Source: Deltaproteobacteria bacterium (GTDB lineage Bacteria > Myxococcota > B64-G9). Taken from it: a stretch of DNA of 64,000 nt. Location of the stretch: assembly GCA_019314375.1 (NCBI GenBank), contig JAFCZJ010000004.1:1-64000 (forward strand). Reading direction: 5' to 3'. A program made the position numbers and the translations under genes. Below are positions 1 to 64,000 of this stretch, one piece after another. The notes beneath the pieces were generated by a model. It ran no database searches, was not told the origin of the DNA, and was given only the letters and a program-made list of their open reading frames with translations. How positions within the stretch are numbered: the stretch's first letter is position 1; every line of letters starts with the position of its first letter.

Positions 1-7
1 CCCAGGC

Positions 8-121
8 CCTCAGATGTGCCTGTAATGCAAGGAGGAGCAGTAGACTGGGCCGGAGGCGTGGTCTCTCCACGTCGAGGACCCAGTCTGCTGATTCGACGAA
101 GCAGTACAGGTGCATCTGAGG
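8..121 (+). other. Long foldable inverted-repeat element (possible structured RNA)
   Basis: Three nested helices can be read directly. The outer arm 8-24 pairs with 105-121 over 17 positions, including a tandem GU/UG pair. The middle arm 38-49 pairs with 79-90 (12 positions with one GU). The apical arm 55-61 pairs with 67-73 around a 5-base loop (62-66). The result is a rod of about 114 bases with one internal loop (about 25-37 against 91-104). I do not see the signal-recognition-particle or tmRNA signatures. It could be a small RNA, the leader of the downstream lipoprotein gene, or a mobile hairpin; the identity is unknown. Confidence 0.4.
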
Positions 122-209
122 GATCTGGGGCCGTCCGTCTTGCCTTGGAGGCATTGCCGGGCTAGACTGGTGCAACGATTTGGCAGGTAATATTCTGGAG
201 GTTGTGCCC

Positions 210-1934
210 ATGCGGACGAAATGGATTTGGTTGGTGTCGATGGCGGCCATGGCGGCCTTGATTGTTTTTGGCGCGGCGGTGGCTTGTTCGTCTTCGGAGG
301 GCACGAAGTGCAGCTCGGATGACGAATGCGAGGCGAGCGAGTATTGTGGCAATGATGGTATTTGTCATGATCGCGTGGTGCCGGATGGGGGCACGGACGG
401 TGGGACCGATGGCGACGATGGCGGTGGCGGGACCGACGAAGGTCCACCTCCTTGTGCCAGGGACATCGATTGTCCGGCGGATGAGGTTTGTCAGGATGCG
501 GTTTGCGTGGCGGGTGAAAAGACCTGTCAACAAGATTACAATTGCGACATCGCCACTGAGTTTTGCGATCCGGAAGGTGGCATCTGCAAGAGCCGCTCGG
601 CGCTTTGCGAGCCTTGCAACCGGGACTTGGAATGCCCCGATCCGGTTCAGAACGATCGCTGTATCGTCTACCCGGACGGCATCAAATACTGTGGGCAGGC
701 ATGCGGTGTGCGCGGTTGTCCGGCGGGTTACCTCTGCGATCGGACCACGGAATACGGAGAGGGGCCCAACCCCTATCAATGTCGCTCCAACACCGATTCT
801 TGCGAAGGCACGTTTGTTTGCTATTCCGATGACGACTGCGCCTCGAACAAGGTCTGCAATATGACCACCGGCACCTGCGTGATCAAGTGCATCTCGGACA
901 CCAATTGCGCCGCGGGCAAGAAGTGCCACTACACCGGTCACTGCGGCGATCCCTGCGACTCGGACGGCGATTGCAGCACTTACGGCAGTGACTTGATGTG
1001 CTGCTTGAGCCCGGCGCAGGAATGGTGTGACGACAATTCGACCGGCCGCTGCCGACCCGATGGTTGCGTTTTGCATTCCGAATGTTTGTTGGACCCGCCG
1101 GTGGCCAACTCCTACGGCTACTGTGATCAGCGCACCCATGACTGCATGACGGGTTGCCGTACGGCCAACAACGGCATCGTTGAGGATTGCACCAGCGGTT
1201 ATCGTTGTTCCTGCAGCGGTGGCGAGATCAGTTGCGACGAGATGGACTGTTGCAACGATCCGGGCAGCGGCGGTTGCTTATGCGATCCCGAGTTTGAAGA
1301 TTGCTCGCAGGTTTCCGTTTGCGACAATGGCTTCTGCGAGAAGATTCCCTGTCACGAGCGTGGCGATGTGGCCATCGCCTGTGCCCGCAACCAGGTCTGC
1401 TGTGGTTGGCCCACGGAGGACGGCTACCCCTGCCCGGAGCAGTCCGAGGAGGGTGAGTGCTACACCGCGGTGGAGCCCGTCTGTGCGTCTTGCGCGGCAG
1501 ATGCCCATGAGGAGTGCGACTTCACGGCGGATGGCTATGGCTACGGCGAGAAGGGCGTTTGTTTGGAGGACATGGACGGCAACAATTATTGTCACTTGGG
1601 TTGCCGTGACTCCCAGGATTGCCCGGCCACCTGGCAGTGTCGATTTACTTGGGTTCAGGCCTGCGATGAGCAGAACCCCTGTGAGGCCACGGCCACCTGC
1701 GACTGGATTTACCGTGGCTTCAACGACAACAACGAGGTGGAAGAAGTCGAAGGCTGCCAGTGCACAAGTGACGCCGATTGCCCAACCGACTTCAACGGCT
1801 TCGTGTCCCACTGTGATCCCATGCAGATCTGCGACTACACGATCGAGCCGCCCGAATGCCACGAGGGCATGGTTTGCAAGGCCGCCAAGGCTTGCCAATG
1901 CTCCAACTGCTGCGGTGAGTTGGCCGGCGGTTGA
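210..1934 (+). CDS. Cysteine-rich lipoprotein, predicted surface-exposed
   Basis: A protein of about 574 residues. The N-terminus has positive charges, a hydrophobic stretch and a lipobox-like AVAC, so export and lipidation are likely. An Asp/Gly-rich linker (DGGTDGGTDGDDGGGG) follows, then many short cysteine modules of the type CxxDxxCxxxxxCxxxxxxC (for instance ARDIDCPADEVCQDAVC), like those common in secreted myxobacterial proteins. The ATG at 210 is preferred over an upstream TTG because GGAGG (197-201) precedes it at good spacing and it opens the signal sequence. No enzyme motif was recognised. A role as a disulphide-stabilised surface or binding protein is inference. Confidence 0.8.
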   Translation: MRTKWIWLVSMAAMAALIVFGAAVACSSSEGTKCSSDDECEASEYCGNDGICHDRVVPDGGTDGGTDGDDGGGGTDEGPPPCARDIDCPADEVCQDAVCVAGEKTCQQDYNCDIATEFCDPEGGICKSRSALCEPCNRDLECPDPVQNDRCIVYPDGIKYCGQACGVRGCPAGYLCDRTTEYGEGPNPYQCRSNTDSCEGTFVCYSDDDCASNKVCNMTTGTCVIKCISDTNCAAGKKCHYTGHCGDPCDSDGDCSTYGSDLMCCLSPAQEWCDDNSTGRCRPDGCVLHSECLLDPPVANSYGYCDQRTHDCMTGCRTANNGIVEDCTSGYRCSCSGGEISCDEMDCCNDPGSGGCLCDPEFEDCSQVSVCDNGFCEKIPCHERGDVAIACARNQVCCGWPTEDGYPCPEQSEEGECYTAVEPVCASCAADAHEECDFTADGYGYGEKGVCLEDMDGNNYCHLGCRDSQDCPATWQCRFTWVQACDEQNPCEATATCDWIYRGFNDNNEVEEVEGCQCTSDADCPTDFNGFVSHCDPMQICDYTIEPPECHEGMVCKAAKACQCSNCCGELAGG

Positions 1935-1957
1935 TGGTGCTAACCCGGAGACGACCC

Positions 1958-2278
1958 ATGCCAAACAAGGCTTATGAAATCGACTTGGAGCAGGAGCGGA
2001 TTTTTGTTGATCAGCGGTGGATGGGTCGTGTGGACCTGACCAGCCTGCTGACGCAGCGCTTGGCTTCCATGGATTACAACGTGGCCCACCTGTCGGCGGC
2101 GGTCGAGCAGTTGGACCATGCCATCAAGTCGGCGGAGAGTTTCAGCGTGCGCTTGCCGGCCGATGTGGCCGCACAACTGAAAGACACGGCTGGCCGTCTG
2201 GGCATTCCCGTGGGTTCGGTGCTTCGGGAGGCGGTGGTTAGTTACCTGGTGGGTGCGGCGCTCAGCAAATTGGCATAA
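1958..2278 (+). CDS. Small protein with C-terminal ribbon-helix-helix-like segment
   Basis: About 106 residues. The C-terminal half (SFSVRLPADVAAQLKDTA and the following helices) has the strand-helix-helix pattern of ribbon-helix-helix DNA-binding proteins and antitoxins. The N-terminal half resembles a short coiled region (VAHLSAAVEQLDHAI). ATG 1958 follows GGAG (1947-1950). An earlier ATG at 1934 would overlap the stop of the preceding gene but has a weaker ribosome site. No toxin partner lies next to it: the next gene is on the opposite strand and encodes an exported protein. It may be a solitary regulator. Confidence 0.65.
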   Translation: MPNKAYEIDLEQERIFVDQRWMGRVDLTSLLTQRLASMDYNVAHLSAAVEQLDHAIKSAESFSVRLPADVAAQLKDTAGRLGIPVGSVLREAVVSYLVGAALSKLA

Positions 2279-2288
2279 GCTGCGGTAT

Positions 2289-3059
2289 CTACTGTCCCAC
2301 GCGCTCGATGGTCTCGAGCACCCATTCTTCCCCATCTTTAGTGAAGGGCTTGCCGATGATCTTGGCACCCATTTCTATTCCTTTGGTCTTTAGGTTGATT
2401 TGGGTGCGGGGATCCTCGGGATCCAGTTTTCTGCTGTTGTCGAGGACCTTGTAGTAACCCCGGATGGTCAGTTCGTCACCCTTGTTGAACAGGGCCTGAA
2501 AGGGGCCTTTGCTCGGGGCTGTGACGAGCCGGATACGCAGCAGGGGCATGGGCTCACAAGGTTCGTAGCCGATGACCTCTCCCGTGATGTTTTGCGGATC
2601 GACTTTTCGTTTGTCGGCCCCGGGGAGTTCGATTTTTTTGCTGGCCCGGATGGAGCCGGCGCTGGACAAGTCGCCCAAGGAGGGTGCACCGGCCGAACCC
2701 AGATCACCCAGGGCCGCCAGGGCATCACCCATGGCCTTGTCGCCGGTCAGTTCGATGCCGGCTAGTTTTTCCAGCAAGGCCGCTTCGGTCAAACCCTCGC
2801 CTTCGAAGACCAAGGTCATGTCGTCGGTCGCCTTAACTCGAATGGGTGCGATCGATGATGCCAGCTGAGCCACCAGATCCGGTGCCTTCTGGCCGGCCTT
2901 GAGCACGAAGCGGAAGCTGTCGCCCATCTTGGCCCATTCTTTAGCCGTCGCCGGCAGGTACTTGCCGTCGGAGGATTTGACGACCAGGGCTTCTCCGGCC
3001 ATCGCGCCAAGCGGCACCAAAACAAAAGCCACCAGGGCGACCCATGTAAATTTTTTCAT
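2289..3059 (-). CDS. Hypothetical exported protein
   Basis: About 256 residues starting MKKFTWVALVAFVLVPLGAMA, a clear Sec signal peptide cleaved near AMA-GE. A GAGGTGGGGAG-type ribosome site lies just upstream of this ATG (minus strand), so it is preferred over a slightly longer reading. The mature part has an alpha-rich N-terminal half and a Gly/Ala/Ser linker (about residues 105-135). The C-terminal half contains ITGEVIGYEPCEPMP and GDELTIRGYYKV, which suggests a small beta domain of OB-fold type. I do not recognise a family. It ends tail to tail with the ribbon-helix-helix gene, 10 bases apart. Confidence 0.7.
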   Translation of the reverse strand: MKKFTWVALVAFVLVPLGAMAGEALVVKSSDGKYLPATAKEWAKMGDSFRFVLKAGQKAPDLVAQLASSIAPIRVKATDDMTLVFEGEGLTEAALLEKLAGIELTGDKAMGDALAALGDLGSAGAPSLGDLSSAGSIRASKKIELPGADKRKVDPQNITGEVIGYEPCEPMPLLRIRLVTAPSKGPFQALFNKGDELTIRGYYKVLDNSRKLDPEDPRTQINLKTKGIEMGAKIIGKPFTKDGEEWVLETIERVGQ

Positions 3060-3201
3060 CTCCCCACCTCCTGCTCGGCCCAAGTCACTTGGGCTTCAGA
3101 TTGGGTTCGCCTGACTCTACCAGAGCTTGGTCAGTTTGGTCCAGCGAACCAGGATGGGGAAAGTTCGTGCCGGTCTTTGGGGTCTGGTATGATTGTGGGT
3201 T

Positions 3202-6200
3202 ATGACGGAGCGTGGTCGAAAGCCTGACAAGAAAAAGCCGAGGAAGCCCAGAAAGGGGCCTCTTCGTCGCTTGATTCGGGCTTTTTCATGGGTTTTGGGC
3301 ATCATGGTGGTTTTTTCCATGGTGGCCTGGCTTGTGTTCGTCTTCGTTTTCCCCGATGAAGAAGTGCGGGGTTTGCTCATCGACGAGGTGGAGCGACGTA
3401 CGGGGCTGCGCATCGAAGTCGGCGATTTGCAAATCAATGTGCTCAGTGGATTGATGTTACGCGACGTGCGCTTAGGCCCACCGCCCGGTTTCGTTCACCA
3501 TCCGCTCAAAGTCGACGGCATCGGTATCGAATACGACTTGACCGACCTTTTGGAGGGCCGCTTGTTGATTCGCCGGCTGCGGCTTTTTCGCCCCCAGCTT
3601 GTCATCGAGATGGATGGGCAAGGCCGCAGCAATTTGCAAGTATTGGTCGAGGGCTCGCAAGCGCGTCGACAGGAGGCCAAGGGCGATGTCGAGGCGGACG
3701 AAACTCAGCTGATTGTGGAATTGGAGGACGTGCAGGTCGTCGATTTAAGTCTCAGATTGGTGGGTGGGCCGGTGCAGGCCGATCTGAAGGGGCTTGAACT
3801 GTCGCTCAAGGGGTCTGTTGCGGGAGTGCAAGACACGACCTTGCTGGCGGGCCTGAATTTGCCCGTGCCCGAGCTGCCCAATCTTGAGCTCCCTGGACGC
3901 GCCAGCATTCGTCTGGCGGCGAAGGTCAAGGCCCAGATGCAGGGCTGGAACAAATTGTGGGTCCAGGGGGAATTGACCGCGGCAAGCAGGCTGGGGCCGG
4001 CGGGTCGGCCTGCGCCGGGCTTGACGCTTCGTTTGGCGGTTTCGATGGATCTGTCCAAGCAGGAGCTCATCTTTGAGCAAGTGGAGTTGGATTTGGGTGC
4101 GCGTCCCGCTCTGCGCGCCACGGGGCGAATGGACCAATGGGACTTGGGTCCGGTTTTCGATCTACAGATCGCGAAATTGGAAACCCAACTCAAGGCCTTG
4201 GATGATTGGGGCCTGGCGACGATGCCCGGGATGAAGCTTTCCGGCGGGGTGAGTTTACGCGATGTGTCACTCGTTAGCCGCTTGGGATCGCAGGCCTGGC
4301 CCAAGTTGCAGGGCCAGGTCCACTTTGATGATGTGAGCTTTGCATACGGAACTTTGCAGATCGTCAAGGCCAAGGGGGAGCTGGAGTTGATGTTTACACC
4401 CGGTGCGGAGGGCGGCGGCGATCTGTCGGCCAAGGGTCGGATCGCGGCCCAGAGTCTGGGTCATTCGAATTTCCATCTTGCGTCGCCAGGCCTGGAATTG
4501 GACTTATCGGCCCGCATGCCGGTCGAAGGTTATCAAAAGCGAGGTTCCCGTTTGCGTGGGCGCTTGGATCTGAGGGCGGCCAGGTTGCGCGCAGGTCCCC
4601 TGGAGGGAGCGCAGGCCAAGCTGAATTTACGAATACGAGGTAAGACTTGGAGCCTGGACGATTCGGGATTGAATGTCTTAGGACCTTCTCTGAAAGCGAC
4701 GTGGCGTTTGGCTTCATGTCGGGTTTTGCGCGAATGGCGAGGGCCTGCCATGGAGGGCGAGTTGGACGGGGGAGGCGAGGATTGGACCTTGGCACCCAAG
4801 TGGGAACTCGCAAGATTCCAAGGTAAGGCGGCCTTCCGTTTGGAGTCCTTGCGGGGGCCGCAGGCCGCATTTCGCGATGGCCAAGTCAGCGCGAGTTGGC
4901 GCGGAAGCGGATTGCGTCCTGGCTTGTCCTTTGACCGTCCATTGGACCTGCAGGTCAAACTCAAAGCAGGTGTCGCGGATGTGTTTCCGGCAGGAGTTCA
5001 TGCCGAGGGATTGGAAATTGCGTTGGGCCTGCCGCTGCGTTCCCTGGCTTCGCGGATCTGGCCCCTCTCTTTTGATTTTTCCGCGAGGAAGGGAAGACTC
5101 AAGTTGCCTCAGCGTGAATCGGACTTGCTTGCGCCTGGGCGGTTGGATTTGAAGGGGCAGGTGACCCTGGGTCTCAAGACGCGGACATTGGAAATCCATC
5201 GGCTGAGATTGGACATAGAAAGAATTCTTGCCATGGAGGCCAAAGGGGGGCTGGACCTGGATGGATCGGCTCTGGATGTGAGTTTTTCCACGGATCCCCA
5301 TCGACTGGAGGCGGTGCGCGCTACCCTGCCGGAGGATTTGGCGTCTCGCTTGCCCAGGATGACCGGGCAGGTGGTGCTGGACGGCAGGCTTCATGGAAAA
5401 CTGCCGACGTCCTGGCATTGGCGAAGTCTGGTGAACGGTCAAAGCGGTTTTAAGGCCGAACTCAAGATCAGGCACAGTGATTGTAATGTGCATTGGCCCG
5501 AGCGCGGGTTGGAGCTTGAGAAGCTGGACGGTACGGTTCAGTTGATCATCGGTGCCGCCGCAGGTCGCTCGGAGTCCCAGTTGGACCTTCGGCTGAAGCG
5601 TGGTCGCTGGGCGGGTGCTCCGTTGGCGCTCGAGGGTCTTTCGTTGGCCCTGGCCGCCACTTTTGATGGTGAGCATCTGGGGGCCGACGGTCGGCTGGCA
5701 TTCCGGCGACTGACCGCCGAGAAGCAGTGGCCCGAGGCACTCGAAGACATGGAGCTCAGCGGTGTGGCGCAACTCATCGGTAAAAAAGAGTTCCGACTGG
5801 ATGAGCTGAATTTGCGTTCGCCTGCCATGGGCCTGGATTTGAGGGTGTCGGGCCAGGTGGTGAGGCCGGTGGCGGCAAAGCATTGGAGCGAATGGCGTTT
5901 GGCCATTCGGACCCATGGCTCCTTGAGGCCACCCAAGTCCTTGCTCTTGCCCGGCCAGATGCGTATGCGTGGTGGCGCAGGTTTTGAGATGGCCATCAAG
6001 AGCCAGGGCGCGGGTATCGTTCGAGGCTTGGGCAAGCTGACGGCGAAAGGGCTCGGCATCCAGGGGCCGGGTTTTTCCATTCAGGGGGCCGAGGGTGGAA
6101 TACAGGTGGACCAGCGCTTGGCTATCTACCCAGTGCCGGGCCTGTTGGTGGCGAAATCCTCGGATGCCTCGGGATCCGCGGGAAAGCGGGGCGGGCGATC

Positions 6201-6843
6201 TTCTGCATACGATCAGGCATTGAGGCCTTTGAAGGGGGATTCGCGCGGCTTCGGCATTGCTTCCATCCGGCTGGGTCGGCTTGAGTTTTCCGACATGGTG
6301 GGCAATTTGGAATTGGGCGGAGGGGCGCTCAGCCTGGGTAGCTTGCGCTTCGCTTTTTTGGAAGGCGATGTGGTTGCGGACACTTCCTTGATTCTGGCTC
6401 CACCCGGCACAAGGCGTCTTGAGTTGGATGCGGAGATGAGTGGTATCGATTTGTCTCGCCTCTCGGAGCTGAGCATGACCGGATCCAGCGATGTCAGCGG
6501 CAACACGCGATTTATGGTGGATTGGGGCGAGAAGGCCTTTGCCAGTGAGCTCAACCTGACCCGCATTGGTCGACAAACCCTTCAGGCTTTGCTTCTGGCG
6601 GTGGATCAGAAAGAGGCCAACCCGGGGGTGCTCAAGCTGCGCCGTTTTCTCGCTGACTACAAGGTGGCACCTCGCCGGGTGGAGGTGGTGGTTCGGTATG
6701 GTTTGGCCAGCATGAGAAGCGAATTCAACATGGGCTTAAGGGCCAAGGCGGCCGCCGGGTTCATCGCCGGATTTGCAGGGGACACCTTCAGCCTGGCGCA
6801 TCTGCCGGTCAGCGGATTTTTGTCCAAATACCTAAATTTCTAA
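3202..6843 (+). CDS. AsmA-family large inner-membrane-anchored envelope protein
   Basis: About 1213 residues. A basic cytoplasmic N-terminus (KPDKKKPRKPRKG) precedes one transmembrane helix (about residues 30-50). The AsmA-like start follows: ...LIDEVERRTGLRIEVGDLQ...LSGLMLRDVRLG. The rest is long, beta-rich and repetitive, with recurrent patterns such as LDLxGxVxLxxxxxxLxxLxLxLxxxxLxxxG typical of AsmA/TamB/YhdP-type bridge proteins. Family members are thought to help move phospholipid or assemble the outer membrane. The ATG at 3202 is chosen because the in-frame TTG upstream adds only WV; the ribosome site is weak in either case. The gene stands alone, with a repeat and a convergent lipoprotein gene downstream. 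Confidence 0.75.
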   Translation: MTERGRKPDKKKPRKPRKGPLRRLIRAFSWVLGIMVVFSMVAWLVFVFVFPDEEVRGLLIDEVERRTGLRIEVGDLQINVLSGLMLRDVRLGPPPGFVHHPLKVDGIGIEYDLTDLLEGRLLIRRLRLFRPQLVIEMDGQGRSNLQVLVEGSQARRQEAKGDVEADETQLIVELEDVQVVDLSLRLVGGPVQADLKGLELSLKGSVAGVQDTTLLAGLNLPVPELPNLELPGRASIRLAAKVKAQMQGWNKLWVQGELTAASRLGPAGRPAPGLTLRLAVSMDLSKQELIFEQVELDLGARPALRATGRMDQWDLGPVFDLQIAKLETQLKALDDWGLATMPGMKLSGGVSLRDVSLVSRLGSQAWPKLQGQVHFDDVSFAYGTLQIVKAKGELELMFTPGAEGGGDLSAKGRIAAQSLGHSNFHLASPGLELDLSARMPVEGYQKRGSRLRGRLDLRAARLRAGPLEGAQAKLNLRIRGKTWSLDDSGLNVLGPSLKATWRLASCRVLREWRGPAMEGELDGGGEDWTLAPKWELARFQGKAAFRLESLRGPQAAFRDGQVSASWRGSGLRPGLSFDRPLDLQVKLKAGVADVFPAGVHAEGLEIALGLPLRSLASRIWPLSFDFSARKGRLKLPQRESDLLAPGRLDLKGQVTLGLKTRTLEIHRLRLDIERILAMEAKGGLDLDGSALDVSFSTDPHRLEAVRATLPEDLASRLPRMTGQVVLDGRLHGKLPTSWHWRSLVNGQSGFKAELKIRHSDCNVHWPERGLELEKLDGTVQLIIGAAAGRSESQLDLRLKRGRWAGAPLALEGLSLALAATFDGEHLGADGRLAFRRLTAEKQWPEALEDMELSGVAQLIGKKEFRLDELNLRSPAMGLDLRVSGQVVRPVAAKHWSEWRLAIRTHGSLRPPKSLLLPGQMRMRGGAGFEMAIKSQGAGIVRGLGKLTAKGLGIQGPGFSIQGAEGGIQVDQRLAIYPVPGLLVAKSSDASGSAGKRGGRSSAYDQALRPLKGDSRGFGIASIRLGRLEFSDMVGNLELGGGALSLGSLRFAFLEGDVVADTSLILAPPGTRRLELDAEMSGIDLSRLSELSMTGSSDVSGNTRFMVDWGEKAFASELNLTRIGRQTLQALLLAVDQKEANPGVLKLRRFLADYKVAPRRVEVVVRYGLASMRSEFNMGLRAKAAAGFIAGFAGDTFSLAHLPVSGFLSKYLNF

Positions 6844-6870
6844 AATATTGAAACGATTACGATGGTTGCG

Positions 6871-6915
6871 GGTTGCGATGGTGCGGGTTGCGATGGTGCG
6901 GGTTGCGATGGTGCG
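6871..6915 (+). repeat. Three tandem copies of a 15-bp unit
   Basis: The unit GGTTGCGATGGTGCG occurs three times without change (6871-6885, 6886-6900, 6901-6915), preceded by a partial copy (GATGGTTGCG). It lies between the ends of two convergent genes and directly abuts a 30-bp palindrome. Short open frames across it are low-complexity and not believable genes. Confidence 0.85.
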
Positions 6916-6916
6916 G

Positions 6917-6946
6917 TGTAGGGGCGAAAAATTTTTCGCCCTTACA
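6917..6946. repeat. 30-bp near-perfect palindrome (REP-like or bidirectional terminator)
   Basis: The left arm TGTAGGGGCGAAAAA and right arm TTTTTCGCCCTTACA are reverse complements except for one G-T pair; the central 20 bases are a perfect palindrome. It sits between convergent gene ends (6843 and 6961). On either strand it gives a hairpin with an A/T-rich top, so it could stop transcription weakly. From memory, similar GGGGCGAAAAA palindromes are dispersed repeats in many environmental genomes; this cannot be checked here. Confidence 0.75.
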
Positions 6947-6960
6947 TTGTGCCCCCGGGG

Positions 6961-7542
6961 TTACGGTTTTTGCGACCAGGTCCCGTTTTCCGCCTGGATC
7001 CAGTGGCTGCTGCTTGATGCTTCTCGATTCATGCGGGCATAGGCTGTCCGGACTTGTTTCAAGTCGTCGCGGGTCAGGTCAGGGGATGTGGTCACCACGA
7101 ATTCCAGCAGGGTTTCTCTGCAGGCATTTTCGCTTTGCAGTTGCCGGGCGATGCGTTCGGCCACCGAGGCATCTTGGCCGGCATCGCAAGGCCTGCCGTG
7201 GAGCAGGCCGTCGGCACCCTCACCCAGGCAACCGGCCAGCTTGAGCTCATCAATGTCATCCAGGTTGAATTGTTGGGTTTGGCGGGCCTCAATGGCAAGT
7301 TGTCTGATCTGGTGGAAACTTGGGGCGGGTTGGCTTTGTCCCTCGGCGTCCACGGATCTGACCGAGGCCACCATCTGCAGATCCCTGTCCAATTCCTGGT
7401 AGGATCCCAAGATCTGGTTTTCTAAGGCGGTGCGTTCATCGACCACGTTGATGCGGGCCTTGACGCAGGCTGCCGCCACCAGGCAGCAAAGACCGATGAG
7501 CGCCCACGCTCCCATGCGAAACTGCTTCGGGCGGCTGACCAT
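6961..7542 (-). CDS. Predicted lipoprotein, possibly DUF1318-like
   Basis: About 193 residues. MVSRPKQFRMGAWALIGLCC leads into a lipobox VAAAC, so it is an exported lipoprotein. This ATG has a strong ribosome site (AGGAGGGGG, minus strand), which rules out the much longer Arg-rich reading from upstream. The segment after the lipid site, INVVDERTALENQILGSYQEL, recalls DUF1318-type lipoproteins; that call is from memory and tentative. The remainder is helical. It lies 20 bases downstream of the Cys-rich gene at 7563-8339, so the two are probably one transcript. Confidence 0.7.
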   Translation of the reverse strand: MVSRPKQFRMGAWALIGLCCLVAAACVKARINVVDERTALENQILGSYQELDRDLQMVASVRSVDAEGQSQPAPSFHQIRQLAIEARQTQQFNLDDIDELKLAGCLGEGADGLLHGRPCDAGQDASVAERIARQLQSENACRETLLEFVVTTSPDLTRDDLKQVRTAYARMNREASSSSHWIQAENGTWSQKP

Positions 7543-7562
7543 GATCCCCCTCCTGGTATGGT

Positions 7563-8339
7563 TTAGTTGGCTTGCTGGCATTGACTGGCGGCGGCTGAAT
7601 TCACGACGCCGTCTGAGAACATATCCTCGTCCCAATTCACTTTTCGGCAGAATTTTTTGGTCAGCAATGGGCAGAATCGATAGCAGATGCAGCTGCAGCA
7701 TTTGGCATAGTCTTTGTAGTCGCACACGGCGTAGTCGACATCGCTGCCGGAGGCGGGACACGCAATTCCTGTGCCGGGATCGGCACCTGCGTCAGTACAT
7801 GAATCCGTACAATTATCGCCCCATTGCGCTTCGTCGTCGCATCTGAGGTTATCGCCAAAGGGTGCCATGGGAGCACAGCGGTAACCCTTGGGACAGGATG
7901 CGTCTGATAGGCATTCCTTGGTGCAGTAGCCCGAGCAGCCGTAGTCCGCACTGCCCTCTTCCGTGACGCCGGTAGCGCCCTGGCATTCGATGCGAGGCAC
8001 GTCGTCCGCGCATCGGCCGTTTACGTGCATGTAGGCGTCCGGCCCTTCGTCCACCTGGGTCGCCACGCAGATTAGGTTGGTGCATTCCAGTGAAGGCAGC
8101 TGAATACAGTCCACAGGGCAGGCATCTTTTTCCGGATTGGTTCCTTGGGTGCCCTCTTCCAGTGGATGACAGCGAGGCAGGTCAGTGCAATCTGTTTTTA
8201 GCTCCCCGCCAAAATCAGCAACGGGCCAGCTGAAGGTGCAGGGCTGGCCGATGGCCTCATCGGCGCAGTTGGATAACAAGCCTGCCGACACAAAGCAGGA
8301 GATCAACAGGGTCGCATGAACTACTCGCATAATTCGCAT
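7563..8339 (-). CDS. Cysteine-rich exported protein, probable lipoprotein
   Basis: About 258 residues. The start MRIMRVVHATLLISCFVSAG is preceded by GGGAGAG at good spacing (minus strand). The signal sequence ends in GLLSNC, an imperfect lipobox because of Asn at -1. The mature protein is rich in cysteine (for example SDASCPKGYRCAPM and YAKCCSCICYRFCP) and resembles the secreted Cys-rich proteins elsewhere in the window. It is divergent from the glt cluster and shares its 250-bp promoter region. No catalytic motif is seen. Confidence 0.7.
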   Translation of the reverse strand: MRIMRVVHATLLISCFVSAGLLSNCADEAIGQPCTFSWPVADFGGELKTDCTDLPRCHPLEEGTQGTNPEKDACPVDCIQLPSLECTNLICVATQVDEGPDAYMHVNGRCADDVPRIECQGATGVTEEGSADYGCSGYCTKECLSDASCPKGYRCAPMAPFGDNLRCDDEAQWGDNCTDSCTDAGADPGTGIACPASGSDVDYAVCDYKDYAKCCSCICYRFCPLLTKKFCRKVNWDEDMFSDGVVNSAAASQCQQAN

Positions 8340-8468
8340 AAGAGGTCTCTCCCGAGAACTGTTTTCTTGTATTAATATGACCCTCAAGGGCTAGCATATG
8401 TCCCATTTTGGAACAAGAAAAAAAAGAAAGATCAAGCTGATGCGGCATTTGGAGGCAAGTAAAATTCC

Positions 8469-8496
8469 TTGACATGTCTCAGATGGCCATACTAAC
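8469..8496 (+). promoter_or_regulatory. Candidate promoter upstream of the glt-like cluster
   Basis: A perfect -35 TTGACA (8469-8474) lies about 120 bases upstream of the first glt gene, but the -10 is poor (TACTAA or ACTAAC near 8490-8496). Sigma-70 use is therefore uncertain. Confidence 0.3.
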
Positions 8497-8557
8497 CTTC
8501 CAATTCAATTATGTCTCAATTTCTCGAAGGTTTAGCTGGTTTGGCTTGGAATCAAAC

Positions 8558-8574
8558 ATGCAATTTGTTTGCAT
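8558..8574. promoter_or_regulatory. Inverted repeat ATGCAA-N5-TTGCAT in the glt leader
   Basis: Perfect 6-bp arms separated by five bases, located between the candidate promoter and the GTG start at 8591. The size suits a dimeric regulator, but chance cannot be excluded. Confidence 0.3.
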
Positions 8575-8590
8575 ATCGAGAGGCCTCCAC

Positions 8591-9277
8591 GTGAAAAAAT
8601 TCTCGATGCTGCTGGCTGTGCTGACCTTGATGGGGACGACTTCTTGGGCCACGGCTCAAGAGGAGGACGCTCGAACCCTCAGGGAACGCATCAAGAGTGT
8701 GTCCAATCGCTTATTCGACAAGAGCGGTCGGGTGGAATTGAGTTTGTTCCCCATGACCAGCTTGAGTTTGAATGATGCCTTCTACCAGAAGTTTGGTGGA
8801 GGTCTTTCGGCCGCCTATTTTTTCACTGAGTCGATGGGTGCCCAGGTCATGCTCACTTACAGCCTGAATGTGGAAACGTCGAATGCCGCATATTTCGGGC
8901 GAAAAGAAGAGTATGTGCCTTACGCCGGCAAGCGGAGCATTCTGGCCAACGCGGATTTCATTTGGGCTCCGTTATACGGCAAGATCAACTTGGCCTCCGA
9001 GTTTGTGATGCATTTTGATACCTACCTGATGATTGGGCTGGGCGTGCTGGGCTCCGAGCAGGTGGAAGGCTCCAACTTTGGTTTTGCGGGTGACGTGGGC
9101 TTGGGCCTGCGTTTTTTCTTCAGCCGCATGTTTGCCCTGAAGCTGGAGATCAAGGATTACATGGTCTTCAACGATGCGGTGAGCTTTCGCTCCCAAGAGG
9201 TAGCAGACGTGCAGCACCAATTGTATTTCAACCTGGGTCTGAGCATGTTCTTCCTGGGCGATGATGAGGAGGGCTGA
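8591..9277 (+). CDS. Outer-membrane beta-barrel protein, GltA/GltB-like
   Basis: About 228 residues from a GTG start (VKKFSMLLAVLTLMGTTSWA), which opens a normal signal peptide and has GAGAGG upstream; longer readings would bury the signal. The mature protein begins with a short helical RERIKSVSNRLFDKSGRVEL segment, then SLNDAFYQKFGGG and alternating beta-strands. It matches the myxobacterial outer-membrane barrel family (OMP_myx_plus). The next gene is a tandem paralogue sharing the KSV...K.GR.EL...SLNDAFYQK signature. In M. xanthus, GltA and GltB are such barrels, forming the outer-membrane part of the gliding apparatus with GltC. Which of the two this gene represents is unclear. Confidence 0.75.
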   Translation: MKKFSMLLAVLTLMGTTSWATAQEEDARTLRERIKSVSNRLFDKSGRVELSLFPMTSLSLNDAFYQKFGGGLSAAYFFTESMGAQVMLTYSLNVETSNAAYFGRKEEYVPYAGKRSILANADFIWAPLYGKINLASEFVMHFDTYLMIGLGVLGSEQVEGSNFGFAGDVGLGLRFFFSRMFALKLEIKDYMVFNDAVSFRSQEVADVQHQLYFNLGLSMFFLGDDEEG

Positions 9278-9281
9278 GACC

Positions 9282-10031
9282 ATGATCCAACGGCGAGCCA
9301 TTTGGAGTTTGGTCCTGGGTCTGGCCCTGTGTTTTGGTGTGCCCTCATCTGCTTTCGGGCAGGACAAGGCCGATAAGGCCGACAAAGCCAAGACCAGCAC
9401 CAAGGCCAAGGTCAACAAGGGGAAGAAAGCGGTAGAGGTGCAGGAGGATCGCATCAAGAGTGTGCAGCGCAAGGTTTTTCTCAAAGCCGGTCGCTGGGAG
9501 CTGCAGCCGACCTTTGCTCTTAGTTTGAATGATGCATTCTACCAGAAGATGGGCGGCGGGGCGTCGGTGGTCTACCACCCCGTGGACAACCTGGGCATCG
9601 AGTTTCATGGCGTGTATGTGGGCACCATCCAGACTGACATGGTGGGCTATTTCCAGCAGGCCAACGAGGCCCTGCCCAAGGTGTCGAACCTGCGCTACTA
9701 CTTGACGGGTGGGCTGCAGTGGTCGCCTCTGTATGGCAAGTTGAGTTTTGTCTCTGATGATATTGTGCATTTCGACGCCTATCTCTTGGCTGGCTTTGGT
9801 ATGGCCTACACGGAAACCGGTGCCAAGTTTGCCTCCTCCTTTGGCATCGGCCTGCGCTACTTTTTCAGCAGCTGGCTGGCAATCAAATTTGAAGTGCGTG
9901 ATCTGATCTACACCGAGACATTCCAGTTGGATGTTTCCCGCACCGAGTTTTCGGATATTCAGAACCACGTCATGTTCATGGCCGGCGTGGGCTTCTACCT
10001 GCCCACCAGTTTCGACTACCGCTACCAATAA
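9282..10031 (+). CDS. Outer-membrane beta-barrel protein, GltB/GltA-like paralogue
   Basis: About 249 residues. ATG 9282 follows GAGGAGGG four bases after the stop of the first barrel gene, so the two are translationally close. The signal peptide MIQRRAIWSLVLGLALCFG ends at SAFG-Q. A Lys/Ala-rich spacer (DKADKADKAKTSTKAKVNKG) follows, then the shared signature RIKSVQRKVFLKAGRWEL...SLNDAFYQKMGGG and an 8- to 10-strand barrel-like sequence. In M. xanthus the barrels GltA and GltB act with periplasmic GltC to couple the motor to the cell surface; the gene order here supports the same assignment. Confidence 0.75.
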   Translation: MIQRRAIWSLVLGLALCFGVPSSAFGQDKADKADKAKTSTKAKVNKGKKAVEVQEDRIKSVQRKVFLKAGRWELQPTFALSLNDAFYQKMGGGASVVYHPVDNLGIEFHGVYVGTIQTDMVGYFQQANEALPKVSNLRYYLTGGLQWSPLYGKLSFVSDDIVHFDAYLLAGFGMAYTETGAKFASSFGIGLRYFFSSWLAIKFEVRDLIYTETFQLDVSRTEFSDIQNHVMFMAGVGFYLPTSFDYRYQ

Positions 10032-10048
10032 AGGCCGGGAGAGAAGCG

Positions 10049-12082
10049 ATGAGAACCAGTGGCGTGAAATTGTTTTTGGTGGCCTGGGCGGTGGCTTTGT
10101 GGATGGTGTCGGGGATGCCCGGCTTGCATGTCTCCGGACTGGGCCAAGCCTGGGCCCAGGGTGACGATGACTTTGGCTTCGATTTCAGCGATGACGCAGC
10201 CAAAAAGAAAAAGAAAAAGAAAAAAAAGAAGAAGAAGAAGAAGAAAAAGGCTGGAAAGACTGGAAAAAAAGCCGCTCAGGATGATGACATGAGCATGGGC
10301 TTTGAAGGGCTGGACGTCTCGACCAAGAGTGTCGAGAAGGAGAATATGGACAAAGCCCTCGACTTGATGAAGGACGAGAAATACGCGGAAGCCTCGTCTT
10401 TGCTCTGGGATATCTACAACAACCCCAAGGCCAAGCAATTCTTCCAGAGTTCCGAGTACCAGATCGCCAAGGGTTTGTACCGCATGCGCATGTACCATTC
10501 TGCCCTGCGGCATTTCGGGAGGATTCTGGAGAAGGGTGTCGATCACAAGTACTTCAAGACTTCCCTCGAGTGGCTTTTCTTTATCAGCCACAAAATCACA
10601 GACCAGAAGGAAGTGCTGGGTTACATCGCTCGTTATTCGGACGTGGAATTCCCGAAAAAGTACAAAGACGAGTTTTTGTTTCTTTTGGCTAAGTACTTCT
10701 ATTTCCGAGGATTGGATCTTGAGGCAGAGAAGGTGCCCACAGCCAAGCCGGCGGCCAAACCGACCCCCAAGAAGCCGGAAGGCGACGAGATGGGTTTTGA
10801 TTTGGGCGGTGGTGGGGACTCGGGCGGGATGGATCTGGGTGGTGGAGATTCTACCGGCATGGATCTCGGTGCCGGGGGGATGGACTTGTCCGGCGGCAGC
10901 GGCATGGGTCTGGATTTGGGATCTTCCGACGACGGCTTCGAGTTGGACTTGGGCCAACAGAAAACCAGGGGTCCATCGGCTCTGCCGACGGACGTGGTGG
11001 GCATGCTGTCCAAGTCCAAGGCCTTGATTCTGCAGATAAGCGAGAAGAGCAAGTTTTCTGCTCAGGGCAAGTATCTGGAGGGCATCATCCTATACAAAGA
11101 GGGCGACTTCAAAGAATCAGTGGAAGCCTTCAAGATGGTGGTGCGCATTCTGCACCCGCAGACCGGTCAGTTTAGAAATGACAAATTACGGGAAATGGCC
11201 TTCTTTCAGTTGGCGCGCGTGCATTACGAACACAAGCAGTTCCGCTTCGCCATATTTTATTACGACCGCATCGACAGAGACAGCATCGGCTGGCTGGAGA
11301 GTCTTTTCGAGGCGAGTTGGGCTTGGTTCCGCTTGGGCAAATACCAAAATGCCCTGGGCAACCTGATTACCCTGGATAGTCCTTTCTTTCGGGAAGAGTA
11401 CTTCCCGGAGGGTCTGGTGCTCAAGGCGGTTACCTATTACGAGAATTGCCGCTATCCCGAGTCGAACCAGATCGTGAGCGAATTCCGCAAGCGCTACGAG
11501 CCCCTGCTGAAGGGCTTGAAAAAACTGACCGAAAAGAAACAGGCACCTGAGAGCTATTACAAAAAATTGTTATCCATCCAGAAGAGCCGTCCACGGGGTG
11601 CATCCGGGAAGCTGTTAAGGCGAATTCTCAAAGTCGCCCTGGCTGATGACAATCTGAAGTTGGTTAACGAATCGGTTCTGGAGATCGACAAGGAACTCAG
11701 GCGCATCAAGAAGCGAGCTACTTTCGTCAGGAGCAAGTTGGCGGTTCGATTGCTGGCTCAACTGCAGGAGCGGCGTACGCAGTTGGTTGTGACCGCCGGC
11801 AAGCTCACCAAGCGGCGCCTCAATCAGGAAAAACGCTTTTTGGGCAGCCTGATGAGCCAGGCCTTGCGCATCAAGCTGGAGAACGACAGCGCTGAGCTGG
11901 AGGTGCTCAAGAGGGCCAAAATCGGCGACATTGACTATGGACCGTCGCTTTTGACCTACGATTGGTCGGCGGCAACAGATGACGAGAAGATTTATTGGCC
12001 CTACGAGGGCGAATACTGGCGTGACGAGTTGGGTACCTATGAGTACACACTCACCTACGGTTGCCGCAAGCAGGTAGAGTAG
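10049..12082 (+). CDS. Periplasmic TPR-type gliding machinery protein, GltC-like
   Basis: About 677 residues. A long signal peptide ends near AWAQ (residue 35-36). A run of 16 lysines occupies residues 52-67, then an acidic stretch. TPR-like helical repeats come next (for instance AEASSLLWDIYNNPKAKQFF and IAKGLYRMRMYHSALRHFGR), interrupted by a Gly/Asp/Met-rich linker (about 245-305, GGMDLGGGDSTGMDL-like). More TPR-type helices and a long helical C-terminus follow, ending DYDWSAATDDEK-like. Position right after two barrel genes is the GltA/B-GltC arrangement of the M. xanthus second glt locus. GltC is thought to be the periplasmic partner of GltA/B. SD and start are normal. Confidence 0.75.
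   Translation: MRTSGVKLFLVAWAVALWMVSGMPGLHVSGLGQAWAQGDDDFGFDFSDDAAKKKKKKKKKKKKKKKKAGKTGKKAAQDDDMSMGFEGLDVSTKSVEKENMDKALDLMKDEKYAEASSLLWDIYNNPKAKQFFQSSEYQIAKGLYRMRMYHSALRHFGRILEKGVDHKYFKTSLEWLFFISHKITDQKEVLGYIARYSDVEFPKKYKDEFLFLLAKYFYFRGLDLEAEKVPTAKPAAKPTPKKPEGDEMGFDLGGGGDSGGMDLGGGDSTGMDLGAGGMDLSGGSGMGLDLGSSDDGFELDLGQQKTRGPSALPTDVVGMLSKSKALILQISEKSKFSAQGKYLEGIILYKEGDFKESVEAFKMVVRILHPQTGQFRNDKLREMAFFQLARVHYEHKQFRFAIFYYDRIDRDSIGWLESLFEASWAWFRLGKYQNALGNLITLDSPFFREEYFPEGLVLKAVTYYENCRYPESNQIVSEFRKRYEPLLKGLKKLTEKKQAPESYYKKLLSIQKSRPRGASGKLLRRILKVALADDNLKLVNESVLEIDKELRRIKKRATFVRSKLAVRLLAQLQERRTQLVVTAGKLTKRRLNQEKRFLGSLMSQALRIKLENDSAELEVLKRAKIGDIDYGPSLLTYDWSAATDDEKIYWPYEGEYWRDELGTYEYTLTYGCRKQVE
10202..10249 (+). 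repeat. Poly-lysine codon run (16 consecutive AAA/AAG)
   Basis: Sixteen lysine codons in a row (AAA and AAG mixed) inside the GltC-like gene, just after the signal peptide and an Asp-rich segment. Such an A-rich run is prone to replication or transcription slippage and may act as a flexible cell-wall or DNA/RNA-repelling spacer; function unknown. Confidence 0.9.
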
Positions 12083-12106
12083 GCTCAAAAAAAAGCAGGA
12101 GACAAG

Positions 12107-15100
12107 ATGGTAAGGCGAATCGCTCTGTTGCTGGCTTTTGCGTTTCTGGGGACGGCCTGGTTGCCTTTGGGCGACTCTAAGGTTTGGGCTTTTACCACGG
12201 AAAAGAAAAAAGACGACAAGGTAAAAAAGAAAAAGACCAAGCCGAGTTTGGAATACCAGAAGCATCGTCGCATGCGCAAAGTCGACGTACAGATGGCAGA
12301 GAAGCGCAAGCTTATCCGTGAGCAGATTCTGACCCTCTTGGAATACGAAGAGGATCCCACGGAAAAGCCGGCCTTGCTGTTCCGCCTGGCGGAGAACTAC
12401 TTTGAAGAGTCCATGGCTGTTTTTTTCCAGGCCCAGGAACTCGACGACGAGTTGGCCAAGGATCCCACAAACAACAAAATTCGCAAGAAGGTAGCCAGAG
12501 GCAAGAAGGCCTTGCGAGCCATAGAGGTGAGTTGGCGGGAAAAGGCCATCGAGCTCTATAAGCAGATCGTCAACAATTACCCAAGATTTCCCGGCCGGGA
12601 TCAGGTCTTGTTTTCCCTGGGCTACTCTCTTTGGGATATTGAGAAGTACAAGGAAGCCCTGACTGTCTACAAAAGGATGATTCAGGACTACCCGAAAAGT
12701 CAGTACGTCCCGGACGCCTACCTGGCTTTCGGTGAGTTCTATTTTGAGAAAGCCAAGTTGGAGAGGGCCTTAATCGCATACAAGAAGGCGGCTGAATACA
12801 AGGAGAGCGAGATTTATCCATATGCCGTCTACAAGCAAGGCTGGTGTTATTTCAACCTGCATGAGTGGGACAAGGCCAAGGAGCAGTTCGAAGCGGTCGT
12901 CTTGTTGGCCGACATGGAATCGGCCACCACGGGGCGCAAGATTGAGATTCGCAAGGAAGCCCTGAATGATTACACCCTGACGTACAGCCACAAAGGCAGT
13001 GCCAAGGCAGCGCCTCGGCTATTTAAGCGTTTGGCACCCAAAGAGGCGCACAAGATGTTGATATCCCTGGCCAGCATGTATTTCGGCGACGGCCAGGACA
13101 AGAAGTCGGTCATCTTGTATCGCTATTTGATCAAGACGGAGAAGTGTTCGGCCGAGGTGCCGTTTTATCAAGGCCGCATCGTGGACGCTGCTTCCCGGGT
13201 GGGCAACAAGCGGTACGTGGTGGCCCAGACGCGACGATTGGTGGATCTTTTCAAAGAAGTGCAGCGATGCGTGAAGAGCCCTGATGCCAGGCAGAAAGAG
13301 CGAATCAAAGAGGGCAAGGAGTTGGCCGAGATTACCCTGCGCAAGCTTTCGTCGGTTTGGTACAAAGAGGCCAAGGAAACCAAACAAAAGAAAACCTTTG
13401 AGTACGCGCAAGAGATGTTTGGTGATTACTTAGAACTCTTCCCGAAATCCAAAGACGCTTACGATATGCGATTCGCATACGCGGAATTGCTTTTCCATCG
13501 CCTGGCGCGTTTTGAGCGGGCCGCTTCCGAGTACACCAAGTTGGTGGTTCAGGATCTGGCCTTCAAGAAAAAACATGGCAAATTTCCGCCCAAGCAGAAA
13601 GACCCCAAAAAGCAGGCCACTCCCGGTACTTACCTTTGCGATTCGGCCTACAAGGCCATGCAGGCCAATCGCGAGATCATGAAGAAAAAGAAGCGGAAGG
13701 CAAAGAGGAGTAAGCGGAAAAGCAGGAAGGCCCCAAAAGCCAAGAAGGATAAGAAGGGCAAAAAGATCGAGGGGATACCCATCCCCAAGTACAAGAAACG
13801 CTTCATTCAGTCCGCTGAAATTTACATGGACAACTGCCCGACCGACAAAGATATTTTGGATGTCAAATACGACATCGCCAAGACTTACTATGATTATTAC
13901 TACATCGATGAGGCAGTGAAGCGTTTCGATGAGATCGTAAGAGATTTTCCCAAAGCGGATCTGACCGTCTATGCGGCCAACCTGATACTGGATGCGTATT
14001 CTGAAAGGAAGGATTGGGAGGGGCTGAACAAGTACGCTCGTAAGTATTATCGCAACAAAAATTTAATGAAGAATGCCAAGTTGCGAAAAGATTTGAGCGA
14101 GCTCATTCCTCGCATCGCTTTCAAGCGTATCAACAAGCTTGAAGACTTGCTGCGTAAGCCCCCCAAGGGCAAAAAGCCCCTGAGCGACAAACGGATTTAC
14201 TCCAAGGTTGCCTACGCCTTCGTTAAATTCTACAAGGAATTTCCTGGCCACAGTTTGGCTGACGAAGCTTTGTTCAACGCCTCGGTTAAATACGAGCAAT
14301 CAGAGCGATTGGACAAGGCGCGCAAAGCGCGACAGTTGCTGATCGATAAGTACCCCAAGAGCGATTTGGTGCCTGGTGCCATCTTCAACTTAGCTGAAAA
14401 CTATGAACGCATGGCGGACTTCGATGCGGCCGCCAGCTTGTATGAGCGCTACGCGAACACCTACAAGAAGATGAAGGGCCTTGGAAAAGCGGTTTCCTAC
14501 CGGAAGACCAAACGTCGGCGCCGCAAGCGCAAGCGCAAACGCAAGCGCAAGCGCAAGGCCAAGGCCAAGGTCGAGAAGAAAGAAAAGAAGAACGTTGGCA
14601 ATCGGCGGACGTGGAACCTGGAGGACGCCCAGGCGGCTCTCCTCAACGCTGGCATCTACCGTGAGGCGTTGCGTCAATACGCAAAGGCCGCGAAGGACCG
14701 CCGGGAATTCGTGAAGTTGTTTCCCAACGCTGAAGACACGCCTCAGGTTTACTTCTCGCTTGGACTGCTCTATGAGAGCCGCAAGCAGTACACCAAGGCG
14801 GCGGCGATTTACAAAGAGTACGCCAAGAAATACCTTCGGAGCCACACGGACCAAGCCATCGCCGCTCACATGCGCAGGGCTGAAATGCTGCGCAAGGGGC
14901 GCAAGAGTCTTCGGCGGGAGAGCGACCGGGAAGTTCAGACCACGCTGGCCCTGTATCGAAAGTACAAGCGCCGCAAGAAACCCAAGGAGATGCGGAAAGC
15001 GGCTGAGGCGGCAGCTCACGCAGCGTTTATCTTGGCCGGGCCGACCTACAATACCTATATTCGGTATCGATTCACGGCCACCAAGGCAAAGAGACTCATG

Positions 15101-15787
15101 AAGCAGCTGGTCGAGAAGAAGAAACGATTGAAGAAGCTCACCAAGGCTTACGAGGAAGTAGCCAAGCGCAAGCAGCCGGAATGGGCGATTGCTTCTCTGT
15201 ATAAATTGGGCCGGGCTTATGAGGACTTCGCGCAGACTTTCTATAAGGCACCAATGCCCAAGGGCCTGACCCCCGAGCAGAAGGACATCTATATAGGGAT
15301 GTTGAGGGAGAAGGGCCAGCCGTGGGAAGACAAGGCGGTGGCTCATTTCAAGGCATCCGTGGACAAGGGTTCGGATCTTGGATTCTATAGCCGTTTTACC
15401 CAATTGGCCCTGAGTAAATTGCAGCACTATCGGCCTGCTGAGTACCCCCGAGAAGAGTTGGGTTTCAAGTTGGCGGTGGTGGCGGAATCCGCGGCCCGTG
15501 GGCCTTTGCTTCTGGCACTTTGGGATAAGGCCAAGCTGGATCCCAAGATGCTCAATGAACCGCCTCTTGTGACCAAGCGGATTAATGAACCCAGCGCGCC
15601 TCCTCCCAAGGTGGTTCCCGAGCCGGTAACGGACAAGTCCGGGCCTGCTGAAAAATCCGAAGGCAAGCCCGAGGCCAAGCCAGATGATAAGCAAAAGGCC
15701 CCGGCTGAAGAGAAAACGCCAAAGGAAATGGGCGATCCGCTCGATGGTGCGTTTAGTGACGATGAACCTGATGATGATTTCGATTGA
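12107..15787 (+). CDS. gltD: Large periplasmic TPR protein, GltD/AgmU-like
   Basis: About 1226 residues, beginning with a signal peptide MVRRIALLLAFAFLGTAW to about residue 28 and a Lys-rich start of the mature protein. Many TPR units follow (for instance AIELYKQIVNNYPRFPGRDQ, AYKKAAEYKESEIYPYAVYK, SLYERYANTYKKMKGLGKAV). Two strongly basic segments interrupt them near residues 525-560 and 800-830, the second almost pure Arg/Lys. The C-terminus is acidic (FSDDEPDDDFD). Size, TPR content and position before a TPR lipoprotein match AgmU/GltD, a periplasmic component required for A-motility in M. xanthus. A GGAGA ribosome site precedes ATG 12107. The next gene follows after 7 bases. Confidence 0.8.
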   Translation: MVRRIALLLAFAFLGTAWLPLGDSKVWAFTTEKKKDDKVKKKKTKPSLEYQKHRRMRKVDVQMAEKRKLIREQILTLLEYEEDPTEKPALLFRLAENYFEESMAVFFQAQELDDELAKDPTNNKIRKKVARGKKALRAIEVSWREKAIELYKQIVNNYPRFPGRDQVLFSLGYSLWDIEKYKEALTVYKRMIQDYPKSQYVPDAYLAFGEFYFEKAKLERALIAYKKAAEYKESEIYPYAVYKQGWCYFNLHEWDKAKEQFEAVVLLADMESATTGRKIEIRKEALNDYTLTYSHKGSAKAAPRLFKRLAPKEAHKMLISLASMYFGDGQDKKSVILYRYLIKTEKCSAEVPFYQGRIVDAASRVGNKRYVVAQTRRLVDLFKEVQRCVKSPDARQKERIKEGKELAEITLRKLSSVWYKEAKETKQKKTFEYAQEMFGDYLELFPKSKDAYDMRFAYAELLFHRLARFERAASEYTKLVVQDLAFKKKHGKFPPKQKDPKKQATPGTYLCDSAYKAMQANREIMKKKKRKAKRSKRKSRKAPKAKKDKKGKKIEGIPIPKYKKRFIQSAEIYMDNCPTDKDILDVKYDIAKTYYDYYYIDEAVKRFDEIVRDFPKADLTVYAANLILDAYSERKDWEGLNKYARKYYRNKNLMKNAKLRKDLSELIPRIAFKRINKLEDLLRKPPKGKKPLSDKRIYSKVAYAFVKFYKEFPGHSLADEALFNASVKYEQSERLDKARKARQLLIDKYPKSDLVPGAIFNLAENYERMADFDAAASLYERYANTYKKMKGLGKAVSYRKTKRRRRKRKRKRKRKRKAKAKVEKKEKKNVGNRRTWNLEDAQAALLNAGIYREALRQYAKAAKDRREFVKLFPNAEDTPQVYFSLGLLYESRKQYTKAAAIYKEYAKKYLRSHTDQAIAAHMRRAEMLRKGRKSLRRESDREVQTTLALYRKYKRRKKPKEMRKAAEAAAHAAFILAGPTYNTYIRYRFTATKAKRLMKQLVEKKKRLKKLTKAYEEVAKRKQPEWAIASLYKLGRAYEDFAQTFYKAPMPKGLTPEQKDIYIGMLREKGQPWEDKAVAHFKASVDKGSDLGFYSRFTQLALSKLQHYRPAEYPREELGFKLAVVAESAARGPLLLALWDKAKLDPKMLNEPPLVTKRINEPSAPPPKVVPEPVTDKSGPAEKSEGKPEAKPDDKQKAPAEEKTPKEMGDPLDGAFSDDEPDDDFD

Positions 15788-15794
15788 GGTACTC

Positions 15795-17630
15795 ATGCCC
15801 AACTTGATTCGCGCAACGGTGCTTTGTTTATGCGCCATGCTGGCAGCTTGTACGACCACGCCGGTCAAGCAGGACGACAAATCGGCAGGCGGAGGGGATG
15901 ATGGGTCGACCACCGCATCGGTCAAGGCGGTGGTCAAGGCTCCAATTGTTTCCGAGGAGGCCAAGGAGGCTTTTTCGGAGGCTGTGCGGGCTTACAACAC
16001 CCAGAAAAAGGCCGGGCATTTCGACTACGATTCTTTGTTGCAGGGTTTTCAAAGTGCCCTGGATGAAGATCCCAAGCTGGCTGAGGCTCATTATAACTTG
16101 GGTTGTATCTACGAGGCCATGCGGGATGACAAGAATGCTGAGAAATACTACAAGTCGGCATTGAAGTTGCGAGGGGATCTGACACTGGCCGCGGCCAATT
16201 GGGGCGGCATTCTTGCCCGTCGGGGCAAGTTGGATGCGGCCCTGCGTATTTATCGCAGGGCCTTGAGCAAGGACGCCAGGAACTCGCCCGTGTTGTTGAA
16301 CATGGCGGCGATTTATAAGAATCAGGGAAAGTTAAAGGAGTCACTGGCTGCGGCCAGCAAGGTTTTGATTCGAGACCCCACAAATCTGGGAGCCTATCGT
16401 GCCATGGCTTCGGGTTACTATGCAGAGGGTGATATGGATATGGCCCAGCTCATCTGCCTGCGTGGCTTGAAGATCAAGGAAAGCGATCCGAGCCTTTCCA
16501 ATACCCTGGGTCTGGTTCTGCTTCGCAAGAAGCGGGTTCCGGAGGCATTGGCCCAGTTCCGCGTGGCTTTGAGCGGGCAACCGGACATGGTGCCGACCCG
16601 TTTCAATATTGCCAAGATCGCTTTGGATTACAGGGATTTCAGGGTGGCCCGGAAAGAGTTCGCCAAGATTCTTGAGTATGAGCCCAATAACAAGAAGGCG
16701 GCGGTGGGGCTCGGCATCGCCATGCGAGGGACCGGTGACCTGGATTCGGCCAAGGCTCAGTTTACCGCCTTGGCAGGAAAGTTCAGCAAGGATCCCTTGC
16801 CCCGACAGTGGTTGTGTCGTCTCCAGCTTCGCAATCTTAGCAATGCCCTGGAGGCCAAGAAAGAATGCGCCAAATGCATCAAACTGCACCGGCGTCAACC
16901 CGCTGATAAGCACCCATGCGTGCTCATGTACAAGGAAGCTGTGCAGAGCCTTGAGATGGATCAGAAGATGAAGGTGGCCGAAGCCAAGGCCATGGAAGAT
17001 CAGCGGAAGTACGAAAAGAAGATTAAGCGTTTGGCGAAGCTACGCAAAGACACCGTGGACAAGGCCTGGGCCAAGGCGAAGAAGGAATGTGGCATCTTGC
17101 CGCCCGCCAAGCTGGAAGGCGAAAAGATTGAGTTCGTGCTGGATCCGCTTGCCGTGCCGACTGAAAAGAAGAGCAAGGTAAGGTTGGTTGGCGCTATTTT
17201 CAAAGGCGTTAAGAAAATCGCCATTGGTACAAATAAGGTCAAGTGGCGACAGATTAATGAACACACCTTGGAAATGATCGTGCCCAAGGGGCTTCCTCTT
17301 GGAGCCTGGGACTTGCTTATCACCTTCAAGGACAAGACCGAGTTGTATTTCCAGGGCGGCCTTTGGGTGGGCAAAGAAAGTAAGTGCGAGGACCCCAAGG
17401 CCAAGGATGGCGGAAAAGACAAGAAAAAACAAAAAGATAAGGACAAGGGCGCTTCTGGCGAGGTGGAGGGAAAAGCGAAGGAACTTGGCGCCAAGGATGG
17501 TGTCGAAGCCAAACCAGGAGCAAAAGGAGTTAAGGCGAAACCGGTCAAGAAAGACAAGAAAGACAAGAAGGCCGACGAGCCCAAGGATGTTCCCGGAGAT
17601 TCTGAGCCCGAGGAGCCCAAAACGCCCTGA
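15795..17630 (+). CDS. gltE: TPR lipoprotein, GltE/AglT-like
   Basis: About 611 residues. ATG 15795 opens MPNLIRATVLCLCAMLAAC, a textbook lipobox (LAAC); upstream in-frame starts lie inside gltD and lack a signal. TPR repeats fill roughly residues 70-390 (for example AEAHYNLGCIYEAMRDDKNA and ALRIYRRALSKDARNSPVLL). A beta-rich domain (about 440-535, EFVLDPLAVPTEKKSKVRLV) and a Lys/Glu/Pro-rich tail follow. AglT/GltE is an outer-membrane lipoprotein with TPRs in M. xanthus gliding, usually next to AgmU as here. GAGG lies 5-6 bases upstream of the start. Confidence 0.8.
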   Translation: MPNLIRATVLCLCAMLAACTTTPVKQDDKSAGGGDDGSTTASVKAVVKAPIVSEEAKEAFSEAVRAYNTQKKAGHFDYDSLLQGFQSALDEDPKLAEAHYNLGCIYEAMRDDKNAEKYYKSALKLRGDLTLAAANWGGILARRGKLDAALRIYRRALSKDARNSPVLLNMAAIYKNQGKLKESLAAASKVLIRDPTNLGAYRAMASGYYAEGDMDMAQLICLRGLKIKESDPSLSNTLGLVLLRKKRVPEALAQFRVALSGQPDMVPTRFNIAKIALDYRDFRVARKEFAKILEYEPNNKKAAVGLGIAMRGTGDLDSAKAQFTALAGKFSKDPLPRQWLCRLQLRNLSNALEAKKECAKCIKLHRRQPADKHPCVLMYKEAVQSLEMDQKMKVAEAKAMEDQRKYEKKIKRLAKLRKDTVDKAWAKAKKECGILPPAKLEGEKIEFVLDPLAVPTEKKSKVRLVGAIFKGVKKIAIGTNKVKWRQINEHTLEMIVPKGLPLGAWDLLITFKDKTELYFQGGLWVGKESKCEDPKAKDGGKDKKKQKDKDKGASGEVEGKAKELGAKDGVEAKPGAKGVKAKPVKKDKKDKKADEPKDVPGDSEPEEPKTP

Positions 17631-17659
17631 ACGGGCCTGAACGAGAAGGAGGATGGACC

Positions 17660-17935
17660 ATGAGGTCGAACCTTCGTAGTCGATGGTGGATGATTCTGGT
17701 CGTCGTGATGAGTTTGAGCCTTCTTGGTGCAGGTTTGGCCAGTGCGCAAGGTGATGACGGGGTCGTCTACAAGAAAAAGACGGTGTACAACTTTGCCGAT
17801 GACACTATCACGGGTGATCTTACCCGTCCGGATCAGGAGTTTCTCACTGGACGCAAGATGGCCAGGCACAAGAGCCTGATCCGCATCCGCGAGAACTTCA
17901 GGACCAAGGTTTTGCAGTCAGTTAAGGATTTGTAG
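17660..17935 (+). CDS. gltF: Small periplasmic gliding protein, GltF-like
   Basis: 91 residues with a signal peptide (MRSNLRSRWWMILVVVMSLS to about LASA-Q). The short mature part has the conserved-looking core VVYKKKTVYNFADDTITGDL followed by a basic helix RHKSLIRIRENFRTKVLQSV. A strong AAGGAGG (17646-17652) precedes the ATG. The assignment rests mainly on its size, export signal and position between the GltE- and GltG-like genes, as in M. xanthus. Similar short proteins also occur next to other FHA/TonB-tail proteins in myxobacteria. Confidence 0.7.
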   Translation: MRSNLRSRWWMILVVVMSLSLLGAGLASAQGDDGVVYKKKTVYNFADDTITGDLTRPDQEFLTGRKMARHKSLIRIRENFRTKVLQSVKDL

Positions 17936-17969
17936 TACCTCATGCAGTACTGAAGTGGAGGTTGGGCTT

Positions 17970-20069
17970 ATGAGCAGCCTGAAATTTAAGGTCTTTCGTG
18001 GTGGGGACTATTTGTCCACTGAGGAGTTCGATCGTGAAATCATCAAAATCGGTCGGCTTTCCTCCGCCCATTTGCGTTTGGACGATGAGAAGGTCTCGCG
18101 CATCCATGCCGTTGTCGAGGTCTCAGCGGCTGGTGAGATCAATATCATCGACATGGGTAGCGCAGAAGGCACCTTCGTCAACGGCGAAAAGGTAAACAAG
18201 GCCACATTGAGTCACGGCGATGAGATCCAGTTGGGTGATACCCGCTTGGTCTTTGTGGATCCGGCACAGGGGGATGGGGCTGAAGTAGAGGCCGAGGTGC
18301 CTGCCCCGGAAGTCGTGGTTGCGCCAAGCCAAAGCTCTGAGGCATCCACCGTGCAGAATCTGGATCCTATTGCGCCTCCCGCGGATGATGCCTCTTTTTC
18401 AGCACCCGATCTGGGGGAACCCGAGGAAGAAGATCGCGAAGAGGAACCGCCCGTACAGCAGCAGCCCGTAGAGGCACCGCCCGAGGACAAGTATGCGGTC
18501 GCGGCACAGAGCAGTCCGCCCGCGGTCTCCGTGGACTCGCCGGACGATGGCGTTTACGTTCAGGATGATGATGAGCATGATGAGGAGGAGTACGACGAAG
18601 AGGGTGAAGAAGATGAGGAAGTCTTTCACTATCGAGTCTCCTTGCCTCCGCCCAAGGAGCTTGGCGAGTTGGATGACGATGAGCGGGTGTCGCATGAAAA
18701 CTGGGCCTTGGAGGTCCGAAAGCTTTGGGGCACGACTGTATTGGATGTGAAGTACTTCCAATCTGATGAAAAGGAAGTGGTCATCGGTGACGAGTCCAAG
18801 AAGGTGCATTTTTACATACCTTCCGATAACTTGCCGGCACGAGTTTTCCCGGTAGCCAGGGTGGTTGGTGGCGAGGTCGTTTTGTCTTTCAATAAGATGG
18901 CCACGGGCAGTTTGATGGCTCCCGATGGGACGGTAACCGATTTGCAGGATTTGGCTCGCGGTGCTCAAGTGGGTCAGGATCCGGACTTCGGCGGCTGCAG
19001 GACATTCTCCTTGTCACAAGGGGCGGTGGCCACATTGATGTTTGGCAACGTGGGTTTGAGATTCCGTTATCGCTCAAAGCCTGCCGGGTTTTTCTCGAAA
19101 ATGACCGACCGGTTGGACTACACTTTTTTGAACACGCTCTTGCTCATGTTCTTCGTCTTTGCCGCCATGATGGCTACTTTCCACCTGCGTCCCCGATCGG
19201 TGGAGACATCTGAAGAAGAGCTCTACAAGGTACCCGATCGTTTCGTGCAATTTATTCTGACACGACCCAAGCCCCAAAAGAAGGACTTGAACTTTTTGGA
19301 GCGCTTGAAGTCCGACATTGATGGCAAGAAGTCCAAAAGCGCCGAGCGCCACAAGGGCAAAGAAGGCAAGATGGGCGTTCGCGGAAAGCCGGACACAGGT
19401 CGACGCAGTGCGGTGCGTGCCATCAAGATCGACGACAAGGAAGTCGTGGGCAATCGCGGATTGCTGGCAGTTCTGGGCGCTGGTGGCCCCCAGGGTTTGA
19501 GTACGGTTATGGGCGGCTCGGGTCTGGGTGGTGAGTTGGAAGGTGCCATCGGCAATATGTTCGGTTCCCAGATCGGTCAGAGCGGAGGCTTTGGTGGCCT
19601 GGGTCTCAAGGGTACCGGCACGGGCGGTGGTGGCCTTGGCAACACGATCGGCGTTGGACGCCTCGGCACACGTGGACGTGGTGGCGGCCGTTTTGGTTAT
19701 GGCACCGGCGTTTCTCGAATTAAACGGCGTGGTGAGCGCAACATAAACATTTCCGTGGGTCGACCCATCATCATGGGCTCCTTGAGCATGGAGATCATCC
19801 GACGGGTCATTCACTCTCATCGAGATCAAATCAAGTATTGTTATTCCAAAGAATTGACCCGCAACCCGAATCTTGCGGGTAAGGTGACGATTAAGTTCAC
19901 CATCAGTCCCAAGGGCTTTGTGCAATCGTCATCGGTCAGCGCATCGAGCTTGAACAACGCGACGGTTGAAAGATGCATTTCGGGTAAGATCAGGACCTGG
20001 AAGTTCCCCGAGCCCAAGGGTGGCGGCATCGTTATCGTCAACTATCCATTCATCTTGAAATCCCAATAG
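17970..20069 (+). CDS. gltG: FHA-domain transmembrane protein with TonB-like tail, GltG/PglI-like
   Basis: About 699 residues. An N-terminal FHA domain (about 1-100) shows the phosphothreonine-binding signatures GR (28-29) and SRIH (43-46). An acidic linker (about 110-225) and a second cytoplasmic domain (about 230-375) follow. One transmembrane helix lies near 384-404 (NTLLLMFFVFAAMMATF). A periplasmic Gly-rich stretch (about 500-580) leads to a C-terminal AgmX/PglI-type TonB-like domain (about 597-699, IRRVIHSHRDQIKYCYSKEL). FHA domains bind phosphothreonine, so Ser/Thr-kinase control is likely. M. xanthus GltG has the same layout and reaches the outer-membrane parts. GGAGG precedes ATG 17970; a GTG at 17955 is rejected. 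Confidence 0.85.
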   Translation: MSSLKFKVFRGGDYLSTEEFDREIIKIGRLSSAHLRLDDEKVSRIHAVVEVSAAGEINIIDMGSAEGTFVNGEKVNKATLSHGDEIQLGDTRLVFVDPAQGDGAEVEAEVPAPEVVVAPSQSSEASTVQNLDPIAPPADDASFSAPDLGEPEEEDREEEPPVQQQPVEAPPEDKYAVAAQSSPPAVSVDSPDDGVYVQDDDEHDEEEYDEEGEEDEEVFHYRVSLPPPKELGELDDDERVSHENWALEVRKLWGTTVLDVKYFQSDEKEVVIGDESKKVHFYIPSDNLPARVFPVARVVGGEVVLSFNKMATGSLMAPDGTVTDLQDLARGAQVGQDPDFGGCRTFSLSQGAVATLMFGNVGLRFRYRSKPAGFFSKMTDRLDYTFLNTLLLMFFVFAAMMATFHLRPRSVETSEEELYKVPDRFVQFILTRPKPQKKDLNFLERLKSDIDGKKSKSAERHKGKEGKMGVRGKPDTGRRSAVRAIKIDDKEVVGNRGLLAVLGAGGPQGLSTVMGGSGLGGELEGAIGNMFGSQIGQSGGFGGLGLKGTGTGGGGLGNTIGVGRLGTRGRGGGRFGYGTGVSRIKRRGERNINISVGRPIIMGSLSMEIIRRVIHSHRDQIKYCYSKELTRNPNLAGKVTIKFTISPKGFVQSSSVSASSLNNATVERCISGKIRTWKFPEPKGGGIVIVNYPFILKSQ

Positions 20070-20079
20070 GATTCCCAAA

Positions 20080-20676
20080 ATGAAGCGCATCATCCCCATT
20101 GTCGTAGTGTTGGTTCTGGTCTTGGCTGGCCAAGCTTTGGCCGATGAGGCCAAGGGGGAACCCCGAATTCAGAAATTCCAAGAGGTGGAGCGCGGATTCT
20201 GGATGCGGACGACTCTTGGCGCGGCCCTCACCCTCGGTGACGTATTCGGCGACGGAGGCAAGGCGTCCATGCTGCCCGGGCCCCTGGTGACCCTCGAATT
20301 TGGTTATGATCTTGGACAGGTGGCATCATTGCACCTCTGTGTGATGGGTCAACAGATCATTGGCGTTCGAGAACTCACCAACAGGCCGGAAGTAAGCAAC
20401 GATGCCGGGGCCTTGGCCCTAATGGCCGGGGGGCGTTTCAACTTGGTCACCGGCAAACGCCTGGGATGGTTCATTAAGGCCCAGGTGGGTTACATGATTA
20501 CAGCCCCGGAAATGGCGGAATACCAGGCCGGCTTGTTGGTGCAAGGCGGGACGGGGCTTGAGTATGCCACCCAACTCAGGCATTTCTTCGTCGGCCTGGA
20601 GGTTTTTGGCCAATACGATCTGGCCAATTCAGGCATCGGCATCGGCTTAACCCCTACCTTGAAATATACGTTCTAG
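20080..20676 (+). CDS. gltH: Outer-membrane beta-barrel protein, GltH-like
   Basis: 198 residues: signal peptide MKRIIPIVVVLVLVLAGQALA, then a small barrel-like sequence of alternating strands. It ends in a C-terminal aromatic (LKYTF), the usual signal for BAM insertion. ERGFWMRTTLGAALTLGDVF recalls the CglE/GltH group of myxobacterial A-motility barrels. It starts 10 bases after the GltG-like gene, so it is in the same transcript. Position (between GltG- and GltI-like genes) is the same as gltH in M. xanthus. Confidence 0.7.
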   Translation: MKRIIPIVVVLVLVLAGQALADEAKGEPRIQKFQEVERGFWMRTTLGAALTLGDVFGDGGKASMLPGPLVTLEFGYDLGQVASLHLCVMGQQIIGVRELTNRPEVSNDAGALALMAGGRFNLVTGKRLGWFIKAQVGYMITAPEMAEYQAGLLVQGGTGLEYATQLRHFFVGLEVFGQYDLANSGIGIGLTPTLKYTF

Positions 20677-20734
20677 AGTTCCTCAACCCGGCAGGACTTT
20701 TCTATTCCAGTCAAGTGATCCAATAGGGTTTTCT

Positions 20735-20763
20735 TTGATTTCTCATTGGGGTTGGGGTATTAA
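20735..20763 (+). promoter_or_regulatory. Candidate internal promoter for the gltI-like gene
   Basis: TTGATT (20735-20740) and TATTAA (20758-20763) are spaced by 17 bases, within the 167-bp gap before the gltI-like gene. Four of six positions match consensus in each box. Just upstream of the start, CCTC (20817-20820) can pair with GAGG (20833-20836) of the ribosome site, so the leader may fold back on it. Confidence 0.4.
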
Positions 20764-20843
20764 AGCAGAGCATTAAAACCGGCACGATTGGGGCACGGGA
20801 GCCACCTGCCTCAAACCCTCCTTTTTAAGGGAGAGGATCCCCC

Positions 20844-23800
20844 ATGGAAGAACAGATTCGCAATTATCAGAAGATCCTCAAAGCAAACCCTGTCGATGGC
20901 CCTGCATTCAACGCCCTCGAGGAGATTTATCAGGGCCAGGACCGATGGCGTGACCTGGTGGGGATGTACGATAATCGCCTGCAGCAAGCCCAGGATATGA
21001 CCCAGCTCAAGGCATTGCTCGAAAAATGCGGCAATGTTTGGTTTCAGAAACTTGGGGATTTGCCCAAAGCCAAGGCCAACTATGAGCAATTGTTGCGTTT
21101 GCAGCCCGAAAACCGGGCGGCCCTGGGTGGACTGGAAGCGGTCTTCAGCAAGCGTGGTGACCACAAACTTTTGGCCGATGTGCTTGAGCAACAGGCCGTT
21201 GCAACTGAAGACAGTGTCGAACGGGCTGATTTGTACACCCGATTGGGGCATCTGTACTTGGAGAAAATCAAGAGGCGAGACAAGGCCTTGGTGGCTTGGG
21301 GGCATGCTCTGGCGGCCGATGCCAAACGCATAGATGTCGTGGAGGCTTTGGGCTCCGTGTATCTTGATTTCGCCTCTTTCGGCAAGGTGTTGGAGCTGCT
21401 GGACAGGGAACGAGAACTGGGCGTGGCGGACGATCAATTGCTCGGTGGAAGGTATCTAGATCTGGGTCGGCGTTTGTTGGAAGAGCCCCTTAAGGAAGAT
21501 ACCTGTCGGCAGGCTTTGTCCAGCGCATCAGAATTGCTGGAAGACAAGACTGAGATCCAGAAACTTCTCGATGAATTGGAGAGCAACAAGGCCAATTGGG
21601 AAAAGCGGATCAAATTTTTGCGTGTGGCAGCGGTGGAGGCCCCTGACAAAGGTCGGGCGGTGGACCTATACCGACAAATTGCCGAGATATATTTTTTGCA
21701 GGGCGGTCACGAAAAAGAAGTTGAAGACAATTTGGATAAGTGTGCCTTGTTGCAGGCGGGCAACCCCAGACTTCTGTCTTTCATCGAGCAATACTATTTG
21801 CAACGCCGCAAACCCAAAGAGATGCTGGATCGTCTCAACACGGTGTCGACCCGCATCAAAGAGCCGCGTGTCGCCACGGATTTGCTGGAACGGATCGCCA
21901 TGTTGACCGCGGTCCATCTGCAGGACCGCAAGGCGAGTATTGAGGCCTATCAACGAATCCTCAAGATCGATGCAGGTCATTCGTCTGCGGTGGCCTCCCT
22001 GGTTGAGTACCACCAGGAAGAGGGCCGGTGGGCAGAGGTGGTTGATCTGCTCAAGGCGCAGGTGGACCGACAAATCGAGCCGCGGGCCAAGGCTGAGGCC
22101 CTGTTGCAGATTGCCCAAATCACCGCGGAACAGCTCAAGGATCCTGAAGCGTCCCAGTTCATGTATGAAGAGATTCTTCGGCTCGACTCGGGCAACCAGG
22201 CCGCAGCTCAAGCCCTTGCGCGAATCTATGAGAAGGCGAAGGATTTCAATGGCCTGATCCAGTGCCTGGAGATCCTGGTCGAACAGACCCACGATTTGAA
22301 CGAGCGCATCACCTTGCTGGAGCGGATGGCCGAGATTCATGACGGCAAGCGAGAGGACCCGGTTGCGGCATTCAAGACCTGGATGTTGGTGCTCTCCATT
22401 GACGCCGGGCGCAAGAAGGTATTGAAGGAAGTGTTGGCTCTGGGGGAGAAGACAGGACGGTTTCAAGAGTTGGCGGCTGCGCTGCAATTGATCGTTGCCA
22501 AGAAGGCGATCGAGGGAAAGGCTCTGCTGGAAGTCATGACGATTTTGGCACAGACCTACGAGACGCGCCTCAACCAACCGGACCTGGCCAGCAAGGTATA
22601 CCAAGACATCCTCGATGTGGACGAGAGCAACATGCCCGCGCTGGACGCATTGGAGCGTTTACAGGGTGCCAGTGGCGGCAGTGTGGAGCTTATCGGCATC
22701 TACAGCAAGCAGTTGGAGTTGGTGCGCTCTGGTGAGAAGAAAAAGGAGTTGCTGTTCAAGTTGGCGACGATCTTTCAGGATCGGATGGCTGATTTCAAGC
22801 AGGCCATTGATGCTTACAACCAGATTCTGGAGCTGGATGACAAGGAGCCGATGGCTTGGGCAAAGTTGGCCGAGCTTTACGAGCAAGATGGTCAGTGGGC
22901 CAAGGCCACCGAAGCACTTGAGCAAAGCCTGAGCGGCACAAGCGATCCTGAGCGAGTTCTTGGAAACAAGTACAAACTGGCCTCCATTTACGAGCAGCGC
23001 TTGAATGACACGGAAAGGGCATTGTTGCTATGCAGTGAAATACTCGCCATCGACCAGGTGCCCCCCCAGCTGGCGGCTGATACGGTCACCATTTTGGAGC
23101 GTCTCCAGGGCCGAGGCGTGAGCCCCTTGCGCATTGCAGAAATTTTGCAACCTTACTACGCATTGAGCGGTGACTGGCGCAGGCATATTGACATGTTGGA
23201 ATTGCGTCTGGAGGGATGTGCCTCGCCCGAAGAGCGTGTTCAGTTGCTGCAGCGGGTTGCTCAGGTATATGAGGATGAGTTGGATCAGAGGGAGCTGGCC
23301 TTTGGTGCTATCGGAAGGGCGTTTCGGCAGCTGCCGGAAGACGAAGAACTACTTCAGCAATTGAGTCGCTTGGCTGCAGAGACAGGCCATATCGAAGACT
23401 TGGCCTTGACTGTCGAGCAGGCAATGGAACGCTCAGACGACCCTGATTTGGTGGTGTCTTTGAGCCGTATGCTGGCCGGTTTGTATCGCGATCAGCTGAA
23501 GCGGCCCCAGAACGCAATGGCATGCTTACAGCGCATTCTGGGCTACGTGCCCGATGACCGTGAATCACTGGTGGGCTTGACCGATCTTTTCGCGGACATG
23601 CAGAGCTGGCACGAGATGGTGGATGTACTACGCAAGCGAATCGAGGGATCCGAAGATGAGGCTGAGCGCAAAGAACTGATGAAGCGATTGGCGCAGGTGA
23701 CCGAGGAGGAATTGCACGACAGGCCTTCGGCCGTCGCCATCTTCGAGCAGTTGCATGAGGAGGCGGGTGATCAGCTGGACGTGCTTGAAGCTTTGTCTGT

Positions 23801-26800
23801 CTTGCTGGAGAAAGAGGGACGCTGGCCGGACCTGGCGGAAGTCTTGGATAAAATGGTTTCCTTGGTGCCACAGGATGAGGCGTCTGAGCTCAATCTGAAG
23901 CTGGGTCGTGTGCGCGCCGAGCGCATGGAGGACAGGGAACACGCTGTGGAGCACTATCGCAGCGCCTTGGCTGAGAAGCCTGATGATGAACGAGCGGTTG
24001 AGGGTTTGGAGTCTTTGCTGGGCAGGCCTGATTCGGCGCCGGCCGCAGCCGAGATCCTGGTGCCCATTTACGAGCAGCGTTCCGATTGGGCTGGATTGGC
24101 GCGAGCTCTTGAGGTTCGTGCTGATATTGCAACGGAGCTCAATGAGCAGGTAGAGCTCTACAAGCGGATTGCTGAAATCTACGAGAGACAATTGGATGAG
24201 CCTGAGCGGGCCTTCGTTGCCCTCCGGCAGGCCTTCAGGGCGGACTCTTCAAGTCAGGAGTTGTTGCAGGTGATGCAGCGGCTGGCCGAGAAGTCGAATG
24301 CCTACGAACAGTTGACTGCAGCCCTTGAGGAGGCGGTGAGTCAGGAAGGTGGCGAGCAGGAGCAGCAGGTGTTTCTCTTGCAATCCCTGGCGACCTTATA
24401 TCGAGATGTGCTCAAGCGCAGTGACTTGGCCGCTTCAAGCTTGCGCAGACTTTTGGATGTGCTCCCCGAGCATGCCGCCACCTTGGCTACCTTGGAGTCG
24501 ATGTATCGAGAATCTAAATCCTACAAGGACTTGGCCTGGGTTCTTGAGAAGCAAGCGAAAGCGGCTTCCGATAACGAGGTGAGGCGTGATTTGCTGGTGC
24601 AGGTCGCGCAGGTACGCGAGGAGCAGTTGGGCGATCTGGAAGGTGCCGTGGCGGCCTTCCAGCAAGTGTTCGAGATGGATTCCGATGATCTGCATGCGGC
24701 CAAGCAGCTCGATCGTTTATTCCAGGCGACCAATCGTTGGTCTGATGCGGCCGAGCTGTTGCCAAGGCTGGCTGAGTTGTCCAAGAATGTGATTGGGGTC
24801 ATTGAGTACAACAGCCGGTTGGCAGAGATATATATCGACCGCTTAGACGATCCTCGGCGGGCCGTGCAGATTTTGAATCAGATTCTTGGAACCAAGGCCA
24901 ATCATCCCGAGACCGTGGCTTTGTTGGAGAGATTGCTGGCTGACGAACGCTGTCGACTGCCGGCTGCGGAGGTCTTGGATGGTGTGTACCGTTCCATGGC
25001 GGAATGGCGGAAGCTGGCTGCCATTTTGGAGATGCGCCTTGCCGGCGTTACCGATACCGCCGAGCGTATGGTTTTCTATGGCCACTTGAAGGATCTGTAT
25101 GAAAACCGAATCGGTGAAAGCGCGTTGGCATTCAACGTGGCCGCCAGGGCCTTTCGTGAACAACCCCAAGATGAGGGTGCGCGTAAGGATTTGGTTCGCT
25201 TGGCCGAGCAAAGCGACTTTTTTGATGAATTGGTTTCCGTCTATCAGGACGTTGCCGATCGCCATGTGGGCACCGATTTGGCCCTCGCTCTGCGCAAGCA
25301 GATCGCCTGGATCGAAGAACGGCATCTGAACAAGCGCGCTGAGGCCATTTCTCAATGGGAGAAACTGCTTGAGACCAACGAGGCTGAACCGGAGGTCCTC
25401 TCGGCATTGGAACGCTTGTATCGTGAAGAAGGCAGTTTTGAGAAGTTGGTGGGTATTTACCAGCGTCAAGTGGATTTGACCGAGGATTCGGATCAGAAGA
25501 AGGCCCTTCTTTTTCAGACCGCTGCCGCCCTGGCTGAGGGCGTTGAGGACATCGATGGTGCGGTGGTTATCTATCAGAGTTTGCTGGATATCGATTCCGA
25601 GGATCGCCGGGCCCTTCTTCTCCTGGACCAATTGCTGAGTGCCGACCATCGATGGGCGGACCTCGCGCCTGTGTTGGAGAAGGAAATCGTTCTGGATTCC
25701 GGAGAGCCCAGCGAGGGCTCAGAGGAACGGCAGCTTGAACTCTTGTTGCGGTTGGCTTTCGTTCAGATTGAGAAGCTCGATCAGCCGGAAGGTGCTCTCG
25801 GGACGCTAAAAGCCGCCCTTGCGCTCAAGGCGGTTGAGCCAAGAGCGATTGCACAGTTGGAGAGCATGTTGACTGATGCCTCGATTCGGCATCACGCAGC
25901 GGAGTTGCTTGAGCCGGCTTACCGTTTGCAGAAGGACTACAGAAAACTGGTGGCGATCATGGAGGTCAGGCTGGCTGGCCAGGAAGACCAGACCCGACGC
26001 CTGGGCGTTTATCAAGATTTGATGCGCATCTACGAAGAGGAGCTTAGCCAGAAGCCCTTGTCGTTTATGGTGGCTTGCCGGGCTTTCCGCGAGAACATTG
26101 AGGATGATGGGATCAGGCAGGAACTGGAACGATTGGCTCAAGAGACGGGGTCCTTTGAGGAATTGGCGGCCGTTTATGAGGAAATGCTTCCTTCCGCCGA
26201 GGGCGCGGAAGTGGGCACCATCATCGGACGGCGACTCGCCCAGCTGAATGAGGCCCACCTTCAAGACAAGGACGAGGCAGTCAGTCAATGGCGGCAGGTG
26301 CTTGCCAATGATCCCGATGACATGGAGGCCCTGAAGTCCCTGGAACGCCTCTATCGAGAGCGTGCCTCCTTTTCTGAGCTTGTGGGCATTCTTCTCAATA
26401 TGTCGGCCATGGAGGAGGACCTGGATCAAAAGAAGGACATTCTGCACGAGGTGGCGACCTTGATGGAGGAGAGGCTTGGTCGCAACGATGGGGCCATCGA
26501 CGCTTACCGGGAGATGTTGTCCGAGGACCCGGGTGATCTTGCGGTGCTCAAGCTTTTGGATAGGCTGCTGGAACGAGAGGGACGCCACGAGGAATTGCGT
26601 GAGGTTTTAGAGTCTGAGATTCAGCGTGCCGCCACCAGCGAATTGGTTGGACTGAAGTTGCGGTATGCCCAATTACATCGCATGCATCTGGGGGATCCCG
26701 AAGCGGCTGTCAAAATCTTGGCCGGCATCCTCGAAGAAGAATCAGGACAGGCGGATGCCATCGCGGCATTGGTCGAGATGTTTGACGCCAAAGAGGCCAA

Positions 26801-29800
26801 GAAGGATGTGGCCCGGATACTGATTCAGGAGTTGGATAAGGTCGAGGATTGGAAGCACTTGATCGCCGCCTTAGAGTCAGTCTTCGACAACAGCGAAGAT
26901 TTGGACGAACGCAAGGCCGCCTTGCTCCGAATCGCTGGTGTCTACGAGCAACGTTTGGGGCAGAAGGAATTGGCCTTCAACGTGTTGGGGCGAGCATTCC
27001 AAGAGGACCCGACCGACGAGCGCATTCGGCAGGCCCTGGAGAGGCTGGCTGAAGAGACCGAAGAATTCGAAATGTTGGCTGCGGTATACTCCCGTCGACT
27101 CGACGGCCTGGATGACAAGACGGTGGTCTTGGGCATTCATAAGCGATTGGCGCGACTCGCGGAAGAGAGCTTGGGCGATCAGGACAGGGCCTTGGAGAGT
27201 TTGAAATCAGTCATCGTTTTGGACCCCGCGGACACTGACAGTCTGCTGGCCTTGGAGCGACTGTATCGAGCAAGACAAGAAACGGACGCACTGTGTGATG
27301 TGCTTGGGAAACGCGTGAAGCAAATCGATGATGATGCACAGGCATCGGCACTGCTTGGGGAAATCGCTTTGTTGCACGAACAACAGGGCGATTTTGGGGG
27401 TGCCATCAAGGCTTATCGGGACTTATTGGAGCGCCAGCCCGAGGACTTGAATGCCTTGCGTCAACTGGACCGTATGTGCGAACAGCAGGGCCGCCGTAAG
27501 GATCAGGCAGAGGTGCTGATTAAGATGATCGGCTTGCTTGATGCGGCGGGTCAGATCGAGGAGTCGCTGGACCTGCGTTTCCGTCTTGGCCAAATCTATG
27601 AGACTGAGTTCGAAGATCACGACCGGGCGATTCAGCTATACCGGGATATTTTGAAGGCCAATCCGATCCATGAATCCACGGCACAACATTTGGAGTCCAT
27701 GCTGGGAGACGGGCGTTCTTTCGATGGCGCGATCGACTTGCTACATGCTTCATGCGAGAGCACGGGGGATTGGAAAAAGTACTTGGATATTCTTGAGGGT
27801 CAGGTTCGCCAGAGCCGCGTCATGGCACGGCGCCTGGAGTTGATGGAGAAGATTGCCCTTGTCCAGGAAGACCAGATGGGCCTGGCATTCATGGCATTCA
27901 ATACTTGCGTCCGGATGTTTCATGAGGACCCAGCCAATGCCAGAACCAGGGAGCGACTCGAGCGACTCGCGGATAAAGACGACAACCTGGAGGCCTTGGC
28001 TGCGGTTTATGAAGAAGAATTGGACAACATCGAAGAGCCAGAAGTCGGCGCTTCCGTCGCGCTTAAAGTTGCGAAAATCCAGCGGGAACAACTTGAGGAT
28101 GAAGAGGAAGCGATTCGTTTCACTCGTGCAGCTTTGCGTTTTGAGCCACACAATCTGAAGGCGCTGGCGATCCTGGAGGCAACCTACGAAGAAGCTGAAA
28201 ACTGGGACGATCTGGTCGATATCCTGCAGAAGGAGATCGGCTTGGTTTCTGATGCCGAGGATCGGGTGCGGGTGTTTTTCAAGATGGGTACGATCTTGCT
28301 GGAGCGTCTGGAGCAGGCCAGCAAATCCGTGGGCTATTTCAGGCAAGTGCTGGAAAACGATCCCGAGCACATCGACAGTTTGAAGTCCCTGGAGCGTGCA
28401 TTCGCACAGCAAGGCGAGCACGAGTCTTTGCACGAGGTGCTCAAGAGTCGACTCTCCTTGACCGTGGATCCCGCGGAGCGGATTGAGTTGGTGGCCCGGG
28501 TGGCCGATTTGGCGGCCGGTGTTTTGAATAATCCGGAAGAAGCGGTTGAGATGTGGCAGAAGATTCTGGAGGAGGACCCTGGCAGCGAGGACGCTTTTGA
28601 TGCCCTCGATCGCCTGTACGAACGGACTGAGCGCTGGGTGGACTTGGCCAGTTTGATCGATGGTCGAATGAAGAATACGGCTGATCCCGAGCTCATCGCA
28701 GAACTGTCGAGTCGACTGGGCTGGGTGAAAGGGGAAAAGCTAGGCGAGCTCGAAGAGGCCATGGAGAACTGGCAAGAGGTACTGCGCCTCGACCCGAAGA
28801 ACGCCGGTGCCTTGCAGGCGTTGCGCCGTATTTATGCATCCGGCGGCCAGTTTGAGAAATTGTTGGGCGTCTTACGCAAGCTTGTGCCCCTACAGGAGGA
28901 CATGATCGGGGTCAAGCAGATCCGTTTTGAACTGGCCGAGATTCTTGGTGAGAAACTGGAGCGTCGTGGCGAGGCCATCGAGGCAGCCAAGCGTGCTTTG
29001 GATATCGAGCCTCACAGTGCTGAAGAGTTGGGGCGTCTGGGGCGAATATTTGAGGCCAATGAAGCTTGGCAGGATGCAGTCATCGTTTTGGAGCAGAGCG
29101 CGGAGCAGGTGGAGGAGACGGAGCGCAAAGTTGAATTGCTGATACGGGTGGCTGGTTTGTGGAGAGACAAGATCGGCAAGGCCCTGGGGGCGGCGCCCGC
29201 CTACGAGAAGATCCTTGGTCTTGACCAGTCCCATGAGGAGGCCTTTCGGGCCGCTCATGAGATTTATCTCGGCAGCAAGGAGTGGCGTCGGCTAACCCAA
29301 TTGCTTGAGACCCGGCTGACCTTCATTCGAGAACGTCGAGATCGGATGGAGTTGATCAAGGAGATCGCCAGCATTTTTGAGGAGCACCTCGGGCAGAAGG
29401 AAATGGCTTTCGCCAGATACTGCGCGGCTTTTCGAGAGGACTTCACCGATGATGAGGTGCTTGACAAGCTGGAGCACTTGGCGGAGGAAACTGAGGATTA
29501 TGACACCCTGTTAGAGGTTCTGGAGGATGCGACATCGGAGATTAGCGAAGGCCGCCGGGCCGTCGGACTGCTGCAGAAAATTGCGACCCTGTATCAGAAT
29601 CGTTTGGGGGAACCCGAGAAGGCTGAAGAATATTTGCGACGTGCGGTGCAACTGGACGTGGTGGATACCAGCTCTTTGGAGGCCTTGGCGGAGTTGCATG
29701 AGGAACGAGAGCAGTGGGAAGACCTGATTGGTGTATTGGAGAAAACATACGAGCGTAGTGATGAGTTGGAAGATCGCAAGCGTCTCCGTAGGCGAATCTC

Positions 29801-32800
29801 CATTTTGCAGGAAGATAAGCTTGGACGTGTGGATCTGGCGATCGAAAGCCTTCGGCGTATCCTGGAGTTGGATGGCCGAGACGGAGAGGCCATCCAGTCC
29901 CTGATGCGCCTGTATCAGTCAGAAGATCGCTTTGAGGATCTCATTTCCATTTTGCGTCGGGCGGCCGAGCAAGCCGAGGCAAGAGAGGATTCGGTTCAAT
30001 ACCTCTTCAATATTGCCACGGTTTGGGAAAGTGACTTGGATCTGGAAGAAGAGGCCATCGACGCTTACCGGGATGTGCTCGAATACGAATCTTCTCATTT
30101 GCCCAGTTTGCAGGCCCTCGAGCGTGTGTATACGCGATTGGATCGTTGGAGCGAACTGATCGGTGTCTTCGAGAAGCAGGTCGAACTGGTCGCTGGATTT
30201 GAGGAAAAGATCAAGGTTTTGACCAAGATGGGCAGTATCTGGGAAGAGCGATTCTCCAATATTGAAAACGCAGCTATTTGCCATGAACAGATTTTGGATC
30301 TGGACTCGAAACACTTGTCTTCCATCAAGGCCCTCGAGCGATTGGTCCAGCGAATGGGAGATTACAGCCAGCTCATCGATTTGTACTACAGGCACATTGA
30401 CCTGGTGGATGAGCAGCAGGAGATCGTTGATATCCATTTGGCCATCGGCGAGGTTTGGTATCGAGAGTTGAGTCGGGTCGACAAGGCCGAGGATGTGTTT
30501 ACCCGGGCCCTGGAGATCGATGATCAATCTCGGGAGGCCATGCACGCCCTCGGACAACTTTATGAAAAGAGCGGCAACTGGTTCAACGCCATCGAAATGT
30601 TGTCGAAGGAGGCCGAGATATGCGGCACCACGGCGGAGGCTGTGGATTTGTTTTACCGCATGGGCAAGATCAACGAAGACATGTTGCTGGATGCACAGGC
30701 CGCCAGGGACGGTTATACAAGAGCGCTTGCCATCGACCCTTCGTATCTCCCCGCGGTCAAGGCCCTCAAACTCATCCATTATCTGGATAAGGAATACGAA
30801 CAATACCTGGAGATGATGATTCAGGAGGCGGAGCATACGGAAGACGTTGAAGAGAAGACCCGTCTCTTCTACGAGATCGGTAAATTTCTACAAGAGCAAC
30901 AGGACAAGCCGGCGGAGGCTGCACGATACTACGAAGAGGCTTTGCATCTTACGGCGGACTATTTGCTTGCAGCCAAGCCCCTGGCCGACATCTACTTCCG
31001 CTCGGAGCAATGGGAAGAGGCCGAACAGATGATGGAGGTGGTGGTTGCTGGTTTGGACCGCAACTCCGAGGCCAGAGAGCTTTGTCGCCAGTACTATCGT
31101 CTGGGCTACATCACGGAAAAACTGAGCAAAGAGGATAGGGCTCTGGAGCATTACCGGATGTCCTACGAATTGGATGCCACCTACTTGCCGGCCCTTGAGG
31201 GTTTGGGCAATGCCTTGATAAAGACCGAGCAGTGGGAGGATGCATACCGGATTTATCAGACCATTTTGATCCACCACCGGGACAGTCTGTCGGATGCGGA
31301 AGTGGCAGAGCTTTACTGGCAGCTGGGTGATGTGAATTTCCATATGTCGGAGACCGAAAGAGCCATCCAGTCTTTCGAGAAAGCCTTAGAGATTGATGAA
31401 GGGCATTTGGCGTCCTTGCAGTATCTTGTGCGGATTCATGAGCAAGAGGCCAACTGGGAAGAGTCATATGATTACGGTATGCAGATGGTCGATTCGCTCG
31501 ATGAGGATGAGTTGTTCGATCACTATCTGCGCTTAGGCGACCTCTGTCGTGCGCAGTTGGAGGACCCATTCAGGGCCGTGGACGTATTGCAGAGCGCGAT
31601 GCGCTTAGAGCCGGAGAACCTGGCGGTGCTGACCCGCCTATTGGATGTATACCGGGACACCAACCAGAACGGCAAAGCGGTGGATATTCTGGAGCGCCTC
31701 GTTCAGGTGGAGGGGCGTCCCAGCAAATTGGTGGAATACCATATCTTGGCAGCTGATCTGTTGAGAAGCGAAGTGCGGGATGATATGCGCGCCGTAGATC
31801 ACTACAACACGGCGCTGGGCATTGACCCTTCCAGCATCGGCAAGGCTTTTCAGCCAATCATCGAAATTCTCCGTAAACGCAAGGATTGGCCGGCGCTCAA
31901 AGATAACTACATTCACATGATCAAGCGCTTACCCGTCGAAGCCCGAAAGACCAAGCTCGTTTTGTGGAAGGACTTGGGTGAGTTGTGTCGCGTCGTGTTG
32001 CGCAACCTCAATGAGTCTATCGATGCCTATCGCATGATCACCAAGTTGGACCCTGATGACACAGATGCCCTGGGCGTTCTGGGCGATCTTTTGGCTGCCA
32101 AGCAGGGAGGGGATGATGAGGCCGCGATTGTTCATCATCAAGTGGTGGCTCAGCATCCGGATCGCATCAAGAGCTATCGTTCTCTGTGGAAGATTTACAA
32201 CAGCCGCAAGGATTACGACAAGGTGTATATGATTACGTCAGTCTTGCGGTATTTGAAGAAGGCGGATGAGGAAGAGCAGAAGATTGTTCACTACTTCGGC
32301 AAGAAGGCACCGGCCATAGAGGGAGCGCGGCCCATTTCCGATGGCTTGTGGGCCAAGTTGTTGGCCCACCCTGATGCCAAGGTGCCTTTTACTCGCATCT
32401 TTGGGGTCATGTACAACATGGCGGCACCGATGTTCATCCGCGAACACAAAGAACTGGGCCTTAAGCGCAAAGAACATCAGATCGATTTGGCGCGCGATCG
32501 GCGGCTGTTCACCCACTCCTTCCGTATCGCGGCCAAGGTGATGGGCGGTCCGCCGGTGGAGTTGTTTGCCTTCAAGGATCAGGCTTCACCGTCTCCGGAT
32601 ATCCCAGGGCTTAGGGTAGGCCCGACAAGGCCCACCTCTATCGTGGCTTACCGGGACATGTTTGCCGCAGACAAAAAGAAGCCCCTGCTGTTCTATTGCG
32701 GCAGACAGCTGGCCATGACCCGACCGGAGTTCATCCTGGTGTCTATTTTGCCCAAGCCCTTGCTCGAATTGAACCACTTGCTGCAGGCGGCCTGTCTGCT

Positions 32801-33158
32801 CGTAAATCCCAAGTACCAGGCCGCGGATTTGGCGGAGGCCCAGGCCCGAGCCAGGAAGTTGAAGCGAGCCCTGGATGAAAAGGGCTTCGGCATTCTCCGC
32901 AGCGCCGTCTCGGAGTATTTGAAAAGTCCGAAAGAATACAACTTGAAACGCTGGGTTGAGTCCGTTGAGCACTCGGTCAATCGAGCGGGATTCGTGGTCT
33001 GTAATGATATTTCGGTTGCTTTGGGGATTTTGAGGCGAGAAAAGGGCTGGATGAGTCCCATGCGTCCTGTTACCAAGGCAATGGAGTTGTTGAAGTTTGC
33101 TTCCAGCCCGGATTACTTCAAAATCAGGGAAGTGATGGGGCTGAAGGTAGATGCCTGA
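20844..33158 (+). CDS. gltI: Giant cytoplasmic TPR protein, GltI/AgmK-like (4104 aa)
   Basis: The protein begins MEEQIRNYQKILKANPVDGP, with no signal peptide or membrane helix, so it is cytoplasmic. Nearly the whole length (about 1-3780) is TPR-like helix pairs with recurring phrases such as RIAEIYERQLDEPERAFVAL, ALERLYREEGSF and LLERMAEIHDGKREDPVAAF; dozens of units are visible. The C-terminal 300 residues form a different, non-repetitive domain (AHPDAKVPFTRIFGVMYNMA, RPEFILVSILPKPLLELNHL). In M. xanthus GltI/AgmK is a very large cytoplasmic TPR protein of the gliding complex; neighbours and architecture agree. GGGAGAGG precedes the ATG. Composition resembles its neighbours, with no sign of a frameshift. 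Confidence 0.8.
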   Translation: MEEQIRNYQKILKANPVDGPAFNALEEIYQGQDRWRDLVGMYDNRLQQAQDMTQLKALLEKCGNVWFQKLGDLPKAKANYEQLLRLQPENRAALGGLEAVFSKRGDHKLLADVLEQQAVATEDSVERADLYTRLGHLYLEKIKRRDKALVAWGHALAADAKRIDVVEALGSVYLDFASFGKVLELLDRERELGVADDQLLGGRYLDLGRRLLEEPLKEDTCRQALSSASELLEDKTEIQKLLDELESNKANWEKRIKFLRVAAVEAPDKGRAVDLYRQIAEIYFLQGGHEKEVEDNLDKCALLQAGNPRLLSFIEQYYLQRRKPKEMLDRLNTVSTRIKEPRVATDLLERIAMLTAVHLQDRKASIEAYQRILKIDAGHSSAVASLVEYHQEEGRWAEVVDLLKAQVDRQIEPRAKAEALLQIAQITAEQLKDPEASQFMYEEILRLDSGNQAAAQALARIYEKAKDFNGLIQCLEILVEQTHDLNERITLLERMAEIHDGKREDPVAAFKTWMLVLSIDAGRKKVLKEVLALGEKTGRFQELAAALQLIVAKKAIEGKALLEVMTILAQTYETRLNQPDLASKVYQDILDVDESNMPALDALERLQGASGGSVELIGIYSKQLELVRSGEKKKELLFKLATIFQDRMADFKQAIDAYNQILELDDKEPMAWAKLAELYEQDGQWAKATEALEQSLSGTSDPERVLGNKYKLASIYEQRLNDTERALLLCSEILAIDQVPPQLAADTVTILERLQGRGVSPLRIAEILQPYYALSGDWRRHIDMLELRLEGCASPEERVQLLQRVAQVYEDELDQRELAFGAIGRAFRQLPEDEELLQQLSRLAAETGHIEDLALTVEQAMERSDDPDLVVSLSRMLAGLYRDQLKRPQNAMACLQRILGYVPDDRESLVGLTDLFADMQSWHEMVDVLRKRIEGSEDEAERKELMKRLAQVTEEELHDRPSAVAIFEQLHEEAGDQLDVLEALSVLLEKEGRWPDLAEVLDKMVSLVPQDEASELNLKLGRVRAERMEDREHAVEHYRSALAEKPDDERAVEGLESLLGRPDSAPAAAEILVPIYEQRSDWAGLARALEVRADIATELNEQVELYKRIAEIYERQLDEPERAFVALRQAFRADSSSQELLQVMQRLAEKSNAYEQLTAALEEAVSQEGGEQEQQVFLLQSLATLYRDVLKRSDLAASSLRRLLDVLPEHAATLATLESMYRESKSYKDLAWVLEKQAKAASDNEVRRDLLVQVAQVREEQLGDLEGAVAAFQQVFEMDSDDLHAAKQLDRLFQATNRWSDAAELLPRLAELSKNVIGVIEYNSRLAEIYIDRLDDPRRAVQILNQILGTKANHPETVALLERLLADERCRLPAAEVLDGVYRSMAEWRKLAAILEMRLAGVTDTAERMVFYGHLKDLYENRIGESALAFNVAARAFREQPQDEGARKDLVRLAEQSDFFDELVSVYQDVADRHVGTDLALALRKQIAWIEERHLNKRAEAISQWEKLLETNEAEPEVLSALERLYREEGSFEKLVGIYQRQVDLTEDSDQKKALLFQTAAALAEGVEDIDGAVVIYQSLLDIDSEDRRALLLLDQLLSADHRWADLAPVLEKEIVLDSGEPSEGSEERQLELLLRLAFVQIEKLDQPEGALGTLKAALALKAVEPRAIAQLESMLTDASIRHHAAELLEPAYRLQKDYRKLVAIMEVRLAGQEDQTRRLGVYQDLMRIYEEELSQKPLSFMVACRAFRENIEDDGIRQELERLAQETGSFEELAAVYEEMLPSAEGAEVGTIIGRRLAQLNEAHLQDKDEAVSQWRQVLANDPDDMEALKSLERLYRERASFSELVGILLNMSAMEEDLDQKKDILHEVATLMEERLGRNDGAIDAYREMLSEDPGDLAVLKLLDRLLEREGRHEELREVLESEIQRAATSELVGLKLRYAQLHRMHLGDPEAAVKILAGILEEESGQADAIAALVEMFDAKEAKKDVARILIQELDKVEDWKHLIAALESVFDNSEDLDERKAALLRIAGVYEQRLGQKELAFNVLGRAFQEDPTDERIRQALERLAEETEEFEMLAAVYSRRLDGLDDKTVVLGIHKRLARLAEESLGDQDRALESLKSVIVLDPADTDSLLALERLYRARQETDALCDVLGKRVKQIDDDAQASALLGEIALLHEQQGDFGGAIKAYRDLLERQPEDLNALRQLDRMCEQQGRRKDQAEVLIKMIGLLDAAGQIEESLDLRFRLGQIYETEFEDHDRAIQLYRDILKANPIHESTAQHLESMLGDGRSFDGAIDLLHASCESTGDWKKYLDILEGQVRQSRVMARRLELMEKIALVQEDQMGLAFMAFNTCVRMFHEDPANARTRERLERLADKDDNLEALAAVYEEELDNIEEPEVGASVALKVAKIQREQLEDEEEAIRFTRAALRFEPHNLKALAILEATYEEAENWDDLVDILQKEIGLVSDAEDRVRVFFKMGTILLERLEQASKSVGYFRQVLENDPEHIDSLKSLERAFAQQGEHESLHEVLKSRLSLTVDPAERIELVARVADLAAGVLNNPEEAVEMWQKILEEDPGSEDAFDALDRLYERTERWVDLASLIDGRMKNTADPELIAELSSRLGWVKGEKLGELEEAMENWQEVLRLDPKNAGALQALRRIYASGGQFEKLLGVLRKLVPLQEDMIGVKQIRFELAEILGEKLERRGEAIEAAKRALDIEPHSAEELGRLGRIFEANEAWQDAVIVLEQSAEQVEETERKVELLIRVAGLWRDKIGKALGAAPAYEKILGLDQSHEEAFRAAHEIYLGSKEWRRLTQLLETRLTFIRERRDRMELIKEIASIFEEHLGQKEMAFARYCAAFREDFTDDEVLDKLEHLAEETEDYDTLLEVLEDATSEISEGRRAVGLLQKIATLYQNRLGEPEKAEEYLRRAVQLDVVDTSSLEALAELHEEREQWEDLIGVLEKTYERSDELEDRKRLRRRISILQEDKLGRVDLAIESLRRILELDGRDGEAIQSLMRLYQSEDRFEDLISILRRAAEQAEAREDSVQYLFNIATVWESDLDLEEEAIDAYRDVLEYESSHLPSLQALERVYTRLDRWSELIGVFEKQVELVAGFEEKIKVLTKMGSIWEERFSNIENAAICHEQILDLDSKHLSSIKALERLVQRMGDYSQLIDLYYRHIDLVDEQQEIVDIHLAIGEVWYRELSRVDKAEDVFTRALEIDDQSREAMHALGQLYEKSGNWFNAIEMLSKEAEICGTTAEAVDLFYRMGKINEDMLLDAQAARDGYTRALAIDPSYLPAVKALKLIHYLDKEYEQYLEMMIQEAEHTEDVEEKTRLFYEIGKFLQEQQDKPAEAARYYEEALHLTADYLLAAKPLADIYFRSEQWEEAEQMMEVVVAGLDRNSEARELCRQYYRLGYITEKLSKEDRALEHYRMSYELDATYLPALEGLGNALIKTEQWEDAYRIYQTILIHHRDSLSDAEVAELYWQLGDVNFHMSETERAIQSFEKALEIDEGHLASLQYLVRIHEQEANWEESYDYGMQMVDSLDEDELFDHYLRLGDLCRAQLEDPFRAVDVLQSAMRLEPENLAVLTRLLDVYRDTNQNGKAVDILERLVQVEGRPSKLVEYHILAADLLRSEVRDDMRAVDHYNTALGIDPSSIGKAFQPIIEILRKRKDWPALKDNYIHMIKRLPVEARKTKLVLWKDLGELCRVVLRNLNESIDAYRMITKLDPDDTDALGVLGDLLAAKQGGDDEAAIVHHQVVAQHPDRIKSYRSLWKIYNSRKDYDKVYMITSVLRYLKKADEEEQKIVHYFGKKAPAIEGARPISDGLWAKLLAHPDAKVPFTRIFGVMYNMAAPMFIREHKELGLKRKEHQIDLARDRRLFTHSFRIAAKVMGGPPVELFAFKDQASPSPDIPGLRVGPTRPTSIVAYRDMFAADKKKPLLFYCGRQLAMTRPEFILVSILPKPLLELNHLLQAACLLVNPKYQAADLAEAQARARKLKRALDEKGFGILRSAVSEYLKSPKEYNLKRWVESVEHSVNRAGFVVCNDISVALGILRREKGWMSPMRPVTKAMELLKFASSPDYFKIREVMGLKVDA

Positions 33159-33295
33159 GTGCCCTAAACTTGAGGCGGTTTTGACCTTATGGTACATAAG
33201 AAAATGCAAGATCTAGCCAACAGAGGCAGATCCTTAGGGGTGTTCGGACAGTCTAAGAAGTGTGAGATGGCGAAACCCCATACGGGACGGAAATC

Positions 33296-35137
33296 ATGAA
33301 GTTCGTTTGTGATCAGTGCTCGACTCAGTATTTGATCTCGGACGATAAGGTCGGTCCGAAGGGCGTCAAGGTCCGCTGTAAGCGCTGCGGCCATACCATT
33401 TTTGTCCACCCCGAAGAAGACGAATCGCCAGAGACCACTGATCCATCAGGGCTTTCCCTGGATGATGCCTCGGAGAAATCCCCCAATGAAGTAGGCCAGG
33501 CTTTTGATGATCTTCTTGCTGGTCAATTTGACGACGGGGACGATGAAGACGAAGACGAAGACGATGGACAGGCTACTGAGATTTTCCGTATGGACGATCT
33601 CCAGCGGTCCCGAGGCGAGGATGCCTCCGATGAAAATGATCAGTTGGATCGGGTTTTTGAGGACGCGGCTTCTTCCCGCGTGGAACAGCGGGATGTTAGC
33701 GAGTGGTATGCCGCGGTTGGTGATGAGCAAGTGGGCCCCATGCGCTTGGCCGAATTGGAGGAACGCTGGACCCGGGGTGAAATCGCTGCCGATTCGCTGG
33801 TTTGGCATTCCGGCATGGACGAGTGGATTGCCCTTCAGGATGTGGCAGAGCTGAAGTATTTGCTCGGAAGCTCTCAATCCAAAGGCGATTTTAGTGATAA
33901 AACCGATGTGGAGCCCTCTCCGAATGATGATGCGAGTGGGCAGGGTGGGGTCATCACCGAAGATGAAGATGCTTGGGTGTCTTCCCAGCGGAGTGATTTG
34001 GCCTCCCTGGTGGAAGAGGAAATTGCCGCGGTGGACCAGCCTCAAGAAAAGGAAGTCCCTGCGGAAAATGATCAGCCTTTCGATGGTCTGCCGAAGATGG
34101 AGGACGAGGGTGAGGTGCCTCCCTGGGAGCGGGACATGGTGGATTCGGGAGAAGTCGCCCGACCCTCTGACGACCTGTTCGATTCCACCCTTGATTCCAC
34201 AGGCGGCGATGGCGGAGCGAATTACTTTGGAGGTTTTGGGCGCGCCAGCAGTGCCTTGGGTGCGCCAGCTTACCTGGGAGGCGACGATCAGGGAGCCAAC
34301 AAGTGGAAGTGGCTCGCCATCGGTGGTGGAGGATTGGTCCTGTTGATTGTTGTGGCCCTTGGGCTTTTCTTCATGTTGAAGGATCCTGTGCCGGAGGCAG
34401 GGTCGGGACCAGGCGAAGCCATCAAGCCACCGGATGCGGGTCAGGTCGGTGACAAGGGCGACAAGAAAGACGAAGTAAAAGACGACAAGAAAGACGACAA
34501 GAAAGACGATAAGAAAGACGATAAGAAAGACGATAAGAAAGACGATAAGAAAGACGATAAGAAAGACGATAAGAAAGACGATAAGAAAGACGATAAGAAA
34601 GACGACAAGAAAGACGACAAGAAAGACGATAAGAAAGACGATAAAAAGGGAGATGGTCAGTTGGTGGTTGGCAAACCGACCAGCGATTCTTCTCCAAGTC
34701 GAGTCGATACAGGCAAGGACAAAAAGACTCATAGCTCAAAGAGAAAAAAGCGTAAACGGAAGAAAAGGGTTATCAAGAAACCTCGGCCCGACGTGGTCAA
34801 GAAGCCGGATCGAGGGACAGAGCCCGCCGCAGACAGCAAGTTGCCCCTGAAACCAAGCAAGAGTGGGATCATCGGCACAATGAAGAAATATCAGCGAGTT
34901 ATGAAAAGCTGTGTGGAGCAGCAGCAGCAGCGAGACCCTTCGGTGAAGGGGACCATGGTGGTCTCTTTTACCATTGAAAAGACCGGTAAGGTGAGTTCGG
35001 TCAGGGTGCTGACTTCCCAGCACAAGGGCTCCTATGTGGCAGGATGCTTGAGTCAGATCATTAAGGCCATGAAGTTTCCCAAGTTCAGCGGTCCCGCCTT
35101 CACGATCCCAAGGTTCCCCTTCAGACTTGGCGGTTGA
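33296..35137 (+). CDS. gltJ: Zinc-ribbon/GYF transmembrane protein with TonB-like tail, GltJ/AgmX-like
   Basis: 613 residues. An N-terminal MJ0042-type zinc ribbon has C5-x2-C8 and C28-x2-C31. An acidic linker precedes a GYF_2-type domain at about 136-185 (EWYAAVGDEQVGPMRLAELE). A second linker leads to one transmembrane helix near 337-361, then 14 copies of a Lys/Asp tetrad (396-451) and a basic stretch. A C-terminal AgmX/PglI TonB-like domain (about 525-613, GIIGTMKKYQRVMKSCVEQQ) closes the protein. The layout matches M. xanthus AgmX/GltJ, whose zinc finger and GYF part face the cytoplasm and contact MglA while the tail crosses the periplasm. It is the last gene of the glt block. The ribosome site is weak. 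Confidence 0.85.
   Translation: MKFVCDQCSTQYLISDDKVGPKGVKVRCKRCGHTIFVHPEEDESPETTDPSGLSLDDASEKSPNEVGQAFDDLLAGQFDDGDDEDEDEDDGQATEIFRMDDLQRSRGEDASDENDQLDRVFEDAASSRVEQRDVSEWYAAVGDEQVGPMRLAELEERWTRGEIAADSLVWHSGMDEWIALQDVAELKYLLGSSQSKGDFSDKTDVEPSPNDDASGQGGVITEDEDAWVSSQRSDLASLVEEEIAAVDQPQEKEVPAENDQPFDGLPKMEDEGEVPPWERDMVDSGEVARPSDDLFDSTLDSTGGDGGANYFGGFGRASSALGAPAYLGGDDQGANKWKWLAIGGGGLVLLIVVALGLFFMLKDPVPEAGSGPGEAIKPPDAGQVGDKGDKKDEVKDDKKDDKKDDKKDDKKDDKKDDKKDDKKDDKKDDKKDDKKDDKKDDKKDDKKDDKKGDGQLVVGKPTSDSSPSRVDTGKDKKTHSSKRKKRKRKKRVIKKPRPDVVKKPDRGTEPAADSKLPLKPSKSGIIGTMKKYQRVMKSCVEQQQQRDPSVKGTMVVSFTIEKTGKVSSVRVLTSQHKGSYVAGCLSQIIKAMKFPKFSGPAFTIPRFPFRLGG
34481..34648 (+). repeat. 14 tandem copies of a 12-bp unit (Asp-Asp-Lys-Lys)
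   Basis: The unit GACGAYAAGAAA is repeated 14 times with almost no change (GAC/GAT at the second Asp; AAAAAG in the last). It codes (DDKK)14 in the periplasmic linker of the GltJ-like protein directly after the membrane helix. Near-identity at DNA level points to recent expansion and likely length variation between strains. Confidence 0.95.
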
Positions 35138-35212
35138 GTCGCCTTTGTCTTGCATCTTCTTGATGCGCCATGCTAATTTACGTTCCGGCTGGAGTATTTA
35201 TGGAGGCGGCGG

Positions 35213-35944
35213 ATGCGCCTTGGCATCTTCTCAGACGTTCATGGCAACTTGGAGGCGCTTGAAGCGGTGGTTGAAAGCTACCGTGATCTTGCGGTGGATC
35301 AGTATGTTTGTTTGGGCGACGTGGTCGGTTATGGCGCGAGCCCCAACGAATGCTGTGCCATCGTCAGGGAATTGGCTACCGTGGTCGTCTTGGGCAATCA
35401 CGATGCCGCTGTTTGTGGGCGTATGGAGTACAGTTTTTATTATGACGCGGCCCGTCAGGCACTCGATTGGTGTGCATCCCAGATGGAGCCGACCCACATG
35501 GCATGGCTCAAGGGTTTGAATTACAGTCATCGAATCGATGATATGAATTTCAGCCATGGTAGTCCCCTGCGTCCTCAAGATTTCGATTACATTTTCACCA
35601 TCGAGCAGGCGGCTGATGTTTTGCCCAGCTTGGAAAAAATGGCCAATGTGAATTTCATTGGGCACTCACATTTGACCAAATCCTTCGCCTTGGCTCCGGG
35701 GGAAGTCAACGAGGTCGTGGCGAGGCGATTCGGCTTGCGGCGGCACAGGAAATATATCATCACGGATGGAAGTGTTGGCCAGCCCAGGGACTATGACAAT
35801 CGGGCCTGTTTTACTGTGTTCGACACCGAGACGAGGATTTTCGAGTACCACCGTGTCGAGTACGACGTGGAAAAATCAGCACGAAAAATCTTTGACGCCA
35901 AATTGGCCGTGAACTTCGGCAAGCGCTTGTTCTTAGGCGTGTAA
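35213..35944 (+). CDS. Calcineurin-like metallophosphoesterase
   Basis: 243 residues with the full set of metallophosphoesterase motifs: FSDVHGN (start of the protein), CLGDVVGYG, GNHD and GHSH. These residues coordinate two metal ions. The family hydrolyses phosphomono- or diesters; closest in style are the YfcE/COG0639 type predicted phosphodiesterases, and the substrate is unknown. GGAGG lies 6 bases upstream of the ATG. It starts 75 bases after the glt block and could be read through from it; no terminator is obvious between them. Confidence 0.85.
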   Translation: MRLGIFSDVHGNLEALEAVVESYRDLAVDQYVCLGDVVGYGASPNECCAIVRELATVVVLGNHDAAVCGRMEYSFYYDAARQALDWCASQMEPTHMAWLKGLNYSHRIDDMNFSHGSPLRPQDFDYIFTIEQAADVLPSLEKMANVNFIGHSHLTKSFALAPGEVNEVVARRFGLRRHRKYIITDGSVGQPRDYDNRACFTVFDTETRIFEYHRVEYDVEKSARKIFDAKLAVNFGKRLFLGV

Positions 35945-35963
35945 TGCCGTGGTGCGAAGTGAA

Positions 35964-36665
35964 ATGGTGTTGACTTGGAAATATCTTGGCCGGGTGGATT
36001 ATGCCCGGGCCTTGGCAATCCAAGAAGACATGGCTGCGCAGGTGGCTCTTGGTGGTGGCCCTTGTCTGCTGTGTATGGAGCATCCCCCCACCATCACGAT
36101 GGGCCGGCAAGCTGATCAGAATCACTTGCGGCTATCCAGGGAAGAATACAGACGTCGTGGGATTGAGCTTTTTCGGACCAAGCGTGGTGGCGATGTGACT
36201 TACCATGGGCCGGGCCAACTGATCGCCTATCCCATCGGAGACTTGCGACAGGCGGGTCTGAGCGTACCTGCTTGGGTTCGAGGTCATGGCGAGGCCATTT
36301 GTACCGTCTTGGCGGAGTTGGGGCTTTCCGCCAGATGGTCGGATAGCCATCCAGGGGTCTGGGTGGATGGTGCCAAAGTGGCGGCATTGGGTTTCAGGGT
36401 GGTCCACGGCGTTTCCACCCATGGTATGGCGTTGAACCTTGACTGCGACCTTTCCGCTTTCGACACCATCGTGCCTTGCGGGCTGCGGAGTCATTCGGTG
36501 ACTTCTTTGGCGGCCTTGGGGATTAAGGCTCCGTCGCTCGATAGATTGGCCGGCAGGTTGGCCCGCGCGGTGGCTGATCAATTTGGTTGGCATTTGTGCG
36601 ATCGTGATTTGAACCTCGGTCGACCAGGTAAGGAAGGAGGACGCTTTGAGCGGATCTCTTTCTGA
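35964..36665 (+). CDS. lipB: Octanoyltransferase LipB
   Basis: About 233 residues. It transfers octanoyl groups from octanoyl-ACP to the lipoyl domains of 2-oxoacid dehydrogenases and the H protein, the first step of endogenous lipoate synthesis. The family signature RGGDVTYHGPGQLIAYPIGD is complete, as are the lysine of AKVAALG and the catalytic cysteine of PCGL. ATG 35964 gives the usual N-terminus (TWKYLGRVDYARALAIQ); a GTG at 35949 is an alternative. lipA is not adjacent. The stop overlaps the next gene by 20 bases. Confidence 0.93.
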   Translation: MVLTWKYLGRVDYARALAIQEDMAAQVALGGGPCLLCMEHPPTITMGRQADQNHLRLSREEYRRRGIELFRTKRGGDVTYHGPGQLIAYPIGDLRQAGLSVPAWVRGHGEAICTVLAELGLSARWSDSHPGVWVDGAKVAALGFRVVHGVSTHGMALNLDCDLSAFDTIVPCGLRSHSVTSLAALGIKAPSLDRLAGRLARAVADQFGWHLCDRDLNLGRPGKEGGRFERISF

Positions 36666-37611
36666 TGGTTTGCGTATCCTGGTCGGCTCGATGCTTTTTT
36701 TCTGGCTGGTTGGGGTCGCTTGTGATTGGGACGAGCGAGGTTCGCGAAGACCGACCTTGATTCTGGAGGTGGTCGATCAGGCCTCCAATCCAGAGAAGAA
36801 GATACAATTCGACAAGTCGCGCGCGCGCCGATACCTCGAGCGTGCCCTGGGCACAAGCAAGGCTTTTTCCCTGGGTGAAGAAGATGATCCGGGTGCCTAT
36901 CGGGCGCGATTGCGTATCGTGCTGGCTTCCGAGCGGGAGGCCGGTGGAGAGAGCCCCGTGGGCGTGTACCGCGCGGTGCAAGTTGATCTTGAGTTGAAGC
37001 AGAGACGCAGTCAGGGTGGAGATAGAATCTCGGTGGAGGGGAAGCAATTTTTGGTGCAGGATCCAGGACGACAAGACCGGGATGATGGATTTGACGCCGT
37101 CCTGGAGATGGCAATCCATCACGCGGTGGACGTGGCTGATTTGCAAATGGATTTGCGCTTCATGGAAAGGGCGGCCCTGAGACAGGTCCTCCATAGTGAG
37201 CAGTTGGACCGACGGTTGATGGCGCTTCGGACGCTACAACAGCGGAAAGAGTCTGAGTTGGTGCCTGAGATGATCGAACTGCTCAGGGATCCTGACAGCG
37301 ATGTGGTGATCGAAGCAGTGGGGGCTTTGGTGTTTCATAAGGATCAGCGGGCCGCGCGCCCCTTGATCAAGAGCACCAGTCAGCGGGACTCGGTGTATTT
37401 GCTGCAAATCATCACCGCCCTGGGTGAGTTGGGTGGTGTGGACGCCAAGGGCTTCTTGTTTACTTTGGCTGCGGGTCACCAGGTGGAGAGCATTCGCCGG
37501 AGGGCCCATGAGGTGTATGTCGAGTTGGAGGCCACCGATCCAAGAATCGCACAGATGGGCAGGGCGGTGGCCCTACCCAAGCCCGTCCCCAAAGACGGTC
37601 GAGTCAAGTGA
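36646..37611 (+). CDS. HEAT-repeat lipoprotein
   Basis: 321 residues from a TTG start, supported by AAGGAGG five bases upstream and by the signal LVGSMLFFWLVGVAC that it opens (lipobox GVAC). The first part (about 35-170) is mixed alpha/beta, with no family recognised. The C-terminal part (about 185-305) has HEAT-like helical repeats (RRLMALRTLQQRKESELVPE, VVIEAVGALVFHKDQRAARP). These usually mediate protein contacts. It overlaps lipB by 20 bases and is followed by another lipoprotein gene 8 bases on, so lipB and the two lipoproteins look like one operon. Confidence 0.75.
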   Translation: MSGSLSDGLRILVGSMLFFWLVGVACDWDERGSRRPTLILEVVDQASNPEKKIQFDKSRARRYLERALGTSKAFSLGEEDDPGAYRARLRIVLASEREAGGESPVGVYRAVQVDLELKQRRSQGGDRISVEGKQFLVQDPGRQDRDDGFDAVLEMAIHHAVDVADLQMDLRFMERAALRQVLHSEQLDRRLMALRTLQQRKESELVPEMIELLRDPDSDVVIEAVGALVFHKDQRAARPLIKSTSQRDSVYLLQIITALGELGGVDAKGFLFTLAAGHQVESIRRRAHEVYVELEATDPRIAQMGRAVALPKPVPKDGRVK

Positions 37612-37619
37612 GGGATGTC

Positions 37620-38219
37620 ATGAAGCGAAAAGGTCTTTTTTGCTGCGCGGTGCTGGTGTCCGCGTTGGTCATCCATGCATGTGCGCATGCTCCTGATGGC
37701 CAGACTGAGTCGAAGCAAGTTGAATTGGAGTCGTTCATGCCGCTTGCGGTCGGCAATCAGTGGATCTACGCCACTCAATTTCAAGGACAGGATCAGCCTG
37801 ACTTGACCGTAAGCATCGTCAGGCAGGAAAATGGTGTATTCATTGACAATCGGCCGCAACCGAGTCGAATGCGTTTCGATGGTCACGGTCTGCGTGATGG
37901 CAACGTTCGCTATTTGCTCAAGGCTCCGTTGGAAAAGGGCAACAAGTGGATGAGCGTGGCCGATGTAAAGACGGTTGAGCGTTACGAGATCATCGATACG
38001 CAGCGCACGGTGCGCACGGCATCAGGAACATTTGAGGGCTGCGTGACCGTCAGGATGGAAGTGCGGATCACGCAAGATAAGGTCATGCGCAATGACATGA
38101 CCTTTGCGCCTTCCGTGGGCATGGTGGAGGTTAAAACCTCTTTGTTGGTCGGCAGCAAGTTGCTGCCTCAAAGTCTGATGCTGCTGAAACAGCACGATCT
38201 CAAGACCAAGGGTAGTTGA
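37620..38219 (+). CDS. Hypothetical lipoprotein
   Basis: 199 residues. MKRKGLFCCAVLVSALVIHAC gives a signal peptide with lipobox IHAC; GAGGG precedes the ATG at 37620. The mature region starts with a phrase common in exported beta-sandwich proteins, FMPLAVGNQWIYATQF, followed by beta-strands. No enzyme motif. Its 3' end overlaps the convergent nadB gene by 20 bases. Confidence 0.72.
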   Translation: MKRKGLFCCAVLVSALVIHACAHAPDGQTESKQVELESFMPLAVGNQWIYATQFQGQDQPDLTVSIVRQENGVFIDNRPQPSRMRFDGHGLRDGNVRYLLKAPLEKGNKWMSVADVKTVERYEIIDTQRTVRTASGTFEGCVTVRMEVRITQDKVMRNDMTFAPSVGMVEVKTSLLVGSKLLPQSLMLLKQHDLKTKGS

Positions 38220-39816
38220 TCTCTTGAGCGAGGGGATCGAAGCGAACTGCTGAGCCCCTCTTCACCACGCTGTCGGACGGGCCGTCGGCTGACAACTGTG
38301 GGCGGTTAAGATTGTAGTGAAGGCCTCGGCTTTCCGTCCGTGCGCCAGCCGCCAACACAACCATTTCGGCCACCAATGCAATGTTTCTGAGTTCGATGAG
38401 ATCGGAAGTCAGTAAGAAGTTCCAGTAGTAATCGTGGATTTCCTCTCGCATGAATTCGATTCGACGCAGAGCGCGTTCAAAACGCTTGTCGGAGCGAACG
38501 ATGCCGACATAGTTCCACATGAACCGCCGTATCTCGTCCCAGTTTTGGCTGACGACCACCATCTCGTCGGAATCCACGGCTTCGCCGCTGTCCCAGGGAG
38601 GTGGTGGCGAGGAAAAGGCAGGCGCTTGGTCGCGCCAGTGAATCGCGTCTCGAGCCGCGGCCCGGCCAAATACGACTGCCTCCAAGAGGCTGTTGGAGGC
38701 CAAGCGGTTGGCACCATGCAGACCCGTGTTGGCCGTCTCGCCTATGGCATAGAGGCCAGGTAGAGAACTTCTGCCACGGTGATCGGTGCGAACGCCTCCA
38801 CAAAAGTAGTGGGCGGCCGGTACCACTGGCAATGGGGTGGTGGTCATGTCCAGTCCGTAGCTCAGGCAGCGTTTGTGGATGTTGGCGAATCGTTGGGTCA
38901 CAAAAGAAGCATCCAGATGGGTCATGTCCAGCAGGACGTAATCGTCGCCCCGCTTTTTGAGTTCAAAGTCGATTGCGCGGGCCACGATGTCGCGTGTGGC
39001 CAGTGATCCTCGCGAATCATAGGTGCGCAAAAACTCCGAACCATCCGCCAATCGGAGTTTTCCACCTTCGCCACGCAGTGCTTCTGATAACAAGAAGTTT
39101 TTGGCCCGAGGGTGGTAAAGGCAGGTCGGGTGGAACTGCACGAATTCCATGTTGGACATTTCGGCGCCTGCCCGATAGGCCATGGCCATGCCATCGCCTG
39201 TGGCCATGTCCGGGTTGGATGTGTAGACGTAGACTTTTCCTGCCCCGCCCGTGGCCAGCACGGTACAGCGTCCGAGGAAGGTTCCCATGGTGTTATGGCT
39301 GCTGTCTAAGGCATAGGCACCACGGCAAACGCCGTCTTCCTCGATGAGGTTGACTGCAATACGGTCTTGCAGCATGCGGATGTTGGGGTGTGCGCTGGCG
39401 GCCTTGGTCAAGGCCGCCATGATTTCATGACCGGTGAAATCACCAGCGTGAAGCACCCTGCGTTTGCTGTGCCCGCCTTCCTTCCCCAAGTCCCAGTCCC
39501 CAACTTGTTCTTTGCGGCTGAAGGGGACACCCAGGTCGACGAGGTGTTGGATACAATCGGGTCCCGCCTCGATGCACATGCGGACGATTTCCGGACGGCA
39601 AAGACCGGCACCAGCGCGTTGGGTGTCCTTTTCGTGCTCGTCAAAAGAATCTTCGGCTGATACCACAGAGGCGATGCCACCCTGGGCCCGATCGGAGGCA
39701 GATGTGTCCGCGAGGCCCTTGGACAAGACGATCACTTTGCCGTGATCCGCTACATTAAGAGCAAAGGTCAAGCCCGCAAGGCCTCCGCCGATAACGAGAA
39801 AATCTGATGAGTCCAT
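38200..39816 (-). CDS. nadB: L-aspartate oxidase
   Basis: 538 residues, the normal length of NadB, which oxidises L-aspartate to iminoaspartate with FAD as the first step of de novo NAD synthesis. The N-terminal FAD-binding site (DFLVIGGGLAGLTFALNVAD), SDRAQGGIA and the C-terminal active-site/FAD block (PGLYAIGETANTGLHGANRL, ASNSLLEAVVFGRAAA) are all visible. The minus-strand ATG at 39816 follows AGGAGGAG. The long upstream in-frame extension has no similarity and is discarded. nadA and nadC are not in the window. Its 3' end overlaps the neighbouring lipoprotein gene. Confidence 0.95.
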   Translation of the reverse strand: MDSSDFLVIGGGLAGLTFALNVADHGKVIVLSKGLADTSASDRAQGGIASVVSAEDSFDEHEKDTQRAGAGLCRPEIVRMCIEAGPDCIQHLVDLGVPFSRKEQVGDWDLGKEGGHSKRRVLHAGDFTGHEIMAALTKAASAHPNIRMLQDRIAVNLIEEDGVCRGAYALDSSHNTMGTFLGRCTVLATGGAGKVYVYTSNPDMATGDGMAMAYRAGAEMSNMEFVQFHPTCLYHPRAKNFLLSEALRGEGGKLRLADGSEFLRTYDSRGSLATRDIVARAIDFELKKRGDDYVLLDMTHLDASFVTQRFANIHKRCLSYGLDMTTTPLPVVPAAHYFCGGVRTDHRGRSSLPGLYAIGETANTGLHGANRLASNSLLEAVVFGRAAARDAIHWRDQAPAFSSPPPPWDSGEAVDSDEMVVVSQNWDEIRRFMWNYVGIVRSDKRFERALRRIEFMREEIHDYYWNFLLTSDLIELRNIALVAEMVVLAAGARTESRGLHYNLNRPQLSADGPSDSVVKRGSAVRFDPLAQEINYPWS

Positions 39817-39957
39817 GACGCTAGCTCCTCCTCGGTTGGGCATGTTACACCCATCGCTTCTTTGGGGCCAACTCATCTGGTGGGGGATTTGGGGTGCCTG
39901 CTGTCTTCTTGCTTGGGCTGATTCTGGCGTGTTAGCATGACCGGGCAGGAAAGGAAT

Positions 39958-40605
39958 ATGCAAAGAACCTTTTTTTACCTGTTGCTGGTGTCCTTGGCCA
40001 GCCTGTGGATTTGTCCTCGGGCCAGGGCGGAGATTTACCGTTTTGTGGACAAAGATGGAGTGGTCCACTTCTCCAATATGCCCGATGATCCACGCTACAA
40101 ACCCATCGATGGTCGGCGAAGGAAGAAGTCCAGGAAAAAAAAGAAGGTCTCGCGCAAGAAATACAAGAAGAAGTCGACGCGTGCTCGCCGGATTGCGGCC
40201 CGAGTCGTCAACGATTACGATGAAATGATCGCCGAAGCATCCCTGCGGTTCAACATGCCCGTGCCCTTGATTCGAGCGGTGATCGCGGTTGAGAGCAATT
40301 ACAACCCCAAGGCAGTCTCCCACGCGGGCGCTCAGGGATTGATGCAGTTGATGCCGCCCACGGCAGCAGATATGGGCGTGAAGGATTCCTTTGACCCGCG
40401 TCAAAATATTTTGGGCGGGACGCGCTATCTGAGGTTGTTGGCCAACATGTTTGATGGAGACCTTGTATTGACACTGGCGGGGTACAACGCGGGTCAGAAG
40501 GCGGTCATACGACATAATATGGACATCCCTCCATTCGACGAGACTCAGCGTTATGTTCGGCGAGTTTTGCAACTCTACTATCACTACAAGAAGCAAAAGC
40601 CATGA
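39958..40605 (+). CDS. Lytic transglycosylase (SLT) with N-terminal DUF4124
   Basis: About 215 residues. The signal peptide ends at RARA-E; ATG 39958 has AGGAAAGGA upstream. A short DUF4124-like part (EIYRFVDKDGVVHFSNMPDD, about 24-50) and a very basic linker (about 55-85) come first. The goose-lysozyme-like SLT domain follows (about 90-210): catalytic Glu in VIAVESNY, GLMQLMP and AGYNAG. It cleaves peptidoglycan glycan strands in the periplasm. A 141-bp divergent gap separates it from nadB. Homologues are typical of delta-type proteobacteria. Confidence 0.9.
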   Translation: MQRTFFYLLLVSLASLWICPRARAEIYRFVDKDGVVHFSNMPDDPRYKPIDGRRRKKSRKKKKVSRKKYKKKSTRARRIAARVVNDYDEMIAEASLRFNMPVPLIRAVIAVESNYNPKAVSHAGAQGLMQLMPPTAADMGVKDSFDPRQNILGGTRYLRLLANMFDGDLVLTLAGYNAGQKAVIRHNMDIPPFDETQRYVRRVLQLYYHYKKQKP

Positions 40606-40656
40606 CCCGTCCCTGCTTGAGACCGGCTGGCTTAGAATCTATGGAGAACCCAACCC

Positions 40657-42162
40657 ATGGTCGATGAAACCAACCAGGGCCCCGACATGTCAGATGATGA
40701 CTGGGATGCGGATCTGGACGACGATTTTCTTTTCCACTTGGTTCAGGGTGGAGACTTGATGCGTTCAGGGCGCATGGTTGAGGCCAAGGAGCATCTGGAG
40801 AAGGCCGTTTCGCTCAAACCGGAAAACGCCCGGGGCCAGAACATGCTGGGGCTTGTCTATTTCAAGCTTGGCTTGTACCAGAGAGCCATCGACATCGGTC
40901 GCTCGCTGATTGAACGCTACCCGGAAGACGTTACCTTGCATGTCAACCTGGCCATGATTCACCTCAAGATCGGGCAACTGGAGCAGGCAGAGCAGGTGCT
41001 ACACGGTGCCCTGGCCTTGGAAGCTGAACATGTCAATGCGCATCGTTACCTGGGTTTGGTTCTGGCCCGGTTGGGGCGTACCGAACTGGCTCGCGAGCAT
41101 TTTCAGCGGGCAGGCGTACAGAACGTGGAGCATCTGCTTGAAGAGGGCAGGATCGCCGCTGAGGGTGATTCCGAGTCGGATTCCGGGTCGTTGGTGATGG
41201 AGGCTGAGGGCTACGAGGATTTCGAAAGCTTGCAAACCGCAGCGCTTATCCCTGATCCCCAAATCCCTGATCAAGGAGAACCTCGGCAGATGGGGGTGAC
41301 GGAGTCCACCTTTTTAGATCATGGTCCAGTGGAGATGGGTTCCGACCCAGGCCCGACGGATGACGATGAGCCGGCGCAGATGGCCTCTATTCCCCCTCTT
41401 CCCGCGGATAGCCAAGAGAAAGCCCTGGAAGAGCTGTACATGCCTGACGAGGTCGGGGAGGCAGAAGGGGCGGGATTCCAGGGACCCGATTTGGATCATG
41501 AGAAAGAAGAAGTCATCCCTCTGGGCGACGGTCTGGAGCATTACATGGAAGAGACCGTCACCATGCCGGGGGCTCCCCAGGGGGCAGATGCCCGGGTTGG
41601 TTTTGCGCCAGAGGGCGGCACATTGCGGATTGTGGTGGAGGACCAGGTTTTCTTGAGGGCTTCCGAGCTGAAATGGATTCGCGGTGATCTGAACTTCAAG
41701 GCAGTCAACAAGCGCTTTGCCGGCAAGGAAACCCGTCATCCCTTTGAGCGGGGCGAACAGGCCATGATGCTCGCCGAAGGGCAGGGGCAAATCAGCATGG
41801 TCACCCAAAAAGATCGGGAACTCTTCATGCTGGAATATGACGGGGGCCCACTCTATCTGGTGGAGCAGAATGTTTTTGCCTTCAGCTTTACAGAGGCCTG
41901 GGAGAATGGGCGATTGCCTGCCATCAAGGGGGCCGATCTTGCCATCTTCCACCTTTTCGCCCCGGCTCAGGTGGTCTTGTCTTTGCCCTGTGCATTTCGG
42001 CGTTTTGCCTTGAAGGAGGGAGAGCGGATCCGCCTTCATGTGCGAGAATTGGTGGGCTGGGCTGGAGAACTGGTGCCCAAGTTGCTTGAGCCGGAGCATC
42101 CCTTGCCGGGTGCTCTGTGGATCGAGTTGACGGGTCAAGGGGAAGTCTGGTGCCTGGAGTGA
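40657..42162 (+). CDS. TPR protein with C-terminal AIM24-like domain
   Basis: 501 residues, no signal peptide. TPR units lie at about 20-160 (LMRSGRMVEAKEHLEKAVSL, HLKIGQLEQAEQVLHGALAL). A low-complexity acidic middle (about 165-300) follows. The beta-rich C-terminus (about 315-495, with EDQVFLRASELKWIRGDLNF and LYLVEQNVFAFSFTEAWENG) recalls the AIM24/TPR proteins of Myxococcota; that call is tentative. An alternative start (MSDDDW) lies 10 codons in. Its stop overlaps pgsA by four bases, so the two are coupled. Confidence 0.7.
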   Translation: MVDETNQGPDMSDDDWDADLDDDFLFHLVQGGDLMRSGRMVEAKEHLEKAVSLKPENARGQNMLGLVYFKLGLYQRAIDIGRSLIERYPEDVTLHVNLAMIHLKIGQLEQAEQVLHGALALEAEHVNAHRYLGLVLARLGRTELAREHFQRAGVQNVEHLLEEGRIAAEGDSESDSGSLVMEAEGYEDFESLQTAALIPDPQIPDQGEPRQMGVTESTFLDHGPVEMGSDPGPTDDDEPAQMASIPPLPADSQEKALEELYMPDEVGEAEGAGFQGPDLDHEKEEVIPLGDGLEHYMEETVTMPGAPQGADARVGFAPEGGTLRIVVEDQVFLRASELKWIRGDLNFKAVNKRFAGKETRHPFERGEQAMMLAEGQGQISMVTQKDRELFMLEYDGGPLYLVEQNVFAFSFTEAWENGRLPAIKGADLAIFHLFAPAQVVLSLPCAFRRFALKEGERIRLHVRELVGWAGELVPKLLEPEHPLPGALWIELTGQGEVWCLE

Positions 42163-42860
42163 GCGAGCAACTTGCAAAACGCAAAACCCTGAAAGACGAG
42201 TTTTTCAATCTGCCCAATATGTTGACCATGGCGCGCATCGCCGTGATCCCCCTGGTCTTGTTTTTTGTCTACTACGAAAGTCGTATCAACAGCTTCATCG
42301 CGGCATGTCTTTTTTCGGCAGCCTCCGTCACGGATTTTTTTGATGGGTGGCTGGCGAGGCGAATGGGGCTGATCACGGTTCTGGGTAAGTTTCTCGACCC
42401 GCTGGCCGACAAACTGCTCGTCATGTCCACCTTGGTGATGCTCGTGCCCTTGGGCCGCATACCTGCCTGGGTCGTCGTGCTGCTTTTGGCCCGGGAGTTA
42501 TCCATCACGGGATTGCGTTCCATCGCGTCCAGTGAAGGCATGGTGATCGCGGCAAGCCAAGGCGGCAAGTGGAAAACGGCTTTCCAGCTCACGGGCATCC
42601 TGGGTTTATTGATCCACTATCCATACCCTGTGCTCATCATCACGCCAGGCCTGCACGATTTGGTGGTGGGCACCTGGTTGCATCACTTATTGGCGGACTG
42701 GGGCATCCCCTTAAGGCCATGGGTGGACTTCCACGTGGTCGGCTTGTGGCTGATCTACATCTCCCTATTCTTCAGCATTTTTTCCGCCTGGCAATACATT
42801 GGTCGCTTTGGGAGCGCGGTCACAGGCGGGGAGGGCAGCAGTCGAAAGGTCGCGGATTGA
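42159..42860 (+). CDS. pgsA: CDP-diacylglycerol-glycerol-3-phosphate 3-phosphatidyltransferase
   Basis: About 233 residues, an integral membrane enzyme making phosphatidylglycerol phosphate. The CDP-alcohol phosphotransferase signature is complete (DFFDGWLAR...G...DPLAD, near residues 54-77), as is the N-terminal LPNMLTMARI entry helix; four to six membrane helices follow. The GTG start at 42159 overlaps the TPR gene stop as GTGA; earlier starts lie inside that gene. It is the last gene before the tRNA pair. Confidence 0.88.
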   Translation: MSEQLAKRKTLKDEFFNLPNMLTMARIAVIPLVLFFVYYESRINSFIAACLFSAASVTDFFDGWLARRMGLITVLGKFLDPLADKLLVMSTLVMLVPLGRIPAWVVVLLLARELSITGLRSIASSEGMVIAASQGGKWKTAFQLTGILGLLIHYPYPVLIITPGLHDLVVGTWLHHLLADWGIPLRPWVDFHVVGLWLIYISLFFSIFSAWQYIGRFGSAVTGGEGSSRKVAD

Positions 42861-42893
42861 GCTGGGTGGTGGTGATTTGCTTGGTTTTTATTC

Positions 42894-42922
42894 TTGACAT
42901 CGACCCATGCCTATTGGATAAC
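42894..42922 (+). promoter_or_regulatory. Promoter of the tRNA-Gly/tRNA-Cys pair
   Basis: TTGACA (42894-42899) and GATAAC (42917-42922), spaced by 17 bases, lie 13 bases upstream of the mature tRNA-Gly 5' end. The -35 is perfect and the -10 matches four of six. Confidence 0.6.
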
Positions 42923-42935
42923 TGTGCGTCGTTGA

Positions 42936-43007
<72 letters not shown>

Positions 43008-43014
43008 TTTTGTT

Positions 43015-43086
43015 GGCGCCATGGCCAAGTGGCTAAGGCAGAGGTTTGCAAAACCTCCATCCCCGGTTCGAGTCCGGGTGGCGCCT
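43015..43086 (+). tRNA. tRNA-Cys (GCA)
   Basis: Acceptor GGCGCCA pairs with TGGCGCC; the anticodon GCA is at 43048-43050 in loop TTGCAAA closed by GAGGT/ACCTC. The T loop TTCGAGT is canonical. Length is 72 bases, without encoded CCA. It is co-transcribed with tRNA-Gly and followed by a terminator. Confidence 0.95.
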
Positions 43087-43093
43087 TCCGTAG

Positions 43094-43121
43094 GGCTGGT
43101 CAAACGACCGGCCTTTTTTTT
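43094..43121 (+). terminator. Rho-independent terminator after the tRNA pair
   Basis: Stem GGCTGGTC (43094-43101) pairs with GACCGGCC (43106-43113) around loop AAAC, with one T-G pair, and is followed by eight T (43114-43121). Confidence 0.85.
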
Positions 43122-43125
43122 GCCT

Positions 43126-43725
43126 ATGCTGTTGGGCGATTCTGGGGGTTACGAAGTGGGCAGGCGTTCTCGTAAGGTGGTCATGCTGGTGGAGGCTGAA
43201 CCAGCGCGTCGCAAATATCTATACGACATTCTGAAGTTGACAAGGGTGGACGTCGTTTCTTGCGCCAACGAAGAAGAGGCCATGTTGGCGGCCCGTCGGG
43301 ATCAGCCCAGCTTGATTTTGCTGAACATGTTTTCGGACGAGACCGAGGGGATGTCTTTTCTGAGGCAACTTCGTTGCTATGCGCTCGGGCGGCAAATGAT
43401 CGTCCTGGGCATGGTGGGCGACGAAGATGAGTCTTTGCATAAGGCGGCCTCCCTGGCTGGAGCGGACAAATTGCTCGAGCGCAACCCCGCGCCGTACCTG
43501 GTTTTGGAGTTGGTGGCCGGTTATTTGAAGATCCAGAAGATCGAAGTGCCCGGCAACATGAGGCAGGAAGTGGGCGGCTCGACTGTTCACCCTGCGCCAA
43601 CAGAAGCTCTTGATGCCGACCGGGTCTCCGATCCGGATGGTGCTGATCCGGAAATCAAGCCCATCATCAAATGCCTCAACAGCTTGCTGCAACTCACCGA
43701 AGACGCCGGCAAGAACAGGGCGTAA
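43126..43725 (+). CDS. Degenerate response-regulator receiver protein
   Basis: About 199 residues; the start is unclear. ATG 43126 sits directly after the terminator T-run with no ribosome site; GTG 43156 (after GGGGG) or codons just before VVMLVEAEP are alternatives. The receiver fold is clear (VVMLVEAEPARRKYLYDIL, PSLILLNMFSDETEGMSFLR, GRQMIVLGMVGDED). The phosphoacceptor Asp is replaced by Asn (LILLN), and the Thr and Lys positions are not conserved. It is probably a phosphorylation-independent pseudo-receiver. The last 60 residues are linker-like, with no output domain. Confidence 0.65.
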   Translation: MLLGDSGGYEVGRRSRKVVMLVEAEPARRKYLYDILKLTRVDVVSCANEEEAMLAARRDQPSLILLNMFSDETEGMSFLRQLRCYALGRQMIVLGMVGDEDESLHKAASLAGADKLLERNPAPYLVLELVAGYLKIQKIEVPGNMRQEVGGSTVHPAPTEALDADRVSDPDGADPEIKPIIKCLNSLLQLTEDAGKNRA

Positions 43726-43728
43726 ATT

Positions 43729-44037
43729 CTACCAACGTTGCGCGTTGCCAGCCACGGCAAAAGCCCTCATGTCCTGGAGGCGACGCACGGCGTGGAGGAA
43801 GCCTTCATAGTAGGCTTCGGGCGCGAAGTTGGGGTCTGCGAGGCTGTATCCTTCCGCCTTGTCTTGCAGCCAGATGGCCGTGTCTTGCCCAAACATATCT
43901 TGCTGGCCGATGTCATCTGCCGTGAGTAAGGCCAGGCTTTGGGCGTCGTTTGGGTGTCCGTGACGGGTCCAGATTTCTCCATCCGCTTCGCCCAGCAAAT
44001 AGCTGCCTTCGTGGTCTGCGATTGTTGTTGCGCTCAT
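43729..44037 (-). CDS. Small protein of a two-gene module with a ribbon-helix-helix partner
   Basis: 102 residues, acidic, start MSATTIADHEGSYLLGEADG supported by GGGAGGG (minus strand). No signal and no recognised toxin motif. It begins 16 bases downstream of the ribbon-helix-helix gene and is translated in the same direction, so the two are very likely one operon. It could be a toxin, an antitoxin or a module-specific partner; not identified. Confidence 0.55.
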   Translation of the reverse strand: MSATTIADHEGSYLLGEADGEIWTRHGHPNDAQSLALLTADDIGQQDMFGQDTAIWLQDKAEGYSLADPNFAPEAYYEGFLHAVRRLQDMRAFAVAGNAQRW

Positions 44038-44053
44038 GTGCTGCCCTCCCTGG

Positions 44054-44509
44054 TTACAAGTGGCGTTTGATGGTTTCCCACAAGGGAGCGATGGTAGCGG
44101 CCCATCCCTCCAGATAAGAATTCGTATTGAACTCGGCCTCGGAGCGGTGTTTTGCAAGCGCGTCCCGCAGGCCCGCCGGCGGATTGTCGTGCAGGCTGTT
44201 GAGTCGAGACTGGTGCTTCATTTCTCCAAGTTCGCGTAGTTTCGCCAGGGTAGATTGATTCTCAATCCAGGACCGGGCGTCGACGCTGCCGAGCAAAAAC
44301 CAGTGGTCCGAGCTGTCTTCGCATTCGCGGCGGAGCCGATCGATGAGTTGGTTCATGCGGTTTAGATCGGTGGGTATGTCCAGCAACCGGCGAACTTCGC
44401 GCCTCAGCGCGTCCTGGCAAATTCGAGACAAGTTGATGGCTTGTCTGACTTGCCTGTTGCCGAGCTGCTCTTTGAGCTCGGTGGGTATGGATATCGTAAT
44501 GCGTGGCAT
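44054..44509 (-). CDS. Ribbon-helix-helix DNA-binding protein, probably autoregulatory
   Basis: 151 residues. The N-terminus MPRITISIPTELKEQLGNRQ and the helices after it form a clear ribbon-helix-helix motif (strand ITISIP, then RQAINLSRICQDALRRE). The rest is helical and may be a partner-binding part. The start lies only a few bases from a palindromic operator candidate and there is no good ribosome site, so translation may be nearly leaderless. The gene precedes the 43729-44037 gene in an operon. It resembles the antitoxin/regulator half of a toxin-antitoxin pair, but the partner is unknown. Confidence 0.6.
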   Translation of the reverse strand: MPRITISIPTELKEQLGNRQVRQAINLSRICQDALRREVRRLLDIPTDLNRMNQLIDRLRRECEDSSDHWFLLGSVDARSWIENQSTLAKLRELGEMKHQSRLNSLHDNPPAGLRDALAKHRSEAEFNTNSYLEGWAATIAPLWETIKRHL

Positions 44510-44512
44510 AAT

Positions 44513-44544
44513 AGTATGTATAAAACGTCAATAAAGTACATACT
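44513..44544. promoter_or_regulatory. Palindromic operator candidate AGTATGTA-N16-TACATACT
   Basis: A perfect 8-base inverted repeat (44513-44520 and 44537-44544) lies immediately upstream of the ribbon-helix-helix gene start (44509). It overlaps the TATACATACT-like -10 region on the minus strand. Spacing and position are typical for autoregulation by a dimeric ribbon-helix-helix protein. Confidence 0.55.
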
Positions 44545-44649
44545 TCGATCTTGGCTGTCTGTCAATTTTTTGCTTGGTTTCTTGGCGTCGGCCATGGTAG
44601 GAAGCCACCTAGCCGACGTCAGATGAGGAGGCCCAGATCAGGAGGCTCT

Positions 44650-45924
44650 ATGCGATTTCCCGGACACCGTATCGCCAAGCACTATTTCCCGGTGACAAAG
44701 AAACGAAGCCGCGTCGGGGTGAGTCAAGATGATGAGTCCCGGCCTTGGAATCTCTTGGGGCTGGATCAGATCGTGGTGGATGTGGAAGTCAAGGGAAGCC
44801 CTGACTTGCTTGAAGAGCTGGGTCTGGTGGCCGGCGAGTCCGTACTCTGGGATGATGAGATCCTGTCTCGATGGCGGGAGCGATTGAACCGGGAAGCGTG
44901 TCGGGTCTCCGCCGGGGGTGCGGTCGGCAATACGGTGAACAATTTCACCTATTTGTCAGGCGAGCCGGCTACGCTCCTCGGTGCGATTGGGGATGGCATT
45001 CGTCCAGGTGAACCCGCGTTTCAGTATGTGGCCCAGACCCCCGGGGCTGTGGATTTGGGTCGTCTCCGGTCCGTGCCTGGCTCCATTGCCACTGCGTTCA
45101 CCTTCATCGGCCCCGAAGGGGACCGCACATTTGCCGTAGCACCAGGCATTTCCAATGAGTATCCAGAGGAGGAGCTCCCTTTGGAGGTGGTTCGACAAGC
45201 GCCGGCGGTGTTGACGACTTTGTATTGCTTGAGGGATCCTGCTTGGCCCATCGCTCAGGCTGCCGAGCGGATGATGCGTGAGGCAAAAGACGCAGGAGTG
45301 CCTGTGGCGCTTGGGATGGGAACGGCGGGTCTGGTTCGGGAGCGCCAGGCGTATGCAGTGGACTTGCTCAAGCAATATGTAAACCTGGCTGCCATGAACG
45401 CCGATGAGGCCGAGGCCTTGACCGGTGAGCAAGATGCACTTTTGGCATGCCGCAAGTTGTTGGATTGGGTCGACCTTGTGATCATCACCGAAGGCGACCG
45501 TGGCCTGACCATGGGGGGTTGGGTGGATGAACGCTACAAGCGGCAGACCGATCAGAAAATCCGCTCCAAATCCATCCCGGAATACAATCGTTACGAGTAC
45601 AGCCGTCTGATGTGCTCTGCTGATTGTCCGGACCCCCTCAAGGTGTTTTCGCACATCCATCCATATCGTGGGGGGCCCGATCGGCTCAAGAACACCAATG
45701 GAGCAGGGGACGCCGCCTTGGCTGCGGTGTTGCACGACATCTGCGCCAACCGCTATCACCGCACCACCGTACCGGAGAGCGATAAGCACGCCGCTCCAGT
45801 AGAGTTTTTGACCTATTCCTCTCTCTCTCGAATCGCCCAATACGGCAATCGCGTCGCCTACGAAGTGCTCAAGGGCAATTCGCCACGGCTCAATGCTCCG
45901 GTGGGTCCTGATGAGGAGGGGTGA
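44650..45924 (+). CDS. gsk: Inosine/guanosine kinase
   Basis: 424 residues. The start MRFPGHRIAKHYFPVTKK and many later phrases match the E. coli Gsk pattern (AMNADEAEALTGEQDALLAC, FSHIHPYRGGPDRLKNTNGA, LHDICANRYHRTTVP). The enzyme phosphorylates inosine and guanosine with ATP in purine salvage. The PfkB-family ATP/active-site motif NTNGAGD, with the catalytic Asp, is intact. GGAGG lies four bases upstream of ATG 44650. Its stop abuts the stop of the convergent Smr gene with no gap. Confidence 0.92.
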   Translation: MRFPGHRIAKHYFPVTKKRSRVGVSQDDESRPWNLLGLDQIVVDVEVKGSPDLLEELGLVAGESVLWDDEILSRWRERLNREACRVSAGGAVGNTVNNFTYLSGEPATLLGAIGDGIRPGEPAFQYVAQTPGAVDLGRLRSVPGSIATAFTFIGPEGDRTFAVAPGISNEYPEEELPLEVVRQAPAVLTTLYCLRDPAWPIAQAAERMMREAKDAGVPVALGMGTAGLVRERQAYAVDLLKQYVNLAAMNADEAEALTGEQDALLACRKLLDWVDLVIITEGDRGLTMGGWVDERYKRQTDQKIRSKSIPEYNRYEYSRLMCSADCPDPLKVFSHIHPYRGGPDRLKNTNGAGDAALAAVLHDICANRYHRTTVPESDKHAAPVEFLTYSSLSRIAQYGNRVAYEVLKGNSPRLNAPVGPDEEG

Positions 45925-46629
45925 CTAGACCAGCGGCCTTTTCTTTCGCAGCAGCACATAAACAGCCCCCCCACCCCCGTCGCAGGGCCTTGCCGTGCAG
46001 AATGCCAAGATCAGCTTGCGCGTACCGCGGCGTGTGAACCAGGTTTTGAGGGCGTTTTTCAAAACAGGGATTTTATCCTTGGACCCTTGCCCCCGCCCAT
46101 GGATCACCAGCACGCAGCGATTTCCTTTGATGGCGGCTTCCAACAAGAATCGATCGACTTCGGCGCGCGCTTCTTCTCGGTTTAAGCCATGCAGGTCCAG
46201 GTGTTCTTGGACGGCGTAGGTGCCTCGTCGCAGATCCTTGAGCAGGCGCGGATCCACGCCCTCGGCCAGTCCCTCGATGGCCTCGTCGCTTGCATGGATG
46301 GAAAACCCGCTTTCTCCTTCCACCAGGTCATGCAGCGTTCTAAGCACTTCGGCCTCTTCCTCTTTGTCTGCCTGAGGAGGCTTGTAGGCGAGGGGGCTGG
46401 GATGAGGATCTCGCTTCGGTCGGTCCGCCATGGGATTGACGCTGGACATGGCCAGGGCAAAGAGTTCGTCTTCATCTTGAGCTTGGATCTCGGGCTGAGG
46501 CTCTGGTGGCTTGGCCTTGGGGCTCTCGGCTTCTATTTCTAGCGCGTGTGATTTGAGGGAGGCCAGGGCCTGGTTCTTAAAGACAGGCGCTTTCTTTGCC
46601 GGTTTGGGACTTTTCTTCTTTTTTGCCAG
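45925..46629 (-). CDS. Smr-domain protein, probable CTG start
   Basis: About 234 residues if translation starts at CTG 46629. The reading frame is open upstream of the first ATG (46449) for another 60 codons and codes a sensible N-terminus: AKKKKSPKPAKKAPVFKNQA, then DEDELFALAMSSVNPM. It begins right after the stop codon of the upstream gene, with GGAG about 6 bases before the CTG. The C-terminal Smr domain (about 140-230) has LDLHGLNREEA, HGRG and RPCDGGGGAVYVLL, and belongs to a family of nucleases/nucleic-acid binders of DNA repair or ribosome rescue. The gene lies 3 bases below the giant Cys-rich gene, same strand. Confidence 0.75.
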   Translation of the reverse strand: MAKKKKSPKPAKKAPVFKNQALASLKSHALEIEAESPKAKPPEPQPEIQAQDEDELFALAMSSVNPMADRPKRDPHPSPLAYKPPQADKEEEAEVLRTLHDLVEGESGFSIHASDEAIEGLAEGVDPRLLKDLRRGTYAVQEHLDLHGLNREEARAEVDRFLLEAAIKGNRCVLVIHGRGQGSKDKIPVLKNALKTWFTRRGTRKLILAFCTARPCDGGGGAVYVLLRKKRPLV

Positions 46630-46632
46630 TCT

Positions 46633-49600
46633 CTACTCCGGCGGACAGACTGATACGTAGCGGATGGCGTAAGACTTTTTGCCGGAGCTGTCACACTCAC
46701 AGGTACTCATGTCGTCTGGGTCGTCGCAGACGACGTGGCAGTTGCCGATGTAGTTGAAGACGGCACCAAATCGTTTGTCGCCGCCGGGATCCACCAGATA
46801 GAGCGCGTCGGTGACCAGAATGTCTCCACCCTCGTACCATTCTTCCTGAGAGATGACCGTGGTCGGCTTACGCCCCAGCAGGTTGCCGTTGGTGTCCATG
46901 GCTCGGAACATCAGACCCTGGTCGTTCGGGGACTGGCCTCGCTCGATCCAGAACACGCCCAGCATGTCGTCGTCCGGGTTGTAGGCTGCGGCACCACCAT
47001 AAGCATCGTGGCGGCAATGGGAATTCTGTTCACAGCCAGTTCGGAGGAAGGCGAATTCGCATTCGCCCTCGACGCAGGCACTGTAGTCCGTGGCCATGCT
47101 TGCTTGGAAGGGGCCCTTTTGCACTGCGGAGCCACTCGAGTTGAGTAAGACGGTGTAGACTTCCCGGTTGCCGCCATTCTTGATGGCGTCGAAGGTGATG
47201 ATGAAATTGCTGGCGGCTCGGTCCAGTGTGGGGTTGGACGCATCCGAGAAAGGCCCGGTGATGCTGTATTTTTGATTGGTCACAAGCCAGTCATGCCATA
47301 AATCCCAAAAGCCAAACCATGTCCACCAATGGTTCCAGTGGGTGTTCATCTCATAATGCAACTGCGCCACCCGAATAACGCGGTGGGGGGCGCTTCCTTC
47401 ACTCCAGACCACAACGAATTCCGATGCCCCGTCACCTTCGATTTGGATGTCACGGGGGTTCGATGCGCTGGTGACCTCATGCCAGAAGAAGTGGTTGGGG
47501 TCGTCCCAACAGGGGTCTTCATTCCAGCCACCGCTGCATGTGCGACTCGGGCCGCAGTCTGCGGTTTCCAGGCATTGTACATCGGGGCAATAACCGCCAA
47601 CGGCTCCGCATGGTTCTCCGTCAGGGCAGCGAGGGCTGATGCAGGACATGCCGCCTGTACAATCAGCGGTCGCCCAGCAGGAGCCGCCTACGCAGACGCC
47701 TCCTGAACAGCTGCCTGTGGAGCAGGGGTTTTCTGCATCACAGGCAGCGCCACGGCAGGTGCCTGGATCGCAACTGGCACCGTCGGGGCAGAGCCGAGGG
47801 TTGTTGCAGGACATGCCACTGAGGCAAGTGCCGTGCTCCCAACAATCGTCGCCAACGCAGACGCTGCTCGAACAAACGGTGCCGGTGGGGCAGGGGGTTT
47901 CTGCGTTACAGAACAGACCTCTGCATGTGCCGGGGTAGCAGCTATAGTCCGAGCAATCTCCGTAGGTGACCTCGGTGGGGTAGTCGTTCGGATCGGCATC
48001 CCAGGAACCATAACAAGAGTTCCAGGAGCGAATGTCGCCTGTGGCGTCCAAGGGCGCAGCCATGATGCGGTTGTAGTAACCCCAAACCAGGAGGAAGCCA
48101 CCATCGGCCTTGGCCAAATTGGGATAGTCTCGGTTGGCTTGACACCAGCCGAACCAGGAGTGCCAGCCCCAGTCATCGCAACTGTTCAAGGGGTTGTGGA
48201 GGCCTCCCGTGTAGCCGGTGGTACCCACCGTGCGGAAGAAGATGCCGCCATTTTGGCTGTATACCACCCCGAAGACGTTGCGATCCGAATCCCAGGTCAG
48301 GTCCGGATGGATGGCGTCGGTCCAATACCAGGTATTGGTGTCACGCCAGGAGATGCGGATGTCTTCATCATCTTCCAGGCCGCCTGGGCAAGTGGCGCCC
48401 TCCGGGCAGTCTTGGCGCGTCATGCACGAGTCCTTCTGACAGGCATAGTCGGTGGGGCAGTCGTCGGCGTTGCCGCAAGAGGGGAGGATGCAGTTGGCAC
48501 CGCTGCTGCAAGGTGAACCCTCGGAGCAACCCGTGGAGTAGCAGACCTGGCTGCTGGGGCAATCCGAGTTGAGGGCGCAGTTGCTTTTGCAGGTGGGGGG
48601 GTCGTCGGATCTATCGCAGGTCTGACCGCTTGGGCAGGCACCCCAGGGGGTGCAAGGTTGTCCACTGCAGTTGCCGTCGTCGCAATAACCACCCATGCAG
48701 TAGCCTGTGGAGCAAGTGCCGTCATGTTCACAAGAACAGGTGGAGAAGTCGTTGGGATCAGTACAGGTAAAGCGGCACTGTCCATTCACGTCCAGGTCTG
48801 GGCCGGCCTTGTGGGTCACCCAGTCGTAGAAGACTTTTTTGACGTTTTCGCCGCCATCGTCCGAGTCCCGGTTGTCTTCCCAGACGAAGCCGATGCTCAT
48901 GCTGTTGCCGGCCCTTGCCATGCGGGCATTGGAGCGGTTTACGTCCTCGGCCGTGATGTTTCCGTGCAGCATGGTGCATTCGCAGCCATTGTCGATGTCG
49001 CCATCCACATCCAGGAATGGCCAGCTGCATTTGACGATTTCGCATTCATCGTATTTGCAGCGGATGGTCATGGCACCAGGCGGTACCTCGTCCACGGGGC
49101 AATCGCCAGCGCAAGATTGGCAGCTGAATAATACACAGCCGATCGAGCCGCATGTTTCTCCATCGCCGCAGTCGCCATCCGTTTCGCAATCCTGGCCGGT
49201 GGGGTTTTCCATGCACCAGCACATGAGATCCGCCACATCGCAGGTGTTGCCGCAATTGCCCCCGAGGCAGATGTCGCCGGACGGGCAACTGTGATTGCAA
49301 ACGCCGCAGTGGTTGACGTCGGAAGAGGTGTCCACGCAGGCCCCGGAGCAGTTCTCCAGGTCGTCGCTGCATTCTTCATCGCAGGAGCCCTGGTTGCAAA
49401 CCAGGTCACTGGGGCAGCTGTTGTTGCACTCGCCGCAGTTCTGGGGATCCTGGTCGGTGTTGACGCAGGTGTTGTTGCAGGCGGTGAGGTCGTCAGGACA
49501 GTCGCTGCCGCAGCTGCCGTTCACGCAGACCATTTCGCCCGGGCAGGTCTCGCCGCATTCTCCGCAGTTGTTGGGATCGCTGGATGTGTCGACACAGCCA

Positions 49601-52209
49601 CCGGCGCAAGCTTGTTCGCCGTAACCGCATTCATCCACACAGGCACCACCGGAGCAAACCTGACCCTCCCAGCAGTGTTCGTTGCATCCGCCGCAGTTGG
49701 ATGGACTGGAGTCCAGTGAGACACAGGCCCCGTCACATTCCACCAGGTTGCCGCTGCATTCCAGATCGCAGCGGCCGTTGTTGCAGACCGTGCCGGCGGC
49801 ACAGGAGTTGCCGCAGGTGCCACAGTTGCCCGGATCGCTGTTGGTGTCCACGCAGGAGCCGGAGCAGCTGGCGTAGCCGGGTTCGCATTCGTAGACACAG
49901 GTGCCGCGCTGGCAGGCCATGCCCGGGGTGCAGGAACGACCGCAGCCGCCACAGTGATTGGGATCATCGAAGATATCCACGCATTCGCTGCCACATTGTT
50001 CCATGCTATCCGCGCAGGTCTGTTGACATGTCCCATCCACGCAGCTTTCGTTGGCGGCGCAGAATTCGTGGCATGTACCGCAGTGCCTGGAGTCATGCTG
50101 CAAGTCCACGCAGTAGCGATCGCAGTTGGTGAGACCGCCCTGGCAGTCGTCCATGCAGGTGCCGCTGGAACAGACCTGGGTGCCTGGGCATTCGTGGCCA
50201 CAAGAGCCGCAGTTGTAGGGATCGTTGCTTACATCCATGCAAGAGCCGCCACAGGAGACGTTGTCGCCCAGGCAGTCGTTCATGCAGACGCCGCCATCGC
50301 AAACCAAACCAGCGTCGCAGCGGTTCATGCAGGCGCCGCAGTTGTTGATGTCGGACACCGGACTGACGCAGCCGCCGCCGCAATCCACTTCGCCGCCGAC
50401 GCAACCCGTACTGCACATGCCATGGCTGCATACCAGGGACGCCGGGCAGGAGTTGCCGCAGGTGCCGCAATGCAATGGGTGGGAGCCCAAGTCCACGCAC
50501 TGATCAAAACAGGCTTCTGTTCCCGATGGGCATTCGGCCATGCAGTCGCCGCCACCGCAGACGAGGCCCGAGGGGCAGGTCACGTTGCATCCGCCGCAGT
50601 TGTCCGGATCCGACATGACATAGGCGCAGCCATCATCGCAGGTGACCGTGCCTTCCGGGCAAGGACCCAGCTCACAGTCGCCGCGCAAGCAAACCTCGCC
50701 GCCTGGGCAGGTGACTCCACAAGCGCCACAGTTGTTACTATCCACCATGGGATCGGAGCAGTCGCTTTCGCAGCATTGCTTCAGCGGCCGGCAGTAATTG
50801 TCGCAGTCGCCGCAGTGGCCTACGTTGCTGGACAGATCAAAACAGCTTCCATCACAGTCGATGAGTCCATCGGCGCAGTTGGTGCCGCAGATGCCGCCGG
50901 TGCACACTTCCGCGATATCGCAGTCAATGGAGCACTCGCCGCAGTTTTCATGATCGCCGTCGGTGAAGACGCAGTCGCCGATGCATTCTTCGGCACCCGG
51001 CGGGCAACCATTGTCGCCTCCACCCGCATCGAAGCAAATGCCCAAGTGACAATTCTCGCCCGGATCGCAGGGCTGGCCACATCCGCCGCAATGCTCGAAG
51101 TCGCCGGCGGGATCGGCGCAGGTGCCGCCGCAGTCGATTTGCCAACTGGGGCATGCGTCGCCGCAGGTGCCATCGCTACAAGTGGAGCCATCGGGGCAGG
51201 CTTGCTCGCAAGAACCGCAGTAATCTCGATGATTGCTGGTGTCCACGCAGTGGCCGCCGCAGTCTTCCGTGCCGGTCGGGCATTCCGTCCAGCACTCGCC
51301 GTGGAAACAGCCCAGGGCCCCACAGGAGTTCCCACAGGCGCCGCAGTGAGAAGGATCGCTCATGATGTCGACGCAGCGTTGGCCGCAGGCCTCGGTGCCT
51401 TCAGGGCATTCGCTTACGCAGGCGCCGCGTCCGCAGAACATGTTGTCGGCGCAGGTGTTGTCACAGGCACCGCAGTTGTCAGGATCGGATTGCAGATCCA
51501 CGCAGGCCCTGTCGCAGTTGGTCAGACCTGGGTCACAACCAGCAGCGCAAGCGGTGCGGTTGCAGACCTGTGCCGGATCACAGCCATTGTCACAGTCACC
51601 ACAGTGGTCGGGATCGCTGAAGGTGTCCGCGAGCTCGCCGCTGCAACAAGAAACACCGGGATCGCCGGCCACACCGCATTCGCCGCAATTGCTGGGATCG
51701 TATTGCAGATCGACGCAGCTTCCGTCACAACAGGCCTGGCCTGGGTCGCAGGCATGGCCGCAGCCGCCGCAATGATCGGTGCTGCTGTTCAGATCCACGC
51801 ATTCGCCCGAGCAGTTGAATTGGCCGGAGGGGCAGGAATCGCCACAGACGCCCCCGTAGCACTGTTCACCCTCCCCACAGGCTTGGTCACAACCGCCGCA
51901 GTGGTTCGGATCCATGTCGGTCCAAACACATTGTTGACCGCATTTTTCCATGCCACCAGGGCAGGCATCCAGGCAGGTGCCCTGATAGCACGCTTGAGTC
52001 GAGTCGCATGGGTGGTCGCATTCCCCGCAGTGCAGGGGATCGATTTCCGTGTTTACACAGTCGTTGGCACAGAGGGTCAATCCCTCATCGCAGATGACTT
52101 CATCCTCGCATGAACCGCAGGAAGACGACATCCCAGCCGCGAACAAGAAGCCCAGCCAGAGAGGAAGACCTAACTTACCGCCCCAACTCATCAATTTTAT
52201 CATCGCCAT
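46633..52209 (-). CDS. Giant Cys-rich repeat surface protein (about 1858 aa)
   Basis: The N-terminus (MAMIKLMSWGGKLGLPLWLG then AAGMSSSC) looks like a signal with an atypical lipobox. Residues 40 to about 985 hold about 23 tandem repeats of roughly 42 residues with the pattern CxxGxxxCxxxCxDxxxDPxxCGxCxxxCxxGxxCxxGxC. The C-terminal half mixes other Cys modules (CPSGQTCDRSDDP-like) with beta-propeller-like strands (GGFLLVWGYYN, FVVVWSEGS, LGVFWIERG). The repeats resemble Cys modules often mislabelled in myxobacterial genomes; Stig1-like is the nearest family name. Probably anchored at the surface and stabilised by disulphides. Function unknown. Composition and codon use fit the neighbours. 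Confidence 0.8.
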   Translation of the reverse strand: MAMIKLMSWGGKLGLPLWLGFLFAAGMSSSCGSCEDEVICDEGLTLCANDCVNTEIDPLHCGECDHPCDSTQACYQGTCLDACPGGMEKCGQQCVWTDMDPNHCGGCDQACGEGEQCYGGVCGDSCPSGQFNCSGECVDLNSSTDHCGGCGHACDPGQACCDGSCVDLQYDPSNCGECGVAGDPGVSCCSGELADTFSDPDHCGDCDNGCDPAQVCNRTACAAGCDPGLTNCDRACVDLQSDPDNCGACDNTCADNMFCGRGACVSECPEGTEACGQRCVDIMSDPSHCGACGNSCGALGCFHGECWTECPTGTEDCGGHCVDTSNHRDYCGSCEQACPDGSTCSDGTCGDACPSWQIDCGGTCADPAGDFEHCGGCGQPCDPGENCHLGICFDAGGGDNGCPPGAEECIGDCVFTDGDHENCGECSIDCDIAEVCTGGICGTNCADGLIDCDGSCFDLSSNVGHCGDCDNYCRPLKQCCESDCSDPMVDSNNCGACGVTCPGGEVCLRGDCELGPCPEGTVTCDDGCAYVMSDPDNCGGCNVTCPSGLVCGGGDCMAECPSGTEACFDQCVDLGSHPLHCGTCGNSCPASLVCSHGMCSTGCVGGEVDCGGGCVSPVSDINNCGACMNRCDAGLVCDGGVCMNDCLGDNVSCGGSCMDVSNDPYNCGSCGHECPGTQVCSSGTCMDDCQGGLTNCDRYCVDLQHDSRHCGTCHEFCAANESCVDGTCQQTCADSMEQCGSECVDIFDDPNHCGGCGRSCTPGMACQRGTCVYECEPGYASCSGSCVDTNSDPGNCGTCGNSCAAGTVCNNGRCDLECSGNLVECDGACVSLDSSPSNCGGCNEHCWEGQVCSGGACVDECGYGEQACAGGCVDTSSDPNNCGECGETCPGEMVCVNGSCGSDCPDDLTACNNTCVNTDQDPQNCGECNNSCPSDLVCNQGSCDEECSDDLENCSGACVDTSSDVNHCGVCNHSCPSGDICLGGNCGNTCDVADLMCWCMENPTGQDCETDGDCGDGETCGSIGCVLFSCQSCAGDCPVDEVPPGAMTIRCKYDECEIVKCSWPFLDVDGDIDNGCECTMLHGNITAEDVNRSNARMARAGNSMSIGFVWEDNRDSDDGGENVKKVFYDWVTHKAGPDLDVNGQCRFTCTDPNDFSTCSCEHDGTCSTGYCMGGYCDDGNCSGQPCTPWGACPSGQTCDRSDDPPTCKSNCALNSDCPSSQVCYSTGCSEGSPCSSGANCILPSCGNADDCPTDYACQKDSCMTRQDCPEGATCPGGLEDDEDIRISWRDTNTWYWTDAIHPDLTWDSDRNVFGVVYSQNGGIFFRTVGTTGYTGGLHNPLNSCDDWGWHSWFGWCQANRDYPNLAKADGGFLLVWGYYNRIMAAPLDATGDIRSWNSCYGSWDADPNDYPTEVTYGDCSDYSCYPGTCRGLFCNAETPCPTGTVCSSSVCVGDDCWEHGTCLSGMSCNNPRLCPDGASCDPGTCRGAACDAENPCSTGSCSGGVCVGGSCWATADCTGGMSCISPRCPDGEPCGAVGGYCPDVQCLETADCGPSRTCSGGWNEDPCWDDPNHFFWHEVTSASNPRDIQIEGDGASEFVVVWSEGSAPHRVIRVAQLHYEMNTHWNHWWTWFGFWDLWHDWLVTNQKYSITGPFSDASNPTLDRAASNFIITFDAIKNGGNREVYTVLLNSSGSAVQKGPFQASMATDYSACVEGECEFAFLRTGCEQNSHCRHDAYGGAAAYNPDDDMLGVFWIERGQSPNDQGLMFRAMDTNGNLLGRKPTTVISQEEWYEGGDILVTDALYLVDPGGDKRFGAVFNYIGNCHVVCDDPDDMSTCECDSSGKKSYAIRYVSVCPPE
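49252..52092 (-). repeat. About 23 tandem Cys-rich repeats within the giant surface gene
   Basis: Each unit is about 123-130 bp and is recognisable by CVDxxxDPxNCGxC. Units have diverged in sequence but not in cysteine spacing; units 4 and 12 lack their first half and unit 5 is shortened. Confidence 0.85.
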
Positions 52210-52341
52210 GGCACCACCCAAGGGTTTGGATTATCGTCCAATCATAGCTGAACGAGGCCCGATTCGCAATCGGTCAAGTGGACTCCATAAGCGGGGCGTT
52301 CACTTGCTTTATCTACCAGAAAAACAAAGAAAAAGATTGGC

Positions 52342-54051
52342 TCAATGGACTTGATCCAGAGCGGTGGATGAGGGGTTGAAAAGCTCTGCCGAAAGCAGCA
52401 AATCCGTGCCATCGCTGCCGCCAGTCAAAAGAACCGTGCCATCCTGGAGCAAGGTGGCGCTGTGGCCTGCCCGCGGTGCATCCATTCGGGCGGGTTGATT
52501 GTCTCGCCAGCGCAGACTAAAGGTTTCGGCCTCGTCGTCCCACCACTCCGCGTCCCGGATGGCCTGATAACGCAGGGGGGCTGCCGGGTCCTCCAGGCTG
52601 AAGCCCCCGGCCACCAGGGCGTGTCCTGCGTTGTCGACCACGGTGCAGCTATGAAAGACTCGTCCATCCGCCAAGATGTCGTTCTCGCCGAAGACGGTCA
52701 AAGACTCAAGTCGCAGGTCGGCCACGGCGGTGACCGCGAGTGGTTTGGGCAGGAAGGGTTCGTCTAATGAGTTGAATCGGCCTGGGTAGATACCGCCCGT
52801 GATCAGTACGCGTCCTGGGTTGATCCGGACGCCGCAGGCATGCATGACGGGCAGGCCTTCGCCCACCACCTCCCGCACGAAACGTGGCACCGTACTCAAG
52901 AGGTTGCCGGCCTGGAAGACCAGCCGCTCGGCGTAATCGCCCGGATCGAACCAGTCCTGAGACAGCCGACCGCCAATGAGCAAGCCCTCCGCTGGTTCGG
53001 CGTCAGGCGAAGTAAAGGCCACCACCATGGGTGCACGTCGGGCTTGCTCCATGGGATTTTCGATTTTGACGATGTCCACCCGGGAACCACCCACGGTGAT
53101 GAGCAGCGCCCGATTGATGGGTTCTCCGTCGGCATTTTCGCCACCCACCAGCAGGAATTGATCGTCGGCGGCGGGCATCATGCCCGCGAAAACGGTTGGG
53201 TCGATGTCGACGACCTGGGTGGACTGACTGGCCGGATTGTAAATTTCGATCGTGCTGGCCGCCAGGCCTGGCACCACACAACGCAACGGGGAGCCGGGTT
53301 GATCCGAATCGACGAAGTCACTCTGCAGGCTGGCCACCTCACAGCCGCCCATCAGCAGCACGCGGCCATCTTGTAGTACGGCGGCCTGGTGCAGGCCTCG
53401 AGGATGGGTCAAGCCCGTATTCAACTGCTCGAATGTGCCGCTGGTGGGATCGTAGATTTCTACGGTGTTGGTGGCTTGCAGCTCGCGGCAGGCCAGATCG
53501 CAGCGGGTGCCCTCGGCGTGGGCGTCGAAGCCGCCCGCGATCAGCACGCGGCCATCGGGCAGGAGCGTTCCGCTATGGAAGATGCGCGCCACGGTGGGAT
53601 CACCCACCGTGGTGGTGAAATCGCTGCAGCGACTCAACATCATCTCCACCCGGGTGGTGCCCTGATGTTTGATTTCTACCTCGGTGGCCCGACCGCACCA
53701 TCGCACCGCTTCATCCGCCGCCATGTAACCCTGGAAGGTGACGATGCGCCTGGTGCCGGCGGGGATGTCCCCGAGGCTGTATGAACGATCGGCTTCCAGC
53801 TCGTCAAAGGTACGGCATTTGACCAGCTCCCCCTCCGCCTTCAGCACACACAGCCTGAAGGTGTCGATGTCCGTAGGCGGGCTGCCCGGTTCGTTGGGCA
53901 TGCCTTGTGGATTCAGGGCCTGGCGGGCCACGGTCAGGTCGATAAGCAGCCCGTCCGGCTCTAATGGAGCGCAGGTCGCAAGGCTCGTCGCCACGAACAA
54001 GGTAGCCAGCATCAGACCAAACAGCCTCTTTATCCAAGTTTTGTTCTTCAT
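52342..54051 (-). CDS. Kelch-repeat lipoprotein (seven motifs)
   Basis: 569 residues with a lipoprotein signal (MKNKTWIKRLFGLMLATLFV, lipobox LATC). After about 130 residues of another domain come seven Kelch-like motifs ending in GG (DGRVLIAGGFDA, DGRVLLMGGCE, DQFLLVGGEN, EGLLIGGRL, RVLITGGIY, HALVAGGFSL, TVLLTGGSD). This is the number needed for a seven-bladed beta-propeller. Similar lipoproteins occur in many copies in Myxococcota and probably bind proteins or sugars at the cell surface. The ribosome site is weak. Confidence 0.8.
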   Translation of the reverse strand: MKNKTWIKRLFGLMLATLFVATSLATCAPLEPDGLLIDLTVARQALNPQGMPNEPGSPPTDIDTFRLCVLKAEGELVKCRTFDELEADRSYSLGDIPAGTRRIVTFQGYMAADEAVRWCGRATEVEIKHQGTTRVEMMLSRCSDFTTTVGDPTVARIFHSGTLLPDGRVLIAGGFDAHAEGTRCDLACRELQATNTVEIYDPTSGTFEQLNTGLTHPRGLHQAAVLQDGRVLLMGGCEVASLQSDFVDSDQPGSPLRCVVPGLAASTIEIYNPASQSTQVVDIDPTVFAGMMPAADDQFLLVGGENADGEPINRALLITVGGSRVDIVKIENPMEQARRAPMVVAFTSPDAEPAEGLLIGGRLSQDWFDPGDYAERLVFQAGNLLSTVPRFVREVVGEGLPVMHACGVRINPGRVLITGGIYPGRFNSLDEPFLPKPLAVTAVADLRLESLTVFGENDILADGRVFHSCTVVDNAGHALVAGGFSLEDPAAPLRYQAIRDAEWWDDEAETFSLRWRDNQPARMDAPRAGHSATLLQDGTVLLTGGSDGTDLLLSAELFNPSSTALDQVH

Positions 54052-54135
54052 AAGTAAGGGATTTTACAGCTTGTTGCGCCATGCGTCAACGAGTATGGCC
54101 GCTTCATCAGCCGTGTCCTGGATGGGGCTTGAATG

Positions 54136-54151
54136 CTGTACGCATGTTCAG
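54136..54151. promoter_or_regulatory. LexA-like SOS box upstream of imuA
   Basis: CTGTACGCATGTTCAG fits CTG-N10-CAG and is nearly identical to the site in front of dnaE2 (60334-60349); only two of the 16 bases differ. It lies 12 bases before the imuA ATG. Confidence 0.65.
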
Positions 54152-54163
54152 TACCCTGGGTGG

Positions 54164-54829
54164 ATGATGGTGGCGACGATTTCCGAGTTGATGGCGGAGC
54201 TGAAGCGGCAGAAGGTGGCACCCGAGCGGCTGCGCGATTTGCGTCCCGCTGTGGAGGTGGAGCTGGAGCAATCCGCGGCGTATGTGTCGAGTGGGCTTGC
54301 GGACCTGGATCGAATCAGCGGTGGTGGTTGGCCTGTTGGGGCTTTGAGTGAGCTGGTTGTGTCGACTGGCGGTGGCGCTGCATTGCTGCACGCCGCTTTG
54401 CGTGCAGCCGCTGCACGGGGGGAGTCCATCGTTTTGATCGATCCCTTTCAGGGCCTGGATCCCTTGGCCGCGACGGCTGCTGGTGTGTCGCTCGATCGCT
54501 TGCTTTGGGTACGCCCGGCAGGGACGAAAAGCGCGGCCCGAGCGGTTGAATTGCTGCTTAGGGCGGGTGGTTTCTCTTTGGTGGTGCTGGATTTGCAGCA
54601 CTTGTGGAAGCCGCCGCGGCGTCGTGCGCGTGACTTGAGCACTTCGGTTTGGTTGCGTTTGGGGCGGCGGGCCCGCGAGAGCAAAACCGTGGTGCTGGTG
54701 TTCGTTTCCTCGCCGCAGGTCACGGCACCGGTTCTGTCCATTCAGATCGATTACGCGCTTCGCTGGTCGGGAGCGATACCCCGGCTGAAGCTGCGTTTTG
54801 TCTTGCGCCGAGGTGGCCGGCGTGACTGA
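54164..54829 (+). CDS. imuA: ImuA-type RecA-like protein of the SOS mutasome
   Basis: About 221 residues. In species without UmuDC, ImuA helps ImuB and DnaE2 carry out error-prone synthesis. The sequence has the RecA-like entry LADLDRISGGGWPVGALSEL and further conserved strands (SIVLIDPFQGLDPLA, LVVLDLQHLW), but the classical Walker A lysine is missing (VSTGGGAALL), as is usual for the family. ATG 54164 or the next ATG is the start (GGGTGG upstream). The stop overlaps imuB by eight bases. Confidence 0.85.
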   Translation: MMVATISELMAELKRQKVAPERLRDLRPAVEVELEQSAAYVSSGLADLDRISGGGWPVGALSELVVSTGGGAALLHAALRAAAARGESIVLIDPFQGLDPLAATAAGVSLDRLLWVRPAGTKSAARAVELLLRAGGFSLVVLDLQHLWKPPRRRARDLSTSVWLRLGRRARESKTVVLVFVSSPQVTAPVLSIQIDYALRWSGAIPRLKLRFVLRRGGRRD

Positions 54830-56126
54830 GCGTTTGGTCTGTTTGCGTGTGCCGGATTTGGCCTTGGCGGCGCTGCCTTCCACCCAGACCGCCATTGAGA
54901 ATCTGGGGAGACGTTTTTCTCCCCGGGTGCGCATCTTGGCCGGTGGAGAGCTCTGTTTGGCTTTGGCTCCAAATCAAGGCAGACCCGAGCAGGTTTTGCA
55001 TGCCGCTGAGCGTGCCGGTTTTTCGCTTTGCTTGGGCGTGGCGCAGGGGCCCACCCTGGCCTGGTTGGCCAGCAAAACGGCCGGCGCTGGAGAGGTGAGG
55101 GAGGTGCCGCTGGGCCGGGAGCGCGGTTTTTTGGCACCCTTATCCCTGGATTTGTTGGAGGGCTCGGGGTGGCTTGATTCGGCGCTGCGGGCGAGCTTGC
55201 GACGTTTCGGTATCGAAGGGCTGGGGCAGTTGGCGGCCTTGCCTGCTCGAGGCCTGGAGCGACGATTGGGGCCGGCGGGCCTGCGCCTGTGGCGTCTGGC
55301 GCGCGGTGAGGACCGGGAAGCTTTCGTGGGTCAGAAGCTGGCGGAGCGCTTGAGTGAGGAATGTGAGGCGGACTGGGCCGTGGACCGCCTGCCCGCGCTG
55401 GAAACCCTGTGGCTCCCTTTGTTGGAGCGCCTGGTTGATCGCCTGGGCTTTCGTGGCTTGAACGCTCAGGCTTTGGATGTCCGCCTGGGTCTGGCGGGTG
55501 GCGGTTTGGACCAGCGACGAATCGCTTTGGCCAACCCCAGCCGGCGGGTGTCCATCTTTCGCGATTTGCTGCGCCGCGAGTTGGAGCGTCGCCCACCCTC
55601 GGCCCCGGTGGAGTCTTTGCGTATCGAGGCCGAGTCGGAACCGGTGCGGGTGCTCCAGGCCGATTTGTTTGCTTCAGGGCCTCCGCCTTCTCGCCGCTTG
55701 GATGAGACCCTGGCTGCCCTGCAGGCATTAAGCGGTGAGCTGCGAGTGGGGCGGGTGAAGCCCTGCGATGGCCATCACCCGGATGCTTTCGAGATCGAGG
55801 GCTTTGCCCATCGATATACCTCGTCCCCGCCCGCGTTCTCTCCTCCATCCGTGGACCCCTCCGTATCTTTGCGGGCGCTGCGTCCACCTCGGCCGGTGCA
55901 GGTTCGTATCGACGATCGGGCTCGGCGACCCTTGCAGCTGCGAGGCGACGGACTGCATGGGCGGGTGCGGCGCGCGGTGGGCCCCTTTCGGCTGGACGCG
56001 GCCTGGTGGACGGCGACTCCGCTCAAGCGTGACTACTACGATGTGGAGCTGGAGGGTGGCGGTTTGTTCCGTCTGTATCGGGAAGGCGGAACGGGGGCCT
56101 GGTTTGTCGATGGAATCCTGGGTTGA
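54822..56126 (+). CDS. imuB: ImuB, catalytically inactive Y-family polymerase homologue
   Basis: About 434 residues from GTG 54822, which overlaps imuA and is preceded by GAGGTGG. The N-terminus RLVCLRVPDLALAALPS is typical. The helix-hairpin-helix (FGIEGLGQLAALPARGLERR) and little-finger regions are present, and the C-terminal part contains the VKPCDGHHPD and DYYDVELEGGGLFRLYREG stretches. As expected for ImuB, the DxD/DE catalytic carboxylates of active Y-family polymerases are absent. It bridges the beta clamp and DnaE2. It is separated from dnaE2 by about 4.2 kb here. Confidence 0.88.
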   Translation: MTERLVCLRVPDLALAALPSTQTAIENLGRRFSPRVRILAGGELCLALAPNQGRPEQVLHAAERAGFSLCLGVAQGPTLAWLASKTAGAGEVREVPLGRERGFLAPLSLDLLEGSGWLDSALRASLRRFGIEGLGQLAALPARGLERRLGPAGLRLWRLARGEDREAFVGQKLAERLSEECEADWAVDRLPALETLWLPLLERLVDRLGFRGLNAQALDVRLGLAGGGLDQRRIALANPSRRVSIFRDLLRRELERRPPSAPVESLRIEAESEPVRVLQADLFASGPPPSRRLDETLAALQALSGELRVGRVKPCDGHHPDAFEIEGFAHRYTSSPPAFSPPSVDPSVSLRALRPPRPVQVRIDDRARRPLQLRGDGLHGRVRRAVGPFRLDAAWWTATPLKRDYYDVELEGGGLFRLYREGGTGAWFVDGILG

Positions 56127-56154
56127 ACGACGCGCCTGAGGTAGTCTTTGCTCC

Positions 56155-57465
56155 ATGTCTCCTTCCGCCGCCATCGATCGTTACTTGAAGCGCCACGCTC
56201 ATGCCATGTCCGAGGCCCACGATTGGCCGGCACCCGCGTCTGATTTGTCCCTGGTTGTGGTCATACCCTGCCTCGCCGAGAGCCAAAGCATCGGGTCGGT
56301 GCTGGACTCTCTGGAGCTTGGCTTTGCGCGCTTTGAGGCGGTGGAAGTCTTGTTGGTGGTCAACCAGCCGGAAGATGCCCCGGCCCATGTGAGCGAAGAC
56401 AACCAGGCCACGATGGCTGCGTTGGCCTCGCGCACAGGCTCCCTGCACCTGCACGTGCTGGATCGGGCCTCGCCTGGAATGGCCTTGGATCCCCAGCAGG
56501 CAGGCGTGGGTCTGGCGCGGCGTCTCGGCATGGATCTGGCTTTGCGCCGCCTGGTGGCCGCCGGCCGCAGCGGGCAGGCCTGCATCGCCTGTTTGGACGC
56601 CGACAGCCCGGTGGCACCTGGTTATCTGGATGAGTTGCTGCGGGTTTTTGCTTCCGAAGACCAGCCCTTGGCCGGGGTTTGTGCCTATCGCCATCCAGTG
56701 GATGATCCGGACCCCGAGTTGGCTCAGGCCATGGTGGCCTACGAGTTGTGGATGCGTTATTTCGAGCAGGGCTTGCGCCTGACCGCTTCGCCTTTTTCAT
56801 ATCCCACCATCGGTTCCTGCATCGTTTGTTCGGCCCATGGCTATGCCCTGGCCGACGGCATGCCGCCACGGCAAGCGGGCGAGGATTTTCATTTTTTCCA
56901 GAAGCTCATCAAGTTGGCCAGCGACGAGCGACCCGTGTTGCGTCTAAGGGCGCAAGTCCACCCTTCGGCGCGACCTTCCTGGCGGGTGCCCCTTTTTGGC
57001 ACGGGACGGGCCTTGCTGCGTTGCCTGGAGGAGGGGCCGGACGCTTATCGCCTGGTGGAACCGCCCGAGGCTTTCTTCGAGATTCAGCCCTTTTTCGCGG
57101 CCCTAAAAGAAGGCTTCGTTGCGCCGGAAATTCTTCGCGCGGCGGCCGGCCCGCGGCTGGCCGCCTTCATGGAGGCCGAGCGAGGTTGGCAGCGTTTGGA
57201 GTCTATTCGGGCCAACCAATCCAGCGCCGAGCGTTTTGCCCGGGCGGCCATGCATTGGTTCGATGGGCTGCGTATCGTGCGTTACGCTCACCATCTGGCT
57301 GATGAGTTGGGCCGTGTGCCGGTCATGGACGCCTTGCAGCGGCTGGCAAAGCAGGCCGGAGGTCCCTTGCTTTCAGGGCTTGAAAGCCTACCGGCCCCGG
57401 TGGGTTTCCCCCCCGAACTGTCCTTGCAGCGTGAAATGTTGGAGTTGCTCAGGTCGCTAGATTGA
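56155..57465 (+). CDS. Family 2 glycosyltransferase-like protein
   Basis: 436 residues, no signal peptide or membrane helix. The N-terminal GT-A fold is recognisable: LSLVVVIPCLAESQSIGSVL, a predicted nucleotide-sugar pocket, and the metal-binding CLDADSPVAPGYL (DxD). Acceptor-side residues GEDFHFFQKL resemble the ED catalytic motif. The C-terminal half is alpha-helical. Substrate unknown. It follows imuB by 28 bases, but no functional link is evident. The tail overlaps the convergent cyclase gene by 17 bases. Confidence 0.75.
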   Translation: MSPSAAIDRYLKRHAHAMSEAHDWPAPASDLSLVVVIPCLAESQSIGSVLDSLELGFARFEAVEVLLVVNQPEDAPAHVSEDNQATMAALASRTGSLHLHVLDRASPGMALDPQQAGVGLARRLGMDLALRRLVAAGRSGQACIACLDADSPVAPGYLDELLRVFASEDQPLAGVCAYRHPVDDPDPELAQAMVAYELWMRYFEQGLRLTASPFSYPTIGSCIVCSAHGYALADGMPPRQAGEDFHFFQKLIKLASDERPVLRLRAQVHPSARPSWRVPLFGTGRALLRCLEEGPDAYRLVEPPEAFFEIQPFFAALKEGFVAPEILRAAAGPRLAAFMEAERGWQRLESIRANQSSAERFARAAMHWFDGLRIVRYAHHLADELGRVPVMDALQRLAKQAGGPLLSGLESLPAPVGFPPELSLQREMLELLRSLD

Positions 57466-58777
57466 CGGGCATGGTGGCACCGCCTTCGAGTTCGGCCATT
57501 CGTTGCAGTTTGTACAGGTGCACCTGTTTTTCTCGTCCCTTTACCTGGTGCATGCCCAGATCTTCCACCCGCAGGCTGTTTGGGGGCGCGGCATCCAGGG
57601 TTTCTTGGCTGAGCAGCACGTCCGTGTTCGCGGAGCGGGTTAGGCCCTCAATGCGTGAGGCCAGGTTGACCACGTCGCCGATGACCGTGTAGTCCTTCCG
57701 GCGTTGGCTGCCGATGGATCCCAAGAGCACGGATCCGGTGTGCAAGCCCACCCCGATGCGGGTGCCCTCGCCGTCGGGGCGCGGGATTTTTCGAGCTTCG
57801 CGGGCCATCTCCAATGCGGCCTTTGCGGCGATCACGGCGTGCATGGGCTGGACCTCGGGTGCCCCAAAGACCGCCAGCAGGCCGTCGCCCATGAATTTGT
57901 TGACCATGCCTCCATGTCGGGCGATGACCTCGCAAACCACGGTGAAATAACTGTTGAGATAAGTCACCACTTCTTCCGGGCTGTGCCCGAAAGCCAAGGG
58001 CGTGAAGTCGCGGATGTCGGCGAAGAGCACCGTGGCCTGGCGGCGTTCACCACCCAGTTGCACGCCGTCTTGGCTCAGGCGCTCCAGGGCTTGAGGAGAG
58101 ACATAAGCGCCGAAGAGATCGCCCAATCGTTCTTGTTCGAGCACGGCTTCGGCTGAGCGGGTGCTCAACTGTCGGCCGATGCTGGCCAGCAGGGCCGCGA
58201 GGCCGCCGGCCAGCAAAAGGTAGATGGCGTGTTGGATGGCAAAGTCCAGGCCCAGGCTGGGGAGCCTGACCAGTTCCGCCGGATCCATGTGGCTTCGGGC
58301 CAAGGCGTAGATGCCCAGATGTTGGGCCGCCGCAAGGCTGCCTGCGTACCAGGCCAGACGCGGGTTCATGCGCAGGCCGGCCGCCATGACCGCCAGAAAG
58401 CTCAGCAGATGCGGCGTGGAGGTCAGGGCGTAGGCACCGCCCATCCAGAACACGTCCATCAGGCTGGCGAATTTGGTTGCGCTGACCTCCAGGGTGACGT
58501 TCAGGCCTCGGATAAAGCGGGGTTGGATGCTTTTTTTGAGCAGGGGCTGGACCAGGGCGATGTGGTAGAGGCCCAAGACCAGCGTGATGCTCAGCAGGCT
58601 TAAGCCCAAGCCCATGTTCAGAGTGAAGGCGATCCAAATTGAAATCATGGCCCCTGCCGCGGCCACAAAGATGGTGTAGCGGGAGATGCGCAGTTCGTGT
58701 GCCGTGTTGAGCGCGTTGAATTCGGCGTGCAGTCGTTCGCGCAAGCTGGCTGGGGCCAGAGTGGTGATTTCAGACAT
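57449..58777 (-). CDS. Class III adenylate cyclase with N-terminal membrane domain
   Basis: About 442 residues. Roughly six transmembrane helices (about 25-190) and a short linker are followed by a class III cyclase domain (about 225-425). Metal-binding aspartates are in FADIRDFT and GDGLLAVFG. The base-specifying pair is Lys (NKFMGDG) and Asp (KDYTVIGD), pointing to ATP as substrate. NLASRIE supplies the transition-state Asn/Arg. It would make cAMP in response to a membrane signal. MSEITT at 58777 is the likely start although no good ribosome site is seen; an upstream ATG (58837) would overlap the antitoxin promoter. Confidence 0.85.
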   Translation of the reverse strand: MSEITTLAPASLRERLHAEFNALNTAHELRISRYTIFVAAAGAMISIWIAFTLNMGLGLSLLSITLVLGLYHIALVQPLLKKSIQPRFIRGLNVTLEVSATKFASLMDVFWMGGAYALTSTPHLLSFLAVMAAGLRMNPRLAWYAGSLAAAQHLGIYALARSHMDPAELVRLPSLGLDFAIQHAIYLLLAGGLAALLASIGRQLSTRSAEAVLEQERLGDLFGAYVSPQALERLSQDGVQLGGERRQATVLFADIRDFTPLAFGHSPEEVVTYLNSYFTVVCEVIARHGGMVNKFMGDGLLAVFGAPEVQPMHAVIAAKAALEMAREARKIPRPDGEGTRIGVGLHTGSVLLGSIGSQRRKDYTVIGDVVNLASRIEGLTRSANTDVLLSQETLDAAPPNSLRVEDLGMHQVKGREKQVHLYKLQRMAELEGGATMPVNLAT

Positions 58778-58824
58778 GTCCGGAGGGGAGCATGGGGGCG
58801 CTTGGCTGTCAAGCTCGCGGTGTC

Positions 58825-58858
58825 TTGAGATGTACAAGTAGATTTGCTATGATGTACA
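58825..58858 (+). promoter_or_regulatory. Promoter and direct-repeat operator candidate of toxin-antitoxin module 1
   Basis: TTGAGA (58825-58830) and TATGAT (58848-58853) are spaced by 17 bases. The 8-mer GATGTACA occurs twice, at 58829-58836 and 58851-58858, exactly 22 bases apart. One copy overlaps the -35 and the other the -10, the arrangement expected for repression by the antitoxin complex. Confidence 0.55.
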
Positions 58859-58879
58859 GGTCGCAAGGGGAGGTGTATC

Positions 58880-59161
58880 ATGGCCGATCGTTGGAGCATC
58901 GCGGAAGCACGCAAGCATTTTGCCGAACTCATCGAGTCGGCGGTCAAGGAACCCCAGGCGGTCTATCGCCGTGATCGCCTGGTGGCCCTGGTGGTGGATC
59001 CTGAGATGCTGAAGGAGTTTGTGGCTTGGAAGGAGGAACGAGCGGGGAGGTCCATCGCCGACGCCTTTGACGAGTTGCGGCAACTCTGCCGCGCGGAGGG
59101 CTATCGACTGCGCGTGCCGGTTCGAAAGAATCGTCCCAATCCCTTCGCGGAGGAGTCATGA
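58880..59161 (+). CDS. Phd/YefM-like antitoxin
   Basis: 93 residues; starts MADRWSIAEARKHFAELIES, the typical Phd/YefM entry (SIAEAR-x-HFAELI...VYRRDRLVALVV). The C-terminal tail (NRPNPFAEES) is the usual toxin-binding part. ATG 58880 has AGGGGAGG upstream. The stop overlaps the toxin start in ATGA, so it is a classic translationally coupled pair. Confidence 0.85.
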   Translation: MADRWSIAEARKHFAELIESAVKEPQAVYRRDRLVALVVDPEMLKEFVAWKEERAGRSIADAFDELRQLCRAEGYRLRVPVRKNRPNPFAEES

Positions 59162-59559
59162 GCCTGCGGGATTTGGTGGACACGAACGTTTTGAGCGAAT
59201 TGGTCAAGCGTCGACCCAACGCCGGGGTGCTTGCTTGGGCGGAGCAGGTGAGGGTGTTGGCTTTGAGTCCGGTGGTGATCGAGGAGATTCATTACGGTTT
59301 GAGTTGGCGGCCCAATCAGCGCATCTCAAAGTGGTTCGAGAATTTTTTGGCGCAGCACTGCCAGATCCTGCCCATCACCCAGCAGATAGCGGAAGAGGCG
59401 GGCCAACTCCGCGGACGATTGAAAGCCAAGGGTCAGTCCCGCAGCCAGGCGGACATGTTGCTGGCGGCCACGGCCCTTGAGCATGGACTGGTGCTGGTCA
59501 GCCGCAACACCAGGGATTTCGGGGGCTGCGGCATTTCTTTGCTGAATCCATTTTCTTAG
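59158..59559 (+). CDS. PIN-domain toxin (VapC-type ribonuclease)
   Basis: 133 residues. PIN fold with the acidic residues in place: LVDTNVLSE near the N-terminus, a central Glu (VVIEEIHYGL), then SQADMLLAATALEHGLVLVS with the Asp and RNTRDF. These bind Mg2+ and cut RNA. It is paired with the Phd-type antitoxin upstream (4-base overlap), so it forms a mixed VapC/Phd module. Confidence 0.85.
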   Translation: MSLRDLVDTNVLSELVKRRPNAGVLAWAEQVRVLALSPVVIEEIHYGLSWRPNQRISKWFENFLAQHCQILPITQQIAEEAGQLRGRLKAKGQSRSQADMLLAATALEHGLVLVSRNTRDFGGCGISLLNPFS

Positions 59560-59598
59560 AAATAATTTTTTTGTTTGTCCATTGGGGGGGGCAGGAGT

Positions 59599-59994
59599 TC
59601 AGGGCGCTGTGAACATGTCCTCTTTGTGAAGTTTCTTGTCGAAGGTGGCCACAAGATTGGCTCCGGCTTGTCGCGCGGATTCGCGAATCATGTAGTCGGC
59701 AAAGTCACCCCGACCGATTTCGTATGCGTGAATGGCGCGCAACACATGGTCTGGGTGTTGAAATGCAAGCTGTCGGGCCGCGGTGAGTTGTTTTAGTGCA
59801 TCGGCGATTTGAGGTCGCGAGAAGTCGTAACAGGCCCGAAGGACCCAGACGAGTTCGCAGACGACAATGTCCGCGACATGGGCTGTTTGGCCTTCGGCGT
59901 CGAGTTTTTTGACCAGGGCCATGGCTTTCTTTGCTTGTGCCGCGTCGTCTCCCACCAGGATGCGAACGAGGACGTTGGTATCGAGTGAGATCAT
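59599..59994 (-). CDS. PIN-domain toxin (VapC-type ribonuclease), second module
   Basis: 131 residues, start MISLDTNVLVRILVGDD with the first catalytic Asp. Then comes VCELVWVLRACYDFSR with the Glu, and RGDFADYMIRESARQAGANL with the later acidic residues. It is a PIN ribonuclease of VapC type, unrelated in detail to the neighbouring module. Its start overlaps the AbrB-type antitoxin in ATGA. The two modules are tail to tail, with stops 40 bases apart. Confidence 0.87.
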   Translation of the reverse strand: MISLDTNVLVRILVGDDAAQAKKAMALVKKLDAEGQTAHVADIVVCELVWVLRACYDFSRPQIADALKQLTAARQLAFQHPDHVLRAIHAYEIGRGDFADYMIRESARQAGANLVATFDKKLHKEDMFTAP

Positions 59995-60230
59995 GTCCCC
60001 GAGGCCGCCCGCTCAATGGCCGCGTCCATGTCCTCGATACTGACGCCTTTGCGCTTGCTTGGGAGTATTCCAAATAGGTCCTTGAGATCCGTGGTTTCGG
60101 GGCGAAGTTCGACCACGCCGTCATCGCGGACAAGAAACGACACCCGGTCTCCCGTATCCAGATCCAGGGCCTTTCGGACCTGCTTGGGAATCGTGACTTG
60201 TCCCTTCGAGGTCATGGTGGAAACCGGCAT
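59991..60230 (-). CDS. AbrB/MazE-type antitoxin (VapB)
   Basis: 79 residues. The N-terminal swapped-hairpin beta-barrel motif is clear: MTSKGQVTIPKQVRKALDLD, DRVSFLVRDDGVVELRP. The tail after DLFGILPSKRKG wraps the PIN toxin. AAGGAG precedes the ATG on the minus strand. A strong promoter with a palindrome lies upstream, suggesting autorepression. Confidence 0.9.
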   Translation of the reverse strand: MPVSTMTSKGQVTIPKQVRKALDLDTGDRVSFLVRDDGVVELRPETTDLKDLFGILPSKRKGVSIEDMDAAIERAASGT

Positions 60231-60255
60231 GCCGACTCCTTACATTATCTGCAAT

Positions 60256-60293
60256 CCTTACTTTATAGTAAGGCATTTTTGTTTTGTTGTCAA
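60256..60293 (-). promoter_or_regulatory. Promoter and palindromic operator of toxin-antitoxin module 2
   Basis: On the minus strand, TTGACA (60288-60293) and TACTAT (60265-60270) are spaced by 17 bases. CCTTACTTTATAGTAAGG (60256-60273) is a perfect palindrome with a 4-base centre covering the -10. A half-like copy CCTTACATTAT lies at 60238-60248. Confidence 0.65.
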
Positions 60294-60333
60294 GGCTCGA
60301 TTTTTTTGTGGCCCTCGTCAGATGCCCTGGATA

Positions 60334-60349
60334 CTGTACGGTTGTTCAG
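60334..60349. promoter_or_regulatory. LexA-like SOS box upstream of dnaE2
   Basis: CTGTACGGTTGTTCAG fits CTG-N10-CAG and matches the imuA site at 54136-54151 except for two central bases. It lies 30 bases before the dnaE2 ATG. Confidence 0.65.
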
Positions 60350-60379
60350 TGGTTTGTTTTGGAGGACATCGGAGAGTCT

Positions 60380-63300
60380 ATGGTGACCTATGTGGAGCTT
60401 CGGGCCAAGAGTGCCTTTAGTTTTTTGCGCGCAGCCAGCGATCCGGAGGCTCTGGCGGCTCGGGCGGCTGAGTTGGAGCTTGGCTGTGTGGCTTTGGCCG
60501 ATGTGGATGGTGTGTACAGCGCGCCGCGTTTTCATTTGGCGACTCGAGCGCAGGGTGTTCGTCCCCTGGTGGGCGCGGACGTCAGCCTGGAAGAAGGCGG
60601 GCGTGTGTTGTTGTTGGTGCGCACTCGGCAGGGCTACCGCAATTTGTGTCGTCTGTTGACCTTGGGTCATGCCGGGCGCTCCAAGGGCTCAAGCGCGGTG
60701 AGCCTGAGCAAGCTTGCCGAGCACGCGCCGGGTTTGCTCTGCCTGAGTGGCGATTGCATTGAGCGTGCCGCCGGTTTCGAGCAGGCTCGGCAGCGGCTTG
60801 ATTTTTTGCAGCGGGCCTTGGGTCGAGGGCATTTGTGGGTGGAACTGCACCGACATCTCAAGCGCGTCGACGGGCCGCGCAATGCCCGACGCATGGCCGT
60901 GGCCCGGGCTTTGGGTTTGGGCCTGGTGGCCAGCAACGACGTGCGCTACGCACGAGCCGCCGACCGGCGCGTGTTGGACGTGTTTTCTTGCCTGCGGGCG
61001 CACCGTCGCATCGATAATGCGGGGCGCCGCCTGGAGGCCAACAGCGAGCGTCACTTGAAGTCGGCGGCCCAGATGCGCGAACTTTTTGCCGATTTGCCCG
61101 AGGCCATCGACAACACTTTGCGGGTGGCCGAGCGCTGTGTTTTCAGCCTGGAGGATTTGGGCTATCGCTTTCCCGACTTCCCGGTGCCCTCGGGCGAGAC
61201 GGTTTCTGGTTACCTGCACAAGTTGGTGCAGGCCGGTGCCCGTTGGCGCTATCGACCCTTGGAGCCACGCCACAAAGCCCAGTTGGCCCGTGAGTTGGCC
61301 CTCATCACCAAGCTTTCCTTGGGGGGCTACTTTTTGGTGGTCTGGGACATCGCCCGCTATTGCCGCGAGCAGGGCATCTTGGCCCAGGGACGGGGCTCGG
61401 CCGCCAACAGCGCCGTGTGCTATGCCCTGGGCATCACGGCCGTGGACCCGGTGGGCATGGGTTTGCTTTTTGAGCGTTTTTTGAGCGAAGAGCGAGGTTC
61501 CTGGCCGGACATCGATTTGGATCTGCCCTCGGGGGCGAAGCGCGAGCAGGTCATCCAATACGTTTACCGTCGCTATGGTCGGCACGGGGCCGCCATGACC
61601 GCCAACGTGATCACCTACCGCAAACGCTCGGCCTTGCGTGAGGTGGGCAAGGTCATGGGGCTGGACCCTGAGCGCTTGGCCCGGGTGACCGCGTTGAGCC
61701 GGGGGCATGGCAAGCCCCTGGAAGAGGCCTGTGTCGAGGTGGGTTTTCCACCCGGCGACAAGCGGGTGGGGCAGTTCCTTGAGTTGGTGGAGGCCTTGCA
61801 GCACTTGCCCCGGCACTTGGGCCAACACAGCGGCGGCATGGTCATCGCCGCTGGGCGTTTGGACGAGGTGGTTCCTTTGGAGCCGGCCAGCATGCCCGGT
61901 CGCACCGTGGTTCAGTGGGACAAGGACGACTGCGCCGAGATGGGTATCATCAAGGTGGATCTTTTGGGTCTGGGTATGCTCAAGGTGCTGGAGGAAGCCG
62001 TGCCTCTGGTGTTGGCCCATGAGGGGGTTAAGATTGATTTGGCCCACCTGCCCGCCGATGATCCCACTGTCTACGCCATGTTGCAGCGGGCCGATACCTT
62101 GGGTGTCTTTCAGGTGGAGAGCCGAGCCCAGATGGCCACCCTGCCACGCATGAAGCCTCGAAAATTTTATGATCTGGTCATCGAGGTGGCCTTGATTCGT
62201 CCCGGCCCCATCGTGGGGAAGATGGTGCATCCCTACTTGAACCGCCGCGCCGGCCGTGAGCCGGTACGCTACGCCCACCCGATGCTGGAGCCCATCTTGT
62301 CCCGCACCCTGGGCGTGCCCTTGTTTCAGGAGCAGATCATGCGAGTGGCCATGACGGCTGCGGGCTTCTCCGCGGGCCAGGCCGAGCAACTGCGTCGGGC
62401 CATGACCCACAAGCGCTCGCCTGAGCGCATGGCGGAGATGGCCGAGTTGTTGAGACGGGGCATGGCTGAACGTGGCATCACGGGGCAGGCCGCCGAGGAA
62501 ATCGTGCATGCCATCGCTTCGTTTGCGCTTTATGGTTTCCCCGAGTCTCATGCCGCAAGCTTCGCGCTCATCGTTTACGCCTCGGCTTATCTCAAGGCTC
62601 ACCATCCGGCGGCTTTCTATTGCGCGTTGCTCAACGCTTGGCCCATGGGTTTTTATCACCCGGCCAGCATCGTCAAGGACGCCCAGCGTCATGGGCAGGC
62701 TTTTCGATCGGTGGATGTATCCCATTCAGGAGTCAAGTGTCGTATTGAGGCCGATGGGGCCTTGCGTTTGGGTTTGCGTTTCGTGACCGGGCTGCGTCGA
62801 GAGGCGGCCGAGGCCGTCGAGCGAGAACAGCCTTTTGCTGACCTGAAGGACTTGCAGGGTCGCTGTTTCTTGCATCGGGACGAGTTGGGGGCTTTGGCGG
62901 AGTTGGGGGCTTTCGCTTCTTTGGGCTTGAAGCGTCGCGAGGCGGCCTGGCAGGTGGCGGCCATGGAGGCCGAGGGCCATGGTTTGCTGGCTCGCTTACC
63001 CAGCGACCGCGCGCGAAGTCCCCTGGTCGAGATGAGCGCGGCGGAACAGACGGCGGCGGATTTTCGCGGGGCCGGTTTAACCACCGGCCCTCACCCGATA
63101 GCCCATTTGCGGGAGGGCTTGCGTCATCTGGGGGCCTTGCCGGCGGCCAGCTTGGCCTTGCGTCGCCATGGCGAGCAGGTGGCCTGCGCCGGTTTGGTCA
63201 TTACCCGGCAGCGGCCGGGCACGGCCCACGGCATGTGTTTTTTGACTCTGGAAGACGAGAGCGGCCTGGCCAACGTGGTCATCACCCCGGATGTCTTCGA

Positions 63301-63445
63301 AGCCAATCGGGCCCTGCTGGTGAGTGCCGGCACCCTGCAGGTCTTCGGCAAGCTGGAGATTCGAGACGGGGTTTGTAACTTGAAAGCTTCGCGCTTCGTC
63401 GGCTTGGATCACGGCATCACGCAGCCGTCGAGAGACTTTCATTGA
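60380..63445 (+). CDS. dnaE2: Error-prone DNA polymerase DnaE2
   Basis: 1021 residues. A DnaE-type C-family polymerase that performs translesion synthesis with ImuA/ImuB. It has an N-terminal PHP domain (YVELRAKSAFSFLRAASDPE...). The polymerase core contains GRGSAANSAVCYALGIT and the catalytic Asp pair in SWPDIDLDLP, with a third acidic in KVDLLGLGML. The DnaE-type tail has an OB-fold (about 905-990). Start MVTYVELRAKS at 60380 follows GGAGAG; longer readings run through the promoter. It is separated from imuAB by a 4.2-kb insertion but keeps its own LexA-like box. Confidence 0.93.
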   Translation: MVTYVELRAKSAFSFLRAASDPEALAARAAELELGCVALADVDGVYSAPRFHLATRAQGVRPLVGADVSLEEGGRVLLLVRTRQGYRNLCRLLTLGHAGRSKGSSAVSLSKLAEHAPGLLCLSGDCIERAAGFEQARQRLDFLQRALGRGHLWVELHRHLKRVDGPRNARRMAVARALGLGLVASNDVRYARAADRRVLDVFSCLRAHRRIDNAGRRLEANSERHLKSAAQMRELFADLPEAIDNTLRVAERCVFSLEDLGYRFPDFPVPSGETVSGYLHKLVQAGARWRYRPLEPRHKAQLARELALITKLSLGGYFLVVWDIARYCREQGILAQGRGSAANSAVCYALGITAVDPVGMGLLFERFLSEERGSWPDIDLDLPSGAKREQVIQYVYRRYGRHGAAMTANVITYRKRSALREVGKVMGLDPERLARVTALSRGHGKPLEEACVEVGFPPGDKRVGQFLELVEALQHLPRHLGQHSGGMVIAAGRLDEVVPLEPASMPGRTVVQWDKDDCAEMGIIKVDLLGLGMLKVLEEAVPLVLAHEGVKIDLAHLPADDPTVYAMLQRADTLGVFQVESRAQMATLPRMKPRKFYDLVIEVALIRPGPIVGKMVHPYLNRRAGREPVRYAHPMLEPILSRTLGVPLFQEQIMRVAMTAAGFSAGQAEQLRRAMTHKRSPERMAEMAELLRRGMAERGITGQAAEEIVHAIASFALYGFPESHAASFALIVYASAYLKAHHPAAFYCALLNAWPMGFYHPASIVKDAQRHGQAFRSVDVSHSGVKCRIEADGALRLGLRFVTGLRREAAEAVEREQPFADLKDLQGRCFLHRDELGALAELGAFASLGLKRREAAWQVAAMEAEGHGLLARLPSDRARSPLVEMSAAEQTAADFRGAGLTTGPHPIAHLREGLRHLGALPAASLALRRHGEQVACAGLVITRQRPGTAHGMCFLTLEDESGLANVVITPDVFEANRALLVSAGTLQVFGKLEIRDGVCNLKASRFVGLDHGITQPSRDFH

Positions 63446-63516
63446 CAGCCCGGACTTCCAGATGCTTGCCTTCCGGGACGAATCGTGGGATTTAATGATG
63501 GCATTTTGGAGGTGCC

Positions 63517-63732
63517 ATGAGCGACGACAAACCTTTGAGCGAACTCGAAACCATGAAGCTGCCCTTGCAGCTCATCAAGCTCCTAAGCTCCAACCCGGGT
63601 GCCAACGCCGCCTTCGAGGAACTGCCGGCTGAGGTTCAGCGGCAGAAAATCGAGTGGGTGGCGGAGGCCACAAGCGCAGAAGATCGGGAGAAACGCTCCG
63701 AGCAGGTAATGGCGCAGCTGCTTAATCCTTGA
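63517..63732 (+). CDS. Small protein resembling the YdeI/OmpD-associated C-terminal motif
   Basis: 71 residues with a strong GGAGG 5 bases before ATG. AAFEELPAEVQRQKIEWVAE followed by EDREKRSEQVMAQLL resembles the C-terminal helix motif of YdeI/OmdA proteins, though the rest of that family is missing. The gene is complete, not truncated. Tentative. Confidence 0.6.
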   Translation: MSDDKPLSELETMKLPLQLIKLLSSNPGANAAFEELPAEVQRQKIEWVAEATSAEDREKRSEQVMAQLLNP

Positions 63733-63741
63733 GCGAATGGT

Positions 63742-64000
63742 TCAGGACGCGGATTGTTCCGATCCCAGCACCACCAATTTGCCGCAGTTTGTCTTGTCGT
63801 AGCCAGGCGTTTCGCTTGAGCTTCTGATTTCTTCCAACACGAATTCCAAGAAACGCGCCACCCGCGGGTGGGATACGAAGTTGGCCGGCACGGCCAGGTC
63901 GAAGGACTCTGTGTGCAGTGGAGCGAAGTCCAGGCCGGCTCGCTCGGCCGCCACGCGAATGCCTAAACCCAAGTCCGCCTGGCCCGATCGGATGGCCAAG
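63742..64000 (-). CDS. Periplasmic-binding-protein-like domain, C-terminal part (truncated by window)
   Basis: Only the last 86 codons or so are in the window (minus strand), so the start lies beyond the edge. RSGQADLGLGIRVAAERAGL, DFAPL and ESFDLAVPANFV resemble the substrate-binding half of PBP_like domains found fused to helix-turn-helix regulators or MoeA-type molybdopterin proteins. It probably senses molybdate or a related ligand; not certain. It is convergent with the small gene just upstream. Confidence 0.55.
   Translation of the reverse strand, partial: LAIRSGQADLGLGIRVAAERAGLDFAPLHTESFDLAVPANFVSHPRVARFLEFVLEEIRSSSETPGYDKTNCGKLVVLGSEQSAS

Follow-up and report, generated by a model that had tools for sequence, protein, structure and literature searches.

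The window analysed here, a 64,000-nucleotide stretch (1-64000 of the 83,902-base contig C137), most probably carries at 7563-35137 a complete gltA-K gliding-transducer locus, which by sequence is orthologous to the M. xanthus clusters G1 and G2 taken together and probably keeps them in an ancestral one-block layout. Gene content, intact domains, orthology, and a motor and a switch in the same genome were observed. The locus is real and complete, and its layout is already known elsewhere, for example in Anaeromyxobacter. The find is of value because it extends the Agl-Glt gliding gene set, complete with gltH, gltI, gltJ and gltK, to an uncultured Myxococcota family that has the whole of gltA-K, and because of the comparison that it permits. 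The host genome (G000) is a draft of 6.66 Mb in 370 contigs, with a completeness of 97.6% and a contamination of 5.8%, and sister genomes of its own family hold the same clusters.

Gene content of the locus

The ten glt genes at 8591-35137 (gltA/B, C, D, E, F, G, H, I and J) are open, contiguous and on the same strand, and gltK lies upstream of them on the other strand. Both group B of the Glt transducer (the core genes gltC, D, E and G) and group A (gltA, B, F, H, I and J) are represented. The features are as follows.

7563-8339, minus strand: gltK (cglC) orthologue, Cys-rich outer-membrane lipoprotein with lipobox LLSNC, divergent from gltA/B
8591-9277, plus strand: first outer-membrane barrel of the gltA/gltB pair (OMP_myx_plus TIGR04565, 108 bits, cut-off 60)
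9261-10031, plus strand: second outer-membrane barrel of the gltA/gltB pair (TIGR04565, 115 bits, cut-off 60); the start may be 9282
10049-12082, plus strand: gltC, periplasmic TPR protein (NF033756, 591 bits, cut-off 450; 35% identity to Myxococcus GltC)
12107-15787, plus strand: gltD (agmU), periplasmic TPR protein (Glt/G1 clade of the GltD tree, SH-aLRT 97)
15795-17630, plus strand: gltE (aglT), TPR lipoprotein with lipobox LAAC (NF033758, 208 bits, cut-off 225)
17660-17935, plus strand: gltF (cglF), small exported protein of 91 aa between gltE and gltG (NF033764, 94 bits, cut-off 90)
17955-20069, plus strand: gltG (pglI), with FHA domain, transmembrane helix and TonB-like tail (NF033760, 604 bits, cut-off 650; myxo_SS_tail; Pfam FHA)
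20080-20676, plus strand: gltH (cglE), outer-membrane barrel (NF033755, 121 bits, cut-off 70)
20844-33158, plus strand: gltI (agmK), giant cytoplasmic TPR protein of 4104 aa (TPR repeats; position, size, shared C-terminal domain)
33296-35137, plus strand: gltJ (agmX), with zinc ribbon, GYF domain, transmembrane helix and TonB-like tail (NF033761, 203 bits, cut-off 450; Zn_ribbon_4, GYF_2)
34459-34648, plus strand: 12-base repeat in 15.9 copies, coding for a (DDKK)n linker in GltJ; the Myxococcus protein is rich in proline at this place

An earlier note on this DNA had read ten same-strand genes from GltA/B to GltJ in this order, and the open reading frames, the NCBIfam profiles and the GltD tree agreed with it. 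The note also called the block complete at 8591-35137; this held for gltA/B to gltJ, but gltK had been overlooked and the block starts on the 7563 side. An ORF upstream of the barrels and divergent from them (7563-8387, with its likely ATG at 8339) encodes a GltK candidate with a lipobox and the GltK cysteine pattern (IGxPC, a C..LICV motif and GYC.K.C). Myxococcus-type genomes likewise have gltK pointing away from gltB-gltA-gltC, the relatives G003 and G008 have gltK orthologues in the same place, and Anaeromyxobacter-type genomes have a shorter version. Since position, orientation, lipobox and cysteine pattern all concur, 7563-8339 was assigned as gltK; the block therefore begins before 8591 and holds the full gltA-K set. 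Against a joint profile of Anaeromyxobacter and Myxococcus sequences, the window GltK reached a probability of 98 and an E of 6e-13, the latter being for a single pair and not a database E-value. It had no match in NCBIfam or Pfam, and a direct search of G000 with a profile from three Myxococcus-type GltK sequences gave no match. Absence of gltK had been considered, and was overturned by the divergent upstream ORF and by bridging through the Anaeromyxobacter sequences.

Searches with profiles of the Glt proteins gave NCBIfam matches for GltC, E, F, G, H, J and both barrels. GltC, GltF (CglF), GltH (CglE) and the two barrels passed the curated cut-offs, GltG and GltE fell slightly under theirs and GltJ far under. 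The zinc ribbon, GYF and TonB-like domains of GltJ are intact, and this architecture is common to the relatives G004 and G005 and to Myxococcus G118. NCBIfam has no dedicated model for GltD or GltI; GltD was assigned from the tree, and GltI from its position, size (M. xanthus GltI has 4132 aa; PMC3169522) and a C-terminal domain in common with Myxococcus GltI. GltA and GltB could not be told apart by score, the second barrel scoring best with both Myxococcus proteins, and for GltE the start at 15795 is more likely than that at 15684. In all ten genes, the substitutions relative to the nearest relative were most frequent at third codon positions, followed by first and then second positions, indicating that selection maintains all ten. 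From the barrels through gltH the genes overlap or are separated by 8-30 bases, so this part is likely one operon; gltI and gltJ are preceded by longer gaps, of 168 and 138 bases. A promoter and terminator scan of 20000-36000 found sites no more frequently than in shuffles.

Elsewhere in the window, two small gene pairs at 58880-60230 (93/133 aa on the plus strand and 79/131 aa on the minus strand) look toxin-antitoxin-like by eye, with PIN-type toxins. Adjacent tRNA-Gly and tRNA-Cys genes lie at 42935-43086; an ORF listed at 43021-43725 shares bases with the tRNA-Cys gene and probably does not truly start where it is listed.

One block and two loci across Myxococcota

In M. xanthus the genes are divided between G1 (gltD-J, MXAN_4870-4862) and G2 (gltK, B, A, C, MXAN_2538-2541), with the motor genes aglRQS at a third place (M1, MXAN_6862-6860). 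The window locus resembles this system in having all eleven glt genes, the order C and D-E-F-G-H-I-J, a gltK that points away from the barrels and an aglRQS that stands alone at another place in the genome. It differs in being one block instead of two, in protein identities of about 25-52%, in a longer GltK, in the (DDKK)n linker of GltJ and in that no CglB was found in G000.

CglF matches were present in 176 of the 195 genomes of the phylum. Around CglF, blocks running from the barrels to gltJ were found in two genomes of the window's own family (G004 and G005) and in G013, G041, G056, G180, G182 and G194, and shorter linked blocks, some without gltI and gltJ, in other genomes. Five genomes of one family (G060, G104, G109, G118 and G144) have gltA-C not adjacent to gltD. 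We further took the best 80 GltC loci of named genomes, some of them short. Among these, gltD comes next after gltC in uncultured Myxococcota, in Anaeromyxobacter and in a record named Bdellovibrio. It does not do so in Myxococcus, Corallococcus, Pyxidicoccus, Archangium, Citreicoccus and their near relatives. M. xanthus AM003, a named record, has a gltK-A/B-C block without gltD, as in the Myxococcus reference genome G121. The two-locus split of M. xanthus, given in the earlier note, is real. That a single locus is remarkable was not supported: linked blocks are widespread, most of the families surveyed have the single block as their usual arrangement, and the grouping of G1 and G2 in Anaeromyxobacter was reported by Luciano et al. 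in 2011 (PMC3169522). Anaeromyxobacter is among the close likenesses, with a single block K'-A/B-C-D-E-F-G-H in A. terrae, A. soli, A. oryzae and A. oryzisoli and, in G030 and G041, an I-like gene next; however, it belongs to a different family and its GltK is shorter. In the relatives G003 and G004, gltF is in tandem duplicate (L053 and L055, near 10.1-10.5 kb; L215 and L219), and it is single in the window.

On the GltD tree the linkage states need two changes, one in the Myxococcaceae-type clade and one in G189. The sequences thus indicate that the split arose in Myxococcaceae/Archangiaceae and close kin, with at least one independent break besides. Because linkage is widespread, two changes on the GltD tree are sufficient and Anaeromyxobacter offers a precedent, the single block appears ordinary and probably ancestral. 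Read on a species tree without an outgroup root, it is probably the common, ancestral state and the Myxococcus two-locus layout a later exception; the survey indicates that the latter is derived. The earlier note had left open whether the block was ancestral or re-assembled. Secondary re-assembly from a split ancestor seems highly improbable to us: operons can re-form, and the species tree has no outgroup root, but the same order recurs in many distant families, in the record named Bdellovibrio and in the Nfs paralogue, and it is the split that needs the two changes. An ancestral block explains the survey better.

Glt identity and proposed function

The earlier note proposed either true gliding or an Nfs-like task. 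Among the glt proteins, trees were built for GltD only (56 sequences). Window GltD groups with the Myxococcus G1 protein in a clade of 31 Glt-locus sequences (SH-aLRT 97). The Nfs clade (SH-aLRT 100) is separate and contains the GltD of a cluster on contig C139 of G000. This second cluster (C139:21000-33000; L010, L011) is of Nfs type, with A, B, C, D, E, F, G and H and a second GltG-like protein and without I, J and K. The Myxococcus reference G121 was taken as near M. xanthus by family, gene order and AglR/Q/S lengths of 245/162/194 (compared with the table in PMC3169522). M. xanthus Nfs (nfsA-H, G3) likewise has a paralogous A-H set in one cluster; it differs from the window in its separate clade and in the absence of gltI, gltJ and gltK, which are missing from Bdellovibrio as well (PMC3169522) and are all present in the window. 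The expanded core clusters of Bdellovibrio (e.g., Bd0828-0838) also have Glt-like genes in one cluster, but are reported without gltH, I, J and K (PMC3169522). That the window cluster is itself an Nfs-type spore-coat machine is therefore hardly credible, even though Glt and Nfs are close paralogues with the A-H set in common (PMC3169522): the window lies in the Glt motility clade and G000 has its own Nfs-type cluster. An Nfs identity was rejected on the GltD tree and the gene content.

Further Glt-like genes occur in G000. A cluster on C258 (motor, G, B, A, C, D) is cut by the contig end. Another, at C139:51000-65000 (L174; also L176, L177 and L178), was found only in G000's family within the sample, and its GltD is sister to the G4 clade. 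On C231, a 2614 aa ORF (31084-38928; L012:11084-18928) has a weak internal CglF-like stretch, and a stand-alone GltG-like gene (L012:6179-7360) lies on the same contig.

Motor and switch lie outside the window. Contig C131 carries a stand-alone aglRQS, a TolQ/TolR/TolR trio of 219/156/198 aa, which groups with the Myxococcus motility motor M1 in the AglR tree (97/96). Its AglQ keeps Asp28, a residue whose change abolishes both motility and sporulation in M. xanthus (PMC3858216). mglBA is on contig C338, and its MglA has 83% and its MglB 69% identity to their Myxococcus counterparts. The separate Nfs-type cluster, the M1-orthologous aglRQS and mglBA favour gliding over spore-coat assembly for the window locus.

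In the published model, AglRQS uses the proton gradient to move a platform in the inner membrane, where AglR contacts GltG and GltJ acts as MglA effector; TPR proteins of the periplasm and TonB-like tails connect this platform to an outer-membrane module of GltA, B, C, H and K (PMC3169522, PMC3858216, PMC4488436, PMC12288465). A literature search for a link of the GltJ zinc finger or GYF domain with MglA had no match among open papers, and the MglA-GltJ link is taken from a review. By orthology, we infer that the products would assemble, be energised and support motility. The proton-driven AglRQS motor (C131) would contact GltG in the inner membrane, and MglA-GTP (C338) would engage the complex, with GltJ among its contacts. 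Force would cross the periplasm through GltD, GltE, GltF and the two TonB-like tails (GltG and GltJ) to an outer-membrane contact formed by GltA, GltB, GltC, GltH and GltK, and the cell would glide on surfaces. We know of no member of G000's family that has been seen gliding.

Several observations speak against a gliding locus. GltJ is far under its cut-off, and the draft genome is contaminated as given above. AglZ-like proteins occur in the relatives G003, G004 and G005, but none matched in the draft G000 (query, N-terminal 300 aa). The adhesin CglB had no match in G000, where a divergent copy could escape the search. This last result would also fit a true Glt orthologue used for non-locomotory surface transport, for example moving a polysaccharide or a prey-contact structure over the cell, and the M. 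xanthus Agl motor does drive two different transport machines (PMC3858216). However, gltI, J and K and the mglBA switch are present, and in M. xanthus this set is associated with motility. Furthermore, CglB is encoded outside gltA-K, and Anaeromyxobacter is also without it and has yet been proposed as a potential glider (PMC3169522). We thus regard such non-locomotory transport as unlikely, and gliding as the favoured function.

The mglBA-G4-M2 locus

In G000 and three other genomes (G005, G182 and G194; three families in all), a single locus combines mglB-mglA, G4-type C, D, E and G genes and an M2-type TolQ-TolR-TolR motor. In G000 (C338:32000-47000; L019, L103) the order is mglB, mglA, C, D, E, TolQ, TolR, TolR, G; the others are L181 (G005), L179 (G182) and L180 (G194). 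The C338 GltD belongs to the G4 clade (SH-aLRT 100) and the C338 motor groups with M2 in the AglR tree (98/97). In Myxococcus G121, G4 adjoins mglBA with no motor beside it, and M2 lies at a distance of 1.2 Mb. The G4 clade of GltD and the M2 clade of AglR comprise one and the same set of ten genomes. This co-occurrence and the single locus in four genomes from three families suggest that the orphan Myxococcus M2 motor drives the G4 machine.

Both gene sets were listed as of unknown function by Luciano et al. (PMC3169522), and MXAN_3003, the M2 AglR homologue, gave no two-hybrid signal with GltG or NfsG (PMC3858216); M2 and G4 locus tags were matched in the literature only in these two papers. 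M2-G4 is a concrete and testable pairing for them. There is perhaps an even chance that G000 displays the ancestral wiring of the whole class, and that G4 and M2 of Myxococcus are one dismembered third Agl-Glt-type machine, which MglA may originally have served as switch. An aglZ gene lies within about 11-19 kb of an M2-type motor in three genomes (L173/L169 in G121, 8.375-8.393 Mb in G060, and contig C32 in G056), of which two belong to Myxococcaceae.
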